Shown here: positions 1-64,000 of the stretch, in pieces | Numbering within the stretch: the stretch's first letter is position 1 | Layout of the letters: every line of letters begins with the position of its first letter | Source of the DNA: Planctomycetota bacterium | GTDB lineage: Bacteria; Planctomycetota; B15-G4; SIAN01 | Length of the DNA: 64,000 bases | Direction: 5' to 3' | Assembly (NCBI GenBank): GCA_028289345.1 | Contig: JANQQL010000001.1 | Span: 186,001 to 250,000, forward strand | Program-made: the position numbers and the translations under genes | The notes under the pieces: model-generated | The model's input: only the letters and a program-made list of their open reading frames with translations | Database searches by the model: none | Told to the model about the DNA's origin: nothing

Positions 1-2039
1 GCGGCATCGCGCAAGTCGACCGCAGCAAGGGGCAGCTGCCCTCTGGTTTGACCATCCAAGCTGCGGATTTCGGTCGTGCCGTTGTGGCCACCGATCAGGT
101 AGTCCGCACCTGCCACCCAGCGGAGCGGTCCGCTGCGTTCCATCTGGCACGGCGACTCCCGACGACCACGAATGTTGTAGAGCCGATGGTTGGGGGAATC
201 GGGACGACCACGGCGAAACAGCAGATGATGTCCACCAGGCGCGGCCATGGCGCCTTGGGGAAAGGAACGCAGCCGTCCATCTTCCACATCCAGCAATTGA
301 TCGACGCGCTTGCCCTCGTCATCGATCACTCCGACGAGCAAATGACGGCGGGCCGAGATCCAGCGCAAGGAGACAATTTCCCCGTCGATATCGAAGGAAT
401 CTCGAATGGGAGGCGCTTGGCGATCCGTCGCTTCGGGAGAAAGGTCAAACAGCTGGAGCATGCCGTCCCAACGCTCATCCCAAAGAGCCAACAAGGACGA
501 ATCTTCGGTCACGGCAAAGGTCTCGGGCTCGGGACTGAACAGAAAGGTCTCGACGTTGTTGCTCCGATCCGAGTCGGGGAACTGCTCTTCCGGATCGACG
601 ATCAAGCGCAACGGTTCTTCGAACAGGTCTTTCTGTTCGAACACGGCAACCCCCTGAGAGAACTTCAAAGTCTCCTTGCGGGTCCTGGCCTCGTACACGA
701 TCCACAAATCCACATCGGCGATTGGAAACCCGTTGCCCGGCGGTGGGTCCAGTCGAACCTGGGCTCGCAACTCGTAGCGATCTTCCTGAGGCCTGGCCCG
801 GACCGGCCCAAGCACCAGGTCAGGCGTCTTCCCACTGATCCAACGATAAAGCCGTTTGGTTCCCGTGTCGGCAAAGACCGGACGCACACCGCCTTCGCTG
901 CTGGCAGCGTCACGGATCGCGGCCCGCAATGTGGCAGATCCGTGAACCTGCTTGACAGCGATCCAACCGTTCAGAACCCGCGCATCGGAAGCACTCCTGC
1001 GCAAGTCTGCTTGAGCCATTCGTCGTAGCTCACTGTCCGCCTCGGGCACCGAGAGCAGAGCCACGATTTCGGGCAAACAGCTCAGCTCCGGAGGCAACGG
1101 TTGCTCGCGGTCTTGCAGCGCCGCCATAGTGAGGCAGCGCACCATCTCGTAAATCTGGTCGGGAGCCGGAGCGAACCAAAACCCGGGCCGCGGGCTCACC
1201 GGCAACGAAGCATCCAGGTTCGGGGCGAGAAGCAAATGCAACTGCGGAGGCAACCAACCCGGAAGAGCTTCCGCCACAATGCCGACGGCTTCTGTCAGCA
1301 AGTGCTCCGGCAGACTCGACGTGCTGGCAACTTCCAGGCGACACGAGTCCAGCTCCAGGGTCTCACTGCGAAGCGGCCCAGCGGCCCAACCTCGGAACGG
1401 TCCTTTGCCACGAAACAGCCGCCAAGCGGGATCGGGTTGATCGACTTCCTCGGGCAGCGGAAACACTGTCCACGAACTTTCCTCATCTCGCGGAACCCAA
1501 ACCTCCTGTTCGAAGCTCTTGATGCTTGGATCCACGACGGGAACACACTGCGAGTCTTCGAGAAACACCAGGGGCAGGGGACGACCGGGCTGGGTCGCGC
1601 TGACCCCCACCGCGGGCCCCCGATACTGGATTCGAAGACGGCCGATGCCGGATTCCTCGGACAGCTCCGCGGCGTAGTGTCGCAAGTCGCGGCCCGAGCG
1701 AAACACCGCAGTCAGCCCGGCGGTCTGCTCTTCATAGGACCGCTTTCCCACCATGACCGAATCGATGGTGAACGAGTCGGGGAGCAGAAAACGAATGCTT
1801 TCCGGGGAGGACTCATTCGCTGGCAGATCCGCGGACCAGTCGCCCACGATCATGAGCTGATCCGGGTCGAACACCAGTTTCGAACGCACGTTCTTGCAAG
1901 GGGTCCCGTCGAATCCTCCGAGAGAGGGCAGGGTGTCCGAGGCCAAAAGCGCCGGAAGGTCGTGGTGAACCTGAACGGCGACGAGGAACGCAAAGACACT
2001 GGCCAAGGCCCAAGCCGCGCGCCGAATCCGGAATCCCAT
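1..2039 (-). CDS. Partial secreted protein with C-terminal beta-propeller-like region (3' end beyond window)
   Basis: This gene is absent from the ORF track because its stop lies outside the window. Reading the minus strand from the ATG at 2039 gives 679 open codons to the left edge. The N-terminus (MGFRIRRAAWALASVFAFLV) is a basic stretch plus hydrophobic segment, so the protein is probably exported. Residues of roughly 1-400 match nothing I recognise. A stretch ending in DPEEQFPDSDRSNNV resembles the end of CARDB-like or M1-peptidase accessory domains, but no HEXXH zinc motif is visible. The last 200 or so visible residues contain repeated short strands such as LLALWDERWDGMLQLFDLS and HHLLFRRGRPDS, similar to TolB/WD40-type propeller blades. 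It lies 185 nt downstream of the kinase-AAA gene on the same strand and may be cotranscribed with it. That it is a real gene is well supported; its function is unknown. Confidence 0.75.
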   Translation of the reverse strand, partial: MGFRIRRAAWALASVFAFLVAVQVHHDLPALLASDTLPSLGGFDGTPCKNVRSKLVFDPDQLMIVGDWSADLPANESSPESIRFLLPDSFTIDSVMVGKRSYEEQTAGLTAVFRSGRDLRHYAAELSEESGIGRLRIQYRGPAVGVSATQPGRPLPLVFLEDSQCVPVVDPSIKSFEQEVWVPRDEESSWTVFPLPEEVDQPDPAWRLFRGKGPFRGWAAGPLRSETLELDSCRLEVASTSSLPEHLLTEAVGIVAEALPGWLPPQLHLLLAPNLDASLPVSPRPGFWFAPAPDQIYEMVRCLTMAALQDREQPLPPELSCLPEIVALLSVPEADSELRRMAQADLRRSASDARVLNGWIAVKQVHGSATLRAAIRDAASSEGGVRPVFADTGTKRLYRWISGKTPDLVLGPVRARPQEDRYELRAQVRLDPPPGNGFPIADVDLWIVYEARTRKETLKFSQGVAVFEQKDLFEEPLRLIVDPEEQFPDSDRSNNVETFLFSPEPETFAVTEDSSLLALWDERWDGMLQLFDLSPEATDRQAPPIRDSFDIDGEIVSLRWISARRHLLVGVIDDEGKRVDQLLDVEDGRLRSFPQGAMAAPGGHHLLFRRGRPDSPNHRLYNIRGRRESPCQMERSGPLRWVAGADYLIGGHNGTTEIRSLDGQTRGQLPLAAVDLRDA

Positions 2040-2224
2040 CGCTATCACCGCAGTCTCACGTCTTCCCAAAGGCTGTCTGACCGCCCAAGTCCGAGAACGC
2101 GAACCGAGGGTTGCCCCCATCACCGCTGGACCGCCCTCGTCGCCCCTCCAATTCCCGCCCCACTATTCTGCCCGCTCGGCAGGAGAAGCATCACTCTCAG
2201 CTTCGGATCCCGGTCCCTTCGAAT

Positions 2225-5200
2225 TCAAGGAATCCGCGGTCCCCCGAAGACTTCCCGACAAAGAGGGTCACGGGCAAGGATTCGTTTCCGCACTTTTTCC
2301 GAAGAGACTCCCTCCAAGCGGGCCAGCAAAAGCGTCCGCGCTTTCTCGAGGAACTCCGACGCTTGTTCTTGGTGCCCGGACTCGCGCAGCATCACCGAGT
2401 GCACGAAGTAGATCTCTGCCGCACGGCGGCGACGCACCCCCAAGGTGGAAACATCTTTGACGGCTTTGCGAGTGATGGCGAGTGCCCAGCGCAGTCGACC
2501 GAGGTCCCGGTAACACCAGGCGAGGGCCGCCTGCCCGCGGGCCTCCAAGCGAGCGGCAGCCAAGTCTCGAGCCTTGGCGATGGCCCGGCGGGCGTAGCGC
2601 ACCGCCTTCTTGACCGAGAAACGGCGCATCCGCGGCCATCGGTAAAGAAGTGCCAGGGCCCCCAGGGTGTGAACTTCCAGGTACTGGTCTTCGATACGGC
2701 GCGCCACGCGCAGGGTTCGCGCCAGGTCCCGGGCGGCCGCTTCGGGGTTGCCGCGACGCGCCTCGGTGTCGCCGCGGATGTACCATCCAATCCCGAGATG
2801 TCGGTAGTCGCCATCGGCTTCGGCCGATCCCAACGCGAGGTCCGCCGCTCGCAAGGCCTTGCGATCGTCACCCAGCTCTCGAAACAACCGAGCGGAGCTC
2901 AACAACAATCCCCGTTGCAACGGGCGGCGACCCAGGTTTCGTGCCAGGGCCCGACCTTCCCGCAGGAGGGAGCGAGCTTCGTCGAAACGTTCTAGCTCCA
3001 GCAGAAGATTGCCTCGCTCTTTGCAATAGCGAGCGCGCATGGCGGGCGAGGCCCCGGATTCGAACGCCGCCTCGGCCTGCTCGAGGGTCTCTGCGCACCC
3101 CTCTTCGTCACCGCGCCACAACAGCGACTCGGCCAGGTCCAAGAGGATCAGTCCGCGGGCCCCCTCCAGGCCGACGTTCGACGCGGCCACCAACGCGGCA
3201 CGCAGGTAGCTCTCTGCGGCCAAGAAGTGACCGGTGCGCGCACTGAAGCGTCCCAAACCATGGTACGCACGGCTGCGAAACTCCGAATCGTCCAAGAGCG
3301 TGGCCAAGCGGACCGCTTCGGAAAACGAATCCCACTCCAGGTCGGAGGCACCACGAAAGTGCGCGAACTCGCCTTGCAACAACAGCGCCTCGCACTGCTC
3401 GCGATGGAGCGGCGGATCCAGACGGGCCAATTCCACCGCGGACCGAGTCAAACGCAGGATCCGATCCGGCTCGCCTTCGACATTCAGCACCTCGACGGCC
3501 GGGCCCAGATGGTCAAGCAGCACCTGGCGATCACGTCCCAGATCCGCGTGCAAGGCGGCTTTCAATGAGCTGCGTGGAGGAGCGTCAAGCCCCGTGGCCT
3601 CCCGGTCGTAGTAGCGGGCAACCCGAGAGTGAATGGTCCGACGCCGCTGGAGCGAAGTGCTCGACAGAACGAACTGACGGAATGCGCCGTGGCGAAACCT
3701 GGCTTGGATTCCTCGCAAGGTGACGAAGATGTTCTCTCGCTGCAAGCTCGCAAACAAAGTTGCGAATGGAACGTCGGGCAGATCCAACACCTCCCGAAGA
3801 ACTGCAATGCGAAACGTTCCCCCCAACACCGAAGCCGCTTCGACCGCAAGTCTTGCCCGCCGCGACAGCCGTTCCCAGCGTCGCGCGAACAACTCTTCCA
3901 TCGTCTGAGGAAGGGCTCCCTTGAATCGCGACGACTGCAGTCGGTCCCAGTCCTGGGTGCGGCGAACGAGTTCGATCAACTCGAGGACCAGATAGGGGTT
4001 CCCATCGGTGGTGCTCCGGAGGCGGTCCGCCATGCCTCGGTCCACGGGAATCGGCAGAGCCAAGTCGAACAACATCGCCTCGATGTCAGGTACGGAAAGA
4101 TTCCCGAGGCCGAGCACTTCGCAGCGGGAGCGCAATCGCTTCAAGGACCGGTTCACTTCCGAGTCGACGGGTTCGTCCGTGCGCTGGGTCAGCAAGAGCA
4201 TCACTCGCTCCTGACCAGAAATGTCGCGCAAGGATTCCAGGAACTGGCGGGTCGCAGGATCGGCGTGATGGACCCCTTCCACCACCACAAACGTCGGCTC
4301 CTCCTGAGATATCCCGACCAGCAACTCGCGCAATAGCTCCGCCAAGTCCCGCGGAGGCGATCCGTTGTCCTCCTGATCCCCCAACAGGTGATCGGCGAGT
4401 CCTTCGCGACGCCGGAGTGACCCTCCCAAATAGTGATCCAGTCGTTCCATCGCACGGGCGCGGGCGGCTTTGGGACTGAGCCCTCGAATTCCCAACGCAT
4501 GGGTCAACATCACCTTCATCGGGTAGAGAGGCAACGGAACCGCCACCGGCGCGCACTGGGCGACCAAAAAGTACGCGCTCTTGCCGGTGTCCTCGAGCCA
4601 ACTCGCGTACTGATCGAGGAGCCGGGTCTTCCCCACTCCCGCTTCGCCTTCGATCCACCAGGAGCTCCCCTGCCCCGAACCGAGCAGTCGGTGGGCTGCT
4701 TCGCGCAGCTCCCCCATCTCCTTTGCTCGCCCAACCATGCGCGTCATGCGGCGCACCACGAGTTGACGACGCGAGCGCGAAATCATGGTGCTTTCTGCCG
4801 AGGTCGCGGCCAGCCACCAGTCCGACGTCTCGCCCTCTTCGAGAACGCGAGCCAAAGAATCCGCCCGAAAGAAACGGTCTTCCGGTCGTCGTTGGAGCAA
4901 CAACATCACCAGCTGTTCGAGAAAGTAGCTGGCTCCTGGCCGAACCACGGTCAGACTCGGCAAGTCGCGAGTCACCAACGCGGCCTGATAGACGTCGAAG
5001 CCTTCCTCCAATTCCGCTGCCAAGGGATGGACTCCGGCTGCCATCTCGAACATCACCAGCCCCAACGCGAACAGGTCACTGTTCTCCGTTGCCGGAGTTC
5101 CCTGAAGCTGTTCTGGCGCGGCGTAAGCCACGGTGCCCAGGAACCGACCCGCCGAGGTCGCGCCGGTCGGGATGGCAGTCCTCGCGCGGGGAGCACGAGG

Positions 5201-5752
5201 AACCTCTTCGTTCCCCAAGTGCTTGACGCGGGCCAAGCCGAAATCCACCAACTTGACGCGACCCGATTCGTCGACAAACAGGTTGGCCGGTTTCAGATCG
5301 CGGTGCACGATTCCCTTGGCATGCACGAACGCCAACGCCTCGGCAATCTGTCGACCGACCGATCGCACCATCGTCTCCGGAAGCACGCCACCTTCGTCCA
5401 GGACGTCACGCAACGATCGACCGTGCAGCAATTCTTGAACGATGAAATGGACCTGTTGCCCGTCGCTGCGGCGTACACGCCCCACTTCGTAGACCCGCGC
5501 GATCCCGGGATGGGCCGCGCCGAGCCCCACCCCGGCCTCTCGTTTGAATCGGCGAATCACCCCGGCATCCAGCGAGAATCGCTGATCCAGGACCTTCAAT
5601 GCCACTTCGGTCCCGGCGGCCAGGCCCCGGCGGCGGGTTTCGACGCGGGCACGGTACACCGCCCCCATCGCCCCCTTGCCCAACAGCTCCCCGATCCGAT
5701 AACCGCGGAGGGTGGCCGGCAACGAAGAGATCGAGTCATTCGAGTTCGCCAT
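2225..5752 (-). CDS. Serine/threonine protein kinase fused to AAA ATPase and TPR-like repeats
   Basis: A 1175-residue signalling protein. Residues about 18-305 are a Hanks-type kinase: glycine loop GKGAMGAVY (25-33), catalytic Lys53 in VALK, HRDLKPANLF at 150, DFG at 170-172, and the activation-segment end APEQ near 212. Residues about 340-620 form an AAA/NACHT-type ATPase with Walker A GEAGVGKTRLLDQY (369-382) and the region TDGNPYLVLELIELVRR typical of the AAA_16 group. The remainder is helical TPR-like repeats. This architecture is known from PknB-fused LAL-type regulators. The family phosphorylates proteins on Ser/Thr, and the ATPase-TPR part probably senses a ligand or partner. No transmembrane segment was seen, so it is probably cytoplasmic. 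It is transcribed divergently from cysS with 113 nt between the starts. The substrate is unknown. Confidence 0.9.
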   Translation of the reverse strand: MANSNDSISSLPATLRGYRIGELLGKGAMGAVYRARVETRRRGLAAGTEVALKVLDQRFSLDAGVIRRFKREAGVGLGAAHPGIARVYEVGRVRRSDGQQVHFIVQELLHGRSLRDVLDEGGVLPETMVRSVGRQIAEALAFVHAKGIVHRDLKPANLFVDESGRVKLVDFGLARVKHLGNEEVPRAPRARTAIPTGATSAGRFLGTVAYAAPEQLQGTPATENSDLFALGLVMFEMAAGVHPLAAELEEGFDVYQAALVTRDLPSLTVVRPGASYFLEQLVMLLLQRRPEDRFFRADSLARVLEEGETSDWWLAATSAESTMISRSRRQLVVRRMTRMVGRAKEMGELREAAHRLLGSGQGSSWWIEGEAGVGKTRLLDQYASWLEDTGKSAYFLVAQCAPVAVPLPLYPMKVMLTHALGIRGLSPKAARARAMERLDHYLGGSLRRREGLADHLLGDQEDNGSPPRDLAELLRELLVGISQEEPTFVVVEGVHHADPATRQFLESLRDISGQERVMLLLTQRTDEPVDSEVNRSLKRLRSRCEVLGLGNLSVPDIEAMLFDLALPIPVDRGMADRLRSTTDGNPYLVLELIELVRRTQDWDRLQSSRFKGALPQTMEELFARRWERLSRRARLAVEAASVLGGTFRIAVLREVLDLPDVPFATLFASLQRENIFVTLRGIQARFRHGAFRQFVLSSTSLQRRRTIHSRVARYYDREATGLDAPPRSSLKAALHADLGRDRQVLLDHLGPAVEVLNVEGEPDRILRLTRSAVELARLDPPLHREQCEALLLQGEFAHFRGASDLEWDSFSEAVRLATLLDDSEFRSRAYHGLGRFSARTGHFLAAESYLRAALVAASNVGLEGARGLILLDLAESLLWRGDEEGCAETLEQAEAAFESGASPAMRARYCKERGNLLLELERFDEARSLLREGRALARNLGRRPLQRGLLLSSARLFRELGDDRKALRAADLALGSAEADGDYRHLGIGWYIRGDTEARRGNPEAAARDLARTLRVARRIEDQYLEVHTLGALALLYRWPRMRRFSVKKAVRYARRAIAKARDLAAARLEARGQAALAWCYRDLGRLRWALAITRKAVKDVSTLGVRRRRAAEIYFVHSVMLRESGHQEQASEFLEKARTLLLARLEGVSSEKVRKRILARDPLCREVFGGPRIP

Positions 5753-5865
5753 GCTCGTCCGCCACTCTCACCGTCGGTTCCCCTCTGCGCTTGACTTGCT
5801 CCCGAGCCGCCACCAGACTACCTTGTTTCCTCGTCCGATCTTCCTCTTCCCGTTGCTTGCCCGAA

Positions 5866-7284
5866 ATGACACTTCACCTTTACAACACCCAATCGAAAAA
5901 ACTGGAGGAGCTGGTTCCCCAGACCCCCGGGAAGGTCCGAATGTACAACTGCGGACCCACGGTGTACTCCTCGCCGCACATCGGGAACTTCCGCTCCTTT
6001 TTGGTCGCCGACTTGCTGCGTCGCTATCTCGAGTGGCGTGGTTTCGAAGTCCACCAAATCATGAACCTGACCGACGTTGGACATTTGACCAATGACGAAG
6101 AAGAGTCGGGCGAAGACAAGATGGAGGCCGCCTCACGGCGAGAGAAGAAAACCGCTTGGCAGATCGCGGAGTCCTACATCGAAGAGTTCTTCGCCGCTTG
6201 CCAGCTGTTGTCGCTGAGGCCGGCCCACGAGTACCCACGCGCCACCGATCATATCCAGGAAATGCAAGACATGATCTCCGCACTCTTGGAGCGTGGCTAT
6301 GCCTACACCACCGATCAAGGCAACGTCTACTTCGAAGTTTCCCGCTTCGCCTCCTATGGCAACCTATCAGGAAACAAGAGCGACGACTTGCTTGCGGGCG
6401 CGCGCATTGAAGTGAATCCCGAAAAGCGTGACCCCCGCGACTTTGCCTTGTGGAAGACCGACGACGCTCACCAGATGCAGTGGGACTCCCCCTGGGGACG
6501 GGGCTTTCCCGGCTGGCACATTGAATGCTCTGCCATGTCCCGCAAGTACTTGGGCGACACCCTCGACATCCACACCGGCGGGGAAGACAACATTTTCCCC
6601 CATCACGAATGCGAGATCGCCCAATCCGAATGCGCCAATGGTCAACCATTCGTGCGCCATTGGTTGCACGTCCGTCACTTGTTGGTCGACGGGGCGAAGA
6701 TGTCCAAGCGAGCCGGCACCTTTTTCACCTTGCAGGACCTGGCGGACAAGGGATACGGAGGGGACGCCGTGCGTTTGGCGTTGTTGAAAGTGCACTATCG
6801 GGAGCCGCTGAACTTCACCTTTTCCGTGCTGGACGAGACTCAGCGCAAAGCGGAGCGCTACCGGGACCTTCGAGACCGACTCCGAAAGGCCGCCCATGGC
6901 GACGCGGTTTCGGCAGAAACCCAAGAGTTTCTCGCCAGCGCTCGCCAGCGATTCCAGGAATCGATGGATGACGACATGAACGTCTCGGTTGGCCTCGCCG
7001 TGATCGACGAACTCGTCAGTGAGGCAAACCGTCGCAACCCACAAAGTGGCGAGGCCCAGGCATTTCTCGACCAGCTGCTCTCCCTGTGGGATGTGTTCGG
7101 ACTGCTGGAACAAGAAGCAGAGATTCAAGAAATGGATCCTGCTTTGCAGAAACTTCTGGACGAACGCGAGCAAGCGCGAGCCAACAAAGATTTCGAGGCG
7201 TCCGACCGCATTCGCGACGAGATCCGTGCCGCCGGCTTCGTCATCGTGGACACCCCGGAAGGACCGCAGCTGAAGCCGGCGTGA
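5866..7284 (+). CDS. cysS: Cysteinyl-tRNA synthetase
   Basis: Class I aminoacyl-tRNA synthetase that charges tRNA-Cys with cysteine using ATP, in the cytoplasm. The 472-residue length is normal for the family. The N-terminus carries [15 protein letters not shown], which contains the zinc-ligand Cys and the HIGH-type signature (HIGN) at about residue 38. The further zinc ligands [10 protein letters not shown] and [10 protein letters not shown] are present, as is the KMSKR loop ([11 protein letters not shown]) near residue 278. The track ORF begins 267 nt upstream, but that extension is shadow sequence. The ATG at 5866 begins the conserved start [12 protein letters not shown]. It stands alone between a divergent kinase gene and a 325-nt gap. 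Confidence 0.97.
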
Positions 7285-7609
7285 GCCCGAGCCCTCCCCC
7301 AGGGAATGACTGCCCACGAGTGAGGAAACATCCCTACCGGGAAACCAGCTCGTGTTCCGGACCAGCCTGTCCGACCCTCGTGGCGGGTTCGTAAGCACTC
7401 GAGGTCAACCCTCTTTTGAAGGGCGTCCCCGAACCTGTCCGCCCCCGCAGCGACCGTTTCATGATTGGCTCGCTCGACTCCTGTCTCAGATCAGCACGGA
7501 ATGCCAGTTGCTGGTCAAACGATCATCGCTCCAAGGGCACCTCGCAAGCCCCGGGGACACGAAAGTCATGAGCGGTCAGTGAAAGGACGCCTGCACGAGG
7601 ATCGATGAG
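7285..7609. other. Intergenic gap between cysS and the acyl-CoA synthetase
   Basis: 325 nt. It encodes no convincing ORF (the 76-codon reading frame at 7352-7582 has no protein-like composition), no tRNA and no strong terminator. A weak CCCT/AGGG hairpin near 7410-7427 lacks a T tract. It presumably carries the promoter of the downstream gene, but I could not pick one. Confidence 0.5.
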
Positions 7610-9787
7610 ATGACCGCTGACCTCGAAGACCACGCCAAGAAAATTGGTCCGCTTGTTGGCTCCGTCTCTCCCGACAACCTCGCCAACCTTGACCCTCTCC
7701 TGCGCCCCTCCTCCATCGCCATCGTCGGGGCCTCTCACAAGCCGGGCCGAATTGGGAGCGAGATCCTGGCCAACCTGCAGCAAGGTGGATTTCAGGGCAA
7801 ACTCTTCCCCGTGCATCCTTCCGCTGAGTTCCTCGGATCGATGAAAGCCTATCCCACGGTCCTCGACATCCCGGACCACGTTGATCTGGCGGTCCTTGTG
7901 GTGCCCGCTCGGACCGTCTCGACTGTCGCCCGACAATGCGGGGAGAAAGGAGTGCGCGGCCTGGTCGTGATCAGCGCCGGCTTTCGCGAAGTGGGTGCTG
8001 CCGGAGAGTCTCTCGAAAAAGAACTCGCCGACGTCTGCCACGAGTATCACATGCGGATGATCGGGCCGAACTGTCTCGGGATCAACAACTCAAATCCCGA
8101 GGTTGCGATGAACGCAACCTTTGCTCCGGGAGCCCCCCTCCCCGGCGCGGTCGGGTTTCTTTCCCAGAGCGGTGCCCTGGGGGTTGCGGCTTGGACCGAA
8201 ATGCGGAAACGAGGCCTCGGCATCTCTCAGTTCATCTCCATTGGCAACGCCACCGACGTCACGGCCAACGACCTACTCGAGTACTGGAAGGGGGATCCGG
8301 GAACTTCCATCATTGCCATGTACCTGGAGAGTTTTCGAGATGCTCGCCGATTCCTCGGCCTGGCTCGCGCGACGACGCGCAGCAAACCCGTCCTGGTGGT
8401 CAAGTCGGGGCGCACACTGGCCGGGTCCCATGCAGCCAGCTCACACACGGGAGCACTGGGTGGAAGGGACCAGGCAGCGGATGCTCTCCTGCGTCAGACC
8501 GGAGTCATTCGAGCTCGCTCGACCAGCGACCTCATGGATCTCATTCAAGCCTTCAGCCAGTGCCCCGTCGCCCAAGGGAAACGGACCGCGATCCTCACCA
8601 ATGCCGGGGGTCCCGGGATTCTGGCCACCGACGCACTGATCGAACATGGATTGACGGTGGCAGAACTGCTTCCCGAGACCAGAACCGAGCTGCAGCGGAT
8701 GCTGCCCGCCGAGGCGAGTGTCGCCAACCCGGTCGACATGATCGCCGGCGCTTCGGCCGAGGCCTTCGGCACTTGTCTGGAATGCTTGGTGCTTGCCGAG
8801 GAGGTTGATCTCGTTCTGGTCGCATTTGTGCCGCCCGTCATGGTCAATCCGACCGACGTGGTGGAAGCTGTGACGAACGTCACGCGACTCAGCAACAAGC
8901 CCGTCCTCATGGTGTTGATGGCGGAAGGGCACCACTATGAAGAAATCCCTCGCCGATTTCCCGGAAGCCCTCCGCTCTACCGCTACCCAGAGACCGCCGC
9001 CTACGTGGCCTCGGAACTGGTGAAGTGGAGCGAGAGGCGCTCCACCAAACGCGGGAACATTCCGGAATTCGCCGCCCATCGTCAGGCGGTTCGGCAGATC
9101 CTCGAGCAGGGGGAACCCGGCCAGTATCTCGAGGCGGAACAGGCATTCCGGTTGATCGATGCTTATGGAATTCCAGTCACCCCTTGGGCCACCGGACCCA
9201 CTCCGAGCGAAACCCTGGAAAACTCTCGTGGCCTGACATACCCGGTGGCGGTCAAGTTGGTGTCGGCGGCATTGGTGCACAAGAGTGACGTTGGCGGTGT
9301 CATCCTCGACGTTCCCGACACCGAATCTCTTCGAGAGGCCCTCGAGTCTCTTTCCCAATTGGCAGCTGCGTGGCAGGTGGAGCCACGCTTCCTCGTCCAA
9401 CAAATGGTCTTCGGGGAAAGGGAAGTCATCCTGGGTATGACCACGGATCCAGTCGTCGGCCCGCTCATGCTCTTCGGCATGGGAGGGAAATACGTCGAAG
9501 TGCTGCGTGACGTGACCCTCCACGTACACCCACTCACCGATTCCCAAGCAACAGAAATGGTCAAGTCGATCCGTGGCTATGACATCCTGCGTGGAGTCCG
9601 AGGGGAGGAACCGGTCGCTTTTGACGCTCTCACGGACTCGCTCTTGCGTCTCTCGGCGCTCATCACGGATTTCCCCCAGATCGCAGAGATGGACCTCAAT
9701 CCCATGCGTCTTGGAGGACGTCCGGAAGACTGCTTGGTGGTCGACGCACGCATTCGCTTGCACCAAAGCCCGACGGCTTCGGACTGA
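7610..9787 (+). CDS. ADP-forming acyl-CoA synthetase (acetate-CoA ligase family), fused alpha-beta
   Basis: A 725-residue enzyme of the NDP-forming acyl-CoA synthetase superfamily. The family interconverts acyl-CoA + ADP + phosphate with acid + CoA + ATP. The order of domains is CoA-binding Rossmann domain (LLRPSSIAIVGASHKPGRIG, about residues 25-45), succinyl-CoA-ligase-like domains with the phosphohistidine motif SHTGALGG (His near 278), then a C-terminal ATP-grasp domain (about 495-720, with FLVQQMVFGEREVILGM and the end MDLNPMRL). Both half-enzymes are in one chain, as in the ACD/Pat family, but there is no GNAT acetyltransferase domain. The exact acid cannot be told from the sequence; acetate, propionate or branched acids are all possible. 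It converges on the kinase gene with only 9 nt between the stops. Confidence 0.92.
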   Translation: MTADLEDHAKKIGPLVGSVSPDNLANLDPLLRPSSIAIVGASHKPGRIGSEILANLQQGGFQGKLFPVHPSAEFLGSMKAYPTVLDIPDHVDLAVLVVPARTVSTVARQCGEKGVRGLVVISAGFREVGAAGESLEKELADVCHEYHMRMIGPNCLGINNSNPEVAMNATFAPGAPLPGAVGFLSQSGALGVAAWTEMRKRGLGISQFISIGNATDVTANDLLEYWKGDPGTSIIAMYLESFRDARRFLGLARATTRSKPVLVVKSGRTLAGSHAASSHTGALGGRDQAADALLRQTGVIRARSTSDLMDLIQAFSQCPVAQGKRTAILTNAGGPGILATDALIEHGLTVAELLPETRTELQRMLPAEASVANPVDMIAGASAEAFGTCLECLVLAEEVDLVLVAFVPPVMVNPTDVVEAVTNVTRLSNKPVLMVLMAEGHHYEEIPRRFPGSPPLYRYPETAAYVASELVKWSERRSTKRGNIPEFAAHRQAVRQILEQGEPGQYLEAEQAFRLIDAYGIPVTPWATGPTPSETLENSRGLTYPVAVKLVSAALVHKSDVGGVILDVPDTESLREALESLSQLAAAWQVEPRFLVQQMVFGEREVILGMTTDPVVGPLMLFGMGGKYVEVLRDVTLHVHPLTDSQATEMVKSIRGYDILRGVRGEEPVAFDALTDSLLRLSALITDFPQIAEMDLNPMRLGGRPEDCLVVDARIRLHQSPTASD

Positions 9788-9796
9788 TCGGACGGA

Positions 9797-12430
9797 TCAC
9801 CCCCCCACGGAACTCCGAGACTCGCGTCGCTGCTCGAGCTGGTGCAACTCGGCCTCGGTCGTTTCCACGTGAGAGTGATTCTCTCCGAACGCTTCCGCAA
9901 ACCGATCGCGTGCATCGAGGAGCACGGCTTCGGCCTCGTCGAAGAGCTCGAGAGCCGTCAGCGTTCGACCGTAGCCGAGGAGGAATGCGGCTTGCACCCA
10001 ATGTTCGGGGTCCAGGGACTCGGCTCTCAGAAGCACTTCTCCGTAGAGTTCTTCCGCTTCCGCGAAGCGCTTCGTCTGCAGCATCAATCCGGCAAGGTTG
10101 TGCATCGCCAAGATGGTCTCTTCGTGATCCTCTCCACGAACTCGTTCCAGAGTCGCGATGGCCTCTCGATAGCGTCGCTCGGCGCCGACCAAGTCTCCCG
10201 TGTAACGCAGGGTGTAGGCGAGGTTGTTGACGCCGGCCAAGGTGCGTGGATCCTGCGGGCCCAGCCGTTCCTCCAAGACACGGTGCGCGGACTCCAGCAG
10301 CTCTCGCGCCTCGGCAAAAGCACCTTGCCGGCTTCGCAACTCCCCGAGCATCATCCTCGAGTTCGCTGTCTCCACATGACTCTCTCCGAGGACGGCCAGG
10401 CGCCCCTGGAGCGCCTGTTCAATCAGAGGCTCCGCAAGTTCCAAGCGTCGAAGATTGAAGTACACCATTCCCAGATTGGATCGGGTGGTCAGGACAAAGG
10501 GATCTTGGGCGGGAAGCACTTGCTGCTGAGCGACCAGCAGAGTCTCGAACACCTCGGCGGCCCGCTCCAACTCCCCCAAGTCATGCAAGAGCAAGCCGAG
10601 GTTGTTGGTCGCCGTCAATGTCGAGTCGTGCAACTCCCCGAGAGACTCTCGGCAGCGTCTCACACAATCTTCCATCTCCCGTTGAAGGGACCCGAGGTCC
10701 TCATCCAGAAGGAGCTTGGCCGTCAGCAGGTTGCTCCACGATTGAAGCGTCTCCCAGCCGTCGGGTCCTTCCGTCTGCAGGTAAGACTCGTGGACCTCCT
10801 GGTGAAGGGAAAGTGCCTCGTCCAGTTTTCCGCGGCGGCGCAGGAGGAGTGCAAGGGCGCCCTTGGTGTTGAGAACGTCCGGGTGATCCTCGGGCAATCC
10901 GGCGGTCCGCTGCAACTCTCTCGCGGAATCCAGGAAGCTCTGGGCCTTGGCGTACTCCCCTTGGGAGCTGTACACGCAGCCCACCGCGTATTCCGCCACC
11001 GCCCGGACTTCGGGTTGTTTGTCGCGGAGTTGATGGAATGCCTCGGTGGCAACCACTCGCTCCACCGAGTCGAGGAGTGTTGCCTGGGGACCGGAGTCTC
11101 GAACCCCGGATGAGCCGATGATCCAGTCCATCACGTTCTTGGCCGTGGCGACTTTCTCGAACTGCTGGGAAAGCTCTTCGGTCTTCCGACGGGCATCCGC
11201 TTCGGCGTCGAGTGCCCGGACCAAAGCGACCGAGGTGGTGACGACGCCGGTCACCAGTACCAGAGCGGCCACGGCAAGGCCAATCACCAGCCCCCGGTGA
11301 CGCTGGGCAAGCTTCCGCAACTGGTACGCCGTACTCGGAGGACGAGCCCGAATGGGCCGATGATCCAAATAGCGAACCAGATCCTCTCGAAGCTGGCCGG
11401 CGCTCTGGTACCGACGAGACGGACTCTTGGCAATGGCCTTGTGAACGATGGTCTCTAGATCCGGAGACAGAGAGGGATCCAACGCCCGCAGCGGCAGGGG
11501 ATCCCGCTCGGCAATCACACGAGATGCCTGGGGAATGGAAAGTTTTTCCACGGAAAACGGAAGCGTTCCCGACACCAATTCATAGGCCATGACCCCCAAC
11601 GCGTACACGTCGGTTCGGTGATCCACGGACTGGGATCCGGGGTCCACCTGCTCGGGACTCATGTAGGACAAGGTTCCGAGCAACTCCCCCGTGCGCGTTT
11701 GAAGCGACCCCGACTCGACCGCGTGCCCGGTCAATCGAGCGACTCCGAAGTCCAGGACCTTGGGACGGCCGCCCGCATCCACCAGGACGTTCCCGGGCTT
11801 CAAGTCGCGATGAACGACTCCCCGTTCGTGAGCGTGTTGAAGCGCGTCACAAACTTCGCAGAGCATCGAGAGCCGATCGACTCGACTCAAGCAACGTTCT
11901 CGGACGTGATCCGAGAGCGTCGTTCCCTCGATGCACTCCATGGCAAAGAACCGACGAGACCCCTCCGCCTCGGACGTCTCTCCCGTGGCGTAGATGCGGG
12001 CGATCCCCGGGTGTTCCAACCGAGCCAGGACCTCGGTTTCCCGCTGAAACCGACGACGGAGTTCCGCGCGCGGACGCTCTCCGCGAATCAGTTTGAGGGC
12101 GACGGTTCGCGGCGGCTTTTCCTGACGGGCGCGATAGACGACCCCCATTCCCCCCTCGCCCAGCATGCCGAGGATCCGGTACTCGCCGATTTGAGCGGGA
12201 AACTCCGGAGAGCTCCCCGGCTCGCGCGAAGACGAAGGCAATCGCTGGGGAACCGGCAAGTCCAGCAGCCCCTGACGACGATCCTCGGCCAACAGCTCCT
12301 CGACCTCTCGCCGCAACTCGGAATCACCCGAGCACGCGCGACCCAGGTACTCCTGGCGAGCCTCCGAAGTCAGCTCGCTGGCCTCTCGGAACAGGTCTTC
12401 CAGTCGCCGTTGTCGGTCTGCGGGATTCAT
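9797..12430 (-). CDS. Membrane-bound serine/threonine protein kinase with C-terminal TPR repeats
   Basis: 877 residues from the ATG at 12430; the track ORF starts 63 nt earlier, inside the sigma-factor gene. The order of parts is an N-terminal helical segment (1-80), then a Hanks kinase domain with glycine loop GEGGMGVVY (91-99), Lys113, HRDLKPGNVL (207-216), DFG (227-229) and MSPEQ. A single transmembrane helix (GLVIGLAVAALVLVTGVV) follows near 380-405, and then about ten tetratricopeptide repeats on the outside. The start is 4 nt after the stop of the ECF-type sigma factor, so the two are cotranscribed. This sigma-kinase pairing is a common planctomycete arrangement in which the kinase probably controls the sigma factor or its regulon. 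The direct target is an inference. Confidence 0.92.
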   Translation of the reverse strand: MNPADRQRRLEDLFREASELTSEARQEYLGRACSGDSELRREVEELLAEDRRQGLLDLPVPQRLPSSSREPGSSPEFPAQIGEYRILGMLGEGGMGVVYRARQEKPPRTVALKLIRGERPRAELRRRFQRETEVLARLEHPGIARIYATGETSEAEGSRRFFAMECIEGTTLSDHVRERCLSRVDRLSMLCEVCDALQHAHERGVVHRDLKPGNVLVDAGGRPKVLDFGVARLTGHAVESGSLQTRTGELLGTLSYMSPEQVDPGSQSVDHRTDVYALGVMAYELVSGTLPFSVEKLSIPQASRVIAERDPLPLRALDPSLSPDLETIVHKAIAKSPSRRYQSAGQLREDLVRYLDHRPIRARPPSTAYQLRKLAQRHRGLVIGLAVAALVLVTGVVTTSVALVRALDAEADARRKTEELSQQFEKVATAKNVMDWIIGSSGVRDSGPQATLLDSVERVVATEAFHQLRDKQPEVRAVAEYAVGCVYSSQGEYAKAQSFLDSARELQRTAGLPEDHPDVLNTKGALALLLRRRGKLDEALSLHQEVHESYLQTEGPDGWETLQSWSNLLTAKLLLDEDLGSLQREMEDCVRRCRESLGELHDSTLTATNNLGLLLHDLGELERAAEVFETLLVAQQQVLPAQDPFVLTTRSNLGMVYFNLRRLELAEPLIEQALQGRLAVLGESHVETANSRMMLGELRSRQGAFAEARELLESAHRVLEERLGPQDPRTLAGVNNLAYTLRYTGDLVGAERRYREAIATLERVRGEDHEETILAMHNLAGLMLQTKRFAEAEELYGEVLLRAESLDPEHWVQAAFLLGYGRTLTALELFDEAEAVLLDARDRFAEAFGENHSHVETTEAELHQLEQRRESRSSVGG

Positions 12431-12434
12431 CGAG

Positions 12435-13019
12435 TCACGGTTCCTCCGCTCGGACAAACCGTCCCATGTCGCGCTGCAACCAGGCCCTGGCAAATCGCCA
12501 CTCGTTGGTAACGGTGGCTGGCGAACATCCGAGGACCTTCGCCGTCTCGTCGATGGTCAGGCCCGCGAAGAAGCGAAGTTTGACGATCGTCGTCTTGCGC
12601 GGGTCGCTCTTTTCCAGCACATCCAGGGAGTCGCTGAGAGACAACAGTTCGAGGGAATGCTCCGCGGCGACGACATCGATCTCTTCCAAAGAGAGAGCCT
12701 GATTCGCTCCCTGGCGCTTGGCGGTCCGGTACTTTCGAGCCCGGTCGATCAGGATGCGACGCATCGCTTCGGCCGCTGCTCCGAAGAAATGAGCTCGGTT
12801 CTGCCAGTTTCGCTGGTCGCTCCGAACCAAGCGCAGAAACGCTTCGTGGACCAGGGCGGTCGGCTGCAACGTATGGTGGTCCGACTCCCGCGCCATCTTG
12901 CCGCGCGCCAGTTCGTGCAGCTCATCGTAGACCACTTCCCACAAGCGTGCGGTTGCCTCCTCCCGTCCATCGCGAAGGGAGCTGAGCAACTCGGTCACAT
13001 GGGAGGATCGGTCGGGCAA
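12435..13019 (-). CDS. ECF-like RNA polymerase sigma factor (planctomycete HTH type)
   Basis: An alternative sigma factor of the small sigma-70 family (TIGR02999-like), about 190 residues. Region 2 includes LWEVVYDELHELARGKMARE and TALVHEAFLRLV; region 4 includes LRFFAGLTIDETAKVLGCSPATVTNEW, a helix-turn-helix that reads the -35 element. The track ORF begins at 13154, but its first 45 codons are Arg-rich and unlike the family, and a candidate promoter lies inside them. I prefer the TTG at 13019, preceded by GGAG with 10 nt spacing; a GTG at 12998 is also possible. No anti-sigma gene is adjacent. The kinase directly downstream is the likely partner. Confidence 0.88.
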   Translation of the reverse strand: MPDRSSHVTELLSSLRDGREEATARLWEVVYDELHELARGKMARESDHHTLQPTALVHEAFLRLVRSDQRNWQNRAHFFGAAAEAMRRILIDRARKYRTAKRQGANQALSLEEIDVVAAEHSLELLSLSDSLDVLEKSDPRKTTIVKLRFFAGLTIDETAKVLGCSPATVTNEWRFARAWLQRDMGRFVRAEEP

Positions 13020-13050
13020 TGAATCAACGCTCCACAGGTTCCTTTGGCGG

Positions 13051-13079
13051 ATTCTGCGACGCTTCCCGGATTCTCGCAA
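13051..13079 (-). promoter_or_regulatory. Candidate sigma-70-type promoter for the sigma factor-kinase operon
   Basis: On the minus strand, TTGCGA (13079-13074), a 17-nt spacer and CAGAAT (13056-13051) each match 4 of 6 consensus positions. A start site about 7 nt downstream would give a leader of roughly 25 nt before the TTG at 13019. It lies inside the longer track ORF, which argues against the 13154 start. Confidence 0.35.
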
Positions 13080-13180
13080 GCCCGCCGTCCCCCTCGGCCA
13101 TCGGGATCTCACCAGGCTTCGCATGGTGCTTGGGGGAGAGAATCGCCTCACCACGCGATCGCAAAGTCGAAAAGCAGACC

Positions 13181-13219
13181 GGCCGATTTCTCGGATGGCC
13201 CTTTCCGAGAAACTCGGCC
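13181..13219 (-). terminator. Long hairpin downstream of the FG-GAP gene, terminator-like
   Basis: GGCCGA-TTTCTCGGA, an 8-nt loop, then TCCGAGAAA-C-TCGGCC forms a 15-bp stem with one bulged base. It sits about 100 nt past the stop of the minus-strand FG-GAP gene. On that strand the hairpin is followed by GGTCTGCTTTTCG, so the T tract is short and offset. It shares the 11-nt core CTCGGATGGCC (plus strand) with the two repeats at 34939 and 37633. Confidence 0.45.
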
Positions 13220-13322
13220 CGCCTGACTCATGGAAGGAACACGCGCACCATCATCGCATCGGCCTCGGGGGGCAAACCGACAACGAAGGCTTTCGCCCAC
13301 TGGTCGCGAGACCGTCGCCCCA

Positions 13323-14834
13323 CTAGTTCGGCAACAAGAGTGAGATTCGCTCCGAATTGCTCTTCACCAGCTTGCCATCCAAGTTCCGCGTGAAGAACGA
13401 ACTCACAAAAGTCACGCCCAACAGATCGAAGCCGACGTCCAGGCTGTGAACACGCATCCCGGAGAGAGCAAAACGATCCGTGAACACCAACTGGGAGAAG
13501 GGCACCCCGTTGACGCTTTCCAAGAAATACGCGTAGAAGAAGTTCGGGTGTCCACGAAAGGTCAACGTCACGGTGTCTTGGAACGAAGCGACTTCAGGCG
13601 TCGCATCGAGGACGTATCGATTGCATTCCAGGATGTGGATCGCCCCCTCGTCCGTGATGATTCCCGTTTCCGGAGCGCCGACCGCCACATCCATGTATCC
13701 GTCGGAGTTGGCGTCCCCTGCAGCGCACACGGCGTATCCAAAATCGTCATCAATCGTGCCGTTGGCCGTGTACAAAGCGTCACCGTGGGAGAATCCTTCG
13801 AAGATGCGCACCGTGCCGCCGCGCTCGCCTGGGGATCCCACCGCGAGGTCGGGATAGCCGTTGGCATTCACGTCCCCGACTCCGGCGACCGAGAATCCGA
13901 GTTGCCCATTCACCGCCGTCCCGACCTCGGTCCAGAGCGAGCCGAAGTCTCGTCCGGAAAAGACAGAGACGGCGCCGACCGGATCTCCGTTCTCCGGCCA
14001 CTCGGGCGCGCCAACGGCGAGGTCATCGAATCCGTCACCGTTGGTGTCCCCCACCCCGGCCATGGCGAATCCGAACCCATCGCCCGGCGCCTCACTCCAT
14101 CGATGAAAGATCGGAAAACCGGTCGCCCCGGAAAAGACGCGTATTTGACCGAGAAGTTGACTGTGGGAACCAACGGCAATGTCCGGGACCCCGTCCAAGT
14201 CCATGTCTCCGGCAGCAGCCACGCTGTGGCCGAATCGCTCCACGAAGGCCGGAGCCGCAAAGTGGTAAAGCTGGGACGAGTCCCTCCCGGAGTACACTTT
14301 CGCGTAGCCACTGGCGATGCCCAGTCGCGGGCCGCCCGGCGCGCCGACCACGAAGTCCTCGTGGCCATCGGCATTGAGGTCTCCCACTCCCGCGACCGCA
14401 TGACCGAAGCGATCGTCGGGGTTCGCCCCCCACAAGTCGTGGAGGATCGCTCCGTCCGTGATTCGGTGCACGACCACTCGCCCGAACCGGACGAATCCCT
14501 GGGAAGCCTCGGGAAGCCCCACGATCACGTCGGCTCGTCCGTTGGCATCGACGTCCGCTCCACCTACCGATTGGCCAGCCCCCTGGGCGGGATCCCATCC
14601 GAAGCGTGCTTGGACCTGGCCGGTCGCCGGCGAGTAGACGTCCACCCAGCCGCTGCCGGACCGACCAAACACGAGGTCAGCCTGACCGTCTCCTGTGGCA
14701 TCGCCGAGATACGCCATGGCGGCCCCTGCCTTGTCCCCCGGCCCGCCGGTCAAGCTGCGCAGCTCTCCCTGCGCGTGGGCGGAGTCCATGCCCAGACAAC
14801 CCAGCACCACGAAAAGTTTCCAATGACGGACCAT
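13323..14834 (-). CDS. Secreted FG-GAP repeat (integrin-alpha-like) beta-propeller protein
   Basis: 503 residues with a signal peptide (MVRHWKLFVVLGCLGMDSAHA). Seven FG-GAP-type blades are visible, each with a calcium-binding loop of the form DxNxDGxxD followed by the strand VGAP. Examples are GDLNADGHEDFVVGAPGG and GDTNGDGFDDLAVGAPEW. Such repeats fold into a seven-bladed propeller in integrin alpha chains and bacterial surface proteins. The last 95 residues or so form a separate beta-rich domain (RGHPNFFYAYFLESVNG) that I do not recognise. It probably acts extracellularly or at the cell surface in binding or adhesion; the ligand is unknown. It stands alone, about 160 nt from rbfA and 300 nt from the sigma-factor gene. 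Confidence 0.88.
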   Translation of the reverse strand: MVRHWKLFVVLGCLGMDSAHAQGELRSLTGGPGDKAGAAMAYLGDATGDGQADLVFGRSGSGWVDVYSPATGQVQARFGWDPAQGAGQSVGGADVDANGRADVIVGLPEASQGFVRFGRVVVHRITDGAILHDLWGANPDDRFGHAVAGVGDLNADGHEDFVVGAPGGPRLGIASGYAKVYSGRDSSQLYHFAAPAFVERFGHSVAAAGDMDLDGVPDIAVGSHSQLLGQIRVFSGATGFPIFHRWSEAPGDGFGFAMAGVGDTNGDGFDDLAVGAPEWPENGDPVGAVSVFSGRDFGSLWTEVGTAVNGQLGFSVAGVGDVNANGYPDLAVGSPGERGGTVRIFEGFSHGDALYTANGTIDDDFGYAVCAAGDANSDGYMDVAVGAPETGIITDEGAIHILECNRYVLDATPEVASFQDTVTLTFRGHPNFFYAYFLESVNGVPFSQLVFTDRFALSGMRVHSLDVGFDLLGVTFVSSFFTRNLDGKLVKSNSERISLLLPN

Positions 14835-14996
14835 TCCAGATCTGCTCCTGCACGGGTGTCGGCGCGGGCTTGCTGGCCCGGTCCCGGACGCGCCAAAGAA
14901 GGGCCCGCTCAGCGAGTCCCCTAGGACTGGGGGGGCATGCGCGAGAACCCGTGGAACTCCCTAAGGAATCTGGAAAATGGCTCGGAGGGCAGACAA

Positions 14997-15392
14997 TCAG
15001 GCGGGGTCTTCGCCCACGACGGGATCGTCCCCGGTCTCGGACTTGGCCCGTTCCTCGGAGATCTGGCGCAGCAAACTTCCCATCCGCGCCGCCCCCTCGA
15101 CCGATTCATCGAAGCACATTTCCAGCTGGGGCGTCACCCGAGTGCGCAGACCTTCCCCGACGCGCCGCTGGATGTAGCCCCGCGCGGATTCCACGGCGTG
15201 GCGGGTGCGTGAGATTTCGCCGGGAGTTCCCATGACCGAGTAGAAGACCTTGCAGGTGGCCAGGTCCTCGGCCAGCTTCACCGTGGTCACGGTCACGAAG
15301 CCCATCCGCGGGTCTTTCAGTTCGAACAAGATGACGTGGGCCGCTCGCTCTTTGATGCGCTGGCTGAGTCGCTGGATCATTCGACTGCCCAT
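14997..15392 (-). CDS. rbfA: Ribosome-binding factor A
   Basis: 131 residues. RbfA binds the 30S subunit and helps late 16S rRNA maturation. The family signature IQRLSQRIKERAAHVILFELKDPR and the KH-fold strands VTVTTVKLAEDLATCKVFYSVMG are clear. The C-terminal tail is acidic. It is the last gene of the nusA-infB-ylxP-rbfA operon, starting 1 nt after the ylxP stop, so translation is probably coupled. Confidence 0.95.
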   Translation of the reverse strand: MGSRMIQRLSQRIKERAAHVILFELKDPRMGFVTVTTVKLAEDLATCKVFYSVMGTPGEISRTRHAVESARGYIQRRVGEGLRTRVTPQLEMCFDESVEGAARMGSLLRQISEERAKSETGDDPVVGEDPA

Positions 15393-15393
15393 G

Positions 15394-15678
15394 TCAAAGC
15401 ACCTCGATCTGGTGATCGATCAGCTCCGCCTCGGGATGCATGCGAAGTTGGTCGAGAATCTTCTGCAAGTCGGCCACGAGCTTCTTCGAGTCGTTGCCGC
15501 AGGTCGTCAGGCCGAGGGTGCCCGTCTGCCAAACATCCAGGTCATCCACTTCGGCCACCGACACGTTGTATCTAGCGCGCAATCGCCCCTTGATGGAGTT
15601 GATCACCCGGCGTTTCCCCTTGAGAGATCGACAACCGCGCAGACGCACGGTGAACTGAAGGATGGCGACTTGCATCAT
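15394..15678 (-). CDS. ylxP: DUF503 / YlxP-like protein
   Basis: 94 residues matching the DUF503 family (YlxP), a small alpha-beta protein commonly encoded between infB and rbfA. Family hallmarks visible are LRGCRSLKGKRRVINSIKGRLR and NVSVAEVDDLD. Members are linked by context to ribosome biogenesis, but the biochemical role is unsettled. Its place here between infB and rbfA is the standard arrangement. A 174-nt gap separates it from infB and holds no gene. Confidence 0.9.
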   Translation of the reverse strand: MMQVAILQFTVRLRGCRSLKGKRRVINSIKGRLRARYNVSVAEVDDLDVWQTGTLGLTTCGNDSKKLVADLQKILDQLRMHPEAELIDHQIEVL

Positions 15679-15852
15679 GGGGGCGTGGGTCCGCGAAGAC
15701 CGGGGTCGGGGGAAAACTCAGCTAGATGCTCGGTCGTCATTCGGTGCCGCGACAATCTCGACGACACCGAAGATCGGTCCCTCGCATTGTCACTGGACTT
15801 CCACGGTTTCCTCGAGATTGCCGCGGTTCCCGAGACGACTCAATCGAGGCGG

Positions 15853-18603
15853 TCAGGGCAAGGTCAGCTCGCGCTGCTCGAACACGATTTCGAAGGCCTC
15901 CAGCTGGTCGCCGACTTTGATGTCGTCGAAGCCAGTGACCTTGATTCCGCATTCGAAGCCCTCTTTGACTTCTTTGGCGTCTTCTTTGAAGCGCCGCAAG
16001 GAGTCCAGGCCCGAGGTGTAAAGCACCTTGCCCTCGCGAACCACCCGCACCTGATCGGAGCGGCGAATCATGCCGTCGAGGACGTAGCAACCAGCAATCG
16101 ACCCGACTCGCGACACCTTGAAGACCTCGCGGATCTCCACGTGCCCCACGATACGCTCCGATTGCTCCGGACTGAGCGACCCCGCCATCGCCTTCTTCAA
16201 GTCGTCGAAGATCTCGTAGATGACACGGTAGGTTCGAATCTCGACGCCAAGACGTTCCGCCGCGCGGCGCGCCTTGCCATCCGGTGCCACGCCGAAACCG
16301 ATGCAGATGGCTTGGGTGGTGCTCGCCAGCATGATGTCTTCTTCGGTGATGCCGCCAACTGCCGCCCGCAAGACCTTGACCGCCACTTCTTCATGACGCA
16401 AGGACGTGAGCTCGCGTTTCAGCACTTCCACCGAGCCCTGCACGTCTGCTTTGACGACCACGTTGATTTCGTGAACCTTGCCCGCTTCCAAGGACTCGAA
16501 CAGGTTCTCGAGAGTCACCGCTTCGCGCGGCGCATCCTCGGTTTCCTTGTCCTTACGGTTCCGCTCATTGGCAACCTTCTCGGCGCCGCGCTCGTCTTCG
16601 ACGGCTTGCAGAAGGTCTCCGGCTTCGGGAATCTCTCCCTTGAAACCGTACACCCGGACCGGGGTCGAGGGCCCGGCTTCCTTGATTCGCCGGCCTTGGT
16701 CGTCTTCCAGCAGGCGAACGCGGCCCCAAGTCTTGCCACACAAGAACGGGTCGCGCACTTTCAGAGTGCCGTCGCGCACCAGGACGGTGGCCACCACACC
16801 CTTGCCCTCTTGCTTGGACGCCTCCAAGACGTAGGCCTTGGCCTTCTTCGAGTTGTCCGCTCGAAGGTCGTGGATCTCGGCCTCCAGCGCGAGACGTTCC
16901 AAGAGCTCGTCGACGCCTTGTCCGGTCATGGCAGAAGTTTCGATCACTGCGATCTTGCCGCCGAACTCCTCCGGCAACACGTCCGCCGCCATCAACTGTT
17001 GCTTGACCCGCAGAGCGTCCGATTCCGGTCGGTCAATCTTGTTCAACGCCACCACCAGGGGGCGGTCTTCGCCGGCGGCCCGGGCGTGGTGCAGTGCTTC
17101 TTCGGTTTGCGGCATGACGCCGTCGTCGGCAGCCACGATCAGCACCACGATGTCGGTGCAGTCCGCGCCGCGGGCCCGCATCTCGGTGAATGCCCGGTGT
17201 CCCGGCGTGTCTAGGAAAGTGACCTTGCCCCCCGCCGGCGTCTGCACTTGGTAGGCGCTGACGTGCTGGGTGATGCCGCCAGCTTCCCCATCCACGACCT
17301 TGCTCTTGCGAATGAAGTCCAAGAGCGAGGTTTTGCCGTGGTCGACGTGGCCCATGAAGGTGACCACCGGTGGACGCAAATCCGGGTCCCTCTCTTCTTC
17401 GCTGGTTTCTTCGGGGCCCTCTTCTTTGGCGAGGAACTCGGCTTCCACGTCTCGCGCGCTCCTGACTTCAATCTCGCGACCGAATTCAAGCGCGAGGGTG
17501 AGCACCAGCTCCTCGTCCAACATCGAGTTGATCGTGGAAGGTGTGCCCTGAGACATCAGCAACTTGCCAAGAATCTCGGCCGCACGAATTCCTGTCGCCT
17601 GGGAGAAGTCCTTCACCGTCAGCGGCGCAACCACCGTGACCTTGCGGTCGGGTGCCACGGGCTTCTTCTTCGGAACCTTGGGCCCTCGTCGCGGCGCGCG
17701 ACGACCCTGTCGACGGGCAGGTCCTCGCTCCCAGAACCGCGGCTTCGCCACCTCGTTGGCACTGACCGGGGCAAAGTCCTCGGGATCCGGCGCCCACTTG
17801 ACTTGTTTGGCCGACTTGCGACGTCGGGTCTGGGCCGTGGTCTTGTCGTCTTCCTTGCCGCCCCGGCGACCCGGCCCCCCGGTCGATGGCGAAATCGATC
17901 GCTCGAGCTGTTCATGGGTCGCCTGGGACTTCGCGACCTCGGCATTGTCGAGTTCGATCCGGCCGAGGATCTTGGCGCCCCGGCGACCATCCTCTTGACC
18001 AGGCTTTTGCTCGGCGGCGGGCTTCTCTTCGGTGGTTTCCGTTGTTTCGGCGGCTTCGGTGGAGGCAGCCACGGTCTGCTCTTCCGCCGGCTCGGTGGCA
18101 ACGGTGGGCGGCTGTTCCTCCGCCACCTCTTCGGAGGAAGGTTCGCTGCTCAAGGCGGCAGGTTCCGTGGAAGCGGCCACCTCGGCCACTTCGGGTTCCG
18201 CAACGACCTCCGGTTCGGGAGCAGTCTCCACCGCCGCACCATCGGTGCTTGCGGTGGTCGCGGCCACGGCTTCCACGGACGCCTCTTCGGGAACCTCCTC
18301 CGGCTCTTCCGCCGAACGGGCTTCGCGCTCGGCACGGCGGCGGACTTGTTCCTCTTTCTTGGCCTCCTCCTCGGCCTTCTTCTCCGCCTGCCGCTCTTCG
18401 GCATCCGACTCCAGACGATCGAATAATTCGTCTTCGTCCAGGTCCCGATAGCGGTAACCGACTCTCAGGAGTGCAACTTCGCCAGGAGCGAGGTTGGAGG
18501 AGTGACTCTTAATCGGGAGGCCGAGCTTCTTGGCAAGAGCCAAGAGCTCTTTGGAGTCGGCCTCCATGTCTTTGGCGAGCTCGTGCAACCGCAAATCCAG
18601 CAC
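15853..18603 (-). CDS. infB: Translation initiation factor IF-2
   Basis: 916-residue GTPase that brings initiator tRNA to the 30S subunit. The N-terminal IF2_N module is at residues 1-50 (LRLHELAKDMEADSKELLALAKKLG). A long low-complexity Ala/Glu-rich linker runs to about residue 230, followed by a basic stretch and a second IF2_N-like module near 320-380. The G domain starts near residue 410 with GHVDHGKTS (G1), DTPGHRAF (G3) and NKIDRP (G4). Domains II-IV follow. The start is a GTG at 18603, 24 nt after the nusA stop. The acidic linker is typical of high-GC bacteria. Confidence 0.97.
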   Translation of the reverse strand: MLDLRLHELAKDMEADSKELLALAKKLGLPIKSHSSNLAPGEVALLRVGYRYRDLDEDELFDRLESDAEERQAEKKAEEEAKKEEQVRRRAEREARSAEEPEEVPEEASVEAVAATTASTDGAAVETAPEPEVVAEPEVAEVAASTEPAALSSEPSSEEVAEEQPPTVATEPAEEQTVAASTEAAETTETTEEKPAAEQKPGQEDGRRGAKILGRIELDNAEVAKSQATHEQLERSISPSTGGPGRRGGKEDDKTTAQTRRRKSAKQVKWAPDPEDFAPVSANEVAKPRFWERGPARRQGRRAPRRGPKVPKKKPVAPDRKVTVVAPLTVKDFSQATGIRAAEILGKLLMSQGTPSTINSMLDEELVLTLALEFGREIEVRSARDVEAEFLAKEEGPEETSEEERDPDLRPPVVTFMGHVDHGKTSLLDFIRKSKVVDGEAGGITQHVSAYQVQTPAGGKVTFLDTPGHRAFTEMRARGADCTDIVVLIVAADDGVMPQTEEALHHARAAGEDRPLVVALNKIDRPESDALRVKQQLMAADVLPEEFGGKIAVIETSAMTGQGVDELLERLALEAEIHDLRADNSKKAKAYVLEASKQEGKGVVATVLVRDGTLKVRDPFLCGKTWGRVRLLEDDQGRRIKEAGPSTPVRVYGFKGEIPEAGDLLQAVEDERGAEKVANERNRKDKETEDAPREAVTLENLFESLEAGKVHEINVVVKADVQGSVEVLKRELTSLRHEEVAVKVLRAAVGGITEEDIMLASTTQAICIGFGVAPDGKARRAAERLGVEIRTYRVIYEIFDDLKKAMAGSLSPEQSERIVGHVEIREVFKVSRVGSIAGCYVLDGMIRRSDQVRVVREGKVLYTSGLDSLRRFKEDAKEVKEGFECGIKVTGFDDIKVGDQLEAFEIVFEQRELTLP

Positions 18604-18627
18604 TCCCAGAACCTACGACCCCGCGAA

Positions 18628-19812
18628 TCACGGCGAGGCCTCTCCATTGGCCTCACCCCCGCTTCCCTCCGGACCGGTTTCCGTCGGAGCCAGGGTTTCC
18701 GTATTCGCTTGCGCCTCGGAAGAGACCTCTTTCTTGGTGAGATCCTCTTCGCCGGGCATGTTTGTTTCTGACGTTTCTGTCGTTTCGCTGCTTTCGGAGG
18801 CCTCGGGGGCTGCCGAATCTTCCGCCGAAGGAGCTGGCGTCGTTGCCGCCGTTGGTCCTTCTTCGCCCGCTTCGCCTTCCCCACCCATCGGCTTCAGATT
18901 GATTTCCCAGCCGGTGAGCTTCGACGCCAGACGGACGTTCTGTCCGCGACGCCCGATGGCCAAAGAGAGCTGATCCTCCGCGACGTGCACCGCCGCGTTG
19001 TGATCGTTCTCATCAAGTTCGATGTTGGAGATTTCGGCCGGCCGCAGCGCATTCATGATCAGCACTTCCACGGAATCGTTCCATGGAATGATGTCGACCT
19101 TTTCCCCGTTGAGTTCTTCGGTGATGGATTTGATTCGAGTGCCTCGAATTCCCACGCAGGCACCAATGCAGTCCACCCGCATGTCATACGAGGAAACCGC
19201 AATCTTGGTGCGATACCCGGGCTCTCGCGCCACTCGCTTGATTTCGATGATGCCGTCGCCGATTTCCGGGACTTCCACCTCGAACAAACGCCGCACCAAG
19301 TCTGGGTGAGAGCGCGACAGGATGATTCGCACTCGCAGTCCGATCTTCTTGACCTCGGTGATGAGGGCCTTGATCCGGTCCCCCACGGAGTACTGCTCGC
19401 CGCGGACAGTTTCGGAGCGAGGCAAGATGCCTTCGCCCTTGCCCAGGTTGACAATGATGTTGCCACCCTCGACCCGCTGCACGACACCATTGACGAGTTC
19501 GCCGACCCGTGCCGTGTACTGATTGAGGACCACATCCTGTTCCGCTTCGCGGATTCGCTGGATCATGACCTGCTTGGCCGTTTGAGCACCGATTCGGCCC
19601 AGGTCGACGAAATCCGCGATGTCATCGCCGAGATAAGCTTCCACCTCGCCCGTTTCGCGGTCGACGTGCACGGTCAGTTCTTCGCCGGCGTCGTACTTCT
19701 TCCGGGCGGCAGTGGCGAGCGCATATTCAATGGACTGAAACAAGAGTTCTTTGTCGATCTCTTTGTCACGATGGAGAGCATCTACGATTCGCAGAATCTC
19801 TTCGCGATCCAT
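18628..19812 (-). CDS. nusA: Transcription termination/antitermination factor NusA
   Basis: 394 residues from the ATG at 19812 (MDREEILRIVDALHRDKEID), preceded by GAGGATCG. The track ORF begins 129 nt upstream, in sequence without family similarity. The N-terminal RNA-polymerase-binding domain covers about 1-125. It is followed by the S1 domain (GELVNGVVQRVEGGNIIVNLGKGEGILP) and two KH domains (CVGIRGTRIKSITEELNGEKVDII and LSLAIGRRGQNVRLASKLTGW). The last 80 residues or so are an acidic Ser/Thr/Glu-rich tail in place of the AR repeats of enterobacteria. First gene of the nusA-infB-ylxP-rbfA operon. The usual rimP is not upstream. Confidence 0.96.
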   Translation of the reverse strand: MDREEILRIVDALHRDKEIDKELLFQSIEYALATAARKKYDAGEELTVHVDRETGEVEAYLGDDIADFVDLGRIGAQTAKQVMIQRIREAEQDVVLNQYTARVGELVNGVVQRVEGGNIIVNLGKGEGILPRSETVRGEQYSVGDRIKALITEVKKIGLRVRIILSRSHPDLVRRLFEVEVPEIGDGIIEIKRVAREPGYRTKIAVSSYDMRVDCIGACVGIRGTRIKSITEELNGEKVDIIPWNDSVEVLIMNALRPAEISNIELDENDHNAAVHVAEDQLSLAIGRRGQNVRLASKLTGWEINLKPMGGEGEAGEEGPTAATTPAPSAEDSAAPEASESSETTETSETNMPGEEDLTKKEVSSEAQANTETLAPTETGPEGSGGEANGEASP

Positions 19813-20094
19813 CGATCCTCGCCTCGCTATTCTCAGTTCCTCGGTCTCGCGGACTCCTTCCACGCGACCCTCCCCGCCCCCGGCGCCGTCCTTTCGAACT
19901 CCATCGCGTTCGAACGCCTCGGCTTCCGAACTCCGCGGCAATGCACGAATGCATCGACCACACGGAGACTTCGACCGAAATGCTCGGAACGGGCCCCAAG
20001 GCCACCACCCTCGCCGTGGTGTGAATCACGGGAGAGCCCACGCCCTCAAGACCCCTTGCCAGGGACTTCCGCCGTGCCTCCCCGGTCCGGTGAC
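19813..20094. other. Leader region upstream of nusA, no gene seen
   Basis: No rimP and no tRNA were found. The 134-codon minus-strand ORF across this stretch is Arg/Ser-rich shadow sequence. The nusA operon promoter should lie here, but no convincing -35/-10 pair was chosen. Confidence 0.5.
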
Positions 20095-20120
20095 AAAAAA
20101 AAGTGGGCTGTGGGCCCACT
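20095..20120 (-). terminator. Rho-independent terminator of the Old Yellow Enzyme gene
   Basis: On the minus strand, AGTGGGC-CCACA-GCCCACT forms a perfect 7-bp stem and is followed directly by a run of eight T, starting with the last stem base. It lies 72 nt after the stop of the minus-strand oxidoreductase gene and before nusA. Confidence 0.85.
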
Positions 20121-20191
20121 CTCATCTCACCGACACCAGGTGCAGAACGGGGACATGGTACAGGAACCACCCCCCGGAGACAACGACGGCC

Positions 20192-21649
20192 TCAGGGAGT
20201 CCAGGGGGGCGCGACCAAGCGCCGACGTCCGTCCTGCGAGACGGCGACCGCCGCGTCTCCGGGCCGGAATTCTCGGTCCCACAGCTGGCACGTGACCTCC
20301 TTGTGCTTCTGGTCCAAGGCCTCGCAGTAGTTGGTGAACACACAGCGCCGAACCTCTGCGCCGCGGCCGAGTTCCATCTTGAGGAACCAGTCCGGGTCGG
20401 CGAGGGACTGGCGGGCCGCGCCGACCAGGTCACAGTCTCCCCGCTGGAGCGCGCCTTCGGCCAATTCGAACGACTGAATGCCGCCGGCCCCCACCACCGG
20501 AGTACGAAAGCCTGCCTCTCGCACCCGTTGCCGAATCGACCGGGACAAAGGCAGGTTGCGGCCGAACGGTGGGTCGCCCTCGATCCGCACCGTGGGCATG
20601 CACTCGTGGCCGCTGACACCGGTGTACGGGTAAGCCGCTTCTCCCACCGCCGGCTGGCGGGCATCTTCGAACTTGCCGCCCTTGGACACCGACAGGAAAT
20701 CCATCCCGGCCGCGGCGAACTCCACCCCGTAATACTCGGCATCTTCGACAGTACTTCCCGCAGAAATCACCTCATCTCCTAGGAACCGGCAACCGACGGG
20801 ATAGTCGCTGCCTACCGTCCGGCGGACCTCACGAAACACCTCCAGTGGCAATCGGACCCTTGCTTCCGGGGATCCGCCATAGCCATCGGTTCGGTTGTTC
20901 CGGCGGGAAAGGAATGACGCCATCGTGTAGGCATGGGCGTAGTGCAATTCGACGCCGTCGAACCCGGCTTCCCGGGCACGTCGAGACGCAGTGGCGAACA
21001 GTCCCGGCAACACCTGGGGGAGGTTGGCGATGTGTGGCTGCTCGGTATCCGTGACCCGTTCCCGGAAGCCGAACTCCAGCGACTCCCACTCCCGCTCCGT
21101 CAAAACCGACCGCAAGGACTCCTCGGAGAGCTGCAGCAGGGCCTCCCGAACGGCTGATTCCTCGGACAGGTCTCGCTCTTCCATGCCGGGCTGCTGAGAC
21201 ACTCCTCGTCGGTGACGATCGGTGATTTCGAGGAAACGCTCGAGGAACTTGCGCCGATCCGGCCGCCGCCGAATACGCAAGAAGTCGATGACCTGAATGA
21301 GCAACCGGGTTTGGCCATCCGATGCCTCGCGAACTCTGCGAACCAGCTCGCGGAGCCCGGGAATGCAGCCATCGTTTCCAATGCGCAGCAGCGGACCGCT
21401 CGGGATGTCGCGAATTCCCGTGGCCTCCACCACCAGCACGCCCGGCTTTCCCCGAGCGAATCGCTCGTACCAATCGAGAACGGCCGGGGTTGCCTCCCCG
21501 TTCTCGGTGGATCGCCAGGGCACCATCGCGGGCACCCAAGTGCGGGTCCGAGACTGGATGGGACCGATGGCGATCGGCTGGAAAAGCAGGCTCGACTGGG
21601 CGGTCTCGCGATCCGGCCAAGTGGTTTCCGGGATGACGTGTTTGGGCAC
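20192..21649 (-). CDS. NADH:flavin oxidoreductase, Old Yellow Enzyme family
   Basis: 485 residues. A TIM-barrel FMN enzyme of the OYE / 2,4-dienoyl-CoA reductase group. The hallmark GFDGVELHYAHAYTMASFLS followed by RNNRTDGYGGSPEARVRLPLEV is intact, and the late phosphate-binding strand reads PVVGAGGIQS. The family reduces activated C=C bonds with NAD(P)H. Dienoyl-CoA reductases carry a 4Fe-4S site with four cysteines. Here the region reads CVFTNYCEALDQKHKEVTC, so only three of the four remain, and the C-terminal FAD/NAD domain of the long reductases is absent. A central insert (about 130-190) is unusual. The start is GTG with an AGGAGG 5 nt upstream. It is divergent from the TPR protein gene at 21685. 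Confidence 0.88.
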   Translation of the reverse strand: MPKHVIPETTWPDRETAQSSLLFQPIAIGPIQSRTRTWVPAMVPWRSTENGEATPAVLDWYERFARGKPGVLVVEATGIRDIPSGPLLRIGNDGCIPGLRELVRRVREASDGQTRLLIQVIDFLRIRRRPDRRKFLERFLEITDRHRRGVSQQPGMEERDLSEESAVREALLQLSEESLRSVLTEREWESLEFGFRERVTDTEQPHIANLPQVLPGLFATASRRAREAGFDGVELHYAHAYTMASFLSRRNNRTDGYGGSPEARVRLPLEVFREVRRTVGSDYPVGCRFLGDEVISAGSTVEDAEYYGVEFAAAGMDFLSVSKGGKFEDARQPAVGEAAYPYTGVSGHECMPTVRIEGDPPFGRNLPLSRSIRQRVREAGFRTPVVGAGGIQSFELAEGALQRGDCDLVGAARQSLADPDWFLKMELGRGAEVRRCVFTNYCEALDQKHKEVTCQLWDREFRPGDAAVAVSQDGRRRLVAPPWTP

Positions 21650-21653
21650 AGGA

Positions 21654-21659
21654 CCTCCT
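21654..21659 (-). promoter_or_regulatory. Strong Shine-Dalgarno fixing the GTG start of the oxidoreductase
   Basis: Minus strand AGGAGG with 5-nt spacing to the GTG at 21649. No ATG in frame is better placed. Confidence 0.65.
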
Positions 21660-21684
21660 GAGTTTCTCGGACCACGGATTATTC

Positions 21685-23685
21685 ATGAATCCTGCGTGGC
21701 CTCGGAGCCAGAATCTCCCCATGGCACTCAGCCTCCTCGTCCTGCTCGCATCGGCACTCCAGACAGGGACCCCGAGACAGATCGGGCCTGCCTCGGCAGA
21801 GCTTCGGCTTTCGGAAACCCTGGAACGGGTGCTGGTCGAGTCCCCGCCCCTGGACGAGATGGCCAGGCACCTCGCTTCCGCCGAGGAGGAATCCGCCGGG
21901 GATTTGCGACTCTCTTATTCCTTGGCGCGTTCGGTCCTCCGTGGTGAGGAAACACTGCCCGCCCTCCCCCGAGATCCCGGTCTGCTGCTGGTGTTGGCTC
22001 GAGAGTGGCCGGTGCCCACACCCGCGTCTTGGGTTCCCGCCTTCGTCGCGCAACTCGGCGCCGGGCCGCTTTGGGACGTGGCCCTCCTGGAGTGGATTGC
22101 CAAAGCGGAGGGATCCGCGGGACCACAAGCCCTGCAATCGTTGATTCCCGAGGAACGAGCCTTGCACTGGCTGCCTCCCACTCGGGCGGCCGCGATGGAG
22201 CTGGTCGGCTTGCGGGGAAACCTCGAGGGCGCTCGCCAGCTCTTTGCAGCGCAATCCAGCTTGCACAACGACGTTCGTCACTACGCGATTTTGGGTTTTC
22301 GAAAGCTCATCGCTCAACAGATCCGCAAACGTCGCGACGCCGCTTTGGCGGACTTCTACAACAACCTGCACCTCGCTTATCCGCCCGGAACGACTTTCTT
22401 GCTCGAGGCGGCCGCCAAATGGATTCGCCTCGGCAAGAACCTGGACCAAGCCGACCGCTGGTTGGAGGAGGTCGAAATCTCGGTCCAGGGGAGACTCGAC
22501 ACCGGCAGTCTCGAAGTTTGGGTGAACACTCGACTGGGGCGCTTCTGGTCTGCGTTCTTTGCCGGCGAACCAATCGCACGAATCGAAGCCTTGCTCGGGG
22601 ACGAACTGGTCTGGCCACGGCAACCCGCCGAGCGCGAAGACACACTTCGGATTGCCCAGGCCAAAGTCGATCTGGTGCGAGGATTCCTTCGCGAGTGGGC
22701 GGGAGAGTCAGGAAAGGCGGCGTTCCAAAGAGCTCTCGAGGAGATCCCCAAAGACGCGAACTCGAACCCCTTCGATCGAGCCTTCTACGGAACCTTCGGT
22801 CCCTACTTCGCCATCCAGATTCAACGTCGCCTGGGTCACGCCGACCCGGCCCGCGAGTCCTTGGCAAATCTCGTTGCGGAGATCGAAGCTTCCACCGCCT
22901 GGACCGGTTTGGGTCTGTTGAATCGCGATGAGTTCCAAGAGGACCGAGCGGTCAGCGACGTGTTCTTGCGACTCGCGGAACTGACTCTCCAGGATGCGGG
23001 GGATCCAGACGCGGCCGCGGCTCTACTTGCGGAACGGCTGCCAATTCTGGAGAAGCTCGGCGCCTGGCCCAATCCACAAACCTTGCTTCATGGAAAGCTG
23101 TTGGCGGGTCGGATCCACCTGCATCGGCGCGATGGCGCAAATGCAATGCAGGCAATCGAAACCGCGGAGAAGTTGTGCAGCGAACTTCGCCTGGGATGGC
23201 GAGAGCACTTCGTGAAAATGCGCGATCGGGGCGAACTTCCCCCGGTGCCGCCCGAACGAACATTGTGGCAGGAAGAGCGTGCGTTCTCCGACTGGAACAC
23301 GCGCGCGCTGCTCCAACGCGCTGGCCTAGAAGCGACCCTGTTGTTGGACCGCACCGCCTCGACTCGCTCGCTCCACCGCGCGAGCATCCACGCGAGATGG
23401 GACGAGGACCGCTGGGCTGCGGTCGCCCTGAACCACGCGGCGCGAGGCCTTTCCACGCTCGCCGAGCGGGCGCTCACCTGCGTTGAGCCGAGTGCGCCCT
23501 ACTACTATGATCTTGGCTGCGCCCACGCCTACTTGGGCAACGAAGAACAGGCAATCGAGTTTCTCGAACAACACCTCGCGACTCAAACCTGCACCCCGGC
23601 CGGTCGCCGACTCGAAGTCGAATTCATGCGGAAGGACCCGGACTTGCAGCGGTTGTCAGCTCACCCTCGATTCCCGCAGCCGTGA
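21685..23685 (+). CDS. Exported TPR-like repeat protein of unknown function
   Basis: 666 residues. The start region MALSLLVLLASALQTGTP (an alternative ATG at 21721) looks like a signal peptide. The rest is almost wholly helical with TPR/SEL-like spacing, for example the C-terminal ALTCVEPSAPYYYDLGCAHAYLGNEEQAIEFLEQHL. No catalytic motif was seen. TPR folds usually bind partner proteins. It is divergent from the oxidoreductase and followed 35 nt later by thiS, so it may share a transcript with the thiamine genes although no functional link is evident. Confidence 0.8.
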   Translation: MNPAWPRSQNLPMALSLLVLLASALQTGTPRQIGPASAELRLSETLERVLVESPPLDEMARHLASAEEESAGDLRLSYSLARSVLRGEETLPALPRDPGLLLVLAREWPVPTPASWVPAFVAQLGAGPLWDVALLEWIAKAEGSAGPQALQSLIPEERALHWLPPTRAAAMELVGLRGNLEGARQLFAAQSSLHNDVRHYAILGFRKLIAQQIRKRRDAALADFYNNLHLAYPPGTTFLLEAAAKWIRLGKNLDQADRWLEEVEISVQGRLDTGSLEVWVNTRLGRFWSAFFAGEPIARIEALLGDELVWPRQPAEREDTLRIAQAKVDLVRGFLREWAGESGKAAFQRALEEIPKDANSNPFDRAFYGTFGPYFAIQIQRRLGHADPARESLANLVAEIEASTAWTGLGLLNRDEFQEDRAVSDVFLRLAELTLQDAGDPDAAAALLAERLPILEKLGAWPNPQTLLHGKLLAGRIHLHRRDGANAMQAIETAEKLCSELRLGWREHFVKMRDRGELPPVPPERTLWQEERAFSDWNTRALLQRAGLEATLLLDRTASTRSLHRASIHARWDEDRWAAVALNHAARGLSTLAERALTCVEPSAPYYYDLGCAHAYLGNEEQAIEFLEQHLATQTCTPAGRRLEVEFMRKDPDLQRLSAHPRFPQP

Positions 23686-23720
23686 ACTCGGTCGGGAAGA
23701 ACCATAGGACGCCGGCGCGA

Positions 23721-23936
23721 ATGAATCCGCAAGACCGCATCAACGTTCGCGTCAATGGCGAAACCAAGCAGATCCCTGCGCAAACCACGGTCACGGATTT
23801 GCTGGATTTGCTCTCCCTTCCTCACGAGCGCATCGCCATCGAAAAGAACCGAACGCTGCTGCCGCGAGCCGACTTCGGAAAACCTCTCGCCGAAGGCGAC
23901 ACGCTGGAGATCGTCACCTTCGTCGGAGGCGGATGA
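23721..23936 (+). CDS. thiS: Sulfur carrier protein ThiS
   Basis: 71 residues, ubiquitin-like. ThiS carries sulfur as a C-terminal thiocarboxylate for thiazole synthesis in thiamine formation. The family start [25 protein letters not shown] and the required Gly-Gly end (EIVTFVGGG) are present. The ATG at 23721 gives the normal length; the track ORF begins 39 nt earlier. thiG follows after 28 nt. No TPP riboswitch was found in front. Confidence 0.93.
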
Positions 23937-23964
23937 CCCGCTTCCCTCTCACCAAGGAACACCC

Positions 23965-24759
23965 ATGACCGCTGCCACGGAAGCACCTCTGACCATCGGC
24001 AAGTATCGGTTCCAATCCCGTCTGTTCTTGGGAACCGGGAAGTACTCCACGATGGAGCAAATGAAGAGCGCCCTGGAGGCGTCCGGAACCGATTGCGTGA
24101 CCGTGGCAGTTCGCCGTGTTTCCCTCGACCCGAACGAAGAGAGCCTCTTGAAGCACTTGGACTTGGATCGATACACGCTCCTGCCGAACACCGCGGGGTG
24201 CTACACCGCCGAAGACGCACTTCGCGTGGCGCGCCTTGGCCGTGAGGCCGGACTCTCGGACTTGATCAAGCTGGAAGTCTTGGGAGACCGACTCACGCTA
24301 CTACCGGACCCGGTCGCCACCTTGGAAGCCACCGAAGTTCTGGTCAAGGAAGGCTTCACCGTTCTCACCTACACCTCCGACGACCCGGTCATGGCACTCA
24401 AGCTGCAGGACGTCGGTGCTGCGGTGGTCATGCCCTTGGGATCCCCCATCGGCTCTGGCCAGGGCATCAACAATCCGCGCAACATTCGCCTGATCAAGAA
24501 CACCTTGTCGGTGCCAGTCATCGTCGATGCGGGGGTGGGCACCGCTTCCGACGTGACCGTGGCCTTCGAACTGGGGGTGGACGGGGTGCTGATGAATACG
24601 GGAATCGCCCTCGCGGACGACCCGGTGGCGATGGCGGCCGCCATGAAGCACGCGGCGATCGCCGGGCGCGTCGCGTTCCAGGCCGGACGCATGCCGACCC
24701 GCGAGTACGCCAGCCCCAGCAGTCCGGCAGAAGGAACCATCACGGCCAGTGCTCCTTGA
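23965..24759 (+). CDS. thiG: Thiazole synthase ThiG
   Basis: 264 residues, TIM-barrel enzyme that joins 1-deoxyxylulose-5-phosphate, dehydroglycine and the ThiS thiocarboxylate into the thiazole phosphate of thiamine. The Schiff-base lysine is Lys102 in [10 protein letters not shown]. The phosphate-binding strands [10 protein letters not shown] and [12 protein letters not shown] are intact. The ATG at 23965 starts the conserved [18 protein letters not shown] region; the track ORF begins 210 nt upstream inside thiS. The adenylyltransferase ThiF, the dehydroglycine supplier (ThiO or ThiH) and thiC are not in the window. Confidence 0.96.
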
Positions 24760-24782
24760 CCGTGGACCGAGCCCAGGGTGCC

Positions 24783-25661
24783 ATGCAACTTCCGGAAGAC
24801 GTACTGCGTGAGCAAGCTCACTCCGACGATTTGCGCACAGTTCCTTTTGAAACTCTCGCGTCACTCGCTTCCTCATCCCGCCTTCGGTCCTCGGCGGACT
24901 GCTCCCTGTGCAATGCTCAATCCGGGGCAATCCTCGACCAGGGCGACTTGCTGGGCGGCAAGACTCTGACGGTTCTCGAAACAGCGAACGATCAGGGGAT
25001 CGAGCTGCGCCAGTACACCTCCACCGACCACGACGAAGACATGGACACGGTGCCGCCGATGGATGCCATCACGGTCATGGAGCGGATCTCCAAGGTGGAA
25101 CAGTACCTGCTCGAAGAAGCTTCCGACCACTATCCCCCGACCGCAGACGGTCTGCGCGGATGGGTGACGATCCGCAAGCACAAGCGGGTCGGCCGTCATG
25201 GATTCCAGCAGGTGCGCCTGCAAAGCTCGGAGCCTCCCTGGCTCGAACGCGAAAGGCACTGGCGACAACACAACGGCGGCAGTCGGCCGGCCCGATTGGA
25301 GGTCGCGGCCACCGCGGAAACAACCGTTGGCGAGTTTCGCGGCGGGGTGACCGCCCTGTTGGATCCGAGCTCGCCGCGCGCACTGGAAGTGGTTTTGTTC
25401 TTTCGTCCTTCTTGCTCCGGGTGGCTGCACCAGGTGCCGGGCGATCAACGCTGGGGGATGGCTCAGGCAATCCGTGAGGTGACGGGCGCGTTGCGCCTGG
25501 AGTTGTCCTTGCGCGGCTATCCCGAGGCCTACACCTGGGTCCTGCATGCCGGTCAGAACGAAGAACTCTTTGTCCGCTTGTTCGTCAGTCACCGAGTGTC
25601 CCGGGAGGGCGGTCACGAGTCCTGGGTTCGCGCACTCAAGGACCATCTCGGCCTGAGTTGA
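24783..25661 (+). CDS. Conserved-looking protein of unknown function
   Basis: 292 residues from the ATG at 24783, which has AGGG 5 nt upstream. A TTG at 24756 overlapping the thiG stop (TTGA) is an alternative start. I recognise no family. It is cytoplasmic by composition. Two cysteines lie close together (CSLC, about residue 40), and an acidic patch TSTDHDEDMDTVPPMD is followed by a basic stretch RKHKRVGRHG. The C-terminal half alternates strands and helices (SPRALEVVLFFRPSCSG, LELSLRGYPEAYTWVLHAG). It sits between thiG and the MFS gene, whose ATG overlaps its TGA by 1 nt, so it is translationally coupled to the transporter. Confidence 0.7.
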   Translation: MQLPEDVLREQAHSDDLRTVPFETLASLASSSRLRSSADCSLCNAQSGAILDQGDLLGGKTLTVLETANDQGIELRQYTSTDHDEDMDTVPPMDAITVMERISKVEQYLLEEASDHYPPTADGLRGWVTIRKHKRVGRHGFQQVRLQSSEPPWLERERHWRQHNGGSRPARLEVAATAETTVGEFRGGVTALLDPSSPRALEVVLFFRPSCSGWLHQVPGDQRWGMAQAIREVTGALRLELSLRGYPEAYTWVLHAGQNEELFVRLFVSHRVSREGGHESWVRALKDHLGLS

Positions 25662-26845
25662 TGGAAGCTCGACTCTGGACGCTGCCGTTCTGCCTGACCG
25701 CCGCCGCCAATCTGCTCCATGGGACCTCGTTCCACACGTTCGTCCATCTGCCAGGATTTCTGCGCAGTCGCGGATTGGAAGAACACACCATTGGATGGTG
25801 GATGGCACTGCTGTCCGGAGTCGCCATCTTGGTGCGCCCCTGGATCGCACGGACCATCGATGTTCGTGGAAGACGAGTCGTGCTCCTTGCCGGTGGCGCA
25901 ATCCATGTGTTTGCCTGCCTCACCTATCTGCTCGCCGCGCACGGAGCAGAGTGGATTCTGTTGGCCCGCGTCGTTCACGGGTTCTCTCACGCGGCGCTCT
26001 TCTCCGTCATGTTCACCGTCGCCGCCGACGTGATTCCGGCGCAACGCTTGACCCAAGGGATGGCGTTGTTCGGAATCTCCGGAATGGTCTCGTTGTCCAT
26101 CGGTAGCACCTTGGGGGACTTCGTTTTGCGACACGGCGACTACTTCGACTTGCTATGGAGCGCCGCCGGATTTGCCACCTTGGGCTGGTTGGTTTGCCTG
26201 CCACTCCGCGACAGCCACTCTTCGCCCGGGCAGAAGGTGGTCGCTCCTCGGCCTTTTCGGGTGTCTGCTCGCCAAACCGACCTGCTACCGATTTGGTTCT
26301 TGGGAACGGTCTATGCTTTTTCGATGGCGGCTTGCTTCGTGTTTCTCAAGACCTATGTGATCGAGATTGGGACCGGTTCCGCGGGTGGCTTCTTCTCCGC
26401 GTATGCGACTGGCGCCATCGCTCTTCGTTTCGGGGGCGGGTGGATTCCTGATCGCTGGGGACGGCGCAAGATGTTGGTGCCGGCGTTTTGCGCCACGGTC
26501 GCGGGCCTCGGAGTTCTGGGTTTTTGGCCCCAGGCCTCGGCGATCCTGCTGGCGGGTCTCCTGTGTGGACTCGGCCATGGCTTCATTTTTCCCATCTTGC
26601 TGAGTTTGGTTCGCATTCGTGCCAGGGACGGCGAGCAAGGCGCAGGGATGGCGTTGTTCACCGCCTTGTTCGACATTGGAGCGCTCTTGGGCAGCCCGAC
26701 CCTCGGCCTGGTGGTCTCGCGCGCGGGCTATCCCGCCATGTTTTCCGTCGCCGCGCTGAGCACGGCATTGGCCCTGGTCACTTTCTTGTGGTGGGATCGC
26801 AACCATCGAGTCGACACCCCCTCCGAGAACCAGGCCTCGGCTTGA
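25661..26845 (+). CDS. MFS transporter
   Basis: 394 residues with about 12 hydrophobic segments and the loop 2-3 signature in the form RPWIARTIDVRGRR (MFS motif A variant DxxGRR), repeated in the second half as GGGWIPDRWGRRKM. It is an inner-membrane secondary transporter; the substrate cannot be told. The ATG at 25661 overlaps the previous stop (TGATG), and the TTG chosen in the track one codon earlier is less likely. Followed after 16 nt by larE. Confidence 0.88.
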   Translation: MEARLWTLPFCLTAAANLLHGTSFHTFVHLPGFLRSRGLEEHTIGWWMALLSGVAILVRPWIARTIDVRGRRVVLLAGGAIHVFACLTYLLAAHGAEWILLARVVHGFSHAALFSVMFTVAADVIPAQRLTQGMALFGISGMVSLSIGSTLGDFVLRHGDYFDLLWSAAGFATLGWLVCLPLRDSHSSPGQKVVAPRPFRVSARQTDLLPIWFLGTVYAFSMAACFVFLKTYVIEIGTGSAGGFFSAYATGAIALRFGGGWIPDRWGRRKMLVPAFCATVAGLGVLGFWPQASAILLAGLLCGLGHGFIFPILLSLVRIRARDGEQGAGMALFTALFDIGALLGSPTLGLVVSRAGYPAMFSVAALSTALALVTFLWWDRNHRVDTPSENQASA

Positions 26846-26861
26846 GCGGTACAATGGGTCC

Positions 26862-27701
26862 ATGCACTCCCCCACTCCCGCTCCCCTCGACTCTTCGCCA
26901 GTCTCTGCGCAGAAAATCGCGGCGCTTCATGAAACGATTGACTCGCTGAAGCGGGTCGCCGTGGCGTTCTCTGCGGGGATCGACTCCACCCTGGTGCTGA
27001 AGGTCTGCGCGGAACGGCTCGGCGAGAACGCCCTCGCAGTGATTGGCATCTCCCCTTCTCTGCCTCCTGGAGAACTCGAACAGGCCCGGTCCCTGGCCAA
27101 GGAGATCGGCACCACGTTGTTGGAAGTCGAAACCAACGAGCTGGAGAACCCCGCTTACGCCGCCAATCCGGACAACCGCTGCTACTTCTGCAAGAAAGAG
27201 CTGTTTCGAGAAGTGTTGCCAATTGCTCGAGCACGCAAGATTCCGTGGGTGGTCGATGGGTTGAATGCCGACGATCTGACCGATCACCGTCCCGGTCGCG
27301 TCGCCACCGACGAAGCCGGGGTGCGCCATCCTCTGGTCGAAGCCGGCTTTCACAAATCAGAGGTCCGGGACTACGCTCGAGTCCTCGGCCTGCCCAACTG
27401 GAACAAGCCAGCGCTGGCTTGCCTGTCTTCCCGCGTCCCCTCCGGGGATCCGATCGATGCGGAGTTGCTGCAGCGCATTGGCCAGGCCGAGTCGTCCTTG
27501 CAGGCTCTCGGATTCCGAGGTTTTCGAGTTCGCTGCCACGGGGAACTGGCACGCCTGGAGCTCCCGCCGCCACAACTGGGTCGGGCACTCGAGCAACGGG
27601 AACAAATCTCTCGCTCCCTCCGGCAACTGGGATTTCGCTTTGTCACCCTCGACCTCGAGGGCTACCGCCGCGGATCCCTGAATCCTTCGGAAGCGAGCTG
27701 A
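26862..27701 (+). CDS. larE: ATP-dependent sulfur transferase LarE
   Basis: 279 residues of the PP-loop ATPase family LarE, which sulfurates the precursor of the nickel-pincer cofactor of lactate racemase. The PP-loop is AFSAGIDST (residues 35-43), a variant of SGGxDS. NRCYFCKKELF (106-116) and KPALACLSSR (182-191), with Cys187 at the position of the sacrificial cysteine of the Lactobacillus enzyme, are intact. No larA, larB or larC lies in the window. It begins 16 nt after the MFS gene and ends 5 nt before the next gene, so it is in the same transcription unit. Confidence 0.92.
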   Translation: MHSPTPAPLDSSPVSAQKIAALHETIDSLKRVAVAFSAGIDSTLVLKVCAERLGENALAVIGISPSLPPGELEQARSLAKEIGTTLLEVETNELENPAYAANPDNRCYFCKKELFREVLPIARARKIPWVVDGLNADDLTDHRPGRVATDEAGVRHPLVEAGFHKSEVRDYARVLGLPNWNKPALACLSSRVPSGDPIDAELLQRIGQAESSLQALGFRGFRVRCHGELARLELPPPQLGRALEQREQISRSLRQLGFRFVTLDLEGYRRGSLNPSEAS

Positions 27702-27706
27702 CCCTC

Positions 27707-29641
27707 ATGCGACCACCACGGGTGTTCTTGGGGGTTGGGCTGCTCACCGCGGCCTATTTCCCGTGCTCTTATTGGTTCGATCGCAGTCCCGAACGGAGAC
27801 CTCTGGAAGAACCCTATTCGTTTCTCCAAACGTTGGAGCGCGACGGGGTCCTTCGAAGCGACTGGTTCGGACAAGAGATCGCCGTTCGAAAAGCCAAGAG
27901 CAGGTCCTATGACTTCGACACCGCCGCGCGCACCGCGTCCCAGTTGCACGCGTCGCCGGGAGTCGCACACGGATGGACCCGCCAGGATCTGGCCGAAACA
28001 AACGGCGCGGTCGCCTTCTCCCTGACCGACCCCCAGGAGCGCACCACCCTCCAGTGCGAGAGTGAGTTCCCGGCCTCCCCATTCCCGGCATTGGTCTGGA
28101 GTGCTCGATTGAAGCTGATCGGCTCGGACAAAGACTCGGGCGAGCTCACCATCCACCTGGCACCGGGGACCGGGGAGCCCGATCCTCGATTCCGAGTGCG
28201 CACTTCCCCTTCCACCAGGCCGAAGGCCGCCGCCCCTGTGGTTTGGGCAAACCCGCCACTCGGCCAGTGGCTGGACGTGCAACTCGGAATCCCCGGAGCG
28301 TTCCTTCGGGACGCAACCACGCTCGTCGCCACGGTGGTCACCTCGGCCCAAACGATCGTGCTGGACCAATGCAGCATCCAGCCAGGCACCGAACTCGATG
28401 GCTTGCTTGCCGGCGGCCACCCCCGCGGCGTGAACGTCGTCGAGACCACGCGAGAGCTGAAGCGAATGGTCCGTCGCGGACCGGACGAGCGACTGTGTCT
28501 CGCCATGCCGAATGCGTCGACCTTGACCTACGAACTTCAGCTGCCTCCGGAACCCGGCGAGTTGTTGCTGGGCGTGTCGGCGGCGTGCCACCGCAATCAA
28601 CCCGGGCGCAGTGAGTTCGTCGTCGGAGTGAGCCGGGAAGGCGAGTTCGAAGAAACCGTCTTGCGCAGCCACGTCCGCGAACTGCATCGCACTCATTTCG
28701 TCGATCATCGAGTGGACTTGACGCGATTCGCCGGAGAACGGGTTCGGATCCAGTTTCGAGCCCGGTCCAGTGACGAGTTCTCGGGACCGACCCTGCTTCT
28801 TGCGAACCCGGTCTTCCGTCGTCGCCCACTCTCCGAGAGCCCTCGTCCCCCGACCATTCTGCTACTGAGCGTGTCCGGTTCCCCGACCGCGAGTGAACCG
28901 CCGAGCTTCGGTCGCATGGAGACGGACTCCGTGCGTTTCTCAGAAGTCCATGTGCCGTCTCGAGATCGCAACGCCGCGCTGTTGAGTCTGATGACAAGTT
29001 GCGCGGTTCCGACCGCGGGCCCCGGTCCGCGAGAACACACAAACCTTTCGCGCACTCGACCGCTCCTCGCCGAAGCACTCACCCAGCGTGGTTACCATTG
29101 CTTCGCGGCCACCGAAAGAAGCCGAGACGGCACCTTGCTCCGCGGCTTTCCAGAGCGCTGGAACGGGAACCTCGGCGATTCCGAAGATGCGGTGGTCAAC
29201 TGGTTGGATCGCTATGGCGAGAACCCTTGTTTCGTGTGGTGGCAGCTTCCCGAGCGCGAACCGGGGACCGCCATCAGCAACCTCCTCCAACGCCTGCAGG
29301 CGCGGGGACTGTTGGAGCCGTCGCTGGTCGTCCTCGTCCCGGAGGCTGACGCGGCCGGAGCGGAGATTGCCTTTCGCGACTCGTCGAGGCTGGCTCCCGA
29401 CCAAGTTCGGGACGAAACCGTCAGTCTGTGGGATGTCGCCCCCACCATCCTGTCCCTCGCTCAGCTCGCTCCCGAGCCGAGTTTCGGGGGGCGAGACGTC
29501 TTGGCAACTCCCGAACCTGCCGCCTGGAGTGTTCCTTCGACCTCGTTGCGCTACGTCGCCCGTACTCTCCCAAGGCTGCGAGAAGCCGTCGTCCCGCTGG
29601 ATTCCTCCAACCCCTACCCAGCTCCCGGAGACTCCCGTTGA
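27707..29641 (+). CDS. Exported protein with degenerate sulfatase-fold C-terminus
   Basis: 644 residues from the ATG at 27707; the track ORF runs 462 nt further upstream through larE. The N-terminus (MRPPRVFLGVGLLTAAYF) is a signal or anchor segment. Residues of about 30-370 are beta-rich, with jelly-roll-like strands such as RVRIQFRARSSDEFSGPTLLLANPVF. From about 380 the fold of the alkaline-phosphatase/sulfatase superfamily seems present: the opening strand TILLLSVSGSP, the closing VSLWDVAPTILSLAQLAPEPSFGGRDVL. The metal-binding Asp of the first strand is Ser/Gly, and the Asp-His pair is replaced by PEADAAGAE. It is therefore probably catalytically dead. It overlaps the next, intact family member by 4 nt. 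Confidence 0.8.
   Translation: MRPPRVFLGVGLLTAAYFPCSYWFDRSPERRPLEEPYSFLQTLERDGVLRSDWFGQEIAVRKAKSRSYDFDTAARTASQLHASPGVAHGWTRQDLAETNGAVAFSLTDPQERTTLQCESEFPASPFPALVWSARLKLIGSDKDSGELTIHLAPGTGEPDPRFRVRTSPSTRPKAAAPVVWANPPLGQWLDVQLGIPGAFLRDATTLVATVVTSAQTIVLDQCSIQPGTELDGLLAGGHPRGVNVVETTRELKRMVRRGPDERLCLAMPNASTLTYELQLPPEPGELLLGVSAACHRNQPGRSEFVVGVSREGEFEETVLRSHVRELHRTHFVDHRVDLTRFAGERVRIQFRARSSDEFSGPTLLLANPVFRRRPLSESPRPPTILLLSVSGSPTASEPPSFGRMETDSVRFSEVHVPSRDRNAALLSLMTSCAVPTAGPGPREHTNLSRTRPLLAEALTQRGYHCFAATERSRDGTLLRGFPERWNGNLGDSEDAVVNWLDRYGENPCFVWWQLPEREPGTAISNLLQRLQARGLLEPSLVVLVPEADAAGAEIAFRDSSRLAPDQVRDETVSLWDVAPTILSLAQLAPEPSFGGRDVLATPEPAAWSVPSTSLRYVARTLPRLREAVVPLDSSNPYPAPGDSR
29627..29630 (+). promoter_or_regulatory. 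Shine-Dalgarno supporting the TTG start of the membrane sulfatase-type gene
   Basis: GGAG with 7-nt spacing to the TTG at 29638, which overlaps the upstream TGA as TTGA. The next ATG (29680) would remove the positively charged N-terminus. Confidence 0.5.
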
Positions 29642-31764
29642 CCTTGCGCCGCGCCATTACCACCGGGGCCGTGCCGGGCATGTTGTTGTTCCTGATTTTG
29701 TTCGCCGTCGGCACCTACAGCCTTTCCCACGTCCAATCGAATCCTGACCCGGACACTCAACGAGTCATGGAACGATACGCCCACAAGATCTATCTGACGT
29801 TGGCAAGGATTGGATTGGTCCACCTGTGGACGGGGTTGCTGCTGGGCTCATTCTCCGGCCTCGTAGTTCGGTTCCTGTATCCGCAGTTGCAGCACCGAGT
29901 CGGGTTCTCGCTGTTGGCCCTGGGAGTGCTCGGATGGACGTTCTTCTACTTCACCGCACGGTTGTTGATTCGTCAGCCGACCTTCTATGACCAGTTCCTT
30001 TTTGCCCAAGGTGGAGCGGCGCGTCGCCTGCAAGTATTCCTCACCGACGAGGTCGGCCTTTTCGGACTGAATGCGATCGCCGGGATCCTTGGGTTCGCAG
30101 CGCTTCTCACCTCCCGGCACTTCCGAGAATTGGTCCCTCGACGCACTCCATGGACCCGTCGTCAGCTCGTCTTCGTCTTGCTGTTGGCGACGACGGCCCT
30201 TGGCATCAGTCTTCGCTGGGTTTGGTCCCCTCCCCGGCCGGAAAGACCGGACCGTCCAAACATCCTGGTGCTGTCGGCTGATTCCCTGCGACCGGACCAC
30301 ATGTCTTTCGAAGGCTACCACCGATTGACCACCCCAAACATCGATCGGCTGGCGGCCCGCTCGCGAGTGTTCCGGCAAGCCTACGTGCCCCTCGCCCGGA
30401 CTCTCCCCTCGTGGACCACGTTTCTCACGTCGACCCAATCCCACACCCACGGAATTCGTCACATGTTCCCCGAGAGCAGCCGGCGGCGCATTCCCTTGCC
30501 GACCCTGGCCGAGGAACTGGGAAAGCACGGTTACCGATCTGGGGTCGTGAGCGATTTTGCCGGCGAGATGTTCGACTTGATCGACTACGGGTTCGACCTG
30601 GTGGACACTCCACCGGCATCCCACCTCGACGTTTTGGTCGAGCGTCAAATGCTGCTCCACTACCCGCTGGTGTTCCCCTTCATCAATCACCGACTGGGGA
30701 AGCGTGCGCTCCCGGTCATCTCCTACTTGACCATCAACTCCGATGCAAAGAGTTTGGCACATCGCGCGCTGCGCCGAATGCGTGAGCTTTCCGACGGTGG
30801 TCCGTTCTTCCTCACCGTGTTCTTCTCCACATCCCACGCGCCCTACGCTTCTCCCGATCCGTTCTATCGGAAGTTCACCGACCCGGCGTATGACGGGATT
30901 CACCGCTACGCCTACGGGATTCGGGATCCGCGACAATTCCGAGAGGGAGACTTGGAAGTCACCCGGGAGGACAAGGAACAGATCGTTGCGTTGTACGACG
31001 GCGCGATTGCCGCTGTCGACGATGCCATCGGAGTGATCCTCGAAGAACTCGAGGAGTGGGAGTTCCTGGACTCCACTCTCGTCGTCGTCACCGCGGACCA
31101 TGGCGAAGACTTATTCGAGGGACCCAATCACCTCGATCACGGCAAGTGGTTTCGTGGCGGAGACCACGCCAATCACATTCCCTGGATTCTGTTCGATCCC
31201 ACGGGAGAGTTGGGGGTTGGACCGATCGAAGAGCCGGTGCAAAGCCTCGACTTCATGCCGACATTGCTGTCCCGATTGGGGTTCGAAGTGCCCTCCACCT
31301 GCCAAGGGGTGGATCTGGTCCCGGCCCTCCGTCAAGAGGAGCCGTTCCCCCATCGTCCCTTCTTCGCGGAGACGGGCGTGTGGCTGAAAGCTCCTAGCAC
31401 CTTTGAGGCGGAGCCCGACGCGCTGCTCTACCCTCATATCAACGACATGCTAGATGCCGACCCCTTCGACGATTCCCTTCTGCTCGCTCCCCCCTACGAC
31501 CGTCAAGTCGTCAAAGCCAAGCACCGCATGGTTCGCGATGGCAAATGGAAGCTGACCTACGAGCCCACCCGCAGCGGCGCCCGCTATCGACTGTTCGATG
31601 TGGAACGCGATCCCCTCAATCGCCAGGACGTTGCCGAACAGTTCCCCGAACAGGCCGCCCGGCTGCGTGCGGAACTGCGTCGCTGGATGGACCAGGATCG
31701 GTGTCGAGTTTTTGACGGGCACGATCACTTGAGTCATCAGTTCACCGACCTGGCGGACGGCTGA
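29638..31764 (+). CDS. Membrane-anchored sulfatase/phosphatase-superfamily hydrolase with Thr nucleophile
   Basis: 708 residues. Five transmembrane helices fill about 1-205 (GMLLFLILFAVGTYSL, LWTGLLLGSFSGLVVRFLY, LLALGVLGWTFFYFTA, FGLNAIAGILGFAALL, LVFVLLLATTALGISL). An extracytoplasmic alkaline-phosphatase-fold domain follows: metal strand ILVLSADSLRPDHM, then TLPSWTTFLTSTQSHTHG, where the nucleophile position is Thr rather than the Cys/Ser of formylglycine sulfatases, and VVVTADHGEDLFEG with the second metal Asp-His. Thr is the nucleophile in LtaS-type phosphoglycerol transferases and related enzymes, so this may act on phosphodiesters or polysaccharide-linked groups rather than sulfate esters. 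The TTG start at 29638 has GGAG upstream and overlaps the previous gene by 4 nt. The track start at 29428 is shadow. Confidence 0.85.
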   Translation: MTLRRAITTGAVPGMLLFLILFAVGTYSLSHVQSNPDPDTQRVMERYAHKIYLTLARIGLVHLWTGLLLGSFSGLVVRFLYPQLQHRVGFSLLALGVLGWTFFYFTARLLIRQPTFYDQFLFAQGGAARRLQVFLTDEVGLFGLNAIAGILGFAALLTSRHFRELVPRRTPWTRRQLVFVLLLATTALGISLRWVWSPPRPERPDRPNILVLSADSLRPDHMSFEGYHRLTTPNIDRLAARSRVFRQAYVPLARTLPSWTTFLTSTQSHTHGIRHMFPESSRRRIPLPTLAEELGKHGYRSGVVSDFAGEMFDLIDYGFDLVDTPPASHLDVLVERQMLLHYPLVFPFINHRLGKRALPVISYLTINSDAKSLAHRALRRMRELSDGGPFFLTVFFSTSHAPYASPDPFYRKFTDPAYDGIHRYAYGIRDPRQFREGDLEVTREDKEQIVALYDGAIAAVDDAIGVILEELEEWEFLDSTLVVVTADHGEDLFEGPNHLDHGKWFRGGDHANHIPWILFDPTGELGVGPIEEPVQSLDFMPTLLSRLGFEVPSTCQGVDLVPALRQEEPFPHRPFFAETGVWLKAPSTFEAEPDALLYPHINDMLDADPFDDSLLLAPPYDRQVVKAKHRMVRDGKWKLTYEPTRSGARYRLFDVERDPLNRQDVAEQFPEQAARLRAELRRWMDQDRCRVFDGHDHLSHQFTDLADG

Positions 31765-31784
31765 CCGACTCCGTCGACCCGGGC

Positions 31785-32717
31785 TCAGCCGTAGTACACG
31801 ACCTCCGCGGCATCTTTCGCAATGCAGGTTCCGGCTTCTTGGCGAAGGATCGCCGCTGCGTCTTGCAAAGCTCCAATGGCGGCAAAGCCTCCGGTGTCGT
31901 TGACGAACGAGCAAGCTCCCTCCACCTTTGGCGCCATCGAGCCCGCAGGAAACTCCCTCGCAGCGATGGCTTCCGGAGAAATGCGACGAATTGCCCGAGC
32001 GTCCGGTTGACCCCAGTGTTCCCAGACCGCGTCGACGTCGGTCAACATCAGGAACGCATCGGCGTTCAGCTCCTTGGCGAGGAGCGCGCTGGCGCGATCC
32101 TTGTCGATGACGGCCTCCACTCCGACCAGGCTGCCGTCATTTTGGAACGCCGTCGGAATCCCGCCGCCGCCGCTGCAGATGACCAGAACCTCTTGGTCGA
32201 CCAAGATCCGAATCACTCCGATCTCGAAAATGCGCTGGGGTCGAGGCGAAGGAACGACCCGCCGGTAGCACTCGCCTTCCTTCACCATGGTCCAGCCGCG
32301 CTCGCGCACCAGGCGACCGGCCTCTTCTTTCTCGAAGCCTGGGCCGATGGGCTTGGTGGGCTTTTGAAATGCCGGGTCGTTGGCGTCGACCTCGATCTGT
32401 GTCAGTAGCGTGGCGACTCGCTGCTCCTCGGGAAGCAAGTTGCCGAGCTCTTGCTCGATCAAGTAACCGATCATTCCGCCGCTTTCGGCACCCAGCACGT
32501 CCAAAGGGTAAGTCTCGACGTACGGATCCGCTGCGCTCTGCATCGCCAGCAACCCGACTTGAGGACCATTGCCATGGGAGATCACCAGGCGGTGGTCCTT
32601 GGCCAGCTCCGCCAGAGCACCCGCCGCGACTCGAATGTTCGCGCGCTGATTCCGTGCGTTGAGTTCTTCCCCTCGACGCAACAGCGCATTCCCCCCCAAG
32701 GCCACCACCACCAGCAA
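31785..32717 (-). CDS. arcC: Carbamate kinase
   Basis: 310 residues. Transfers phosphate between carbamoyl phosphate and ADP, usually making ATP at the end of the arginine deiminase or allantoin pathways. Family signatures are VVALGGNALLRRGE at the N-terminus, ISHGNGPQVGLLAMQ, GMIGYLIEQEL, VVPSPRPQRIFE, CSGGGGIP and VIDKDRASALLA. The start is TTG at 32717 with GAGGAG upstream. arcA and argF homologues are not in the window. Convergent with the sulfatase-type gene, 20 nt between stops. Confidence 0.95.
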   Translation of the reverse strand: MLVVVALGGNALLRRGEELNARNQRANIRVAAGALAELAKDHRLVISHGNGPQVGLLAMQSAADPYVETYPLDVLGAESGGMIGYLIEQELGNLLPEEQRVATLLTQIEVDANDPAFQKPTKPIGPGFEKEEAGRLVRERGWTMVKEGECYRRVVPSPRPQRIFEIGVIRILVDQEVLVICSGGGGIPTAFQNDGSLVGVEAVIDKDRASALLAKELNADAFLMLTDVDAVWEHWGQPDARAIRRISPEAIAAREFPAGSMAPKVEGACSFVNDTGGFAAIGALQDAAAILRQEAGTCIAKDAAEVVYYG

Positions 32718-32930
32718 CGTATCGCTCCTCTTGCTTGACCCCGGATTGCCCCGGGTCTTCCCCGCGCCTGGAGATGCGTTCGCGCAACGAATGGGGGCGC
32801 GAAGGGCACCACCTCCCCCGGGAAGGACAAAAAAACGAGTGATTCGCGTTGGGGCGAATCTCTCTGGCCGGTTCGAAATTCAGTCCCCGAACATTCTCTT
32901 GCTTGGCTCTTCTACCTCTCAGGATTCGTC

Positions 32931-34748
32931 ATGAAACTCTTCGTTGTCCCAATGGTTCTGATTTCTTGCCTGGCCGCGCATGCTGCCGCCCAGGTCGTCC
33001 ACCCCACCAGCTACGAAAACACGTTCCGTGCCGCGCGCGAGGGGGAAGTCCCCGATGATTGGGAGAGCCGGGTGGCTGCGATGCACTCCCGGCCCCAGAT
33101 CGCCCGAGACTCCGTTGCTCAGACCTGGGACGGACCCAATCGCCTGGTCATGTACGACGTTCTCGCCCAACAAGAAACCCTGGCCGACTTTCCGACCGAA
33201 TCGCCCGCGCAGCGCTGGATCCCGGGCACATCGGCGCCGCTGAGCAGCGACGAAATCCACGGACGCTCGTGGACCACGACTCCCACTCCGATCACCACAA
33301 CGGGCTTCCCGTGGAGCACCCACGTCCGCATCACCTACAGCAACAGCACCGGGAGTCACGTCGCCTCCGGGACGCTGATCGATCCGTATCATGTGATCAC
33401 GGCAGCAACCACGGTCCATGAGGGGGCCGGCGGCACCTGGTCGAGTGGCGTCACCGTCTACCCGGCCTGGGATGGTGAGGCAGACGACGCCTTCGGGTCT
33501 GCCGCCGCCTCGAACTTCGGAGCAATGACCGCCTGGATCAGCAGCAGCGCCTCCTCCGACAACATGGCCTGGATTCGCTTGAATCGCCCCATTGGGTTCC
33601 TCACTGGCTATCTGGGCTACGGCGTGCCGAACTCCGCGGATCTCACCACGAACTTCTACAACCTGGCGGCTTATCCCACCGACACTTGCTACACCGGTGC
33701 CCCGGACGCGATGTACTACTCCTTCGGGACCAATGACACCATCGGTTCTTCGACAGTCTCCGCGAGCGTGTCCTGGCCCTGCAACGGCACGGGAATGGAA
33801 GGCGGGGGGGCGTACAGCATCATTTCCAGCGAGCGCTTCGTTCACGGAGTTCTGGCCGAATATCAAGGTGGTGGAACCCCACAACTTCTCTTCACCACCT
33901 GGAACACCCAGAAGTTCGACTTCTACGTCAACAGTATGGAAACCCCGGTCTACTCGGCCGTGGTCATGGATTTGGTTCCGATGGGGTGCAAGGCGGACAC
34001 CGGCGGCGCCCCGACTCACGCAGGAAAACCTCTCGAGGGATTCGAGTACTTGCTCGCCAACGCTTCCGACGTGGATCCCCCGAATGCGACTTACGTGGTG
34101 GACGTGTACGTATCTTCGAACAACAACATCAGTGAGTTCGACACCCTGATTCAGACTCAGATCATTGATCTGGATTTCGGCCCGCGCGAGGCGATCACCG
34201 TCGTCTCCGAGGAAATGCCCGTGTTGCCCCTCGACCTGGCGGGTGGCGACTATTGGGTCGGAGTCCTGGTCCGCTCGGCCAACAGCGACACCAGCAACGA
34301 CGACACCGATGGGACGGATGCCAGTCCGATCGCCGTGACTCCTTGCGACGTGGAATTCGAAGTGTTCGGCGAAGGAACGCCGGGCCTCGGCAACGTGATT
34401 CCCGTTCTGTACGGCGTTGGCAATTCCTGCATCCTCGGAAACTACGAGATGCGTCTGGCCGGGGCTCGCGGCGGCAGCCGGGGAATCCTCTGGATGGGAT
34501 TCGGCGAGGTTCAATGGAACCTGTTCGGCGGAACCTTCTTGATCGACCTGACTCAGCCGTACTACCTGTTCAACTTTGCTTTGGGAGGACCCCAGGGAGT
34601 TCCGGGCGCCGGGTCATTCGACCTGCCGGGAGCTGCCGACCTGGTCAACTATCCGGGCGTGGACATCTACTTCCAATGGACCGTCAAGGACGACGACGGT
34701 CCGGATGGCTGGGCGTTGAGCAACGGCCTGAGGCTTCACGTGAACTAA
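32931..34748 (+). CDS. Secreted trypsin-fold protein lacking catalytic residues
   Basis: 605 residues with a signal peptide (MKLFVVPMVLISCLAAHAAAQ). Residues of about 115-340 resemble a chymotrypsin/V8-like serine protease: SGTLIDPYHVITAATTVHEG aligns with the usual GTLI...TAAHC, and the Ser region reads CNGTGMEGGGAYSI. The catalytic His is replaced by Thr and no Ser stands at the nucleophile position, so proteolysis is unlikely. Residues of about 345-470 form a CARDB-like immunoglobulin-type domain (TYVVDVYVSSNNNISEFDTLIQTQ). The last 130 residues or so are another beta-rich domain (ILGNYEMRLAGARGGS). It is followed by a strong terminator, so it is a single-gene unit. Confidence 0.82.
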   Translation: MKLFVVPMVLISCLAAHAAAQVVHPTSYENTFRAAREGEVPDDWESRVAAMHSRPQIARDSVAQTWDGPNRLVMYDVLAQQETLADFPTESPAQRWIPGTSAPLSSDEIHGRSWTTTPTPITTTGFPWSTHVRITYSNSTGSHVASGTLIDPYHVITAATTVHEGAGGTWSSGVTVYPAWDGEADDAFGSAAASNFGAMTAWISSSASSDNMAWIRLNRPIGFLTGYLGYGVPNSADLTTNFYNLAAYPTDTCYTGAPDAMYYSFGTNDTIGSSTVSASVSWPCNGTGMEGGGAYSIISSERFVHGVLAEYQGGGTPQLLFTTWNTQKFDFYVNSMETPVYSAVVMDLVPMGCKADTGGAPTHAGKPLEGFEYLLANASDVDPPNATYVVDVYVSSNNNISEFDTLIQTQIIDLDFGPREAITVVSEEMPVLPLDLAGGDYWVGVLVRSANSDTSNDDTDGTDASPIAVTPCDVEFEVFGEGTPGLGNVIPVLYGVGNSCILGNYEMRLAGARGGSRGILWMGFGEVQWNLFGGTFLIDLTQPYYLFNFALGGPQGVPGAGSFDLPGAADLVNYPGVDIYFQWTVKDDDGPDGWALSNGLRLHVN

Positions 34749-34775
34749 TCCGAGTTCGTTGGAAACCCCACTCGA

Positions 34776-34812
34776 ACGGTGCGGAGGCGGCCACGCCTCC
34801 GCACCGTTTTTT
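34776..34812 (+). terminator. Rho-independent terminator
   Basis: ACGGTGCGGAGGCG-GCCA-CGCCTCCGCACCGT, a perfect 14-bp stem with a 4-nt loop, followed by TTTTTCT (six T counting the last stem base). It lies 27 nt after the stop of the trypsin-fold gene on the same strand. Confidence 0.92.
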
Positions 34813-34938
34813 CTATCACCGTTTGAGGATCAGGGGGCGGTTTCGCGGAAGAGGACGCCCAACACGCCCCTGCTTCCACTCTCTCCGCCCCAAACCTCAT
34901 GGGATTCCCGAACCGAGTGCTGGCGAACGGAATAACCT

Positions 34939-35010
34939 AGCAAGCTGGTGAAAAGATCTCGGATGGCCGAACGGGAGTCTTCGCGTTCGCCGAGAAGTCG
35001 GACCGCAGGC
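34939..35010. repeat. Copy 1 of a 72-nt intergenic repeat with a conserved hairpin
   Basis: Matches the copy at 37633-37704: both are 72 nt and 32 of the first 40 positions are identical without a gap, including the 13-mer CTCGGATGGCCGA. An inverted repeat TCTCGG...CCGAGA spans it. On the minus strand it is followed by TCTTTTC. It lies between the terminator at 34776 and the start of the gene at 35148. No gene was seen in the rest of this 400-nt gap. Confidence 0.6.
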
Positions 35011-35147
35011 AAGGTGAAGTCACCGAATCTGCGGCGACGAGAACGTTGGCGCAATCACCCGACCGGGCGCCGAAGGTCTTCTTCACCAGACGGCTGCTCA
35101 ATGGTTGTCCAACTTTTTTCTCCGAACCGCCACTCGGGAGGCCCCCC

Positions 35148-37634
35148 ATGAAAGGGCTCATTTGCGTCGCCGCGTTCGTCGTACTCGCCACGGCGATTTT
35201 CCTGGGCTCACGAGCCTGGCTGGGAGTCCCCACAACCTCACAATCCGAGGCGGTGACAAACGAGGAGTCCCGACCGGTCGAGCGCTCCAGGTCTGCGCCT
35301 CCTCCCTCGCCGATCCTCGAGTCGGTTCGCAGCGAAGCCACCGCCAATCCCGACGTCGGCGATCCACCGAACTCCGACACCACCCCCTCCGCGGAGCCAG
35401 AGTCCACAGCATCCATCGTGACTCGCATCCGGGGACGTTTCGTGGATGGGATGGGAAGAGTCGTGGCCCAAGTTCGGGTTCTCGTCGCAGGATCCGACCA
35501 GTCCCTCGAAAGCGATGAGTCCGGCAGGTTTCGATTCGAACATGTCTCGGACCCGGACGACGAGCCAAGCTCATTCCGGTTGAGCACCGTCCACGCAAAC
35601 TACGGCGCGCGGCGCTGGGAGTTGTTCCTTACCCCTGGCACCGATCATGACCTGGGCGACGTGCTTCTGGAAGCCGCGGTCAGCATCACGGGTACGGTGG
35701 TGGATTCCGGGGGAGCAGCCCTGGGCGCCATCACCGTCCAAGTCGAAGAGGCCCTGCGATCCGTGCGGGGCTCACGTTTCACCGGTGCCGACGACCCTTT
35801 GACCAGCGTGACGAGCGCCGCCGACGGCACGTTTCGGATCACCCACCTGCATGCCGGTCCCGTGCGCCTTTGGGCCGGCGGTGAGGGCTGGTCCTGGGCC
35901 ACCAGCGACGAACTGGAACTGCGACCCGGAGAAAACCTTCAGGGGATCACTCTTGTCGTCACCCCGTTGGAACCCGAGGACAGCATCGAGCTGGTGGTGG
36001 TCGATCCGGAGGGGAATCCGGTCCCCCGCGCCGACCTTCACTATCGCTACCAAACCGGGGGACGATCCGGATCGGGAACCACACGAACCGATGAGCAAGG
36101 ACGTTATCGCGCGTTCCTCGCGCTGCGCATCCCCCACTCGTTCCGCGCATCCGATCCCGACAAGCGCTTTCGCCCCGCCATCGCCCACGACGTCCTCCCT
36201 GGAAAGCACGACCTCGTCCTGAAGCTGGGTCCGCGGAAAGTCATGGCTCTCGACGTGCGCGACGAGCAGAACCGCGCGGTCGAAACCTTTCGTGTTTCGC
36301 TCCGCGATTCTTCCGGGAAACTCTCCGAGTTGGAGAACCTCCGGGCCGAACCGGAGAACGCGCCGGCCGAACTCCTCGTTCCGCCCGTTCCTTTCGACGT
36401 GACCGTCGAGGCCGACGGTTTTGCGCTGGCGAAAAGCGGACCATACGAGCCGGATCAAACTCCGGCCTCTCTCAAGGTCGAACTTCGAGCGCTTCCTCGA
36501 GTTCGAGGGACGGTCACCGTGGAAGGTCGCCCCGAGGAAGGAGCCGATGTGGCGCTGTATCGCGGTCGCCGATCCGGGGAATCGCTGAATATCAACGGGT
36601 TCGCCTGTCGTTCTCAGCGAGGAAGCGAAGCCCGAACGACCAGCGACGAGGACGGCCGCTTTGCTCTCACCGTTCGGGAAGCCGGTCCCTACTTCTTGCG
36701 AGCAGATTTTCCCGACCACGCTCCCGCCGAACTGGGTCCGCTCGACATCGATCCAAATGTCGGCATGGAAGGGCTGGAACTCGCTCTCGCCCCCGGCGGG
36801 GCCATTCGCGGCAAAGTCCTGGTTCCGTCAGGGAATCCGCGGGCAGATCTCATCGTGGGGATCTCCCGCGGGGACGGCCATGGCGTGACTCAGCGCACGG
36901 ACGCTCAAGGAGAGTTCTTCTTCGATCAGTTGACGCCGGGCCAGTGGCTCGTGGAGTGGCGCGATGCAGAGATCCTTCCCCACACCACGTCGTCTTCGTC
37001 GAGCAGCAGCAATGGGAGTTCCCCCGAGCTGCCCTGGAACTGCCTGGTTCACGAAGGGCAGGTCACCCACTTCGACCTGGACCTGACTCAGCTGCAGGTG
37101 GCTTCTCTTGAAGGGCAGTTCCAATCTCCCGGCCTGGAAGGAGAACGCTTTCGAGCAACTCTCTCTCCAAGGGGAGCATCTTCCGCCAAGGACCGCGCTT
37201 GCGATCTGGACTCCGAAGGGCGCTTCGACCTCGAGGTCAGCTCCCTCGGTCCCCACGAATTGACGGTGCACGGGGAACTCGATTCGTTGCACCACATCCG
37301 GTTCGACGAACCGTTGGAACTGGTTCCAGGAAGAAACCTGTGGGAACTGGAGGTTCCTGCCGGCCGCTTGCGGATTTCCTTCGGCGCCACCGTGGACCGC
37401 GCCGAAGGGGTGGAACTGTTCTGGGGTGATGAAGATCGCCAAGCGACGATTCACATCATTGCGCGAACCCCCGCTGCCGGTACCAGTTTGGAGCTGTGGG
37501 CCCCGGCCGGGAAGTCGGATCTGGTCTATCACTTGGACGACGGCGAGCGTCGTTCCGCTCGAATTCACGTTTCCGCGGACAAGATCGAGCCCGTGAATCT
37601 ACCGGTCGAACCTCTCGTTGCCGAGGAACGATAG
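35148..37634 (+). CDS. Exported protein with multiple carboxypeptidase-regulatory-like domains
   Basis: 828 residues from the ATG at 35148, which has GGGAGG 6 nt upstream. The track ORF starts 102 nt earlier. An N-terminal hydrophobic segment (LICVAAFVVLATAIFLGS) is a signal or membrane anchor. A Pro/Ser/Glu-rich linker follows, then several beta-sandwich repeats of the CarboxypepD_reg / Cna-B-like type: IRGRFVDGMGRVVAQVRVLV, ITGTVVDSGGAALGAITVQV, VVVDPEGNPVPRADLHYRY, VRGTVTVEGRPEEGADVALY and IRGKVLVPSGNPRADLIVGI, each ending in a DGxFxF-type strand. A Ser run (TTSSSSSSSNGSS) lies near 620. No enzyme domain was seen; a scaffold or adhesin role on the cell surface is an inference. Confidence 0.85.
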   Translation: MKGLICVAAFVVLATAIFLGSRAWLGVPTTSQSEAVTNEESRPVERSRSAPPPSPILESVRSEATANPDVGDPPNSDTTPSAEPESTASIVTRIRGRFVDGMGRVVAQVRVLVAGSDQSLESDESGRFRFEHVSDPDDEPSSFRLSTVHANYGARRWELFLTPGTDHDLGDVLLEAAVSITGTVVDSGGAALGAITVQVEEALRSVRGSRFTGADDPLTSVTSAADGTFRITHLHAGPVRLWAGGEGWSWATSDELELRPGENLQGITLVVTPLEPEDSIELVVVDPEGNPVPRADLHYRYQTGGRSGSGTTRTDEQGRYRAFLALRIPHSFRASDPDKRFRPAIAHDVLPGKHDLVLKLGPRKVMALDVRDEQNRAVETFRVSLRDSSGKLSELENLRAEPENAPAELLVPPVPFDVTVEADGFALAKSGPYEPDQTPASLKVELRALPRVRGTVTVEGRPEEGADVALYRGRRSGESLNINGFACRSQRGSEARTTSDEDGRFALTVREAGPYFLRADFPDHAPAELGPLDIDPNVGMEGLELALAPGGAIRGKVLVPSGNPRADLIVGISRGDGHGVTQRTDAQGEFFFDQLTPGQWLVEWRDAEILPHTTSSSSSSSNGSSPELPWNCLVHEGQVTHFDLDLTQLQVASLEGQFQSPGLEGERFRATLSPRGASSAKDRACDLDSEGRFDLEVSSLGPHELTVHGELDSLHHIRFDEPLELVPGRNLWELEVPAGRLRISFGATVDRAEGVELFWGDEDRQATIHIIARTPAAGTSLELWAPAGKSDLVYHLDDGERRSARIHVSADKIEPVNLPVEPLVAEER

Positions 37635-37704
37635 CAGGCCGGCGAAAAGGCCTCGGATGGCCGATCGAGAGGTTTTCGTTTCCGTCGAGGAGACGGACGC
37701 AGGC
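37633..37704. repeat. Copy 2 of the 72-nt intergenic repeat with hairpin
   Basis: Starts at the stop codon of the gene at 35148 and ends 21 nt before the stop of the convergent minus-strand gene. The stem is CCTCG...CGAGG where copy 1 has TCTCG...CGAGA, so one pair has changed from T-A to C-G. On the minus strand the stem is followed by CCTTTTCG, so it could terminate the gene at 37726. Confidence 0.6.
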
Positions 37705-37725
37705 GAACCGGTGGATTCGTCCGCT

Positions 37726-39054
37726 TCACTTCTCCCCGCTCGCCGACGGGGATGGCGCGACTTGCTCCCAGACCACCTTTCCCTTGGCATCGCAGGCGCG
37801 CAGCCGGTGGTCGCCGTCGGGTAGGTACAGCGTCGGCTGAGAGTTCTCGGGTCGTAACAGGAATTGATCCACAGGGATCGCCTGTTCGATCGACTCGTTC
37901 GCGGCAAAGGCTTGCACCAGCAGCCATTCCCCCTTCGGAACCGTGGGCAGACCAGACACGGACACGGGACGGCGAAAAGGACTCGCGCGCAACCAGGTCG
38001 GCCGGTCATGCTCGAAGTGGAAGCGCGGGTGGACGACAGAAATGTCGTGAACTCCCTCGGGAGTCCCTCCCGACCACCACTCGCCGTTCTCCTGCAAGAG
38101 CACCGAGGGAACCTTCACTTCGAATCGTTGCAAGATTTCGGCATAGATGTCCGGCTCAAACTCGGGGTCACTGCGCGGGTAAAGGCGGGTCTGATCGACG
38201 GTCAGGGGATCCAGTCCGGTCGTTTCCTTGAGCCGCGCGGCCATCCACGCGTTGCCTCCAATCGGGACTTCCGAAAGATGGGAGTAACCGAGATGCACGA
38301 GGATCTTCTCCTCGGGGTTCTCGTCGAGAAATCGGACCAGGTGCTTCGCTTGGGCCATTTCCCGGCGTTCGATCCCCGGAGCGCCTTCGGTGTCTGTGGG
38401 GCGTACCTCGTAAGGGATCAACCCATAACCGAGGTTCAACGCCACCCGCACCATCTCTCCGAACGCCGGCTCCTGGGTGTAGTAGCCTCCAGACAGAGTC
38501 GGGTACCCACGGCTCTCGAAGGGATGACCGTCGAACTCATAGGACTCTTCGTTGGAGAGTGTCTCCAGGGCGAGATAGCGAAAACCCAAGTCGTACAGCG
38601 GCTCGAGCAGTTGCCGAGTGAACTCGCGGTGCAGGGGAACGTGGTGCGCTTCGTTGATCATCACCACGCGGCGGTCGGCGGCCTCTTGAGTGATGGCCTC
38701 CACCGCGTCTTGCAAAGCGGCCTTCGAGGGCGGATCGGTCAGTTCGCGCCACTCTCCTCCTTGCCGATCCCACACCTGCTGGGCCATGCGGTGCGCACCC
38801 ACGAAAGACAGCCAAGTGGCAGCCACCTCTTCGACCCCCTCGGGGATCGCGTTCTCGCGGCTCAGCACGTCGAAGACCGCGGCATAGTTGCCCGGCGACC
38901 CGTTGCCTTCGAAGGCCTCGAAAACTTGGTTCGAAAACTTGCTCATGAGCTGCATTTGCTTCTGGAGGTCTGCGTCCTGGGCGGATGACCCGTCGCCGCT
39001 CCCCCCCCAAATCGCGGCAAACACTGCGACAACCAAAAGTCTTGGGAAGCTCAT
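37726..39054 (-). CDS. Secreted EreA/ChaN-superfamily protein
   Basis: 442 residues from the ATG at 39054 (AGGAGAG upstream); the track start is 39 nt earlier. A signal peptide is visible (SFPRLLVVAVFAAIWGG). Residues of about 140-330 match the erythromycin-esterase/ChaN/TraB-like superfamily: VVMINEAHHVPLHREFTRQLLEPLYDLGF with the Glu-x-His-His motif, YLALETL, and HLGYSHLSEVPIGG. In EreA these Glu/His residues activate water; in ChaN they bind haem or iron. The C-terminal 100 residues or so are beta-rich. Which reaction this exported version performs is unknown. Convergent with the gene at 35148; repeat copy 2 lies between. Confidence 0.72.
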   Translation of the reverse strand: MSFPRLLVVAVFAAIWGGSGDGSSAQDADLQKQMQLMSKFSNQVFEAFEGNGSPGNYAAVFDVLSRENAIPEGVEEVAATWLSFVGAHRMAQQVWDRQGGEWRELTDPPSKAALQDAVEAITQEAADRRVVMINEAHHVPLHREFTRQLLEPLYDLGFRYLALETLSNEESYEFDGHPFESRGYPTLSGGYYTQEPAFGEMVRVALNLGYGLIPYEVRPTDTEGAPGIERREMAQAKHLVRFLDENPEEKILVHLGYSHLSEVPIGGNAWMAARLKETTGLDPLTVDQTRLYPRSDPEFEPDIYAEILQRFEVKVPSVLLQENGEWWSGGTPEGVHDISVVHPRFHFEHDRPTWLRASPFRRPVSVSGLPTVPKGEWLLVQAFAANESIEQAIPVDQFLLRPENSQPTLYLPDGDHRLRACDAKGKVVWEQVAPSPSASGEK

Positions 39055-39420
39055 GAGGACTCTCCTTGACCAACCCGGTGGTCCCGTGGACAAAAGGCCC
39101 CGGGCGGCACCAAAAACCTCTCGCAGAATGATTCACGAAACACGTCGGCCAAGACCCCGCGTCTCTTGCCGCACCCAGGCCACGACCGCCGGCGGCGGAA
39201 ACGGCTGTCGGATCGGGTCTCTCCCCCGAAGCAGGCTCGTCAAGTTCGACCAAGGCACCGGTTCGCCCCGATCCCGCGACCGACGTTCCAACACTCGTTC
39301 CGCGGCCTCCTAGAAAACAGGAATCAGCGTCGAAACGTTTGCCCCGTGTTGAAAGATCCGAGACAATTCTCGGCGGTCGCTCCCGGCACGAGGGGCGAAT
39401 TTCCGGAAGGATGCCGCCCC
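39055..39420. other. Divergent intergenic region between the EreA-like gene and purM
   Basis: 366 nt with no protein-like ORF of its own and no RNA gene seen. It holds a candidate purM promoter (39339-39367) and presumably the promoter of the minus-strand gene. Confidence 0.5.
39339..39367 (+). promoter_or_regulatory. Candidate promoter of purM
   Basis: TTGCCC (39339-39344), a 17-nt spacer and GACAAT (39362-39367), each 4 of 6 matches to sigma-70 consensus, 54 nt before the ATG. Confidence 0.35.
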
Positions 39421-40524
39421 ATGAACCAGCCGAAGAGCGCCACCTACTCCCAGTCGGGAGTGGATCTGGCAAAGGCCGACTCGTTTCTCGGTGCCATGCT
39501 GGGTTGGATCGGCAAGACCGAGTCCCCGGGGGGACGCCATCGCTCGTTGATCCCCAACGGATACTACGCCAGCGTCTTGGATCTCGGGATGGAGCAGGCC
39601 CTGGCGCTCGCCACCGACGGGGTCGGGAGCAAGATTTTGGTAGCGGAGATGGCCGGGGACTATTCCGGCGTCGGCATCGACTGCATCGCCATGAACGTCA
39701 ATGACCTGATCTGCGTCGGCGCCGATCCCGTGGCCATGGTCGACTACCTGGCGATCCAGGACCCACCGGTCGAGGTCGGAGAGCAACTGGGTCGGAGTTT
39801 GTACGAAGGCGCCAAAGAAGCCGGCATTTCGATTCCCGGCGGCGAGCTCGCCCAACTCCCGGAGATGATCCGCGGGCTCCGGGATGGGGAAGGCATCGAC
39901 TTGGCCGGTGCCGCATTTGGTTTGGTTCGCCCGGAAGCCATTAGCGAGGGAAAAGGACTGGTCGACGGGGACGTTCTCTTGGGCGTGGCTTCGAATGGAG
40001 TCCACTCCAACGGCTTCACCCTGGTCCGCAATGTCGTGTTCGACCGCCAAGGCATGAAGCCCACCGACAAACTGCCCGAGCTGGGGGACCGAACCATCGG
40101 TGAGGAACTCCTTCGTCCCACGGCCTTGTACGTGTCAATGGCGAGAGTTCTTCACGAAGAGTCTCTGTTCCCCAAAGCCCTGCTGCACATCACCGGCGGC
40201 GGATTCTTGAACCTGCTGCGAGTGGCCTCAGACAACATTCAGTTCGTCATCGAAACGCCTCCCGACCTGCCCCCCATCTTCCGCCTGCTCCAGGAATGGG
40301 GTTCGGTCAGCGACGAAGAAATGCACCGAGTGTTCAACCTGGGGGTCGGCATGGTGCTGGCCGTGGCTCCCGACCGCGCGGCGGCAACCCAGCAAGCCAT
40401 CGAAGAGCACGGCAAGCACCAAGTGTTTCCCCTCGGCAAGATCACCGCCGCAGAAGGAAAGTCGGTGCTGCTGCCCACGCGAGGCCTGGTGGGCCGCGGA
40501 GAGACTTTCGAGCAAGCGACTTGA
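39421..40524 (+). CDS. purM: Phosphoribosylformylglycinamidine cyclo-ligase (AIR synthetase)
   Basis: 367 residues. Closes the imidazole ring: FGAM + ATP to AIR, the fifth step of purine synthesis. Visible family features are YSQSGVDLAKADSFL, the metal/ATP strand LALATDGVGSKILVA, GIDCIAMNVNDLICVGADPVAMVDYLA, GGELAQLPEMI, SNGVHSNGFTLVR, and HITGGGFLNLLRV. The ATG at 39421 starts the conserved region and has GGAAGG upstream; the track ORF extends 255 nt further without family similarity. No other purine gene is adjacent. Confidence 0.96.
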   Translation: MNQPKSATYSQSGVDLAKADSFLGAMLGWIGKTESPGGRHRSLIPNGYYASVLDLGMEQALALATDGVGSKILVAEMAGDYSGVGIDCIAMNVNDLICVGADPVAMVDYLAIQDPPVEVGEQLGRSLYEGAKEAGISIPGGELAQLPEMIRGLRDGEGIDLAGAAFGLVRPEAISEGKGLVDGDVLLGVASNGVHSNGFTLVRNVVFDRQGMKPTDKLPELGDRTIGEELLRPTALYVSMARVLHEESLFPKALLHITGGGFLNLLRVASDNIQFVIETPPDLPPIFRLLQEWGSVSDEEMHRVFNLGVGMVLAVAPDRAAATQQAIEEHGKHQVFPLGKITAAEGKSVLLPTRGLVGRGETFEQAT

Positions 40525-40631
40525 ACCACCGTTGAGGTGGCGAACCAGCGGTCGGCCTGGTTGCGCCGGAGCACCGAGTTGAGATGCTCGGTTCCCCATC
40601 CACATTCCTCGACAGCCGTTGGACGCAGAAT

Positions 40632-41849
40632 CTAGCGCTGGAACGAGGGGAGATATCCGAAGGGCACGGCCAGCGTCAACGCGGCCATCGACGTGCAGTA
40701 GATGTCGCCGTGCTCCGATCCGGAGAACGATCCGTTCTCGGGATTCCGTTGGCGCTCCAGGGCATCGACCAGGCGTGGATAGTAGCGACGGAAGTGGCGG
40801 AGGCTCTGGTACTGCCAGTAAGACTGGGTGGCGTAGAGGCGTCCATACCAGGGGAACGGGTCATCTTCCTTGTAGTTGGCAAGGGGATCGGTGCGGCGCA
40901 TGTATTCGATGCCGCGTTCGATGAACTCGCCGTCGTAGACGCCGGTCTGATTCAACGCGGACACGGCAGCCGCAGTCAGCGCAAAGCTGGTATCGGGACT
41001 GCCGAGCTTGTAGCGAAAGCCTCCGGCCGCGGGACCGTTCTTCACCTGGGAGTTGCGGATGTAGCGAATGGCTCCCTGGATCACCGATTCGTCCACTCGG
41101 ATTCCTGCTTCGTGAGCCGCGCGCAGAGCCTGCAACTGGGTGATCGTCACCGAGCCCTCGTGGAACATGCCACGTTGGTACTCGTACCCCCAACCACCGC
41201 TTTCGGTTTGAGCCAGTTCGATGCAATGCACCGCGGCTTGAAGCTTGGCACGGAGTTCCTGACGGTCGTGCTCATTGCGCTCGCCGAAGGTCATGCCATA
41301 AGCAAGTGCCAATGCCCATGTCGCATAGCCGTGGCCATGCATGCGCGACGTGGTGTCGTTGGCATCGAAGATCGAGGCCCACTGGTGCGGCCCCTCGAGC
41401 ATCCCGCAGTCGCAGTTGGTCGGCTTGGTGCGGGTCAGAATCCAGCGAATGCAGCTGCGGACCTCTTGGACATAGGCTCCCTGATCCAGCGTATGGCCAT
41501 TGGCCATGAACGCCAACGCGCCCAAAGCCGTCTTGGCCACTGTGGCGTCCTTGCCACTGGTGTTGCGCTGGAACGAGCCGTCTCCTTGCAGGCGTGAGCT
41601 TTCCGCCAGGAACTTCAAGCACGCGTCCGCAATCCGGCTGGCGCGCAACGCCTCGTCCGTGACTCCATCCGCAAGCCCGTCCCATTCGGAGGAGGAGGCG
41701 TCGCGAGGCTCGTCCTCTTCTCCTTCCGAAGCCCGGACGGAACCGGAGTGTGGAGCGGCCACGAGAACTCGAGAGAACGTCCATGACGAGAGAGCGATCG
41801 CCAACGCCAGGAACCGGGTCCCGGATCGCTGCAAGCCTCTCCGCTCCAT
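40632..41849 (-). CDS. Secreted alpha/alpha-toroid (prenyltransferase/terpene-cyclase-like) protein B
   Basis: 405 residues from the ATG at 41849 (GAGGGAGAGA upstream); the track start is 66 nt earlier. An N-terminal hydrophobic signal (FLALAIALSSWTFSRVLVAA) is present. The body consists of helical-hairpin repeats of the squalene-cyclase/prenyltransferase type, with QW-like loops LQGDGSFQRN, ESGGWGYEYQRG and RNPENGSFSG and the turn DTSFALTAAAVSAL. No DxDD cyclase acid motif is complete, so it is probably a binding protein rather than a cyclase. It is a paralogue of the protein at 47669. Last gene of the moxR operon, 87 nt after the previous stop. Confidence 0.82.
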   Translation of the reverse strand: MERRGLQRSGTRFLALAIALSSWTFSRVLVAAPHSGSVRASEGEEDEPRDASSSEWDGLADGVTDEALRASRIADACLKFLAESSRLQGDGSFQRNTSGKDATVAKTALGALAFMANGHTLDQGAYVQEVRSCIRWILTRTKPTNCDCGMLEGPHQWASIFDANDTTSRMHGHGYATWALALAYGMTFGERNEHDRQELRAKLQAAVHCIELAQTESGGWGYEYQRGMFHEGSVTITQLQALRAAHEAGIRVDESVIQGAIRYIRNSQVKNGPAAGGFRYKLGSPDTSFALTAAAVSALNQTGVYDGEFIERGIEYMRRTDPLANYKEDDPFPWYGRLYATQSYWQYQSLRHFRRYYPRLVDALERQRNPENGSFSGSEHGDIYCTSMAALTLAVPFGYLPSFQR

Positions 41850-41936
41850 TCTCTCTCCCTCGTGATCCGACAAGGCCCCGAAGTCAGTATCCACCCGCGA
41901 GCCTGGATGATTCATGAAGACCTCGGCGAACTCTCG

Positions 41937-42656
41937 CTAGTTGCCAGAGTCCCGCGTCTGGTTCACCCGTCGGTAATAGAGCTCCATCCAGTGCCGATAG
42001 CGGGCGGGGAAATCGTCGATGTCGTGGCGCTGCAGATCTTCGGCATCCTTCGGAGGCAGAACTCCCCACCGACCGGAAAGGTCCGTCTGTTCAAACTCAC
42101 CGGTTTCTCCGCGCGGCGGAGGTTGCTTGGCGGGATCTTGAGAGGCGGGGGAATTGTCGGGACGCGGGCTCTTCGGCTGTTCGGACTCGTGAGGCTTCGG
42201 TTGTTGTTCTGGATTGTCCTGCTTGGCCAGGTCCTGAGGCTCTTCGGACTTCTCGCGCTTCGGCTGATTCTGCGGCTGGGGCTCCTGGCTCTGCTCTTGC
42301 GGGGACCCGCTTTGGCAGCTCTGGGGTGCCTTGGCCATTTGAATCAGCTCTTCGATCCCACCAACCACCGACTCCGACTTCGACTGGGCCTCGAAGAGCA
42401 GCTCTTCAATCTTTTCTGCGGTTTCCTGGGCCAGTTCGCTGGTGCGCTCCCCGGCGGTCCCATTCAACAGGAGTTCGTTCACTTCCCGCATGTTGCGGCG
42501 AATCCGCTGCATCACCGCCTGCAACTTGGCGGCTTCGGGATCGGTCGCTTGAGCATCGGCCGTCGGCGCGGCCGCCATGACCGCCCCGATCACAGCCAGG
42601 GAAAGCGCCCATCCTCGGGATGAACGGGAAGTCGGTACGTTGGTCGTCGTTTGCAT
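41937..42656 (-). CDS. Exported Gln/Pro/Glu-rich protein with conserved C-terminal YRHWMELYYRRVN motif
   Basis: 239 residues from the ATG at 42656 (AAGGA upstream). A signal peptide is visible (WALSLAVIGAVMAAAPTADAQ). A helical region (about 45-110) contains MQRIRRNMREVNELLLNGT. A charged low-complexity segment rich in Gln, Pro, Glu and Lys follows (about 115-195), and the end reads FPARYRHWMELYYRRVN. That ending resembles short proteins next to DUF4175-like genes in planctomycetes, as far as I can judge. Probably a disordered linker subunit of the complex encoded by this operon. Confidence 0.75.
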   Translation of the reverse strand: MQTTTNVPTSRSSRGWALSLAVIGAVMAAAPTADAQATDPEAAKLQAVMQRIRRNMREVNELLLNGTAGERTSELAQETAEKIEELLFEAQSKSESVVGGIEELIQMAKAPQSCQSGSPQEQSQEPQPQNQPKREKSEEPQDLAKQDNPEQQPKPHESEQPKSPRPDNSPASQDPAKQPPPRGETGEFEQTDLSGRWGVLPPKDAEDLQRHDIDDFPARYRHWMELYYRRVNQTRDSGN

Positions 42657-42718
42657 GGCAAGGTTCCTTCGGAAGAACGAAGCACGGTCCCCTCGCTTGG
42701 AAGACTTCGAATCGAGAA

Positions 42719-45358
42719 TCATTGGGGGCCTCCTTGTCCTTCTCCTTGGGCGTCGAGGGCGTTCAAGTCGACCCCCGCTTGCATCAAGATCTGATCGAAA
42801 AGCTCGGTCATCTCCGTGTGAGAGTGACCCAGTCGCTCGAGAATCCTGCCGCGCACCGCACTCCCTTGGTTGCCACCCTCTTTTTCGCGAGCACGAATGA
42901 CACGAATGTCATGCAGCAAGGACTCTTCGAGCTGTTTGATGAGCAGCAACTCCGCCACCGCAGGGACCAATCGCTGCTGCTGTTGGCCTCCGCCTTCTTG
43001 TTGGTTCTCCTGCGGCTCCTCCTCGGGCTGCTGGCGTCGTTTCAATTCTTCGTCGAGTGCGGCCAGCAAATGGGCGTAGCGCCCGAGCACGTCCTTGAGA
43101 AGCAACTGCGTGAACGAGCCGGTGTCAGGCGAGCGACCGGTCAGGCTTTCCTCCACCCGCGTCAGGTCTTCGCCGTTCTTCTCCAAAACCCATGGGAACG
43201 TCGGGGACGCGTCTTCGGCGAGCTTGCTGCGGGCCTCTTCATTGTCGGCCGTGATGGCGGCCGTCTCTTCTCGCAGCTTCACCACCCGCGGACGCAGTCG
43301 GCGGGGAATCCGAATCGGATCGTCGCGCTCTCGATCCACTTCCGCCACCCCGTCCAACAGCTGCTGCGCACGCTGCTGCAAGACACGCAGGGTCTCTTTC
43401 ACGCGGTAGAGCAACTCTTCCTGGCGCAAGCTCTCGTACCGTTGCTCCTCTTCTTCGAGCTGCTTCTCGGCCTCTTCGAGGTGCTTCTCGGCATCCCGCT
43501 CCTCCTGCTCGGCTTGGCGGCCGTCGTTCTCTTGCAAGCTCTCCGTGGCCCGAGCCATGGATCGCTCGGCACGGGACATGGCCTCCACGCCACTCTCTTT
43601 GGAGAGATCTTTCAAACGCCGGGCCAGTTCTCGAGCCCGTTCGCGAATCTGCTCTTGCCGATCCGCCAACTCCGCCAGGCGCTGGCGATCTTGCTGGGCG
43701 TTCTGGTTCTGTTGGCGGGCCTGATCCAAAGACTCCCGTGCTTTGGCCAGCGCATCTTCCAGGCCTTGCTCCGCCGCTTGCTGAGATTGAGAAGCTTCGG
43801 ACGGTTTGCCTTGTTGCAGCTGCTCCGACGCCTTGGCCATCTGCTGGGACGCTTGCTGCAACGACTCCGACATTTCTTTCGCAGCGGAAGCGCTCTGTTC
43901 CTGGGACGAAGAGCTCATCTCCTGGGCCATGGCCCGGGCTTCTTCGGTCCGCCCGCGCAAGAAGTCTTGGCGCGACGCCGCATCTCGGCGCTCGGCGTCG
44001 ATCTGCGCCTGGGCTTGCTGAGCCTGGCGTCGCGCCTCTTCGAGATGTTCCGCGGCCTCACCGGCTTGCTCCGCCGATTGGGCCAGGTTTTGCTCGTTCA
44101 GGCTCTCTTGCGCCGCAGACAAGGGATCTTCCGACGCGGAAAGTTCCTCCGCCGCCTTCCTCAAGGCCTCGGCTTGGTCGCCCTCCATCTTCTCCGCGAG
44201 GGCGTTCAGTGATTCCTGAAGCGCCTTGGCTTCGTCCTGAATCTGCGCTTCCTGATCACGAAGGTTCTCGAGTCCGCTCGGAGCCGGCTTTTGCAGCGCC
44301 TTTTCGACCGCCTCCCGCGCCTCTTGCAGCTGCTCTTTGGCTCGCTGCTGCGCGGCGGACGAGGACCTCTCGGAACTTTGAACGCTTGATTCGGAGCTTT
44401 CCGAAGACGAGCTTTCGGACTCACTGCTCTCGGACTCCGAGCCCCGGGATGCCGACTCCGCAGCTTCTGCTTCGGCGGCCTCGCGCAAGGCCCGTTCGAG
44501 GCGACTCAAGGCCTCCCGCACTTCGTCGGAGCGCGATTCACTCCATTCATTCAGCTCGTCGCTAAGCAGGTCAGCCGCGGCCTGCTTCCGTTCCGAGGAA
44601 GAATCCTCCATGGCCCGTTCGGCTTGCTCAAGAGCTTGGGGAGCACCTCCCACTCGTGAGCGGATCTCATCGTCGAGCGCCTCACTGACCTGCTCTTGAC
44701 GCGAGGCCACCGCCTCCAACTGGTTCAACAATTCTCCAAGCTGCTCGAAACCGCGATCCCCTTGATTTTCGGCCGCCTGCCGGGTTTCCGCAGTGAGAGA
44801 CTCTTGGCGCTGACGGGTGCCTTCGAGCGAGTTCACCATCTCTTCCAGGCGCTGCACCTCGGACCCGGAAATCGCCGCGGTCTCTTCGCGCAACTCGCGT
44901 TCGTCGTTCTGCAGGTCTTTGAGAGTCCCCAGCGCTTCGCGAATCTCTTCGAGCTCTCGCTCCATCTTGTCCAAGTCGGCCTGGTCCATCAGCAGGTCGT
45001 AGATCTCGCGCAAGTCTCGCAAGAACGCATCTTGCTTCTCCACGACACGCAGATCGCCGTCCCGGATCATGCGCAGCAACTCATGCTTGCGCCCCTCCAG
45101 GTCGCGCTCGAGCAACTGCTCGACGGCATCGCGCAACAAATGCGCCTTGTATTCCCGGCCTTGGTTCTCGAGCTTGTCGGTGAGCCGATCCATCATGGCG
45201 CGCAAGCTAGTGATGCGATCGAAGATCTGAGACTGACGGCGCTCGATGCGCTCCTGGTCTTCGAGCTCGGAGCCGCTCAGGCACGGGGCCAGCACGAGCG
45301 CCATGGCCAGCACTCGGACAACACTTCCCCCTCCCGGAAAACGTTCACGGAAACTCAC
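42719..45358 (-). CDS. Exported 879-residue coiled-coil protein
   Basis: After a signal segment (VVRVLAMALVLAPCLSGS) nearly the whole chain is heptad-rich helix dominated by Glu, Gln, Ala, Arg and Ser, with long coiled-coil stretches such as ERELEEIREALGTLKDLQND. There is a Ser/Glu run near 310-340 (SESESSESESSSSESSESS) and Gln-rich stretches. The composition resembles the C-terminal half of DUF4175 proteins, which here may be split into a separate gene. The start is GTG at 45358, overlapping the stop of the DUF4175-like gene by 4 nt (GTGA). Probably a periplasmic structural or scaffold component. It has no enzymatic motif. Confidence 0.85.
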   Translation of the reverse strand: MSFRERFPGGGSVVRVLAMALVLAPCLSGSELEDQERIERRQSQIFDRITSLRAMMDRLTDKLENQGREYKAHLLRDAVEQLLERDLEGRKHELLRMIRDGDLRVVEKQDAFLRDLREIYDLLMDQADLDKMERELEEIREALGTLKDLQNDERELREETAAISGSEVQRLEEMVNSLEGTRQRQESLTAETRQAAENQGDRGFEQLGELLNQLEAVASRQEQVSEALDDEIRSRVGGAPQALEQAERAMEDSSSERKQAAADLLSDELNEWSESRSDEVREALSRLERALREAAEAEAAESASRGSESESSESESSSSESSESSVQSSERSSSAAQQRAKEQLQEAREAVEKALQKPAPSGLENLRDQEAQIQDEAKALQESLNALAEKMEGDQAEALRKAAEELSASEDPLSAAQESLNEQNLAQSAEQAGEAAEHLEEARRQAQQAQAQIDAERRDAASRQDFLRGRTEEARAMAQEMSSSSQEQSASAAKEMSESLQQASQQMAKASEQLQQGKPSEASQSQQAAEQGLEDALAKARESLDQARQQNQNAQQDRQRLAELADRQEQIRERARELARRLKDLSKESGVEAMSRAERSMARATESLQENDGRQAEQEERDAEKHLEEAEKQLEEEEQRYESLRQEELLYRVKETLRVLQQRAQQLLDGVAEVDRERDDPIRIPRRLRPRVVKLREETAAITADNEEARSKLAEDASPTFPWVLEKNGEDLTRVEESLTGRSPDTGSFTQLLLKDVLGRYAHLLAALDEELKRRQQPEEEPQENQQEGGGQQQQRLVPAVAELLLIKQLEESLLHDIRVIRAREKEGGNQGSAVRGRILERLGHSHTEMTELFDQILMQAGVDLNALDAQGEGQGGPQ

Positions 45359-47649
45359 TTCTCATCTCCCTGATTCCGGTAGGCGCGGTTGAGGTCTTGC
45401 TGGTCGTCGACCAGGTTCCTCCACAGCTCCAGGATTTCCTGAAAGTCCTCCCACTCTTCCATCTTTTCCAGGAGCTTGTCGTAGGTCTCCAGGAACTTCA
45501 CTTGATGGTCGAGCGCCTCGGCGAGGTGTTGCGGTCGCGAGGCTTCGTCGCTGGTGATCCGGGCTTTTTCCAAAGACTGTAGGGCTGCCCGGGCGTGCAC
45601 TTCGCTGGCATCCAAAGCCAACCCCAGCATGGACATCAGATTGCCGAGAATGTCCAGCTGGCCGAACTCCCCGGCCTCGGAGGCCGCGGCCAGGGCGCGC
45701 AGGGGCTGCTCTTCGAAGCGCACCGCCGACTGGGTCTGTTCGAGTTGGGCGAGGCGAAACAACAACACTCGCTCAGCGGTCGGACTCGTGTCGAGACGGT
45801 TCCAGATGTACTCGTCGACGATCTCACTGAAGTCCCGAGACAGCTGACGGGAACGGCTTCCGATGCGGCTTTGGTCCACTTCGGTGGCGGCCAGTTCTTT
45901 GGAGGAAATCATGCCCTCGGCACCCGCTCCGTGAATCTCTTGGAGTTCGGCGTGCTTGTCGGACTGGTTCTTGCGCAATGCCGCCACGGCGTGCTTCAGT
46001 CGGAGCTGCCGATCCGCCAGCTTTCGCGTTTTCTCACCTTCCGCGACCAGCTCCAGACTGCGTGGTTGGGTCTTGGTTTCGTTCGGCTGGAATTCCCCGG
46101 CTTCGTCGTGGTGATTGTCCCGCGCGACGCCGTGGTAGATCAGGGTCTCGCCTTGACGGAGCGAGTCCAACTTGCCTTCCTTGGGCAACTGAAAGGTCAA
46201 GAGGTCCAGATTGACAGACAACACCTGGGGCTCCCCCGAGGAACGATCCGCGAGCAGCGTCTGCTCCCCATTGTCTTCGCCGCCGAACCGGGAGTACTCG
46301 ATCGCGACTTCACTGAGCCCGTAGTCGTCACCCACCTGCATCGCCAAAGGAATCACGGCGCGATCCGTCACCTCCTGACTGGAGGTCCTCGGACGCAGGA
46401 CTTCCAACGTGGGACGCCGGTCGACAACTGCAGTCACCACGTAGTCGAGCGGAGTCAGGTTGCGAAACCCGTTCTCGCCCAGCAGTCGCAGGTTGAACGT
46501 GCCGCTCTCCTTGACCACAAACGAGTGCAACAGCCGCCGCGGATTCTCCGGATCGACCTGCAAAGCCTCTTCCGTCGAAGGATCGTTGTTGCGGGTGAAG
46601 GTGCCTTCCGCCACCGGCCCGGAGGAGTGGACCTCGAGATCGATGGCCGTGCCCGCGGCCACTCGGAACTCTTGGCGCTCCTCGGTGACTTGCGGGAGCT
46701 CGGTGTAGGCCGGAGGGGTCATGGTCGCGACCAACCGCTCCACCGAAGGCGGAGACTGGACCTCCACGGTCACGGTCCAGCGAGTACCCGGATCGTCCCC
46801 CCCCTGCGGATGCATGGTCAAGGGCCGTTGCACGTTACGGAAGCGGTAGCCGAAAACTCCGTCCTCTCCTTCTCGAGGAAGCATGCGCACTTCTTCCGAA
46901 CGGCCCAAGCGACGTCCGTCATCGACCACCAAGAAGACTTCGTCGGGAACCGTGCCGTCCACACGCACCAGCACCGGCAAACTGCCACTTCGTGCCACGA
47001 TGACTCGAGTGGGAATGCCGTCGTCGTTGCGGACCACTCGGTACTGCTGAGAATCGCCCGGGATCTCGAGGGTCAAATGAGTGCGCCGAGGCCATTCCAC
47101 GGAAGAGCCCATCAGCCGGCGAAGGAACACCCCGGCTTCTTGCGGTTGCATCACTGCCGAAACCAGGACCAGAAGAGCCAGCCCTCCGCTCACCGCGAGC
47201 AGTTGTTTCAAGCGCCGATAACGGAAGATCCGATCGAACTGCAGCCGATCGCCCAGCGAGTCGGCCTTGTGCAGCCAGACTCGCAGCAAGTCTTTGGAGA
47301 CGTCCGGAGGTGGCTGGTCCGCGACCTTGGCCAGCTCGACGGCAGAGGCCAGGTCGCCGGCCAGGTCGCGGTGCTCCCGCTCTACCGCCAGTGCCATGTC
47401 CTCCACGCCGATGCGACGTCGCAGCGGATACAGCACCAGGCTCTTGAGACGCCACGCCAGCACGCCCAAGGCCAAGACCAGAAGAACGCCTCGCACCGTC
47501 TGGGGAAACAGCACCCAGCGATCGAGGAGATACGCCACCGCCAGGTAACCCAACACCTCCGCCGCCACGCGCAGCAACCCGGCCGCCAAGTAAAGGCGCC
47601 GCAGCCGGCTGCGTAGGTCGCGAAGTTTGAGGGTGAGTCTCGAGTCCAA
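45355..47649 (-). CDS. DUF4175-like membrane protein
   Basis: 764 residues. Two N-terminal transmembrane helices (LLRVAAEVLGYLAVAYLL and GVLLVLALGVLAWRL) are followed by a conserved cytoplasmic-looking stretch, GVEDMALAVEREHRDLAGDLASAVELAK. A further membrane helix is near 150 (LLAVSGGLALLVLVSAVM). After it come several Ig-like beta domains (about 180-520) and helical segments towards the C-terminus. This resembles the N-terminal and middle parts of DUF4175 proteins. The start is TTG at 47649 with GGGAG 7 nt upstream. It starts 19 nt after the toroid A stop and overlaps the coiled-coil gene by 4 nt. Confidence 0.8.
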   Translation of the reverse strand: MDSRLTLKLRDLRSRLRRLYLAAGLLRVAAEVLGYLAVAYLLDRWVLFPQTVRGVLLVLALGVLAWRLKSLVLYPLRRRIGVEDMALAVEREHRDLAGDLASAVELAKVADQPPPDVSKDLLRVWLHKADSLGDRLQFDRIFRYRRLKQLLAVSGGLALLVLVSAVMQPQEAGVFLRRLMGSSVEWPRRTHLTLEIPGDSQQYRVVRNDDGIPTRVIVARSGSLPVLVRVDGTVPDEVFLVVDDGRRLGRSEEVRMLPREGEDGVFGYRFRNVQRPLTMHPQGGDDPGTRWTVTVEVQSPPSVERLVATMTPPAYTELPQVTEERQEFRVAAGTAIDLEVHSSGPVAEGTFTRNNDPSTEEALQVDPENPRRLLHSFVVKESGTFNLRLLGENGFRNLTPLDYVVTAVVDRRPTLEVLRPRTSSQEVTDRAVIPLAMQVGDDYGLSEVAIEYSRFGGEDNGEQTLLADRSSGEPQVLSVNLDLLTFQLPKEGKLDSLRQGETLIYHGVARDNHHDEAGEFQPNETKTQPRSLELVAEGEKTRKLADRQLRLKHAVAALRKNQSDKHAELQEIHGAGAEGMISSKELAATEVDQSRIGSRSRQLSRDFSEIVDEYIWNRLDTSPTAERVLLFRLAQLEQTQSAVRFEEQPLRALAAASEAGEFGQLDILGNLMSMLGLALDASEVHARAALQSLEKARITSDEASRPQHLAEALDHQVKFLETYDKLLEKMEEWEDFQEILELWRNLVDDQQDLNRAYRNQGDEK

Positions 47650-47668
47650 GGATTCGCTCCCGTCGGGG

Positions 47669-48805
47669 TCAGCGCTGGAGGATGGGCAAGTAGCGATTGG
47701 GGGTTTGCAGCACGATGCATGCCACCGCCGTCGCGAAACTCGGTCCGGGACCGGTCAGATTCTCCCAGGACCCGTCCGGCCGCTGCTTGGCGATCAGCTC
47801 CTGAGAGACAATGTCCCAGTAGCGTCGCCAGTAGTCCTTCCCGGTCACGTGGTCTTTGCCAGTGATGAACATCGCCTGCACCGCGTAGTAGTGGCCGTAA
47901 TAGTAGAAATAGTGGCCGTACCAGTGCATCGAAACCAGACGCTGGGTGTCCTCTAAGAAGCGCAAACTCCGACGCAACGTGGCCTGGTCGTAACGGGCGG
48001 CATGATAGAGCGAGGTGACTCCCGCGGCCGTCAGGGCAAAGGAACTCCGTGAGTCCAGGGTGTTCTGATACTTGAAGGCGCCGGGCTCCGAGTGGTAGTA
48101 GGACGACGCGTAGCCGTTCATGATGTCGACCGTGTCCCCTTCCCGCACCAAGCTGCCAAGCACATAGTCCACGGCCCGGTCGATCGTGGACGCCGGTACC
48201 TTGATGCCGATGTTCCGAGCGGCTCGCAGTGCCATGAGCTGGCACACCGTGATCGACATATCCGATTCCAACGCGAACGGCTCGTAACGCCACGATCCTT
48301 GTTTGTTTTGGGAAGCAACAATCAGATCCACCGCATTCTGCAGCTTGGTCTTCACGTCGGGGCGGTGAGTCATGCCGTACACTTCCGCCAAGAACAAAGT
48401 CGCGAAGGCGTGACTGTACATCCGCGTCTGGTGACCGGTGATGAAACCCAGGTCGTTCACTCGACTCAACAAGAACGTGATCGCTCGGTCCAAGGTTTCG
48501 CCGTAGCGACCGCGATCGGGGAGATGCCCCCCGGCCAGGAAGGCCATCCCCGCCAGCGCCGTCACCCCGACGTGGCCGACGTTGCTCTGCAACACCTTGT
48601 AGTCTTGGTTGAGCTTGTAACCCACGTCGCCGGCCCACCCCCCACTGGCGAGCTGCTGATCCTTCAGGTACTCCAAGCCGCCATCGACTGCTCTCAGCAC
48701 AGAGTCGTTGATTTCGGTCCCGCCGGAAGCGCCCCAATCCTGGGCGTGGGCAGTCGTCCCAGTCACAGCCAGCAACAACACGATCAGCAGTCGGCGTCGA
48801 TTCAT
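47669..48805 (-). CDS. Secreted alpha/alpha-toroid (prenyltransferase/terpene-cyclase-like) protein A
   Basis: 378 residues from the ATG at 48805; the track start is 51 nt earlier, inside the PQQ gene. A signal peptide is visible (RRRLLIVLLLAVTGTTAHAQ). Helical-hairpin repeats carry the loops DQQLASGGWAGDVGY, NKQGSWRYEPF and RPDGSWENLTG and the turn DSRSSFALTAAGVTSLY. The fold is that of squalene-hopene cyclases and prenyltransferase beta subunits, but no complete DxDD motif was found. It shares layout and the ending PNRYLPILQR (PFGYLPSFQR in B) with the protein at 40632. It starts 4 nt after the PQQ gene stop. Confidence 0.83.
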   Translation of the reverse strand: MNRRRLLIVLLLAVTGTTAHAQDWGASGGTEINDSVLRAVDGGLEYLKDQQLASGGWAGDVGYKLNQDYKVLQSNVGHVGVTALAGMAFLAGGHLPDRGRYGETLDRAITFLLSRVNDLGFITGHQTRMYSHAFATLFLAEVYGMTHRPDVKTKLQNAVDLIVASQNKQGSWRYEPFALESDMSITVCQLMALRAARNIGIKVPASTIDRAVDYVLGSLVREGDTVDIMNGYASSYYHSEPGAFKYQNTLDSRSSFALTAAGVTSLYHAARYDQATLRRSLRFLEDTQRLVSMHWYGHYFYYYGHYYAVQAMFITGKDHVTGKDYWRRYWDIVSQELIAKQRPDGSWENLTGPGPSFATAVACIVLQTPNRYLPILQR

Positions 48806-48809
48806 TCCA

Positions 48810-51800
48810 TCAGTTCCATCGAAACACGTGAACACTCTCTCCCACCGACCAGACAATCCGGTCGCCGATCAGAGAAACCTGAGATCGGTCGCGGCCTCTC
48901 ACGGCGATCGGCTCCTGGTGAAGCAGTTCGCCCGACTCGAGGTCGAAGCAGAGGAGATCCTTGGAAGCAGAGTTGCCAGTGTCGCCCTTGAACAGCACCA
49001 GATGTTGTCCGCGCTTGGCGAAGCGCCAGCTCTGAATGGTCAGTGGGGTGTCGGAAAGCTGGTGTTTCTTCATGCCCCAGTAAGACTCGAGCTGTTCGTC
49101 GTAGGCCACCATGGGCAACTCCTGGGTGACCCGCCCCCATCCGACCAGCAGTCGCTCCCCGGTTTGCGGATCGCGGATTTGGCGGAAGTTCGAAATGGAC
49201 CACGGGACTTCGACTTCACGCTTCAGTTTGCCAGTGGCGAAGTCCACCAACAAAAAAGACCGCTGAGTTCCCTGGGGGTTCCGAACTTTCACGCAGAGCG
49301 CGTCGTCTCCCCATGGAAACACATCCTCGAGCTGGGCTTCGAAGTCCCTCTCAAGATCCAGGAACCAGGTGGGCTCGCTGGCCCCGAATCGATACGCGGC
49401 GAGCTGAGTGGCGATCTTGGTCGTACGTCGACTGGTGACTTCGTCGCGCTGCCCGACGACAACCAAATCGAGCTCCTCGTTCACCGGAGGCAGGTTGCGG
49501 GGAATGGACATCATCGGGTGCGGCCCAAAGCGGCGCATCCCCGTGGTCACGTCGAAGACCTCGACCTCGGGAAGGGACTGAGAATGGCGTCGACTCACGA
49601 CCGCCGCCAATCCCCCTTGGCCTCGCACAGGACTCAGGAACTGCGGTCCGACCATGGGCTGGCGCCACAGGTCGTTGCCCGAGCGGGGTTCGACGGCGAT
49701 GAGCTCCAGGGTTCCCTCCTCGTGGGAACCCGGTGACTCATTGCGCTGAGCCACGATCAACAGCACCCCGGCGCGCGTCGCGATGGACAGGACTTCTTCT
49801 TCGAAGCGACGCCTCCAGCGTGGCAACCCATCGTTGCCATCGAAGGCGTACAATTCTTCTTGTTGCCACAAGATCAATGACCCCGCGGCTTCGTAGAACT
49901 GGCGAAGGAAGCGATTGGATTCGGGCATGGGAGTTTCCCACACCGGTTGATCCGGACTCTCGAGGGAAAGTCGCATGAGCGTCCGCTGGGTAGAGTCCAC
50001 GGCGAACAGGGCTGGCTCGGCCACCCCATTCTCTTCCCGCTCGATCCGGACGACCGCGGCCCCCGGAGGGAGGCTGAATGCGGTTTCCAAAGTCGGCGGC
50101 TGATCCGGCGGCGCGAGGGGAACGTGAGCCGGACGTACCTGTTCGATCTCTCGGCGCAAACCCTCTTCGGGATCGGTGGAGAGCTTGGTCAGCAGCTGGG
50201 ACACCAGCTCGTGGTTCCCCAGATTGGCGGCGGAGACGACCATCTCTTCCAACACCCGTTGGCTGGTGGAAGGCTCGGGGTCCCGGCGCAACAGCTCCGC
50301 ACCCGCGGCGAGGGCCTCGGGCCAACGGCCCTCTTTGCGCAACAACTGACAGTAGTGCGCGGTGTAGGTCGGCGCTGCCGACGCCCCCGGATACTTGCGA
50401 AGTAGCAGCCCGAGTCGCTCGAGATTCTCTTGCTCGTAAGCCGTTTCCAACTCACGCCGGGCATCCTCGTCGTACTGAAGACGTAAGTCTCCGCCGGCGC
50501 TGGCCAGCAGTTTGCCGATCTGCTGGCGCGCCATTTCCCCGGCGGTCGAGTCGTCCAGGTACTCGCCGGCGTACTCCAGGTGCACCCGTTGCCACTCTTC
50601 CAAAGCGGACTTGGTGTTGCCTTGGGAACCCGCGCGGCGGGCCAGCTCGATGCTGGCATACAGCCCGATGGCAATCTCTCTCGAGGACACCCGGTCGAAA
50701 CGGGCTCGCTCATGGCCGTGTCCGTCCCGAAGCTTGTTCAGCCAAGAGACCGCACGGTCATCGAGACCGTTCGCCCCCAAGGACTCGAGATACAGGCGCG
50801 TGACCTCGAGGCGCGACGGCAACTCATCGGCGTAGGGCTCGGCCTTGAGCAACGCACGCCGGGCCGACTCGACGTCCGTTCGGTCCGCATACCACTCGCT
50901 GGATTCCAACAACGTTCGACACAGATTGAAACGGACCCGGCCGAGCTCGGTGGCCGACACGGGCATCGTCTGGGACAGTTCCAGTGCCTTTTCGAAGGTT
51001 GCTGCGGCGTTGACCAGCTCTCCTTGTCGTCGATAGAGAGACGCGATCCGCGTCAAGTCCGTGAACGCGACCGACTCCCCGGGCGCGGCAGCAAGCAGAT
51101 CGCTCAGCACGCGCCCCGCATCGAACGCGACTCCTGCCCAGTCACGATTGACCGACACCAACATGTCCGGGAACACGAAGAAGTTGCCAGCGATGTTGCC
51201 GGATTCGGCATCGACCCGGTGGTAGCGACGACGACTGTCTTCCACATTGACCAAATCCGGCCAGTTGATGATGTCCTTGTCACGTCCGTGTTCGTCGAGC
51301 ACGACCACCATGGGTCGAGTCGGGATGTAGACCCGGTCGTCGGTGACGCAGCCTCTTCCCACAGGATCGAAATCATTGAGGCCGAACGGCTGGTTCCAAA
51401 CGTGCTTCCCGGTTTGCACGTCCAACGCGCGCACGAACCCACCGGAAACCAGGACCACGTGACTACGTTGCACGCCGAGCAGGAAATTGTTGGGCCCCGA
51501 GTCCTTGGGCACCGGTGCCGCGGCGTTGTACTGCCAGCGAAGCTTGCCGGTCGCAGCGTCCAGGGCGTGCACGTACTCGGAGTCATGGGGAGAGACGATC
51601 ACGACGCCATCCGCCACCATCGGTGGATTGTTGTACCAGTAAACGTTGCGCGGGTTGTTGTTGTAGTAGTTGGGCGGCGGCTGGATGGGAATCGAATCGT
51701 ACGCGGACAACCAGCGCAAGTCCCCGAACGTGGCATCGACCGCGGCCAGCAGGCCCAGATTGGTCGGACAGTACACCGTCCCCTCGCCAACCACCGGAAT

Positions 51801-53384
51801 GCCCGTCGTGAACTCTTGGAAGGGCATGTTGAACATGGACAGCTCTTGCTGACCGATGACCAAGGGGACGGTGTCGCGGATCGCCCCGCTGTGGAGGTCA
51901 ATTGCCACGAGGTAGGAATTGACCGCTCCTTCGATGAAGTGCCCCAAGGCGAACACGGTGTCATCGAGAATCGCCGGGGGACCGGGAACGTCAAGACGAG
52001 CCACCACGCCCTCCTCGTCACCCGGTGCCGATTCCTCGTGCCAAGTCATGACCCCGCGCAGCTCGTCGTATCGAGCGCGCCCCCGCTGGGACCACAACAG
52101 CTCGCCATCTTCCAAGGACAGGGCGAACAGTCCGCGCCAGGCATAGGGACGGTTGATGGTGATCTTCTGGCCGATGCTGTACACGCTTCGCGCCGCTTCG
52201 GGCACTTGCAAGTTGGCTACCACCACCCCACGGTTCACCGAGACCCCGGCAATCAACCCTCGGCTGATCGGATTGACCCCGCGATTGCCGCGCAAATAGG
52301 CGTCGGTGTACTCGCTGAGGGGAAACGAGTCTGCCAGGTCATAGGCCATGGGCCCACGGAACTCCCACTCGACCCGGTCGGCGTAGAGGTTGTACGCCTT
52401 GACCGTGGCGGTGTTGTTGAGAACCAGCAACTCTCCCGCGCGGGCCGGCTGCACCGGCGGCAGCACGTCCCACCAATATGGGAGCGGGTTGTCATCGTTC
52501 TGGAGCTCGTGGGAGGGCACCAGCAAGCGAACGTGCTCTTCGAAGTCGAGTGGCATCGCCGGGGCCTGCATCGAGCGCCGTCGAGCCGCCTGCCCTCCGT
52601 AGGTGGGCCACCAATCCTCGGCCAGGCGTTCTGGCTCGGCACCGGCGATCGAAGCCAACCGATCGAGCTTGGTGGACTCTCCCGCCACGGGAATCGAAGC
52701 GTTCGCCTCCGGCTCCTGGCTCGCCGGCAACTCTCCTTCGGCGAGGGTGATCAACGCCAACGCCAAGTGACGGCGCTCCGAGGCGGGGGTCTCCTGAGCG
52801 TGGGACACCGGCAGGAAATCCAAGCAGCGACGGGCCATCATCGACGCAATCTGGCGATTGCCGGCCTCCAGCTCCATGCGCGCCATCCACAACAGCGCCT
52901 CCTGGCCAACCGCCGCATTGGCATAGCGTCGCGCCACCTCCCGTAGGGAGTCCATGTCGCGATCCGCCTGCGCCCGTCGCAATCGCTCCCGACCGCGCAG
53001 CTCCGCGGTTTCGTCGTAGCTAAGGCGAGCGTCGCTGGTCAGATTCAACAACCGATAGCGAGCGAACTCCGCCGCCCCCACGTATCGGTCGGTCGCGACC
53101 TGGATCACCGAGTGACCGAACGAGTCGATGATTTGTTGCAGGAAGCGCAGGGCCGAAGCGGTGTTGTCTTCCTTCAGCAGCTCGTCGACGCGGGAGAACA
53201 GTAGCCGGACTTCGGCCTTGGCCGGGACTTGATAGGTGAGAATGACATGCCGGTCGGGGTCGAATCGAAAACGGGAATCGACCATCTCGTCCCAGCCTTC
53301 GAAGCCGCCGCCGGATTGGCCAAGAGCACAGACCGACATTGCCCCGATCATGGCAACGCCAAGAATTGGCCTGGATCTCGTCAC
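48810..53384 (-). CDS. Very large exported TPR plus PQQ-type beta-propeller protein
   Basis: 1524 residues from a GTG at 53384 with GGGAGG 5 nt upstream; the track start is 90 nt earlier. A signal peptide is visible (RPILGVAMIGAMSVCALGQ). Residues of about 40-230 are TPR-like helices. Residues of about 270-760 form a propeller with PQQ/WD-like strands (LEDGELLWSQRGR, AATGKLRWQYNA, VQTGKHVWNQPF). Residues of about 780-1090 are again TPR-like. The C-terminal 430 residues or so form a second propeller (NDGLPRWRRRFEEEVLS and LDLESGELLHQEPIAVRG-type strands). A propeller-TPR-propeller layout suggests a large protein-binding platform outside the cytoplasmic membrane. No PQQ-enzyme catalytic residues were seen. 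It is separated by 280 nt from the VWA gene; no gene lies in that gap, which is locally AT-richer near 53565-53605. Confidence 0.88.
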   Translation of the reverse strand: MTRSRPILGVAMIGAMSVCALGQSGGGFEGWDEMVDSRFRFDPDRHVILTYQVPAKAEVRLLFSRVDELLKEDNTASALRFLQQIIDSFGHSVIQVATDRYVGAAEFARYRLLNLTSDARLSYDETAELRGRERLRRAQADRDMDSLREVARRYANAAVGQEALLWMARMELEAGNRQIASMMARRCLDFLPVSHAQETPASERRHLALALITLAEGELPASQEPEANASIPVAGESTKLDRLASIAGAEPERLAEDWWPTYGGQAARRRSMQAPAMPLDFEEHVRLLVPSHELQNDDNPLPYWWDVLPPVQPARAGELLVLNNTATVKAYNLYADRVEWEFRGPMAYDLADSFPLSEYTDAYLRGNRGVNPISRGLIAGVSVNRGVVVANLQVPEAARSVYSIGQKITINRPYAWRGLFALSLEDGELLWSQRGRARYDELRGVMTWHEESAPGDEEGVVARLDVPGPPAILDDTVFALGHFIEGAVNSYLVAIDLHSGAIRDTVPLVIGQQELSMFNMPFQEFTTGIPVVGEGTVYCPTNLGLLAAVDATFGDLRWLSAYDSIPIQPPPNYYNNNPRNVYWYNNPPMVADGVVIVSPHDSEYVHALDAATGKLRWQYNAAAPVPKDSGPNNFLLGVQRSHVVLVSGGFVRALDVQTGKHVWNQPFGLNDFDPVGRGCVTDDRVYIPTRPMVVVLDEHGRDKDIINWPDLVNVEDSRRRYHRVDAESGNIAGNFFVFPDMLVSVNRDWAGVAFDAGRVLSDLLAAAPGESVAFTDLTRIASLYRRQGELVNAAATFEKALELSQTMPVSATELGRVRFNLCRTLLESSEWYADRTDVESARRALLKAEPYADELPSRLEVTRLYLESLGANGLDDRAVSWLNKLRDGHGHERARFDRVSSREIAIGLYASIELARRAGSQGNTKSALEEWQRVHLEYAGEYLDDSTAGEMARQQIGKLLASAGGDLRLQYDEDARRELETAYEQENLERLGLLLRKYPGASAAPTYTAHYCQLLRKEGRWPEALAAGAELLRRDPEPSTSQRVLEEMVVSAANLGNHELVSQLLTKLSTDPEEGLRREIEQVRPAHVPLAPPDQPPTLETAFSLPPGAAVVRIEREENGVAEPALFAVDSTQRTLMRLSLESPDQPVWETPMPESNRFLRQFYEAAGSLILWQQEELYAFDGNDGLPRWRRRFEEEVLSIATRAGVLLIVAQRNESPGSHEEGTLELIAVEPRSGNDLWRQPMVGPQFLSPVRGQGGLAAVVSRRHSQSLPEVEVFDVTTGMRRFGPHPMMSIPRNLPPVNEELDLVVVGQRDEVTSRRTTKIATQLAAYRFGASEPTWFLDLERDFEAQLEDVFPWGDDALCVKVRNPQGTQRSFLLVDFATGKLKREVEVPWSISNFRQIRDPQTGERLLVGWGRVTQELPMVAYDEQLESYWGMKKHQLSDTPLTIQSWRFAKRGQHLVLFKGDTGNSASKDLLCFDLESGELLHQEPIAVRGRDRSQVSLIGDRIVWSVGESVHVFRWN

Positions 53385-53389
53385 GAAGA

Positions 53390-53395
53390 CCTCCC
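53390..53395 (-). promoter_or_regulatory. Shine-Dalgarno fixing the GTG start of the PQQ/TPR protein
   Basis: Minus strand GGGAGG with 5-nt spacing to the GTG at 53384. It places the start 30 codons inside the track ORF and directly before the signal peptide. Confidence 0.65.
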
Positions 53396-53664
53396 GGGGG
53401 GCCGACGAACCCTTCGCTTCGGAGGACCGCTCCCTTCTCTTCCTATCGGCCGTGAGCGGTGGCCCCGGGTTCAAAGTTCGCCGGAATTCTCAATCGCGAG
53501 GCGGCGGGCGAAGACTCGGAAACCGGGGAAACTGCCGGAGTCTCGATCGAGGCCCTCCCTCGCGACATCTAATATCCTGTATTTCAATAGCTTACGATCA
53601 AACTCATCGCCTGATAGCCAGGTTCCGCGGTCCCCGACACTCAGGGTGGCGGATCTGGCCCGCC

Positions 53665-56034
53665 CTAAAGCAGGTTGAAGCGCTTGCGAAGCGCCCACTC
53701 AGCCCCCAGCACCAGCATCACCCCCGCGAGAATGTCCCAGCGATCCCACAACTCCTGCTCCTCGGTTCGGACCGGAATCCGCCGGGAATCTCCGTGCAGA
53801 GAATCCACCAACCCCTCCAGATCGTGCAGGCCGCGACTGGTTCCATCCGTGGTCTCCGCCAAACTGCTGAGGTAGGGCTGGTTGAGCGAGGGATTCAAGA
53901 TCTCGAGGCGCGGGACGGACACCTCGACAATGCGCTGGGACAACCGCTTGTCCGGCTGAGCCGGGTCCTCCACCCAAAAGCGATAGGTCCCCGGCACGTC
54001 GGCGCGCACCGTGCGCTCGAACAGTCCTTCTTCCTGTCGATAGGCCAACAGGTCCTCGACGCTTCCATCGGTGCGTTGGACTCGCACCAGCTCGGTTTCG
54101 TTGCGCGACGGCCGGAAGTCCTGATCCAACACTCGAACGGATAGCTGGATCGGCTCTCCCAAGTTGTAGCGCTCTTTGTCGGTCCGCAAATCGAAACGCT
54201 TGTCCATCCGCCGCAGCTTGCCGATCGCCACGTGTCGCACCGCCGCCCGCCAAAACCGTTCGGTGTAGCGATCTCCGTAAGGCTTTCGCCACAGCCACGT
54301 TTCGTCGAAGCCAACGTACAGCGTCCGGCCCTCGGGAATGCGTGTCGCCGCCGACAACACGTGCGGTCCGTAGCGATTCGAGTTCATCGGATGCTGGAGA
54401 ATGATCTCTGCGCCGGGCTTGGCGCGACGCACCGCGGCATACCAACGCATCGCAGCCAAACCTTCCGAGTCCCCCTCCAACAGCTTCTGATTTCGCTCGA
54501 GGTCTTTCTCCAGGCGAACGATGTCATGGGGTCGGAACGGGTCGGGCAAGTGAGGCCGAAACGCCCCGCGATCCTGCTTCTCGGCTTCGGCTTCCTCGGC
54601 GTTGCCGATCTCCACCGGCAGGATGTCGGCAATTGCCGTGTCCCGGTAGTCTCGCGGAGAGTGCAGCTGCCCCGCCACCATGATGAAGCCACCGCCGACG
54701 GTCACGAAATCGTGAATATCTCGCAGTAGATCTTCCGTGGTCGAACGCGAACCGTACACGTCAATCTGGTCCGGAGCCACGTCCCCCAGGATCAACACGT
54801 CGTAGTCGAACAGTGCCTGGCGGGTCGGGGGAAAACGAGTCAACGCGGGCACGTCATCGGAGGACTCCTGAATGAAGTCTCCGGAGGCACCCACCAACAA
54901 GCACTGCACTCGGAAATTCTCTGCGCGGAGCAAGAGATTCTTGAGGTAGCGATACTCCCAACGTGGACGTCCTTCGACGTAGAGCACTCGGATCACTTCC
55001 GGCTCCACCCGCAGGTGGTGCACGCGACGATTGTCGTCAGAGAACTGCTCTTCCGGTTTGACCGGGATCGAAATTTCGAGAACGTACTCGCCTTCCCGGT
55101 CGGGTTTGAAGTAGATCGTCTCGGTTTGCTGGCTTCCTCGCCCGGACAGGGTGAACGAACTGTTTACCAGCTCTTCACCGGACTCCCGCTCCACGACCAC
55201 CAACTCGGCCGGCTGGTCCTCGTATCCTTCAGAGACCACGGTGACTTCCACCGCCACCTCGTCGTTGACCAGCGCCACGTCGGGTGCCACCACCTCGAGG
55301 ATTGCCACGTTGCGGGGCAAGGAGGGATTTCCCACGCCCACCGTGTGCAGAGCGATTCCTTCCGAAGCCGCATGCCGCGCCACCTCGAGGGCATCCCGAC
55401 CCCAGTTGCTTTGGCCGTCGCTCAGCACGACCACTCCGGAAAGGTTGCGATGACGCAGTTCATTCAGCACCGTGAGCAAGCCGTCGCCGACCGCAGTCGC
55501 TTCTCCGTTCGCCTGGGCTTCGCCCACCTCGACCAGAGGACGAGCCGACTTGGAAAAACCGTAGAACTGAACGTCGACCTTGCTGGTCAAGCGATCCAAC
55601 AGGCCGGTTTGGGGATTGTTGAACACCCGCTTCAACAATTCCGAGCGGGTCAAATCCCCCACCGACTCGCCGTCCGAAAGTCCGGCAACCTCTTCCAGCT
55701 TTTCCCGGTATTCCTCGGGATATTCCTCGCGCCGGTCCATGCTCGCGGATTCGTCGACCAAAAATGCGACGATCGAACGGCTGACCGAGAACACCTGACT
55801 TCGGTTGACCGGTTGGAACAGGATCAGCAACACGGTGACCAAAGCAATCAGGCGAAGCCCTGCGAGGAGCATCTTGGCGTTGGAGGACGCGCTCGACGCC
55901 TCCCGTCGGTACACGAAACCAACAAATAAAAACAGCACCGGCAGCAGGATCAGCACCGTGATCCACAAGGGGGGCGCGGCGAGGAACTGGAATTCGCTGC
56001 TGACGCTCAGGTCACCATCCGGGGCCGCGATCAT
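53665..56034 (-). CDS. Membrane VWA protein with glutamine-amidotransferase-like domain
   Basis: 789 residues from the ATG at 56034, overlapping the BatA-like stop by 4 nt (ATGA). Two N-terminal membrane helices (WITVLILLPVLFLFVGFVY, LRLIALVTVLLILF) precede a von Willebrand A domain with the metal motif DESAS (VAFLVDESASMD). The later strand VVLSDGQSNWG is also present. An Ig-like region follows, then a class I amidotransferase-like domain (YDVLILGDVAPDQI and FVTVGGGFIMVAGQ) without a recognisable catalytic Cys-His-Glu triad. A last beta domain and a C-terminal helix (WDILAGVMLVLGAEWAL) close it. Such proteins pair with BatA-like partners in MoxR operons. Probably an anchored complex subunit facing the periplasm. 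Confidence 0.87.
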   Translation of the reverse strand: MIAAPDGDLSVSSEFQFLAAPPLWITVLILLPVLFLFVGFVYRREASSASSNAKMLLAGLRLIALVTVLLILFQPVNRSQVFSVSRSIVAFLVDESASMDRREEYPEEYREKLEEVAGLSDGESVGDLTRSELLKRVFNNPQTGLLDRLTSKVDVQFYGFSKSARPLVEVGEAQANGEATAVGDGLLTVLNELRHRNLSGVVVLSDGQSNWGRDALEVARHAASEGIALHTVGVGNPSLPRNVAILEVVAPDVALVNDEVAVEVTVVSEGYEDQPAELVVVERESGEELVNSSFTLSGRGSQQTETIYFKPDREGEYVLEISIPVKPEEQFSDDNRRVHHLRVEPEVIRVLYVEGRPRWEYRYLKNLLLRAENFRVQCLLVGASGDFIQESSDDVPALTRFPPTRQALFDYDVLILGDVAPDQIDVYGSRSTTEDLLRDIHDFVTVGGGFIMVAGQLHSPRDYRDTAIADILPVEIGNAEEAEAEKQDRGAFRPHLPDPFRPHDIVRLEKDLERNQKLLEGDSEGLAAMRWYAAVRRAKPGAEIILQHPMNSNRYGPHVLSAATRIPEGRTLYVGFDETWLWRKPYGDRYTERFWRAAVRHVAIGKLRRMDKRFDLRTDKERYNLGEPIQLSVRVLDQDFRPSRNETELVRVQRTDGSVEDLLAYRQEEGLFERTVRADVPGTYRFWVEDPAQPDKRLSQRIVEVSVPRLEILNPSLNQPYLSSLAETTDGTSRGLHDLEGLVDSLHGDSRRIPVRTEEQELWDRWDILAGVMLVLGAEWALRKRFNLL

Positions 56035-58304
56035 GAGTAGGCTCCGAAACGCCAGGCAAGCAAAGTTTCCACGATCAAACAAACCAGCAAGGCAGTCATC
56101 AGAGACTTCCAGATTTCCCCTTGGCGTTCCGGCTCTTCTTCATCGAAATCCGGCGAGATCTCCGCCGAGTACTCGAACAACTGGGGATCGAGGAGCTCAC
56201 CCCACTGCTCGCGGTCCAAGCCTTGCAGGTCTCCCTCGGCCGAGGCCACGTTGACTGCGAACACTTCCTGCAGAGGCAGTCCCCGCTCGAGGGGAACGTC
56301 CAACTGATAGAAGCCAGGCTCGGAGGTCTCGTCGAACGGAGCCAAGGGGAAATGCCCCAGCACGGGTTCTCCGGGAACGTGGGTGATCGTTCGCACTTCT
56401 CCGCCCGGCTTGGTGATGGTGTAGTTGTTGGGAGCGAACGGCACCGAACGGCGAATCGCATCCCCGACAGACAGGTGATGGCTGCCGGGGTCTTGCACGA
56501 CCAGGTGGTTCACCACATCCCAGACCAAGGGGAAATACGCGCCAAAGACTCGCGGGAACAAGGACCAGTCTTCATCAGCGGGGAACACGAGCCAAACGGC
56601 ATGCCCCCGTCCCACCACATGGTCCACCAGGGCCGGGTCTCCGTCGGACTGGAACCGCAAGGGCACTCGGGTACTTCCGGGCAGAGCTTGCTCGGTGTCC
56701 CGTTGGAACGGCAGATAACGGAACACCGGGGTCGAGATGTACTTGCGTCGCCGATCATCGACGAAGGTTCGCACCATGGGGTGCAGCTCGTCGACGATTT
56801 CCAGGCGGTAGTACTGGTCGGCGCGACGCCCCTCCAGTGACGGGACCTCGCCCCGAGCCTCCGGTGCCAAGGGCATCGGCAGCAGGCCCGAACCGTCGGC
56901 GGAATAGAACCTCTGGTTGTAGGAGTCCGGCACCACACGGTCGCCCAGGAAGAACCAGACCCCGCCGCCACGACGCACGTAGTGGTCGAGTTCACGAGTC
57001 ATGCGGTCCTGGTCGATCTCCGGCACGTTGGCCAAGATCACCGCCGCGTAATCGTCCAAGCGCAGCCCGCGATTGAATTCGTGGTAGGACACCCAGGACG
57101 GCCGGAAGTAGCTGCGGAAGTCGTCGCCATCGAACAACCCGAAGGAGTGGTCCAAGACCGGCAGCAACTGACCGACTTCGCCTTCCAACGGATCCGAGCC
57201 CACCGGCTCTCCATCCACCACCAGCACCGGAATGCTCTCCCGCACCGCGACCCGCAAACGGCGCTGGTTGTCATCGGTCAGGTCGTCTTCGTCGAGTTCG
57301 AACTCGACTCGATGATCGCCGGCGTGGGAAAAGGAGTGATAGACCTCCACCGAGGCCTGCCCTTCCTTATCGAGAGAGAAGGTGACCGGCCTCACCTGCT
57401 CCCCGAAGCGGAAGCGTCCCGTCCCCGAAGTGATCTGGCGAGAGCCGTGATTGCGAACCGTGGCGGTGAAGCGCACATTCTGGTGAGTGATCACCAGCGG
57501 CTCCGCCGCCCGCAAATCAGTCACCGTGAGGTTGTCCGGCTCCGGCAGGCCATCGGACACGTTCACCAGGTGCAGCGTCGTGCCCGCCTCGTGCATGGCT
57601 CGCAAGCGGCTTTCCAAGGTGGCGAATCGCTCGTCGTCGGTCGACTCTTCTGGGCGAAGCAAAGGCGTTTCGAAGGTGCGCCGCTGGAAGTCGGAGATCA
57701 CGAAGATCTCCGCTGCTCCGCCAGGGAGTTCGGGCAAGACATCGTCTTCCAACGCCGCCACCAAGCGTGGGAAGTTGGCCTCTTCCGATCGCGGCTCCTC
57801 CAGCCGATTCAGCGCAATGTCCCACTCCTGTCGCAAGCGAGACGCGCGCATCAAGACTTGGGAATCATTGCCCATCGAAAGAACGGTGCAGGTGTCGCCT
57901 CGTTCCGGATCCAAAAGATCCAAAAGGCGTCGCGCTTGTCCCACGGCGGCCTGGAACAGGGTGCCAGGACCGGTCCGGCGATTCATGCTGTACGACTCGT
58001 CCACCACCAGAACGATGTCGCGCCGTTGGTCGGCGATGAAATTCAACAAGTGCTCGGAGCCGAAAAACGGCCGCGCCATGGCGAGAGCGAGCAGCACCGG
58101 GATCGCGCAACGCAACAGCAGAAGCAGCAGGTTCTCCAACCGCATGCGCCGGTTCTTCTTTTTGTAGGCACGCAGCACGAAGTCCATGGCTGCCCAGGTG
58201 ACCGTGCGATAGCGCCGCCGATTGATCAGGTGAATGATCAACGGGACGGCCAGCAGCCCGGCCCCCCACAAGAACAGAGGATTCAGGAACGCGGCAAGAC
58301 TCAT
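56031..58304 (-). CDS. BatA-like membrane protein with VWA domain
   Basis: 757 residues. The N-terminal double-transmembrane BatA signature is clear: FLNPLFLWGAGLLAVPLIIHLINRRRYR followed by WAAMDFVL and LLLLLLRCAIPVLLALAMARP. A VWA domain follows with the metal motif DESYS (IVLVVDESYSMN). After it come Ig-like strands, an amidotransferase-like region (RELDHYVRRGGGVWFFLGD) and a C-terminal helix (SLMTALLVCLIVETLLAW). The family is linked to aerotolerance (Bat) and envelope stress in Bacteroidetes. It overlaps both neighbours by 4 nt, so synthesis is coupled to the DUF58 and VWA proteins. Confidence 0.92.
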   Translation of the reverse strand: MSLAAFLNPLFLWGAGLLAVPLIIHLINRRRYRTVTWAAMDFVLRAYKKKNRRMRLENLLLLLLRCAIPVLLALAMARPFFGSEHLLNFIADQRRDIVLVVDESYSMNRRTGPGTLFQAAVGQARRLLDLLDPERGDTCTVLSMGNDSQVLMRASRLRQEWDIALNRLEEPRSEEANFPRLVAALEDDVLPELPGGAAEIFVISDFQRRTFETPLLRPEESTDDERFATLESRLRAMHEAGTTLHLVNVSDGLPEPDNLTVTDLRAAEPLVITHQNVRFTATVRNHGSRQITSGTGRFRFGEQVRPVTFSLDKEGQASVEVYHSFSHAGDHRVEFELDEDDLTDDNQRRLRVAVRESIPVLVVDGEPVGSDPLEGEVGQLLPVLDHSFGLFDGDDFRSYFRPSWVSYHEFNRGLRLDDYAAVILANVPEIDQDRMTRELDHYVRRGGGVWFFLGDRVVPDSYNQRFYSADGSGLLPMPLAPEARGEVPSLEGRRADQYYRLEIVDELHPMVRTFVDDRRRKYISTPVFRYLPFQRDTEQALPGSTRVPLRFQSDGDPALVDHVVGRGHAVWLVFPADEDWSLFPRVFGAYFPLVWDVVNHLVVQDPGSHHLSVGDAIRRSVPFAPNNYTITKPGGEVRTITHVPGEPVLGHFPLAPFDETSEPGFYQLDVPLERGLPLQEVFAVNVASAEGDLQGLDREQWGELLDPQLFEYSAEISPDFDEEEPERQGEIWKSLMTALLVCLIVETLLAWRFGAYS

Positions 58305-59248
58305 CGACGCGCGGCCCTCCGAGCCCGTCGGGACAACACGGTCGTCAAGGGCACTTCCAGACTGGTGTCCGTGTCGACCAAATGATAGTCGACTCGTTCT
58401 TTCAGACAGCCCCGACGAAGCTCACGCAGAAACTCTTGCATCGCCTCCAGGTAGTCCTTCTTGATGGCTCGCGGATCGACGGTCAGTTGGCCGCTGTCTT
58501 CGAGTCCCATGAATCGATACATCGTGTTGCGCTTGAACTCGAACTGAATCTCTTCGGGACTCAACAGTTGAAACAGCAGCACGTCATGGTGTCGGCTCCG
58601 CAAGCGGGCCAGACCGGCGAGAGTTTCTTTCACCGGGGCAAAGAAGTCAGAAATGATCACGATCATGCTGCGACGCCGAACGCGCTCGGCCAGCTCGCCC
58701 AGGATCGGCAGAAGCGATGTTTTGCGTTCCTGGTCGCCGCAGCCCTGTTCGAGTCCTTGAATGATGTTCTTCAGGTGCGCCGGGTTGTTTTGGGGTTCGA
58801 CGAACTGACGCACTTCCGTGTCGAACAACGCCAGCCCGGCTGCATCGCGCTGCCGAAGCAAGAGGAACGAGATGGCCGAGGCCATCAGGGATGCGTAGCG
58901 AAACCGGGTGATGCCGGGGGTTTCGCGAATCTTGGCGTCCTTGGACAACACTTCGGGAAAGCGCATCGAGCCCGAGACATCCACCGCGACGATGCAGCGC
59001 AGATTCGTCTCTTCTTCGAACTGCTTGATGTAAAAGCGATCCGAGCGCCCATAGACCTTCCAGTCCAAGTGACGCAAGTCATCCCCCGGGGAATACTCCC
59101 GGTGCTCGGCAAACTCGACCGACGCTCCTCGGTAGGGGCTCTCGTGCGCGCCTTGGAGGAACCCCTCCACGATGAAACGCGCCTTGACTTCGAGCCGGCC
59201 GAGATTGTCGACGACCTTAGGATCCAAGTACTGGCGGTAGTCTTTCAT
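58301..59248 (-). CDS. DUF58 domain protein (VWA-like MoxR partner)
   Basis: 315 residues. Hallmarks of DUF58 are SVEFAEHREYSPGDDLRHLDWKVYGR and YIKQFEEETN, followed by a VWA-like core AVDVSGSM with the DxSxS metal site. DUF58 proteins are nearly always encoded next to MoxR ATPases and are thought to link the ATPase to its client. No membrane segment was seen. The start lies inside the end of moxR (32-nt overlap), and the stop overlaps the BatA-like start by 4 nt. Confidence 0.95.
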   Translation of the reverse strand: MKDYRQYLDPKVVDNLGRLEVKARFIVEGFLQGAHESPYRGASVEFAEHREYSPGDDLRHLDWKVYGRSDRFYIKQFEEETNLRCIVAVDVSGSMRFPEVLSKDAKIRETPGITRFRYASLMASAISFLLLRQRDAAGLALFDTEVRQFVEPQNNPAHLKNIIQGLEQGCGDQERKTSLLPILGELAERVRRRSMIVIISDFFAPVKETLAGLARLRSRHHDVLLFQLLSPEEIQFEFKRNTMYRFMGLEDSGQLTVDPRAIKKDYLEAMQEFLRELRRGCLKERVDYHLVDTDTSLEVPLTTVLSRRARRAARR

Positions 59249-60260
59249 CGGCGAGCGCGTCGCTCCGGGTCGGGTCCACGGTGTCGAGGATGCGATCGAT
59301 CAGATCGTCCGAGGTCAGCCCTTCGGCTTCGGCGGCAAAGTTCATCAGGATTCGATGACGCAGCACTGGCTTGGCCACGGCCTTCACGTCTTCTTCCGTG
59401 GCGCCGGCACGACCATGCAGGGCGGCGCGAGCCTTGGCGCCGAGGACCAAGAACTGAGAGGCCCGCGGGCCAGCTCCCCATGCCACCGACTCTTTGACGA
59501 AGCCGGGAACCCCGTCCTCCGAGATTCGGGTCACCCGGGCCAGTTGCATCGCGTAGCGGATCAGGTGATCCGAGATCGGCACCCGACGAATCAGAGAGTG
59601 CATCTCGGAGATCTCTTCTCGGTCGACCACCGGCTGCAGATCCACTTCGACCTTGGCGGTGGTGCGGCGCACCACTTCCAGCTCCTCTTCCGCGGTCGGG
59701 TACTGAATGCGGATATTGAACATGAAGCGGTCCAGCTGCGCCTCGGGCAGCGGGTAGGTCCCCTCCTGCTCGATGGGGTTCTGGGTCGCAAAGACGAAGA
59801 ACGGCCGCGGCAATTCGTAGCGCTGGCCGCCCACGGTCACCTGGTATTCCTGCATGGACTCCAGCAACGCCGCCTGAGTTTTGGGAGGCGTGCGGTTGAT
59901 CTCGTCCGCGAGAATGACGTTGGCGAACACAGGACCATGGATGAAGGTCAACTCTCGCTCGCCCGTGGTCTTGTTCTCTTGGATCACTTCGGTTCCGGTG
60001 ATGTCCGAAGGCATCATGTCCGGAGTGAACTGAATACGGTTGAAGTTCAGTGACAGCGTCTTCGCAAGCGACGAAATGAGCAGGGTCTTGGCAAGACCCG
60101 GAACTCCAGTCACGATGCAATGACCACGGGAAAACAGCGCGATCAGTAGCTGATCGATGACTTCGTCCTGACCGACGATGACCTTGCCAAGCTCGGAACG
60201 GATGCGTCCGTAGGTCTCACCGAGCTTCTGCAGAAGAGCCGGATCCCCGGAGGTGTCCAT
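59217..60260 (-). CDS. moxR: MoxR-family AAA+ ATPase
   Basis: 347 residues. Walker A GVPGLAKT (52-59), Walker B VILADEINR (Asp119-Glu120), the sensor region VFATQNPIEQEGTYPLPEAQLDRFMFN and the C-terminal lid RASQFLVLGAKARAALHGR are all intact. MoxR ATPases act as chaperones that assemble or activate VWA-containing partners. This is the first gene of the ten-gene operon. The ATG at 60260 is preceded by GGGAG with 9-nt spacing, inside a small palindrome. Confidence 0.96.
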   Translation of the reverse strand: MDTSGDPALLQKLGETYGRIRSELGKVIVGQDEVIDQLLIALFSRGHCIVTGVPGLAKTLLISSLAKTLSLNFNRIQFTPDMMPSDITGTEVIQENKTTGERELTFIHGPVFANVILADEINRTPPKTQAALLESMQEYQVTVGGQRYELPRPFFVFATQNPIEQEGTYPLPEAQLDRFMFNIRIQYPTAEEELEVVRRTTAKVEVDLQPVVDREEISEMHSLIRRVPISDHLIRYAMQLARVTRISEDGVPGFVKESVAWGAGPRASQFLVLGAKARAALHGRAGATEEDVKAVAKPVLRHRILMNFAAEAEGLTSDDLIDRILDTVDPTRSDALADERLPPVLGS

Positions 60261-60263
60261 TGG

Positions 60264-60277
60264 TTAGGGCTCCCTAA
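60264..60277 (-). promoter_or_regulatory. Palindrome TTAGGG-AG-CCCTAA over the moxR ribosome-binding site
   Basis: A perfect 6+6 inverted repeat with a 2-nt spacer that covers the GGGAG Shine-Dalgarno, 3 nt before the moxR start codon. It could be a protein-binding operator. A 2-nt loop is too tight for a stable RNA hairpin. Confidence 0.35.
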
Positions 60278-60406
60278 GTTGGGAAAGAGGCACGACGGAG
60301 GGCGCGAAATGCGCTCTCTCATACGAACTCTTCTTCTATGTACGTCTGACTCTACCCGCCAGAAACTGAAATCCCGTCCAGTCCGAATCTTTCGAACGGC
60401 GGGCTG

Positions 60407-62497
60407 TCACTCGCCGGCCTCATAAAGAACGAGATAGCGGGAAGATTGCGAGACGAGAAATCCGGACGTGACCATCAAATCGCCGAGCGCGCCCGCTTTC
60501 GGATAGGGAATTCCGACCGCCTCTGGCGGCGGGACGACCAAGTCGACGAATCCTTCGCGGTCGAGATCGAGCCGGTAGATGCGCTGATCCGTGGGAACGT
60601 AGAGGAACCGATCGGACTGAGCGGGGATGCCCGCCACGGGGTCACCCACCGGCAGTGGAGGAGTTTCCCACAAGACACCCCCGGAAAGGTCGGTGGCCTG
60701 CACGGCTTGCTGAGGCCCTCGCTTCACCAGGAAATAGAGTTCCGAGTCTCGGTGACCGATCCACGCCAGCCGAGTTTCTTTTTCGACCGGGTCGTTCAGG
60801 ATCAGATCGCCGGCGTCATTGGGCCAACGCGCAAGCTCATACAAGTAACGCGAATCCGCGGGAGCGACGAGCAGTCTCTCCGGGAAGACCACCGGGGCGC
60901 GGGCCGGCCATCCGCCGGTCAAGTAGAACACCTCCCGGGTGTAGCGTCGGGAATCCGTGGGCAGCAAGCGGTTGTAGCGAAACACCCATTGGACCTGGAG
61001 ATCCGCCATGCGAATGGCCACCACGACCCCGAGGTTGGTGCACGCGTAAACCACTCCCTGACGGGCGCTCAGGGGCGACGGAAACACCTGGCGCCCGGTC
61101 ACATCCTGGGAAAACCGATCCGCGTAGCGGGCCACGGGCCCACCCCTCGCCAAGAACACTCGCCCAGTCATTTCGCCGCTGCGGGTGTCGAAGCGAAACA
61201 GCTCACACTCGGTGTCGTTGCTGGAAAGTCGAGACCCGAGGACCAGCAAATCGTTGCCGGTCACCACCCCGGGACCGAGGAACGACCAACCTTGGAACTC
61301 GCCTTCGTCGCCACGCACCCCGAACTGCACCACCGCTTGACGATCGAGATCGACCCCAAACAATGCCCCCAAAGACTCTTGGGGAAACACGTCAGTGTTG
61401 CGCAGCATCAACGTCACGAAGGCCATCGAGCCTTGCACCATGAGGCTCGATCGATCGAGGTCCACTTCCAACACTTCCGGGTCGAGATGAAAGTCAAAGT
61501 CGTAGGCGAGCGGAGGAAACAGGTCTTGTCCGGTCTCGGCCCGACGCACATGAAGCCCATCGGCTTCGAGACTCAGCCAGCGATTGCCGTGCAACCTCGG
61601 CAAGGAAGGCGGAAACATGCGCTCGGCGGAGCCGGAATGCACGGCGAACCGGTGCCGATGATCCGCAAGCTCCGGAATGACCCCGCGCTGTGGGGTCAGC
61701 TCGAGGCAACGCACGGGAGTCGGCGGATCGACCCGATGCCCTGGCACGCGAGCTCGTGAAGAGTCACCTCCCAGTGTCGGCCAATCGTCGGACCAACCGA
61801 CCACAGAGCCCGAAAAGTCCAGACCGGTCAGCGGCGTCGAGCTTCCCTGGAACGTCACGTCCCCGGTCGGCCAATCGCTCAGTTTCAAGTCTGGCAGTGC
61901 CGCACCACTCACTCCCATGCCCTGCCACAAACGAGCCGCGGCCAGCTGCCGATATTTGTCCGATCCCGTGGAAGGCTGCCGAAGGATCTCCTCGAAGTAC
62001 GCGGCGCCGGCCTCCTGCCGACCGCCCAAGACCTCGCGCAATCCCAGCAAGTAGAGCGCACGCTCTCCCGGGTCCCCGAGGGGGTACCTCAGAGCCACCT
62101 CTTCGAGTGCCCCGCGCGCGCCGAATTGCAACCACTGTTCGATCGCCGCCTCCGCCGCCGCTTCCTCTTGCCGCTGAAGGTTGCCAAGGACCTGAGGCTC
62201 GAGTCGCCGAAGCATGAGCAGTGCGGCACGTTTGGCCGGCAACACCAAACGCTCCCCAAAGCGGACCAGTCCGTTCTCTTCGCTGCGAAGAATGTCGACC
62301 AACAGGCGACTGGCCTCGGCGTGGCGACCGGCCACCAAGTGCTCGTTCGCCGTGAACAAGGCGGCACGGGCTTCTTCCGGCTCAGCTCCGACGAAGGTGC
62401 TGTTGTGGAAGCTCTTCCATTCCGGCGTCCGAAACTGCGCCGACGTCAGGGGGACCCATGCCGCGACCAAAGCCGCGGCCCAACTGCCCCTCTTCAT
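60407..62497 (-). CDS. Exported PQQ-propeller-like protein
   Basis: 696 residues from the ATG at 62497, which shares one base with the ftsB-like stop (TGATG). A signal peptide is visible (KRGSWAAALVAAWVPLTSAQ). An N-terminal helical part (about 40-190, TPR-like) precedes a beta-propeller of PQQ/WD type (LGVVVAIRMADLQVQWVFRY, SGGVLWETPPLP, TDQRIYRLDLDREG). It resembles a shorter version of the 1524-residue protein at 48810 in layout, so the two may be paralogues. Its function is unknown. Cotranscribed behind eno and the FtsB-like gene. Confidence 0.8.
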   Translation of the reverse strand: MKRGSWAAALVAAWVPLTSAQFRTPEWKSFHNSTFVGAEPEEARAALFTANEHLVAGRHAEASRLLVDILRSEENGLVRFGERLVLPAKRAALLMLRRLEPQVLGNLQRQEEAAAEAAIEQWLQFGARGALEEVALRYPLGDPGERALYLLGLREVLGGRQEAGAAYFEEILRQPSTGSDKYRQLAAARLWQGMGVSGAALPDLKLSDWPTGDVTFQGSSTPLTGLDFSGSVVGWSDDWPTLGGDSSRARVPGHRVDPPTPVRCLELTPQRGVIPELADHRHRFAVHSGSAERMFPPSLPRLHGNRWLSLEADGLHVRRAETGQDLFPPLAYDFDFHLDPEVLEVDLDRSSLMVQGSMAFVTLMLRNTDVFPQESLGALFGVDLDRQAVVQFGVRGDEGEFQGWSFLGPGVVTGNDLLVLGSRLSSNDTECELFRFDTRSGEMTGRVFLARGGPVARYADRFSQDVTGRQVFPSPLSARQGVVYACTNLGVVVAIRMADLQVQWVFRYNRLLPTDSRRYTREVFYLTGGWPARAPVVFPERLLVAPADSRYLYELARWPNDAGDLILNDPVEKETRLAWIGHRDSELYFLVKRGPQQAVQATDLSGGVLWETPPLPVGDPVAGIPAQSDRFLYVPTDQRIYRLDLDREGFVDLVVPPPEAVGIPYPKAGALGDLMVTSGFLVSQSSRYLVLYEAGE

Positions 62498-62817
62498 CAC
62501 GGAGCACCACTCTCACGAAGTGGTCCCACGAGCACTTCGTAGCTCGGGAAGCCCAGGTCTCCGTAGAGCTGCCGAGAAAGCCGCTCAATCACCAACGGAT
62601 CCTCACCGGCATGCTCCAACACCCGCAGGCGTTCTACTTCTCGCTGGGTTTTCTGAATCTCTTGGCGCTGACGAAGGAAGGTCTGTTCCAGAGCCCGGTT
62701 TTCCTCGATCTGAGGGACCAGGGTCTTGAAGTAAAGCAGGGTCGAAGCCACGACCAAGCCAATCGCGAGACCGTAGTCGCGAAAGAGCTGTGAGGTTCGG
62801 CCCATCCCTGCACCCAT
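62497..62817 (-). CDS. FtsB/DivIC-family septum formation initiator
   Basis: 106 residues: a short cytoplasmic N-terminus, one transmembrane helix (YGLAIGLVVASTLLYF) and a coiled coil (EENRALEQTFLRQRQEIQKTQREVERL) followed by DPLVIERLSRQLYG. This size and layout, together with its place directly behind enolase (33-nt gap), is typical of FtsB/DivIC, a bitopic divisome protein that pairs with FtsL. Sequence alone is weak evidence in so short a protein; the context carries the call. Confidence 0.75.
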   Translation of the reverse strand: MGAGMGRTSQLFRDYGLAIGLVVASTLLYFKTLVPQIEENRALEQTFLRQRQEIQKTQREVERLRVLEHAGEDPLVIERLSRQLYGDLGFPSYEVLVGPLRESGAP

Positions 62818-62850
62818 GGTTCGCCCGAAGCCGTGGCCTCGGGGCGCCGC

Positions 62851-64000
<1,150 letters not shown>

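Follow-up and report, generated by a model that had tools for sequence, protein, structure and literature searches.

A predicted exported pseudoprotease of peptidase family S1 and its intact sisters in a planctomycete genome

Results

A complete gene encodes a multidomain protein with a protease-like domain

The window analyzed here, a 64,000-nucleotide stretch of DNA from a Planctomycetota bacterium, contains a complete gene at 32931..34748 on the + strand, which starts with ATG and encodes 605 aa with no internal stop. Its G+C content by codon position (0.58/0.50/0.78) shows the pattern of coding DNA, and directly 3′ of its stop codon lies an intrinsic-terminator-like hairpin with a 16-bp stem and a T run (34774..34809, + strand). 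A 531-aa open reading frame overlapping it on the opposite strand was not accepted as a gene. The flanking genes comprise an amino-acid-kinase-family gene, a sulfatase gene, and a carboxypeptidase-regulatory-domain gene; none of the neighbors was indicated as a partner gene, and comparing the neighborhoods of the paralogues revealed no partner common to them.

The protein can be divided into five segments, all on the + strand. Residues 1–21 (32931..32993) form a probable signal peptide, MKLFVVPMVLISCLAAHAAAQ, recognized by eye from its short charged start, hydrophobic core, and AxA site; this N-terminus agrees with the secretion proposed in a preliminary description of the gene. The following segment, residues 22–111 (32994..33263), is poorly conserved in the alignment, has mostly low pLDDT values, and is possibly a propeptide. 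A chymotrypsin-fold domain spans approximately residues 122–340 (33294..33950), as detected by Pfam, phmmer, a family profile, AlphaFold2, and Foldseek. It is succeeded by a well-modeled CARDB-like beta domain (approximately residues 348–475; 33972..34355) and by a lineage-wide C-terminal tail domain identified by profile matches (residues 476–605; 34356..34745).

The chymotrypsin-fold domain belongs to peptidase family S1

When the protein was searched alone, the Pfam Trypsin match was weak (E = 0.0042; 17.4 bits, under the curated cut-off of 20.6), and phmmer matched 1p3c at E = 1.2 × 10⁻⁴. A profile built from 34 relatives matched 1p3c at E = 3.6 × 10⁻²⁴, followed closely by AL20 and further S1 proteases of bacteria. 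A full-length model from 8 alignment rows was poor (pLDDT 54.4), and we therefore refolded residues 112–475 with 34 rows, obtaining a pLDDT of 93.6 and a pTM of 0.91. The preliminary description had suggested a structural comparison with proteases; Foldseek with the predicted domain placed 3cp7, 1p3c, and 3wy8 at the top ranks, and the predicted structure superposed on 1p3c with a TM score of 0.85 by target length. The best PDB matches are thus the bacterial S1 proteases AL20 (3cp7) and Bacillus intermedius glutamyl endopeptidase (1p3c). Because the model leans on mostly intact relatives, it demonstrates compatibility with the fold rather than independent proof of it. Taken with the profile match, the model identifies the protein as a homologue in peptidase family S1 (chymotrypsin/V8-like) with a predicted double beta-barrel fold, in line with the trypsin fold read at the outset.

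Every residue of the catalytic triad is replaced

We located the catalytic positions in the family alignment (all codons on the + strand). The His57-equivalent codon is now ACC (Thr160; 33408..33410), the Asp102 equivalent AAC (Asn211; 33561..33563), and the Ser195 equivalent GAA (Glu290; 33798..33800), while the Ser214 equivalent has become Ala309 (33855..33857). Around the former histidine the protein has ITAATTV, against ITAGHCV in its relatives, and around the former serine TGMEGGGAY, against GGMSGGGAY; the Asp equivalent was assigned to N211 because SSDNMAW aligns to xxGDMGF. Where an active serine protease has His-Asp-Ser, this protein therefore carries T160, N211, and E290. The preliminary description had recognized the loss of His and Ser and overlooked that of Asp. 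It had also named a triad elsewhere in the chain as evidence against its reading, and none was seen in the alignments. Both the ACC and GAA codons lie at least two bases from every His or Ser codon, and these replacements are therefore not accounted for by single sequencing errors.

Other features of the active site have fared differently. The oxyanion-hole glycine (Gly193 equivalent, G288) is retained, as is a second cysteine pair, C254 and C284, common to two paralogues from the same genome, the intact L002 and the dead L003. The C42–C58 cysteine pair beside the active-site histidine has been lost (A145/T161), and the substrate-gripping 214–216 strand is altered (LAEY vs HSFL). Among the 45 columns that are ≥90% conserved in intact members, the protein keeps 35 and alters 10, and all four tetrad positions (the triad and Ser214) fall within those 10 (hypergeometric p = 0.0014, an approximate value because the columns were picked for conservation); the same test for L003 gave p = 0.00023. 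In a leave-one-out analysis, a tetrad residue was lost in 0 of 17 intact members. Ser214 serves only as supporting evidence, being absent from a few distant intact members as well.

Intact and altered copies coexist in the same genomes

We searched 392 sampled Planctomycetota genomes, the classes of genomes G292 (154 genomes) and G383 (397), and named genome contigs; further class searches around G029 and G047 covered only 1 and 3 genomes. The named contigs, whose titles identify the phylum, were searched with a three-row alignment profile, and the window protein itself as query found no match in them. These searches yielded 52 complete Planctomycetota family domains, including the window protein (34 placed in the tree and 18 added later). 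His-Asp-Ser is kept in 49 of them, which answers the proposal in the preliminary description to look for homologues that retain the triad. The three exceptions are the window protein, L003, and the last member of the tandem triplet L071. One further relative (L101, G765:C5:99464-100564) has a single in-frame TAA inside the match and is possibly a broken gene or an assembly error.

Four paralogues are encoded in the same genome as the window protein; three of them (L002, L004, and L005) are intact, and the fourth, L003, is dead. L002 (G000:C22) is 35–41% identical to the window protein and has the same tail. In L003 (G000:C4:167213-168835, − strand), the triad reads Tyr/Cys/Ala, position 214 is Val, and the oxyanion Gly193 has become Asp; this gene lies ~12 kb from L005. 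The L071 triplet (L071:4988-10629, G472:C20) belongs to another planctomycete, and its last copy keeps His and Asp, has Thr in place of Ser and Trp in place of Ser214, and has three times the branch length of its nearest sister (0.51 vs 0.17). Dead copies therefore occur in 2 genomes, each of which also has at least two intact copies. No orthologue of the window protein was found in the 392 sampled genomes or in 14 genomes of its own class, and the family was absent at the search threshold from the other 13 genomes of that class.

In the tree of 34 sequences, the window protein and L003 clustered with intact L002 (support 86/54). A later tree recovered this trio at only 44/74 and joined the window protein and L003 as sisters at 86/88, with alternatives not rejected (p-AU ~0.25). 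We tentatively favor the sister relationship; the two copies may have lost catalysis in one shared event or in two separate ones. The Ser-to-Thr copy of L071 grouped firmly with its tandem neighbor (100/99). A single origin of all three altered copies was rejected (p-AU 0.0004), and the catalytic site has therefore changed at least twice. Given three intact paralogues in the same genome, we conclude that the window protein arose by duplication and then diverged as a pseudoprotease, and is very probably neither a pseudogene nor an error.

The accessory domains are shared with intact proteases

The preliminary description took the CARDB-like and C-terminal beta domains as signs of a protease scaffold re-used for binding. 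Two family members match Pfam CARDB (PF07705; best E = 2.1 × 10⁻⁵), and the window protein has no match at E ≤ 1; the CARDB-like region also occurs in intact family members. Because intact L002 possesses both this domain and the tail, neither is evidence of re-purposing, and from the sequences compared both are best described as inherited equipment.

The tail is moreover general in this lineage. A profile search detected 74 copies of this unnamed ~128-aa domain in the genome. Each of the 14 genomes of the class carries it, with counts running from 9 to at least 150 per genome and, in most of them, from tens to well above a hundred proteins; across the phylum, 41 of 199 sampled genomes have it. 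It ends 0–5 residues from the stop codon in 43 of 44 copies examined, had no match among Pfam and NCBIfam models, and has no relative in the PDB by sequence. Its N-terminal companions, read by eye, are unrelated to one another and include FG-GAP-like repeat proteins and a metalloprotease-like protein; this spread suggests a candidate lineage-wide sorting or anchoring domain. The window protein shares the tail with L002 and L003, a distribution consistent with duplication inside this lineage, and L004 and L005 end differently. The C-terminal regions of L004, L005, L071, and L072 all differ from this tail, and tails therefore seem to have been exchanged within the protease family.

Discussion

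We propose that the window protein is an exported, non-catalytic S1 paralogue of the V8/glutamyl-endopeptidase type, in which the fold is retained by selection and which works by binding, a reading to which we assign a probability of about 0.6. Its parts differ in strength. The pseudoprotease assignment is well supported at the sequence level, and the protein is very probably a non-catalytic yet functional paralogue. That it binds specifically a protease or its substrate is a tentative suggestion. Under this proposal, a triad-bearing S1 relative would have been duplicated, and one copy would have lost all triad residues while selection kept the fold. The signal peptide would direct export of the product, the tail domain would retain it in the envelope or on the surface, and binding would involve the protease scaffold together with the CARDB-like domain. 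One candidate target is an active paralogue, whose activity the protein would regulate, and another is a substrate-like polypeptide, to be sequestered or used as an anchor; the altered 214–216 strand weakens a simple substrate-decoy model.

Could the gene instead be a redundant copy from which catalysis has drifted away, under no present selection? It is known from a single genome with no orthologue, it sits on a long branch, and intact sisters supply redundancy. Yet the branch of intact L002 is similarly long (0.87 vs 0.94), the frame is open over its full length with coding base composition, and the signal peptide, the C254/C284 pair, and the terminator-like hairpin have all been kept. That the few altered conserved columns include all four tetrad positions also speaks against drift. 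Random mutation of its codons would produce about one nonsense change for every 23 missense changes, so that a neutral branch would hold many stops. By a rough estimate, fully neutral divergence (~0.94 changes per site) predicts roughly 25 nonsense changes, against 0 observed in 605 codons. We therefore consider decay unlikely, if less firmly so for the recent past. Less probable still is that the protein remains an enzyme, a hydrolase or of another activity, whose active site has been rebuilt with, for example, E290, N211, and T160 or a metal. Such a reading would draw on the retained oxyanion-hole glycine G288 and on an acidic residue exactly at the former nucleophile position, but we know of no S1 enzyme that uses a Thr/Asn/Glu set in place of the triad, and the unrelated set in L003, with its oxyanion glycine replaced, favors loss over one new chemistry.

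A more serious competitor, which we rate below the main reading, casts the protein as an adhesin or surface scaffold whose trypsin fold carries a new face that binds matrix or polysaccharide and has no connection with the sister proteases. The tail and the CARDB-like domain would suit a surface protein, and the substrate strand is altered; the intact sisters have the same accessory domains, however, which do not single out this role. Binding stays the most plausible role, on grounds other than the accessory domains that the preliminary description had invoked, and by analogy with MamO a non-catalytic binding or partner role is our best guess.

A search of the available literature pairing Planctomycetota with pseudoproteases found no paper. 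This negative is weak evidence that such proteins are undescribed in the phylum; the recycling of a protease gene into what is most likely a binder would be a known kind of event, apparently undescribed in these bacteria. Secreted S1 pseudoproteases of bacteria have received little study, and because intact and dead sisters coexist in one genome, with a second independent change elsewhere, the evolution of a binder from a protease becomes directly testable here. It is an outside possibility that in Planctomycetes secreted S1 proteases are repeatedly duplicated, with one copy becoming a non-catalytic partner of its intact sisters; if so, bacteria would possess extracellular protease/pseudoprotease pairs comparable to the protease/homolog cascades of insects. 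The tail domain, a by-product of this analysis, may exceed the pseudoprotease itself in interest.

Among known proteins, 1p3c and 3cp7 of family S1 resemble the window domain in fold and sequence, but they are active proteases with His-Asp-Ser instead of Thr-Asn-Glu, and their solved chains of 215–218 aa consist of the protease domain only and lack both the CARDB-like domain and the tail. The secreted serine protease homologs of insects, such as SPCLIP1 and CLIPA8, are likewise S1 homologs that are non-catalytic by the usual definition and work together with active S1 proteases (PMC7580898); unlike the window protein, they are eukaryotic, carry clip domains, and act in a known cascade. A bacterial parallel is offered by MamO and the degenerate MamE copies of magnetotactic bacteria, triad-less trypsin-like duplicates that occur beside an intact sister, as here (PMC4794232). 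In the MamO/MamE family, duplication and loss have occurred three times independently, and the nucleophile of MamO is replaced by Thr, as in the third L071 copy (PMC4794232). MamO differs in being an HtrA-type protein of the magnetosome that binds metal through a di-histidine motif (PMC4794232). It nonetheless promotes the protease MamE with no need of its own triad (PMC4794232), a precedent that makes partner binding reasonable for the planctomycete protein.

Follow-up and report, generated by a model that had tools for sequence, protein, structure and literature searches.

The gene content of the locus was evaluated in a window of 64,000 nucleotides (the whole stretch of DNA that was analysed) from a Planctomycetota bacterium. 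The ten ORFs that the sequence-only reading had described as a ten-gene unit were all confirmed within 40632-60260, where they are tightly packed on the minus strand. That reading missed an eleventh gene at 60407-62500, which is situated upstream on the same strand and found at that position in relatives too; hence, the unit comprises eleven genes, 40632-62500, on the minus strand. They encode an ATP-driven chaperone, its membrane partners and six exported scaffold-like proteins, in the order propeller-MoxR-DUF58-BatA-VWA2-propeller/TPR-toroid A-DUF4175N-coiled coil-WGxLPP protein-toroid B:

60407-62500, minus strand: gene 1, exported PQQ-type beta-propeller, 697 aa, paralogous to the propeller part of gene 6
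59217-60260, minus strand: gene 2, MoxR AAA+ ATPase, 347 aa (PF07726, E 7.8e-63, 210.6 bits, plus AAA_lid_2)
58301-59248, minus strand: gene 3, soluble DUF58/VWA protein, 315 aa (PF01882, E 5.6e-39, 134 bits)
56031-58304, minus strand: gene 4, BatA-type protein, 757 aa (PF07584, E 2.7e-19, 69.8 bits; TIGR02226, E 1.6e-23; VWA_2)
53665-56034, minus strand: gene 5, VWA2, about 789 aa from the ATG at 56034 (Pfam and PDB profile matches)
53385-53664, no strand: gap between genes 5 and 6, 280 nt, or 190 nt with the TTG at 53474 as start
48810-53384, minus strand: gene 6, exported propeller-TPR-propeller protein, 1524 aa (PF13360 PQQ_2, E 1.5e-23; weak TPR)
47669-48805, minus strand: gene 7, toroid A, exported, about 378 aa from the ATG (SQHop_cyclase_C, 38.2 bits)
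45355-47649, minus strand: gene 8 (g7), DUF4175-like N-terminal part, 764 aa (orthologues above the PF13779 cut-off)
42719-45358, minus strand: gene 9 (g8), exported coiled-coil protein, 879 aa, DUF4175-like C-terminal part (PF13779 at 653-752, 20.7 bits, below the cut-off)
41937-42722, minus strand: gene 10 (g9), exported Q/P-rich protein, 261 aa (alignment of 65 homologues)
40632-41915, minus strand: gene 11, toroid B, exported, paralogue of toroid A

The MoxR and DUF58 genes overlap by 32 nt. The 4-nt overlaps read earlier at DUF58/BatA (58301-58304), at BatA/VWA2 (VWA2 beginning at its ATG at 56034) and between the 764- and 879-aa genes (45355-45358, GTGA) were all confirmed, and the 879-aa and Q/P-rich genes share a 4-nt overlap as well (42719-42722). 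The 280-nt gap, which had been put forward as a possible boundary between two independently regulated units, is real in the window but usually much shorter in relatives; the median distance from VWA2 to the aligned propeller start was 75 nt (n = 18), compared with 325 in the window. An RNA element or a promoter in the gap was rejected because it gave no Rfam match and a search for promoter-like hexamers revealed none. With the TTG at 53474 as its start, gene 6 has 1554 aa. Of the 80 closest named loci, 72 have gene 6 on the 5' side of toroid A, and most of the others are at contig edges. Gene 1 matched gene 6 with a BLASTP E value of 8e-6, and it is likewise found upstream of MoxR in G001-G009, G012, G026, G029, G037 and G054.

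Genes 2-5 form the MoxR core of the cluster, in which the Walker A and MIDAS motifs are intact. The Walker A motif of MoxR is GVPGLAKT, and this P-loop was present in 26 of the 32 ORFs that carry the label MoxR in the clusters, a set that includes truncated ones. The DUF58 protein has the MIDAS motif DVSGS and no predicted TM segment. The BatA-type protein contains two N-terminal TM segments, a VWA domain with the MIDAS motif DESYS and a C-terminal TM segment. The loop between its N-terminal TM segments has a net charge of +9 and the large domain a net charge of -46; hence, its VWA domain is predicted to be periplasmic. The layout of VWA2 consists of TM segments, a VWA domain, an Ig-like BatD/CARDB region, a GATase1-like domain, an MG2-like domain and a C-terminal TM segment. 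PDB profiles matched its VWA, GATase1-like and alpha-2-macroglobulin MG domains, and the Pfam GATase1_like score (29.3 bits) was barely above the cut-off. Moreover, the MIDAS residues D82/S84/S86/D194 were invariant among 16 aligned orthologues.

The model of toroid A was a confident (alpha/alpha)6 barrel (AF2 pLDDT 92, pTM 0.92), the toroid fold that both toroids have in common with squalene-hopene cyclases (SHC). Foldseek matched it to SHC and others with an E value of 1e-7, and AprG, GH76 mannanases, epimerases and the complement TE domain scored alike. Toroid B is 30% identical to toroid A (E 8e-38; profile-profile E 4e-98), has an SQHop_cyclase_C score of 20.4, which is below the cut-off, and is the final gene of the cluster in relatives. 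The DXDD motif of the cyclases occurred in none of 39 toroid A sequences and in 1 of 14 toroid B sequences. The toroids were rejected as squalene-hopene cyclases for the absence of DXDD and as thioester (complement-like) domains for the absence of CxEQ. The presumed inner helices are the strikingly conserved part of the toroid A orthologue alignment, suggesting a ligand or catalytic pocket. The conserved interior of toroid A may serve in ligand binding or catalysis, and the claim that the extra exported proteins are non-enzymatic is unsupported. As an enzyme, toroid A could act in a more restricted pathway, which would speak against its part in a large envelope machine. This conservation would also suit a dedicated maturation chaperone, in which toroid A is the client and MoxR-DUF58-VWA either activates it or supplies it with a cofactor, in the manner of NorQD or CoxD. 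Known MoxR/VWA pairs work in this way, remodelling being established for NorQD (PMC13036017), and the VWA2 and DUF4175 proteins are far less conserved than toroid A (mean column identity 35-37% against 61% over 39 toroid A orthologues, in different sequence sets). However, MoxR and DUF58 are cytosolic proteins whereas toroid A is exported, no motif for a metal or cofactor was recognised, and the core occurs without toroids in Rhizobium and Gemmatirosa. A maturation chaperone is considered unlikely.

The 764-aa protein g7 is predicted to have three TM segments, a cytosolic helical stretch (74-148), tandem Ig-like domains (190-534) and a C-terminal helical bundle (AF2 pLDDT 93), and its Foldseek matches were generic Ig domains only. 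The g7 of the window gave no Pfam match, and close orthologues from the same family scored 45-53 bits to DUF4175 positions 137-348, the curated cut-off of PF13779 (DUF4175) being 27.3 bits. Furthermore, g7 and g8 are fused as a single ORF in G015 and G046. On sequence grounds, the 764-aa protein is the N-terminal and the 879-aa protein the C-terminal part of a single DUF4175-like protein, in place of the separate DUF4175-like and coiled-coil entries given earlier. AdvA of Acinetobacter baumannii has a DUF4175 domain and two TM segments and is critical for cell division (PMC7481262). The g7 orthologues match the N-terminal part of this family above the cut-off and g8 matches its C-terminal part weakly; the protein studied here differs from the family in being split over two genes, in its long Ig-like array and in its place inside a MoxR cluster. 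A 1268-aa DUF4175-like protein directly follows MoxR-DUF58-BatA in Gemmatirosa, and no paper treating DUF4175 and MoxR together was found in the literature searched. The label Gln/Pro-rich for g9 holds, but it overlooked the C-terminal motif WGxLPP...FPxxYRxxxxxYYRRLN, which is conserved in an alignment of 65 homologues.

The eleven-gene order recurs in five or more families of Planctomycetota and is partial or slightly altered in others. In an evenly drawn sample of the phylum, the toroid family was found in 235 of 294 genomes and the DUF4175 half in 264 of 294. Toroid A was used for the pattern scan of genome contigs, the VWA2 alignment being too divergent. Of the 80 closest named toroid A loci, 79 have the cluster around the toroid gene. 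The best toroid A and the best g7 lie at most 250 bp apart in 66 of the 75 genomes compared and at most 5 kb apart in 7 more, and of 10 distant genomes that are complete, 8 have a toroid at most about 6 kb from a VWA2 on the same strand. This co-location is far beyond chance. Toroid A is absent from some lineages. The objection that the homologues might be scattered in related genomes fails in most lineages, as pieces of the cluster lie apart only in a few (such as G015, G046, G096 and G243). The cultured strains Pla86 and Pla163, which we take to be members of the shape-shifting 'Saltatorellus' clade, carry the cluster as well. Two adjacent but functionally separate operons, an RL3499-type core (genes 1-5) and a propeller/toroid/DUF4175 unit (genes 6-11), would account for the 280-nt gap and for G015 and G046, in which g7g8-toroid and DUF58-BatA-VWA2 are on different stretches. 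This division is improbable, given the short gap in most relatives measured and the retention of DUF4175 with the MoxR core in Gemmatirosa. It is also opposed by variant clusters (G026, G032, G054 and plasmid pPL62-3) in which MoxR is preceded by propeller and toroid, and VWA2 is followed by g7-g8-g9, so that the set stays together in two arrangements.

The gene order, predicted topology and gene fusion strongly support one MoxR-linked system across the cytoplasmic membrane and the periplasm. This part of the sequence-only reading stands, and the assembly or remodelling role attached to it is one that we infer. We regard it as fairly probable that the conserved eleven-gene system is a phylum-wide, MoxR-driven trans-envelope machine for assembly or maintenance. 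The cytosolic MoxR AAA+ ring and its DUF58 VWA adaptor would act on a membrane complex of the BatA-type VWA protein, VWA2 and the DUF4175 N-terminal half. This complex would carry a periplasmic assembly of the DUF4175 coiled-coil half, the two propellers, the two toroids and the WGxLPP protein. ATP-driven remodelling would be transmitted via VWA2/BatA and via the segment of the DUF4175 half that lies in the cytosol, and toroid A may bind a ligand in the envelope, for example a glycan or a lipid, or act on it. The eleven genes probably serve the building or upkeep of the cell envelope. The larger machine is apparently undescribed, and its four-gene core resembles an envelope-integrity operon of Rhizobium. 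A more tentative possibility is an undescribed Planctomycetota-wide trans-envelope motor. The ATPase work of cytosolic MoxR/DUF58 would pass through the membrane VWA proteins and DUF4175 to a periplasmic scaffold made of coiled coils, propellers and toroids that bind ligands, and this scaffold would shape or preserve the flexible, enlarged envelope of planctomycetes.

Planctomycetes are unusual in both their envelope and their cell biology. Planctopirus limnophila can do without many of the canonical genes for peptidoglycan and division (PMC10632474), which raises the question of what holds and shapes the planctomycete envelope. A large machine found in most of the phylum, with a MoxR core that has an envelope-related relative in Rhizobium, is a concrete and testable candidate. 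Moreover, the cluster gives context to DUF58, DUF4175 and toroids with no known role.

The cluster has MoxR, DUF58 and the BatA-type double TM plus VWA in common with the Bat operon (MoxR-DUF58-BatA-BatB-BatC-BatD), and a tie to Bat and aerotolerance had earlier been suggested. A classical Bat operon for aerotolerance or oxidative stress with extra passengers would fit the BatA N-terminal domain, which is above the cut-off, and the weak, sub-threshold BatD-like region of VWA2. However, the MoxR tree joined the clusters with DUF4159-type alphaproteobacterial operons and split them from the Bat MoxRs (97/99), with long branches in both groups. Neither a BatC (TPR) nor a BatD gene follows the two VWA genes at the locus, at least six extra exported proteins are encoded here, and the host genome has separate Bat-like MoxR-DUF58-VWA modules, all without the extra genes. 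Membership was rejected by the MoxR tree and the gene content, and a Bat operon with passengers is very improbable.

The co-occurrence of MoxR, VWA and propeller in one locus is also a feature of the MoxR-vWA-beta-propeller ternary systems. In their description (PMC7159879), the bpMoxR ATPase commonly has the P-loop GXXXTAKS and the propeller is C-terminal to the VWA domain. The bpMoxR profile scored 46.6 bits against the cluster MoxR (cut-off 27), as a conflict or defence system of this kind would predict, but AAA_3 scored much higher (210.6) and the P-loop is different. No propeller was found by Pfam in genes 3-5, no variable effector is present here, and PADLOC gave no match for ten cluster proteins. 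Furthermore, the gene content is stable across a deep phylogeny, unlike that of conflict systems. A defence function is disfavoured by the P-loop, the lack of a VWA-fused propeller and the PADLOC result, and its probability is very slight.

With NorQ/NorD and RavA/ViaA, the cluster has the principle of an AAA+ ring and a VWA partner in common; it differs from them in its membrane-anchored VWA proteins, predicted to be periplasmic, in its large periplasmic part and in having no respiratory client nearby. The closest comparison is a MoxR-DUF58-DUF4159-hypothetical operon of Rhizobium, which contains relatives of VWA2 (E 1.4e-46) and BatA (E 2.5e-16). This operon is presumably of the RL3499-RL3502 type, with which it was equated by gene content in another R. 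leguminosarum strain. RL3499-RL3502 is reported to have effects on envelope integrity and cell morphology (PMC5118466; PMC3893208). The Rhizobium BatA homologue carries DUF4159, which the cluster BatA lacks and which was found neither in the window proteins nor anywhere in the host genome; hence, the cluster is a relative of the RL3499-RL3502 module and not that operon itself. No propellers, toroids, DUF4175, coiled coil or WGxLPP protein adjoin the Rhizobium operon. At the level of sequence, the MoxR core was shown to descend from the same branch as the RL3499-RL3502-type module, and the two systems have in common DUF58, the BatA N-terminus, a VWA2 homologue with a GATase1-like domain and the same four-gene core in identical order (MoxR-DUF58-BatA/DUF4159-GATase-like membrane protein).

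The ten open reading frames from which the sequence-only reading had proposed a MoxR-driven envelope machine were confirmed in position, all on the minus strand and spaced by short gaps or overlaps. The limit at ten genes was extended; an eleventh gene belongs to the cluster, which therefore runs from a propeller gene through MoxR, DUF58, BatA, a second VWA gene (VWA2), propeller/TPR, toroid A, g7, g8 and g9 to toroid B (genes 1 to 11). Two features were added:

Gene 1, 60407-62500, minus strand: gene 6-related exported propeller protein.
Gene 10 (g9) C-terminal motif, window 41937-42722: WGxLPP...FPxxYRxxxxxYYRRLN, from an alignment of 65 homologues.

Pfam support was obtained within the cluster for MoxR, DUF58, BatA, VWA, GATase1-like, PQQ/TPR and squalene-cyclase-type toroid domains. 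An enolase gene on the minus strand was located upstream of gene 1, and an AIR-synthase-type gene in the opposite orientation downstream of toroid B. The 280-nt gap before gene 6 was confirmed, and neither an RNA family nor a promoter-like site was found in it. Between the VWA2 stop and the aligned gene 6 start there were 325 nt in the window, compared with a median of 75 nt in the 18 relatives with an alignable gene 6 N-terminus. Elsewhere in the window, ARAGORN called a tRNA-Ala (GGC) of 89 nt, an unusual length for tRNA-Ala, at 32344-32432; the call may be spurious because no Rfam tRNA match reached the gathering score there.

Mapping with profiles of the window proteins covered 40 neighbourhoods of related genomes. 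The full eleven-gene order was found in genomes from five families (f1, f3, f16, f19 and f27), and in other mapped genomes it was slightly altered or interrupted only at contig ends. A second arrangement, propeller-toroid-MoxR-DUF58-BatA-VWA2-g7-g8-g9, occurred in genomes G026, G032 and G054, with G026 and G054 carrying both arrangements; G030 had another rearranged cluster. A toroid A pattern scan over about 85,000 species genomes gave 283 relatives. Among the best 80, a set biased towards the most similar loci, the cluster surrounded toroid A in 79; the record titles were all planctomycete or an unspecific 'bacterium', and the isolates Pla163 (CP036290) and Pla86 (CP036296) were included. 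In an even sample of the phylum, the toroid family was present in 235 and g7 in 264 of 294 genomes. The comparison of positions covered the 75 sample genomes that had a listed toroid and the highest g7 scores: the best toroid lay no more than 250 bp from the best g7 in 66 genomes and no more than 5 kb from it in another 7, and in the other 2 the hits were on separate contigs. Furthermore, toroid and VWA2 were about 6 kb or less apart on the same strand in 8/10 complete genomes of distant families. Hence, the conserved order and these co-location counts indicate that the homologues are not scattered in most lineages, a scattering that the sequence-only reading had named as evidence against its proposal. 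Tandem duplicates of toroid A were observed inside the cluster in two lineages, G029 (L050/L051) and G294 (L170), and G029 had two copies of the WGxLPP gene. A variant cluster (propeller-SIMPL-toroid-MoxR-DUF58-BatA-VWA2-g7-g8-g9) was located across the record origin of the 81-kb plasmid pPL62-3 of Planctomyces sp. SH-PL62 (NZ_CP011276.1; L178 1-10735, L179 14434-19116), indicating that the system can be plasmid-borne.

The 'DUF4175-like' and 'coiled coil' genes were both present, but as separate entries they did not stand. Orthologues of g7 from the same family matched DUF4175 positions 137-348 above the cut-off, g8 weakly matched positions 653-752, and the two were joined in a single ORF of about 1415 aa in genomes G015 and G046. 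Judged from these matches and the fusion, g7 (764 aa) and g8 (879 aa) are each a part of a single DUF4175-like protein. By hydropathy and positive-inside charge, g7 was predicted to have three TMs, with a basic stretch in the cytosol (74-148) and a large part in the periplasm. Its AlphaFold model consisted of TM helices, Ig-like domains in tandem and a long helical bundle (mean pLDDT 93); the pTM of 0.65 makes the relative placement of the domains uncertain.

The VWA domains of BatA and VWA2 were likewise predicted from hydropathy and charge to be periplasmic. A MIDAS-type DxSxS motif was present in all three VWA domains of the cluster, and D82, S84, S86 and D194 of VWA2 were kept in 16/16 orthologues. 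In VWA2 (53665-56082), about residues 620-730 matched alpha-2-macroglobulin MG domains in profile hits to solved structures; this MG-like domain accompanies Ig-like and GATase1-like domains. The gene 10 protein combined the conserved C-terminal motif, which matched no Pfam family, with a low-complexity body.

The toroid A model was a confident (alpha/alpha)6 barrel (pLDDT 92, pTM 0.92). Its structural matches were so varied (terpene cyclases, AprG, GH76 mannanases, sugar epimerases and complement TE domains) that the fold does not reveal the activity, and the DXDD motif was found in 0/39 toroid A sequences. Mean conservation was 0.72-0.92 for the even-numbered, presumably lumen-lining helices versus 0.46-0.70 for the odd ones, with inner and outer helices assigned by order and burial alone also raising inner-helix conservation. 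The near-invariant H50, R100, Y102, H104, D154, R225, H270 and Y275 lay near even-helix starts, a modest enrichment (p 0.04). This pattern makes a pocket for a ligand or for catalysis plausible. Toroid B is a diverged paralogue of toroid A.

The host genome had five strong MoxR genes. The other four were in or near Bat-like MoxR-DUF58-VWA modules, with only MoxR recognised at one; no toroid, propeller or DUF4175 was found at these four loci, which are an internal negative control for the extra genes of the cluster. At another host stretch (L196, G000:C41:146001-166000), a toroid ORF adjoins a propeller ORF opposite a divergent MoxR gene. In a maximum likelihood tree of 36 MoxR proteins, a 97/99 split separated the cluster MoxRs and the alphaproteobacterial MoxR of MoxR-DUF58-DUF4159 operons from the other host MoxRs and the Sinorhizobium BatD-type operon. 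The Rhizobium leguminosarum pSK03 operon has the order MoxR, DUF58, DUF4159, hypothetical; its DUF4159 gene matched the BatA profile (E 2.5e-16) and its hypothetical gene the VWA2 profile (E 1.4e-46). A related locus was located in another phylum, in Gemmatirosa kalamazoonensis:

L180 15659-30772, NZ_CP007129.1, Gemmatimonadota megaplasmid: VWA2, TPR protein, DUF4159, MoxR-DUF58-BatA, 1268-aa DUF4175-like.

There, DUF4159 and VWA2 lay upstream of MoxR-DUF58-BatA, the DUF4175-like gene followed directly, and no toroid was found. Because of the four-gene Rhizobium operon and this DUF4175 without a toroid, we read the cluster as a probable layered build-up, in which DUF4175 joined a widespread four-gene core in at least two phyla and Planctomycetota added toroids and propellers.

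The cluster is filed as an RL3499-type MoxR module (the kind of the R. leguminosarum RL3499-RL3502 operon) with a phylum-specific periplasmic extension. No paper describing such a module with this extension was found among open-licence texts. The cluster is testable because it reaches over most of the phylum and is present in cultured strains. The genes and their order, the fusion, the motifs and the kinship are demonstrated; we infer that the products form a complex, transmit force and have an envelope role. Most likely, by analogy with NorQ acting on NorD (PMC13036017), a MoxR ring with DUF58 would remodel a complex that BatA, VWA2 and the DUF4175 half form in the membrane. This remodelling would drive the assembly or turnover of an envelope structure in the periplasm, which would include the coiled coil, propellers and toroids. 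In Acinetobacter, division depends critically on the DUF4175-domain protein AdvA (PMC7481262); this agrees with an envelope role, although AdvA is distant. The RL3499-RL3502-type operon itself is reported to affect envelope integrity and morphology (PMC5118466 reference list; PMC3893208).
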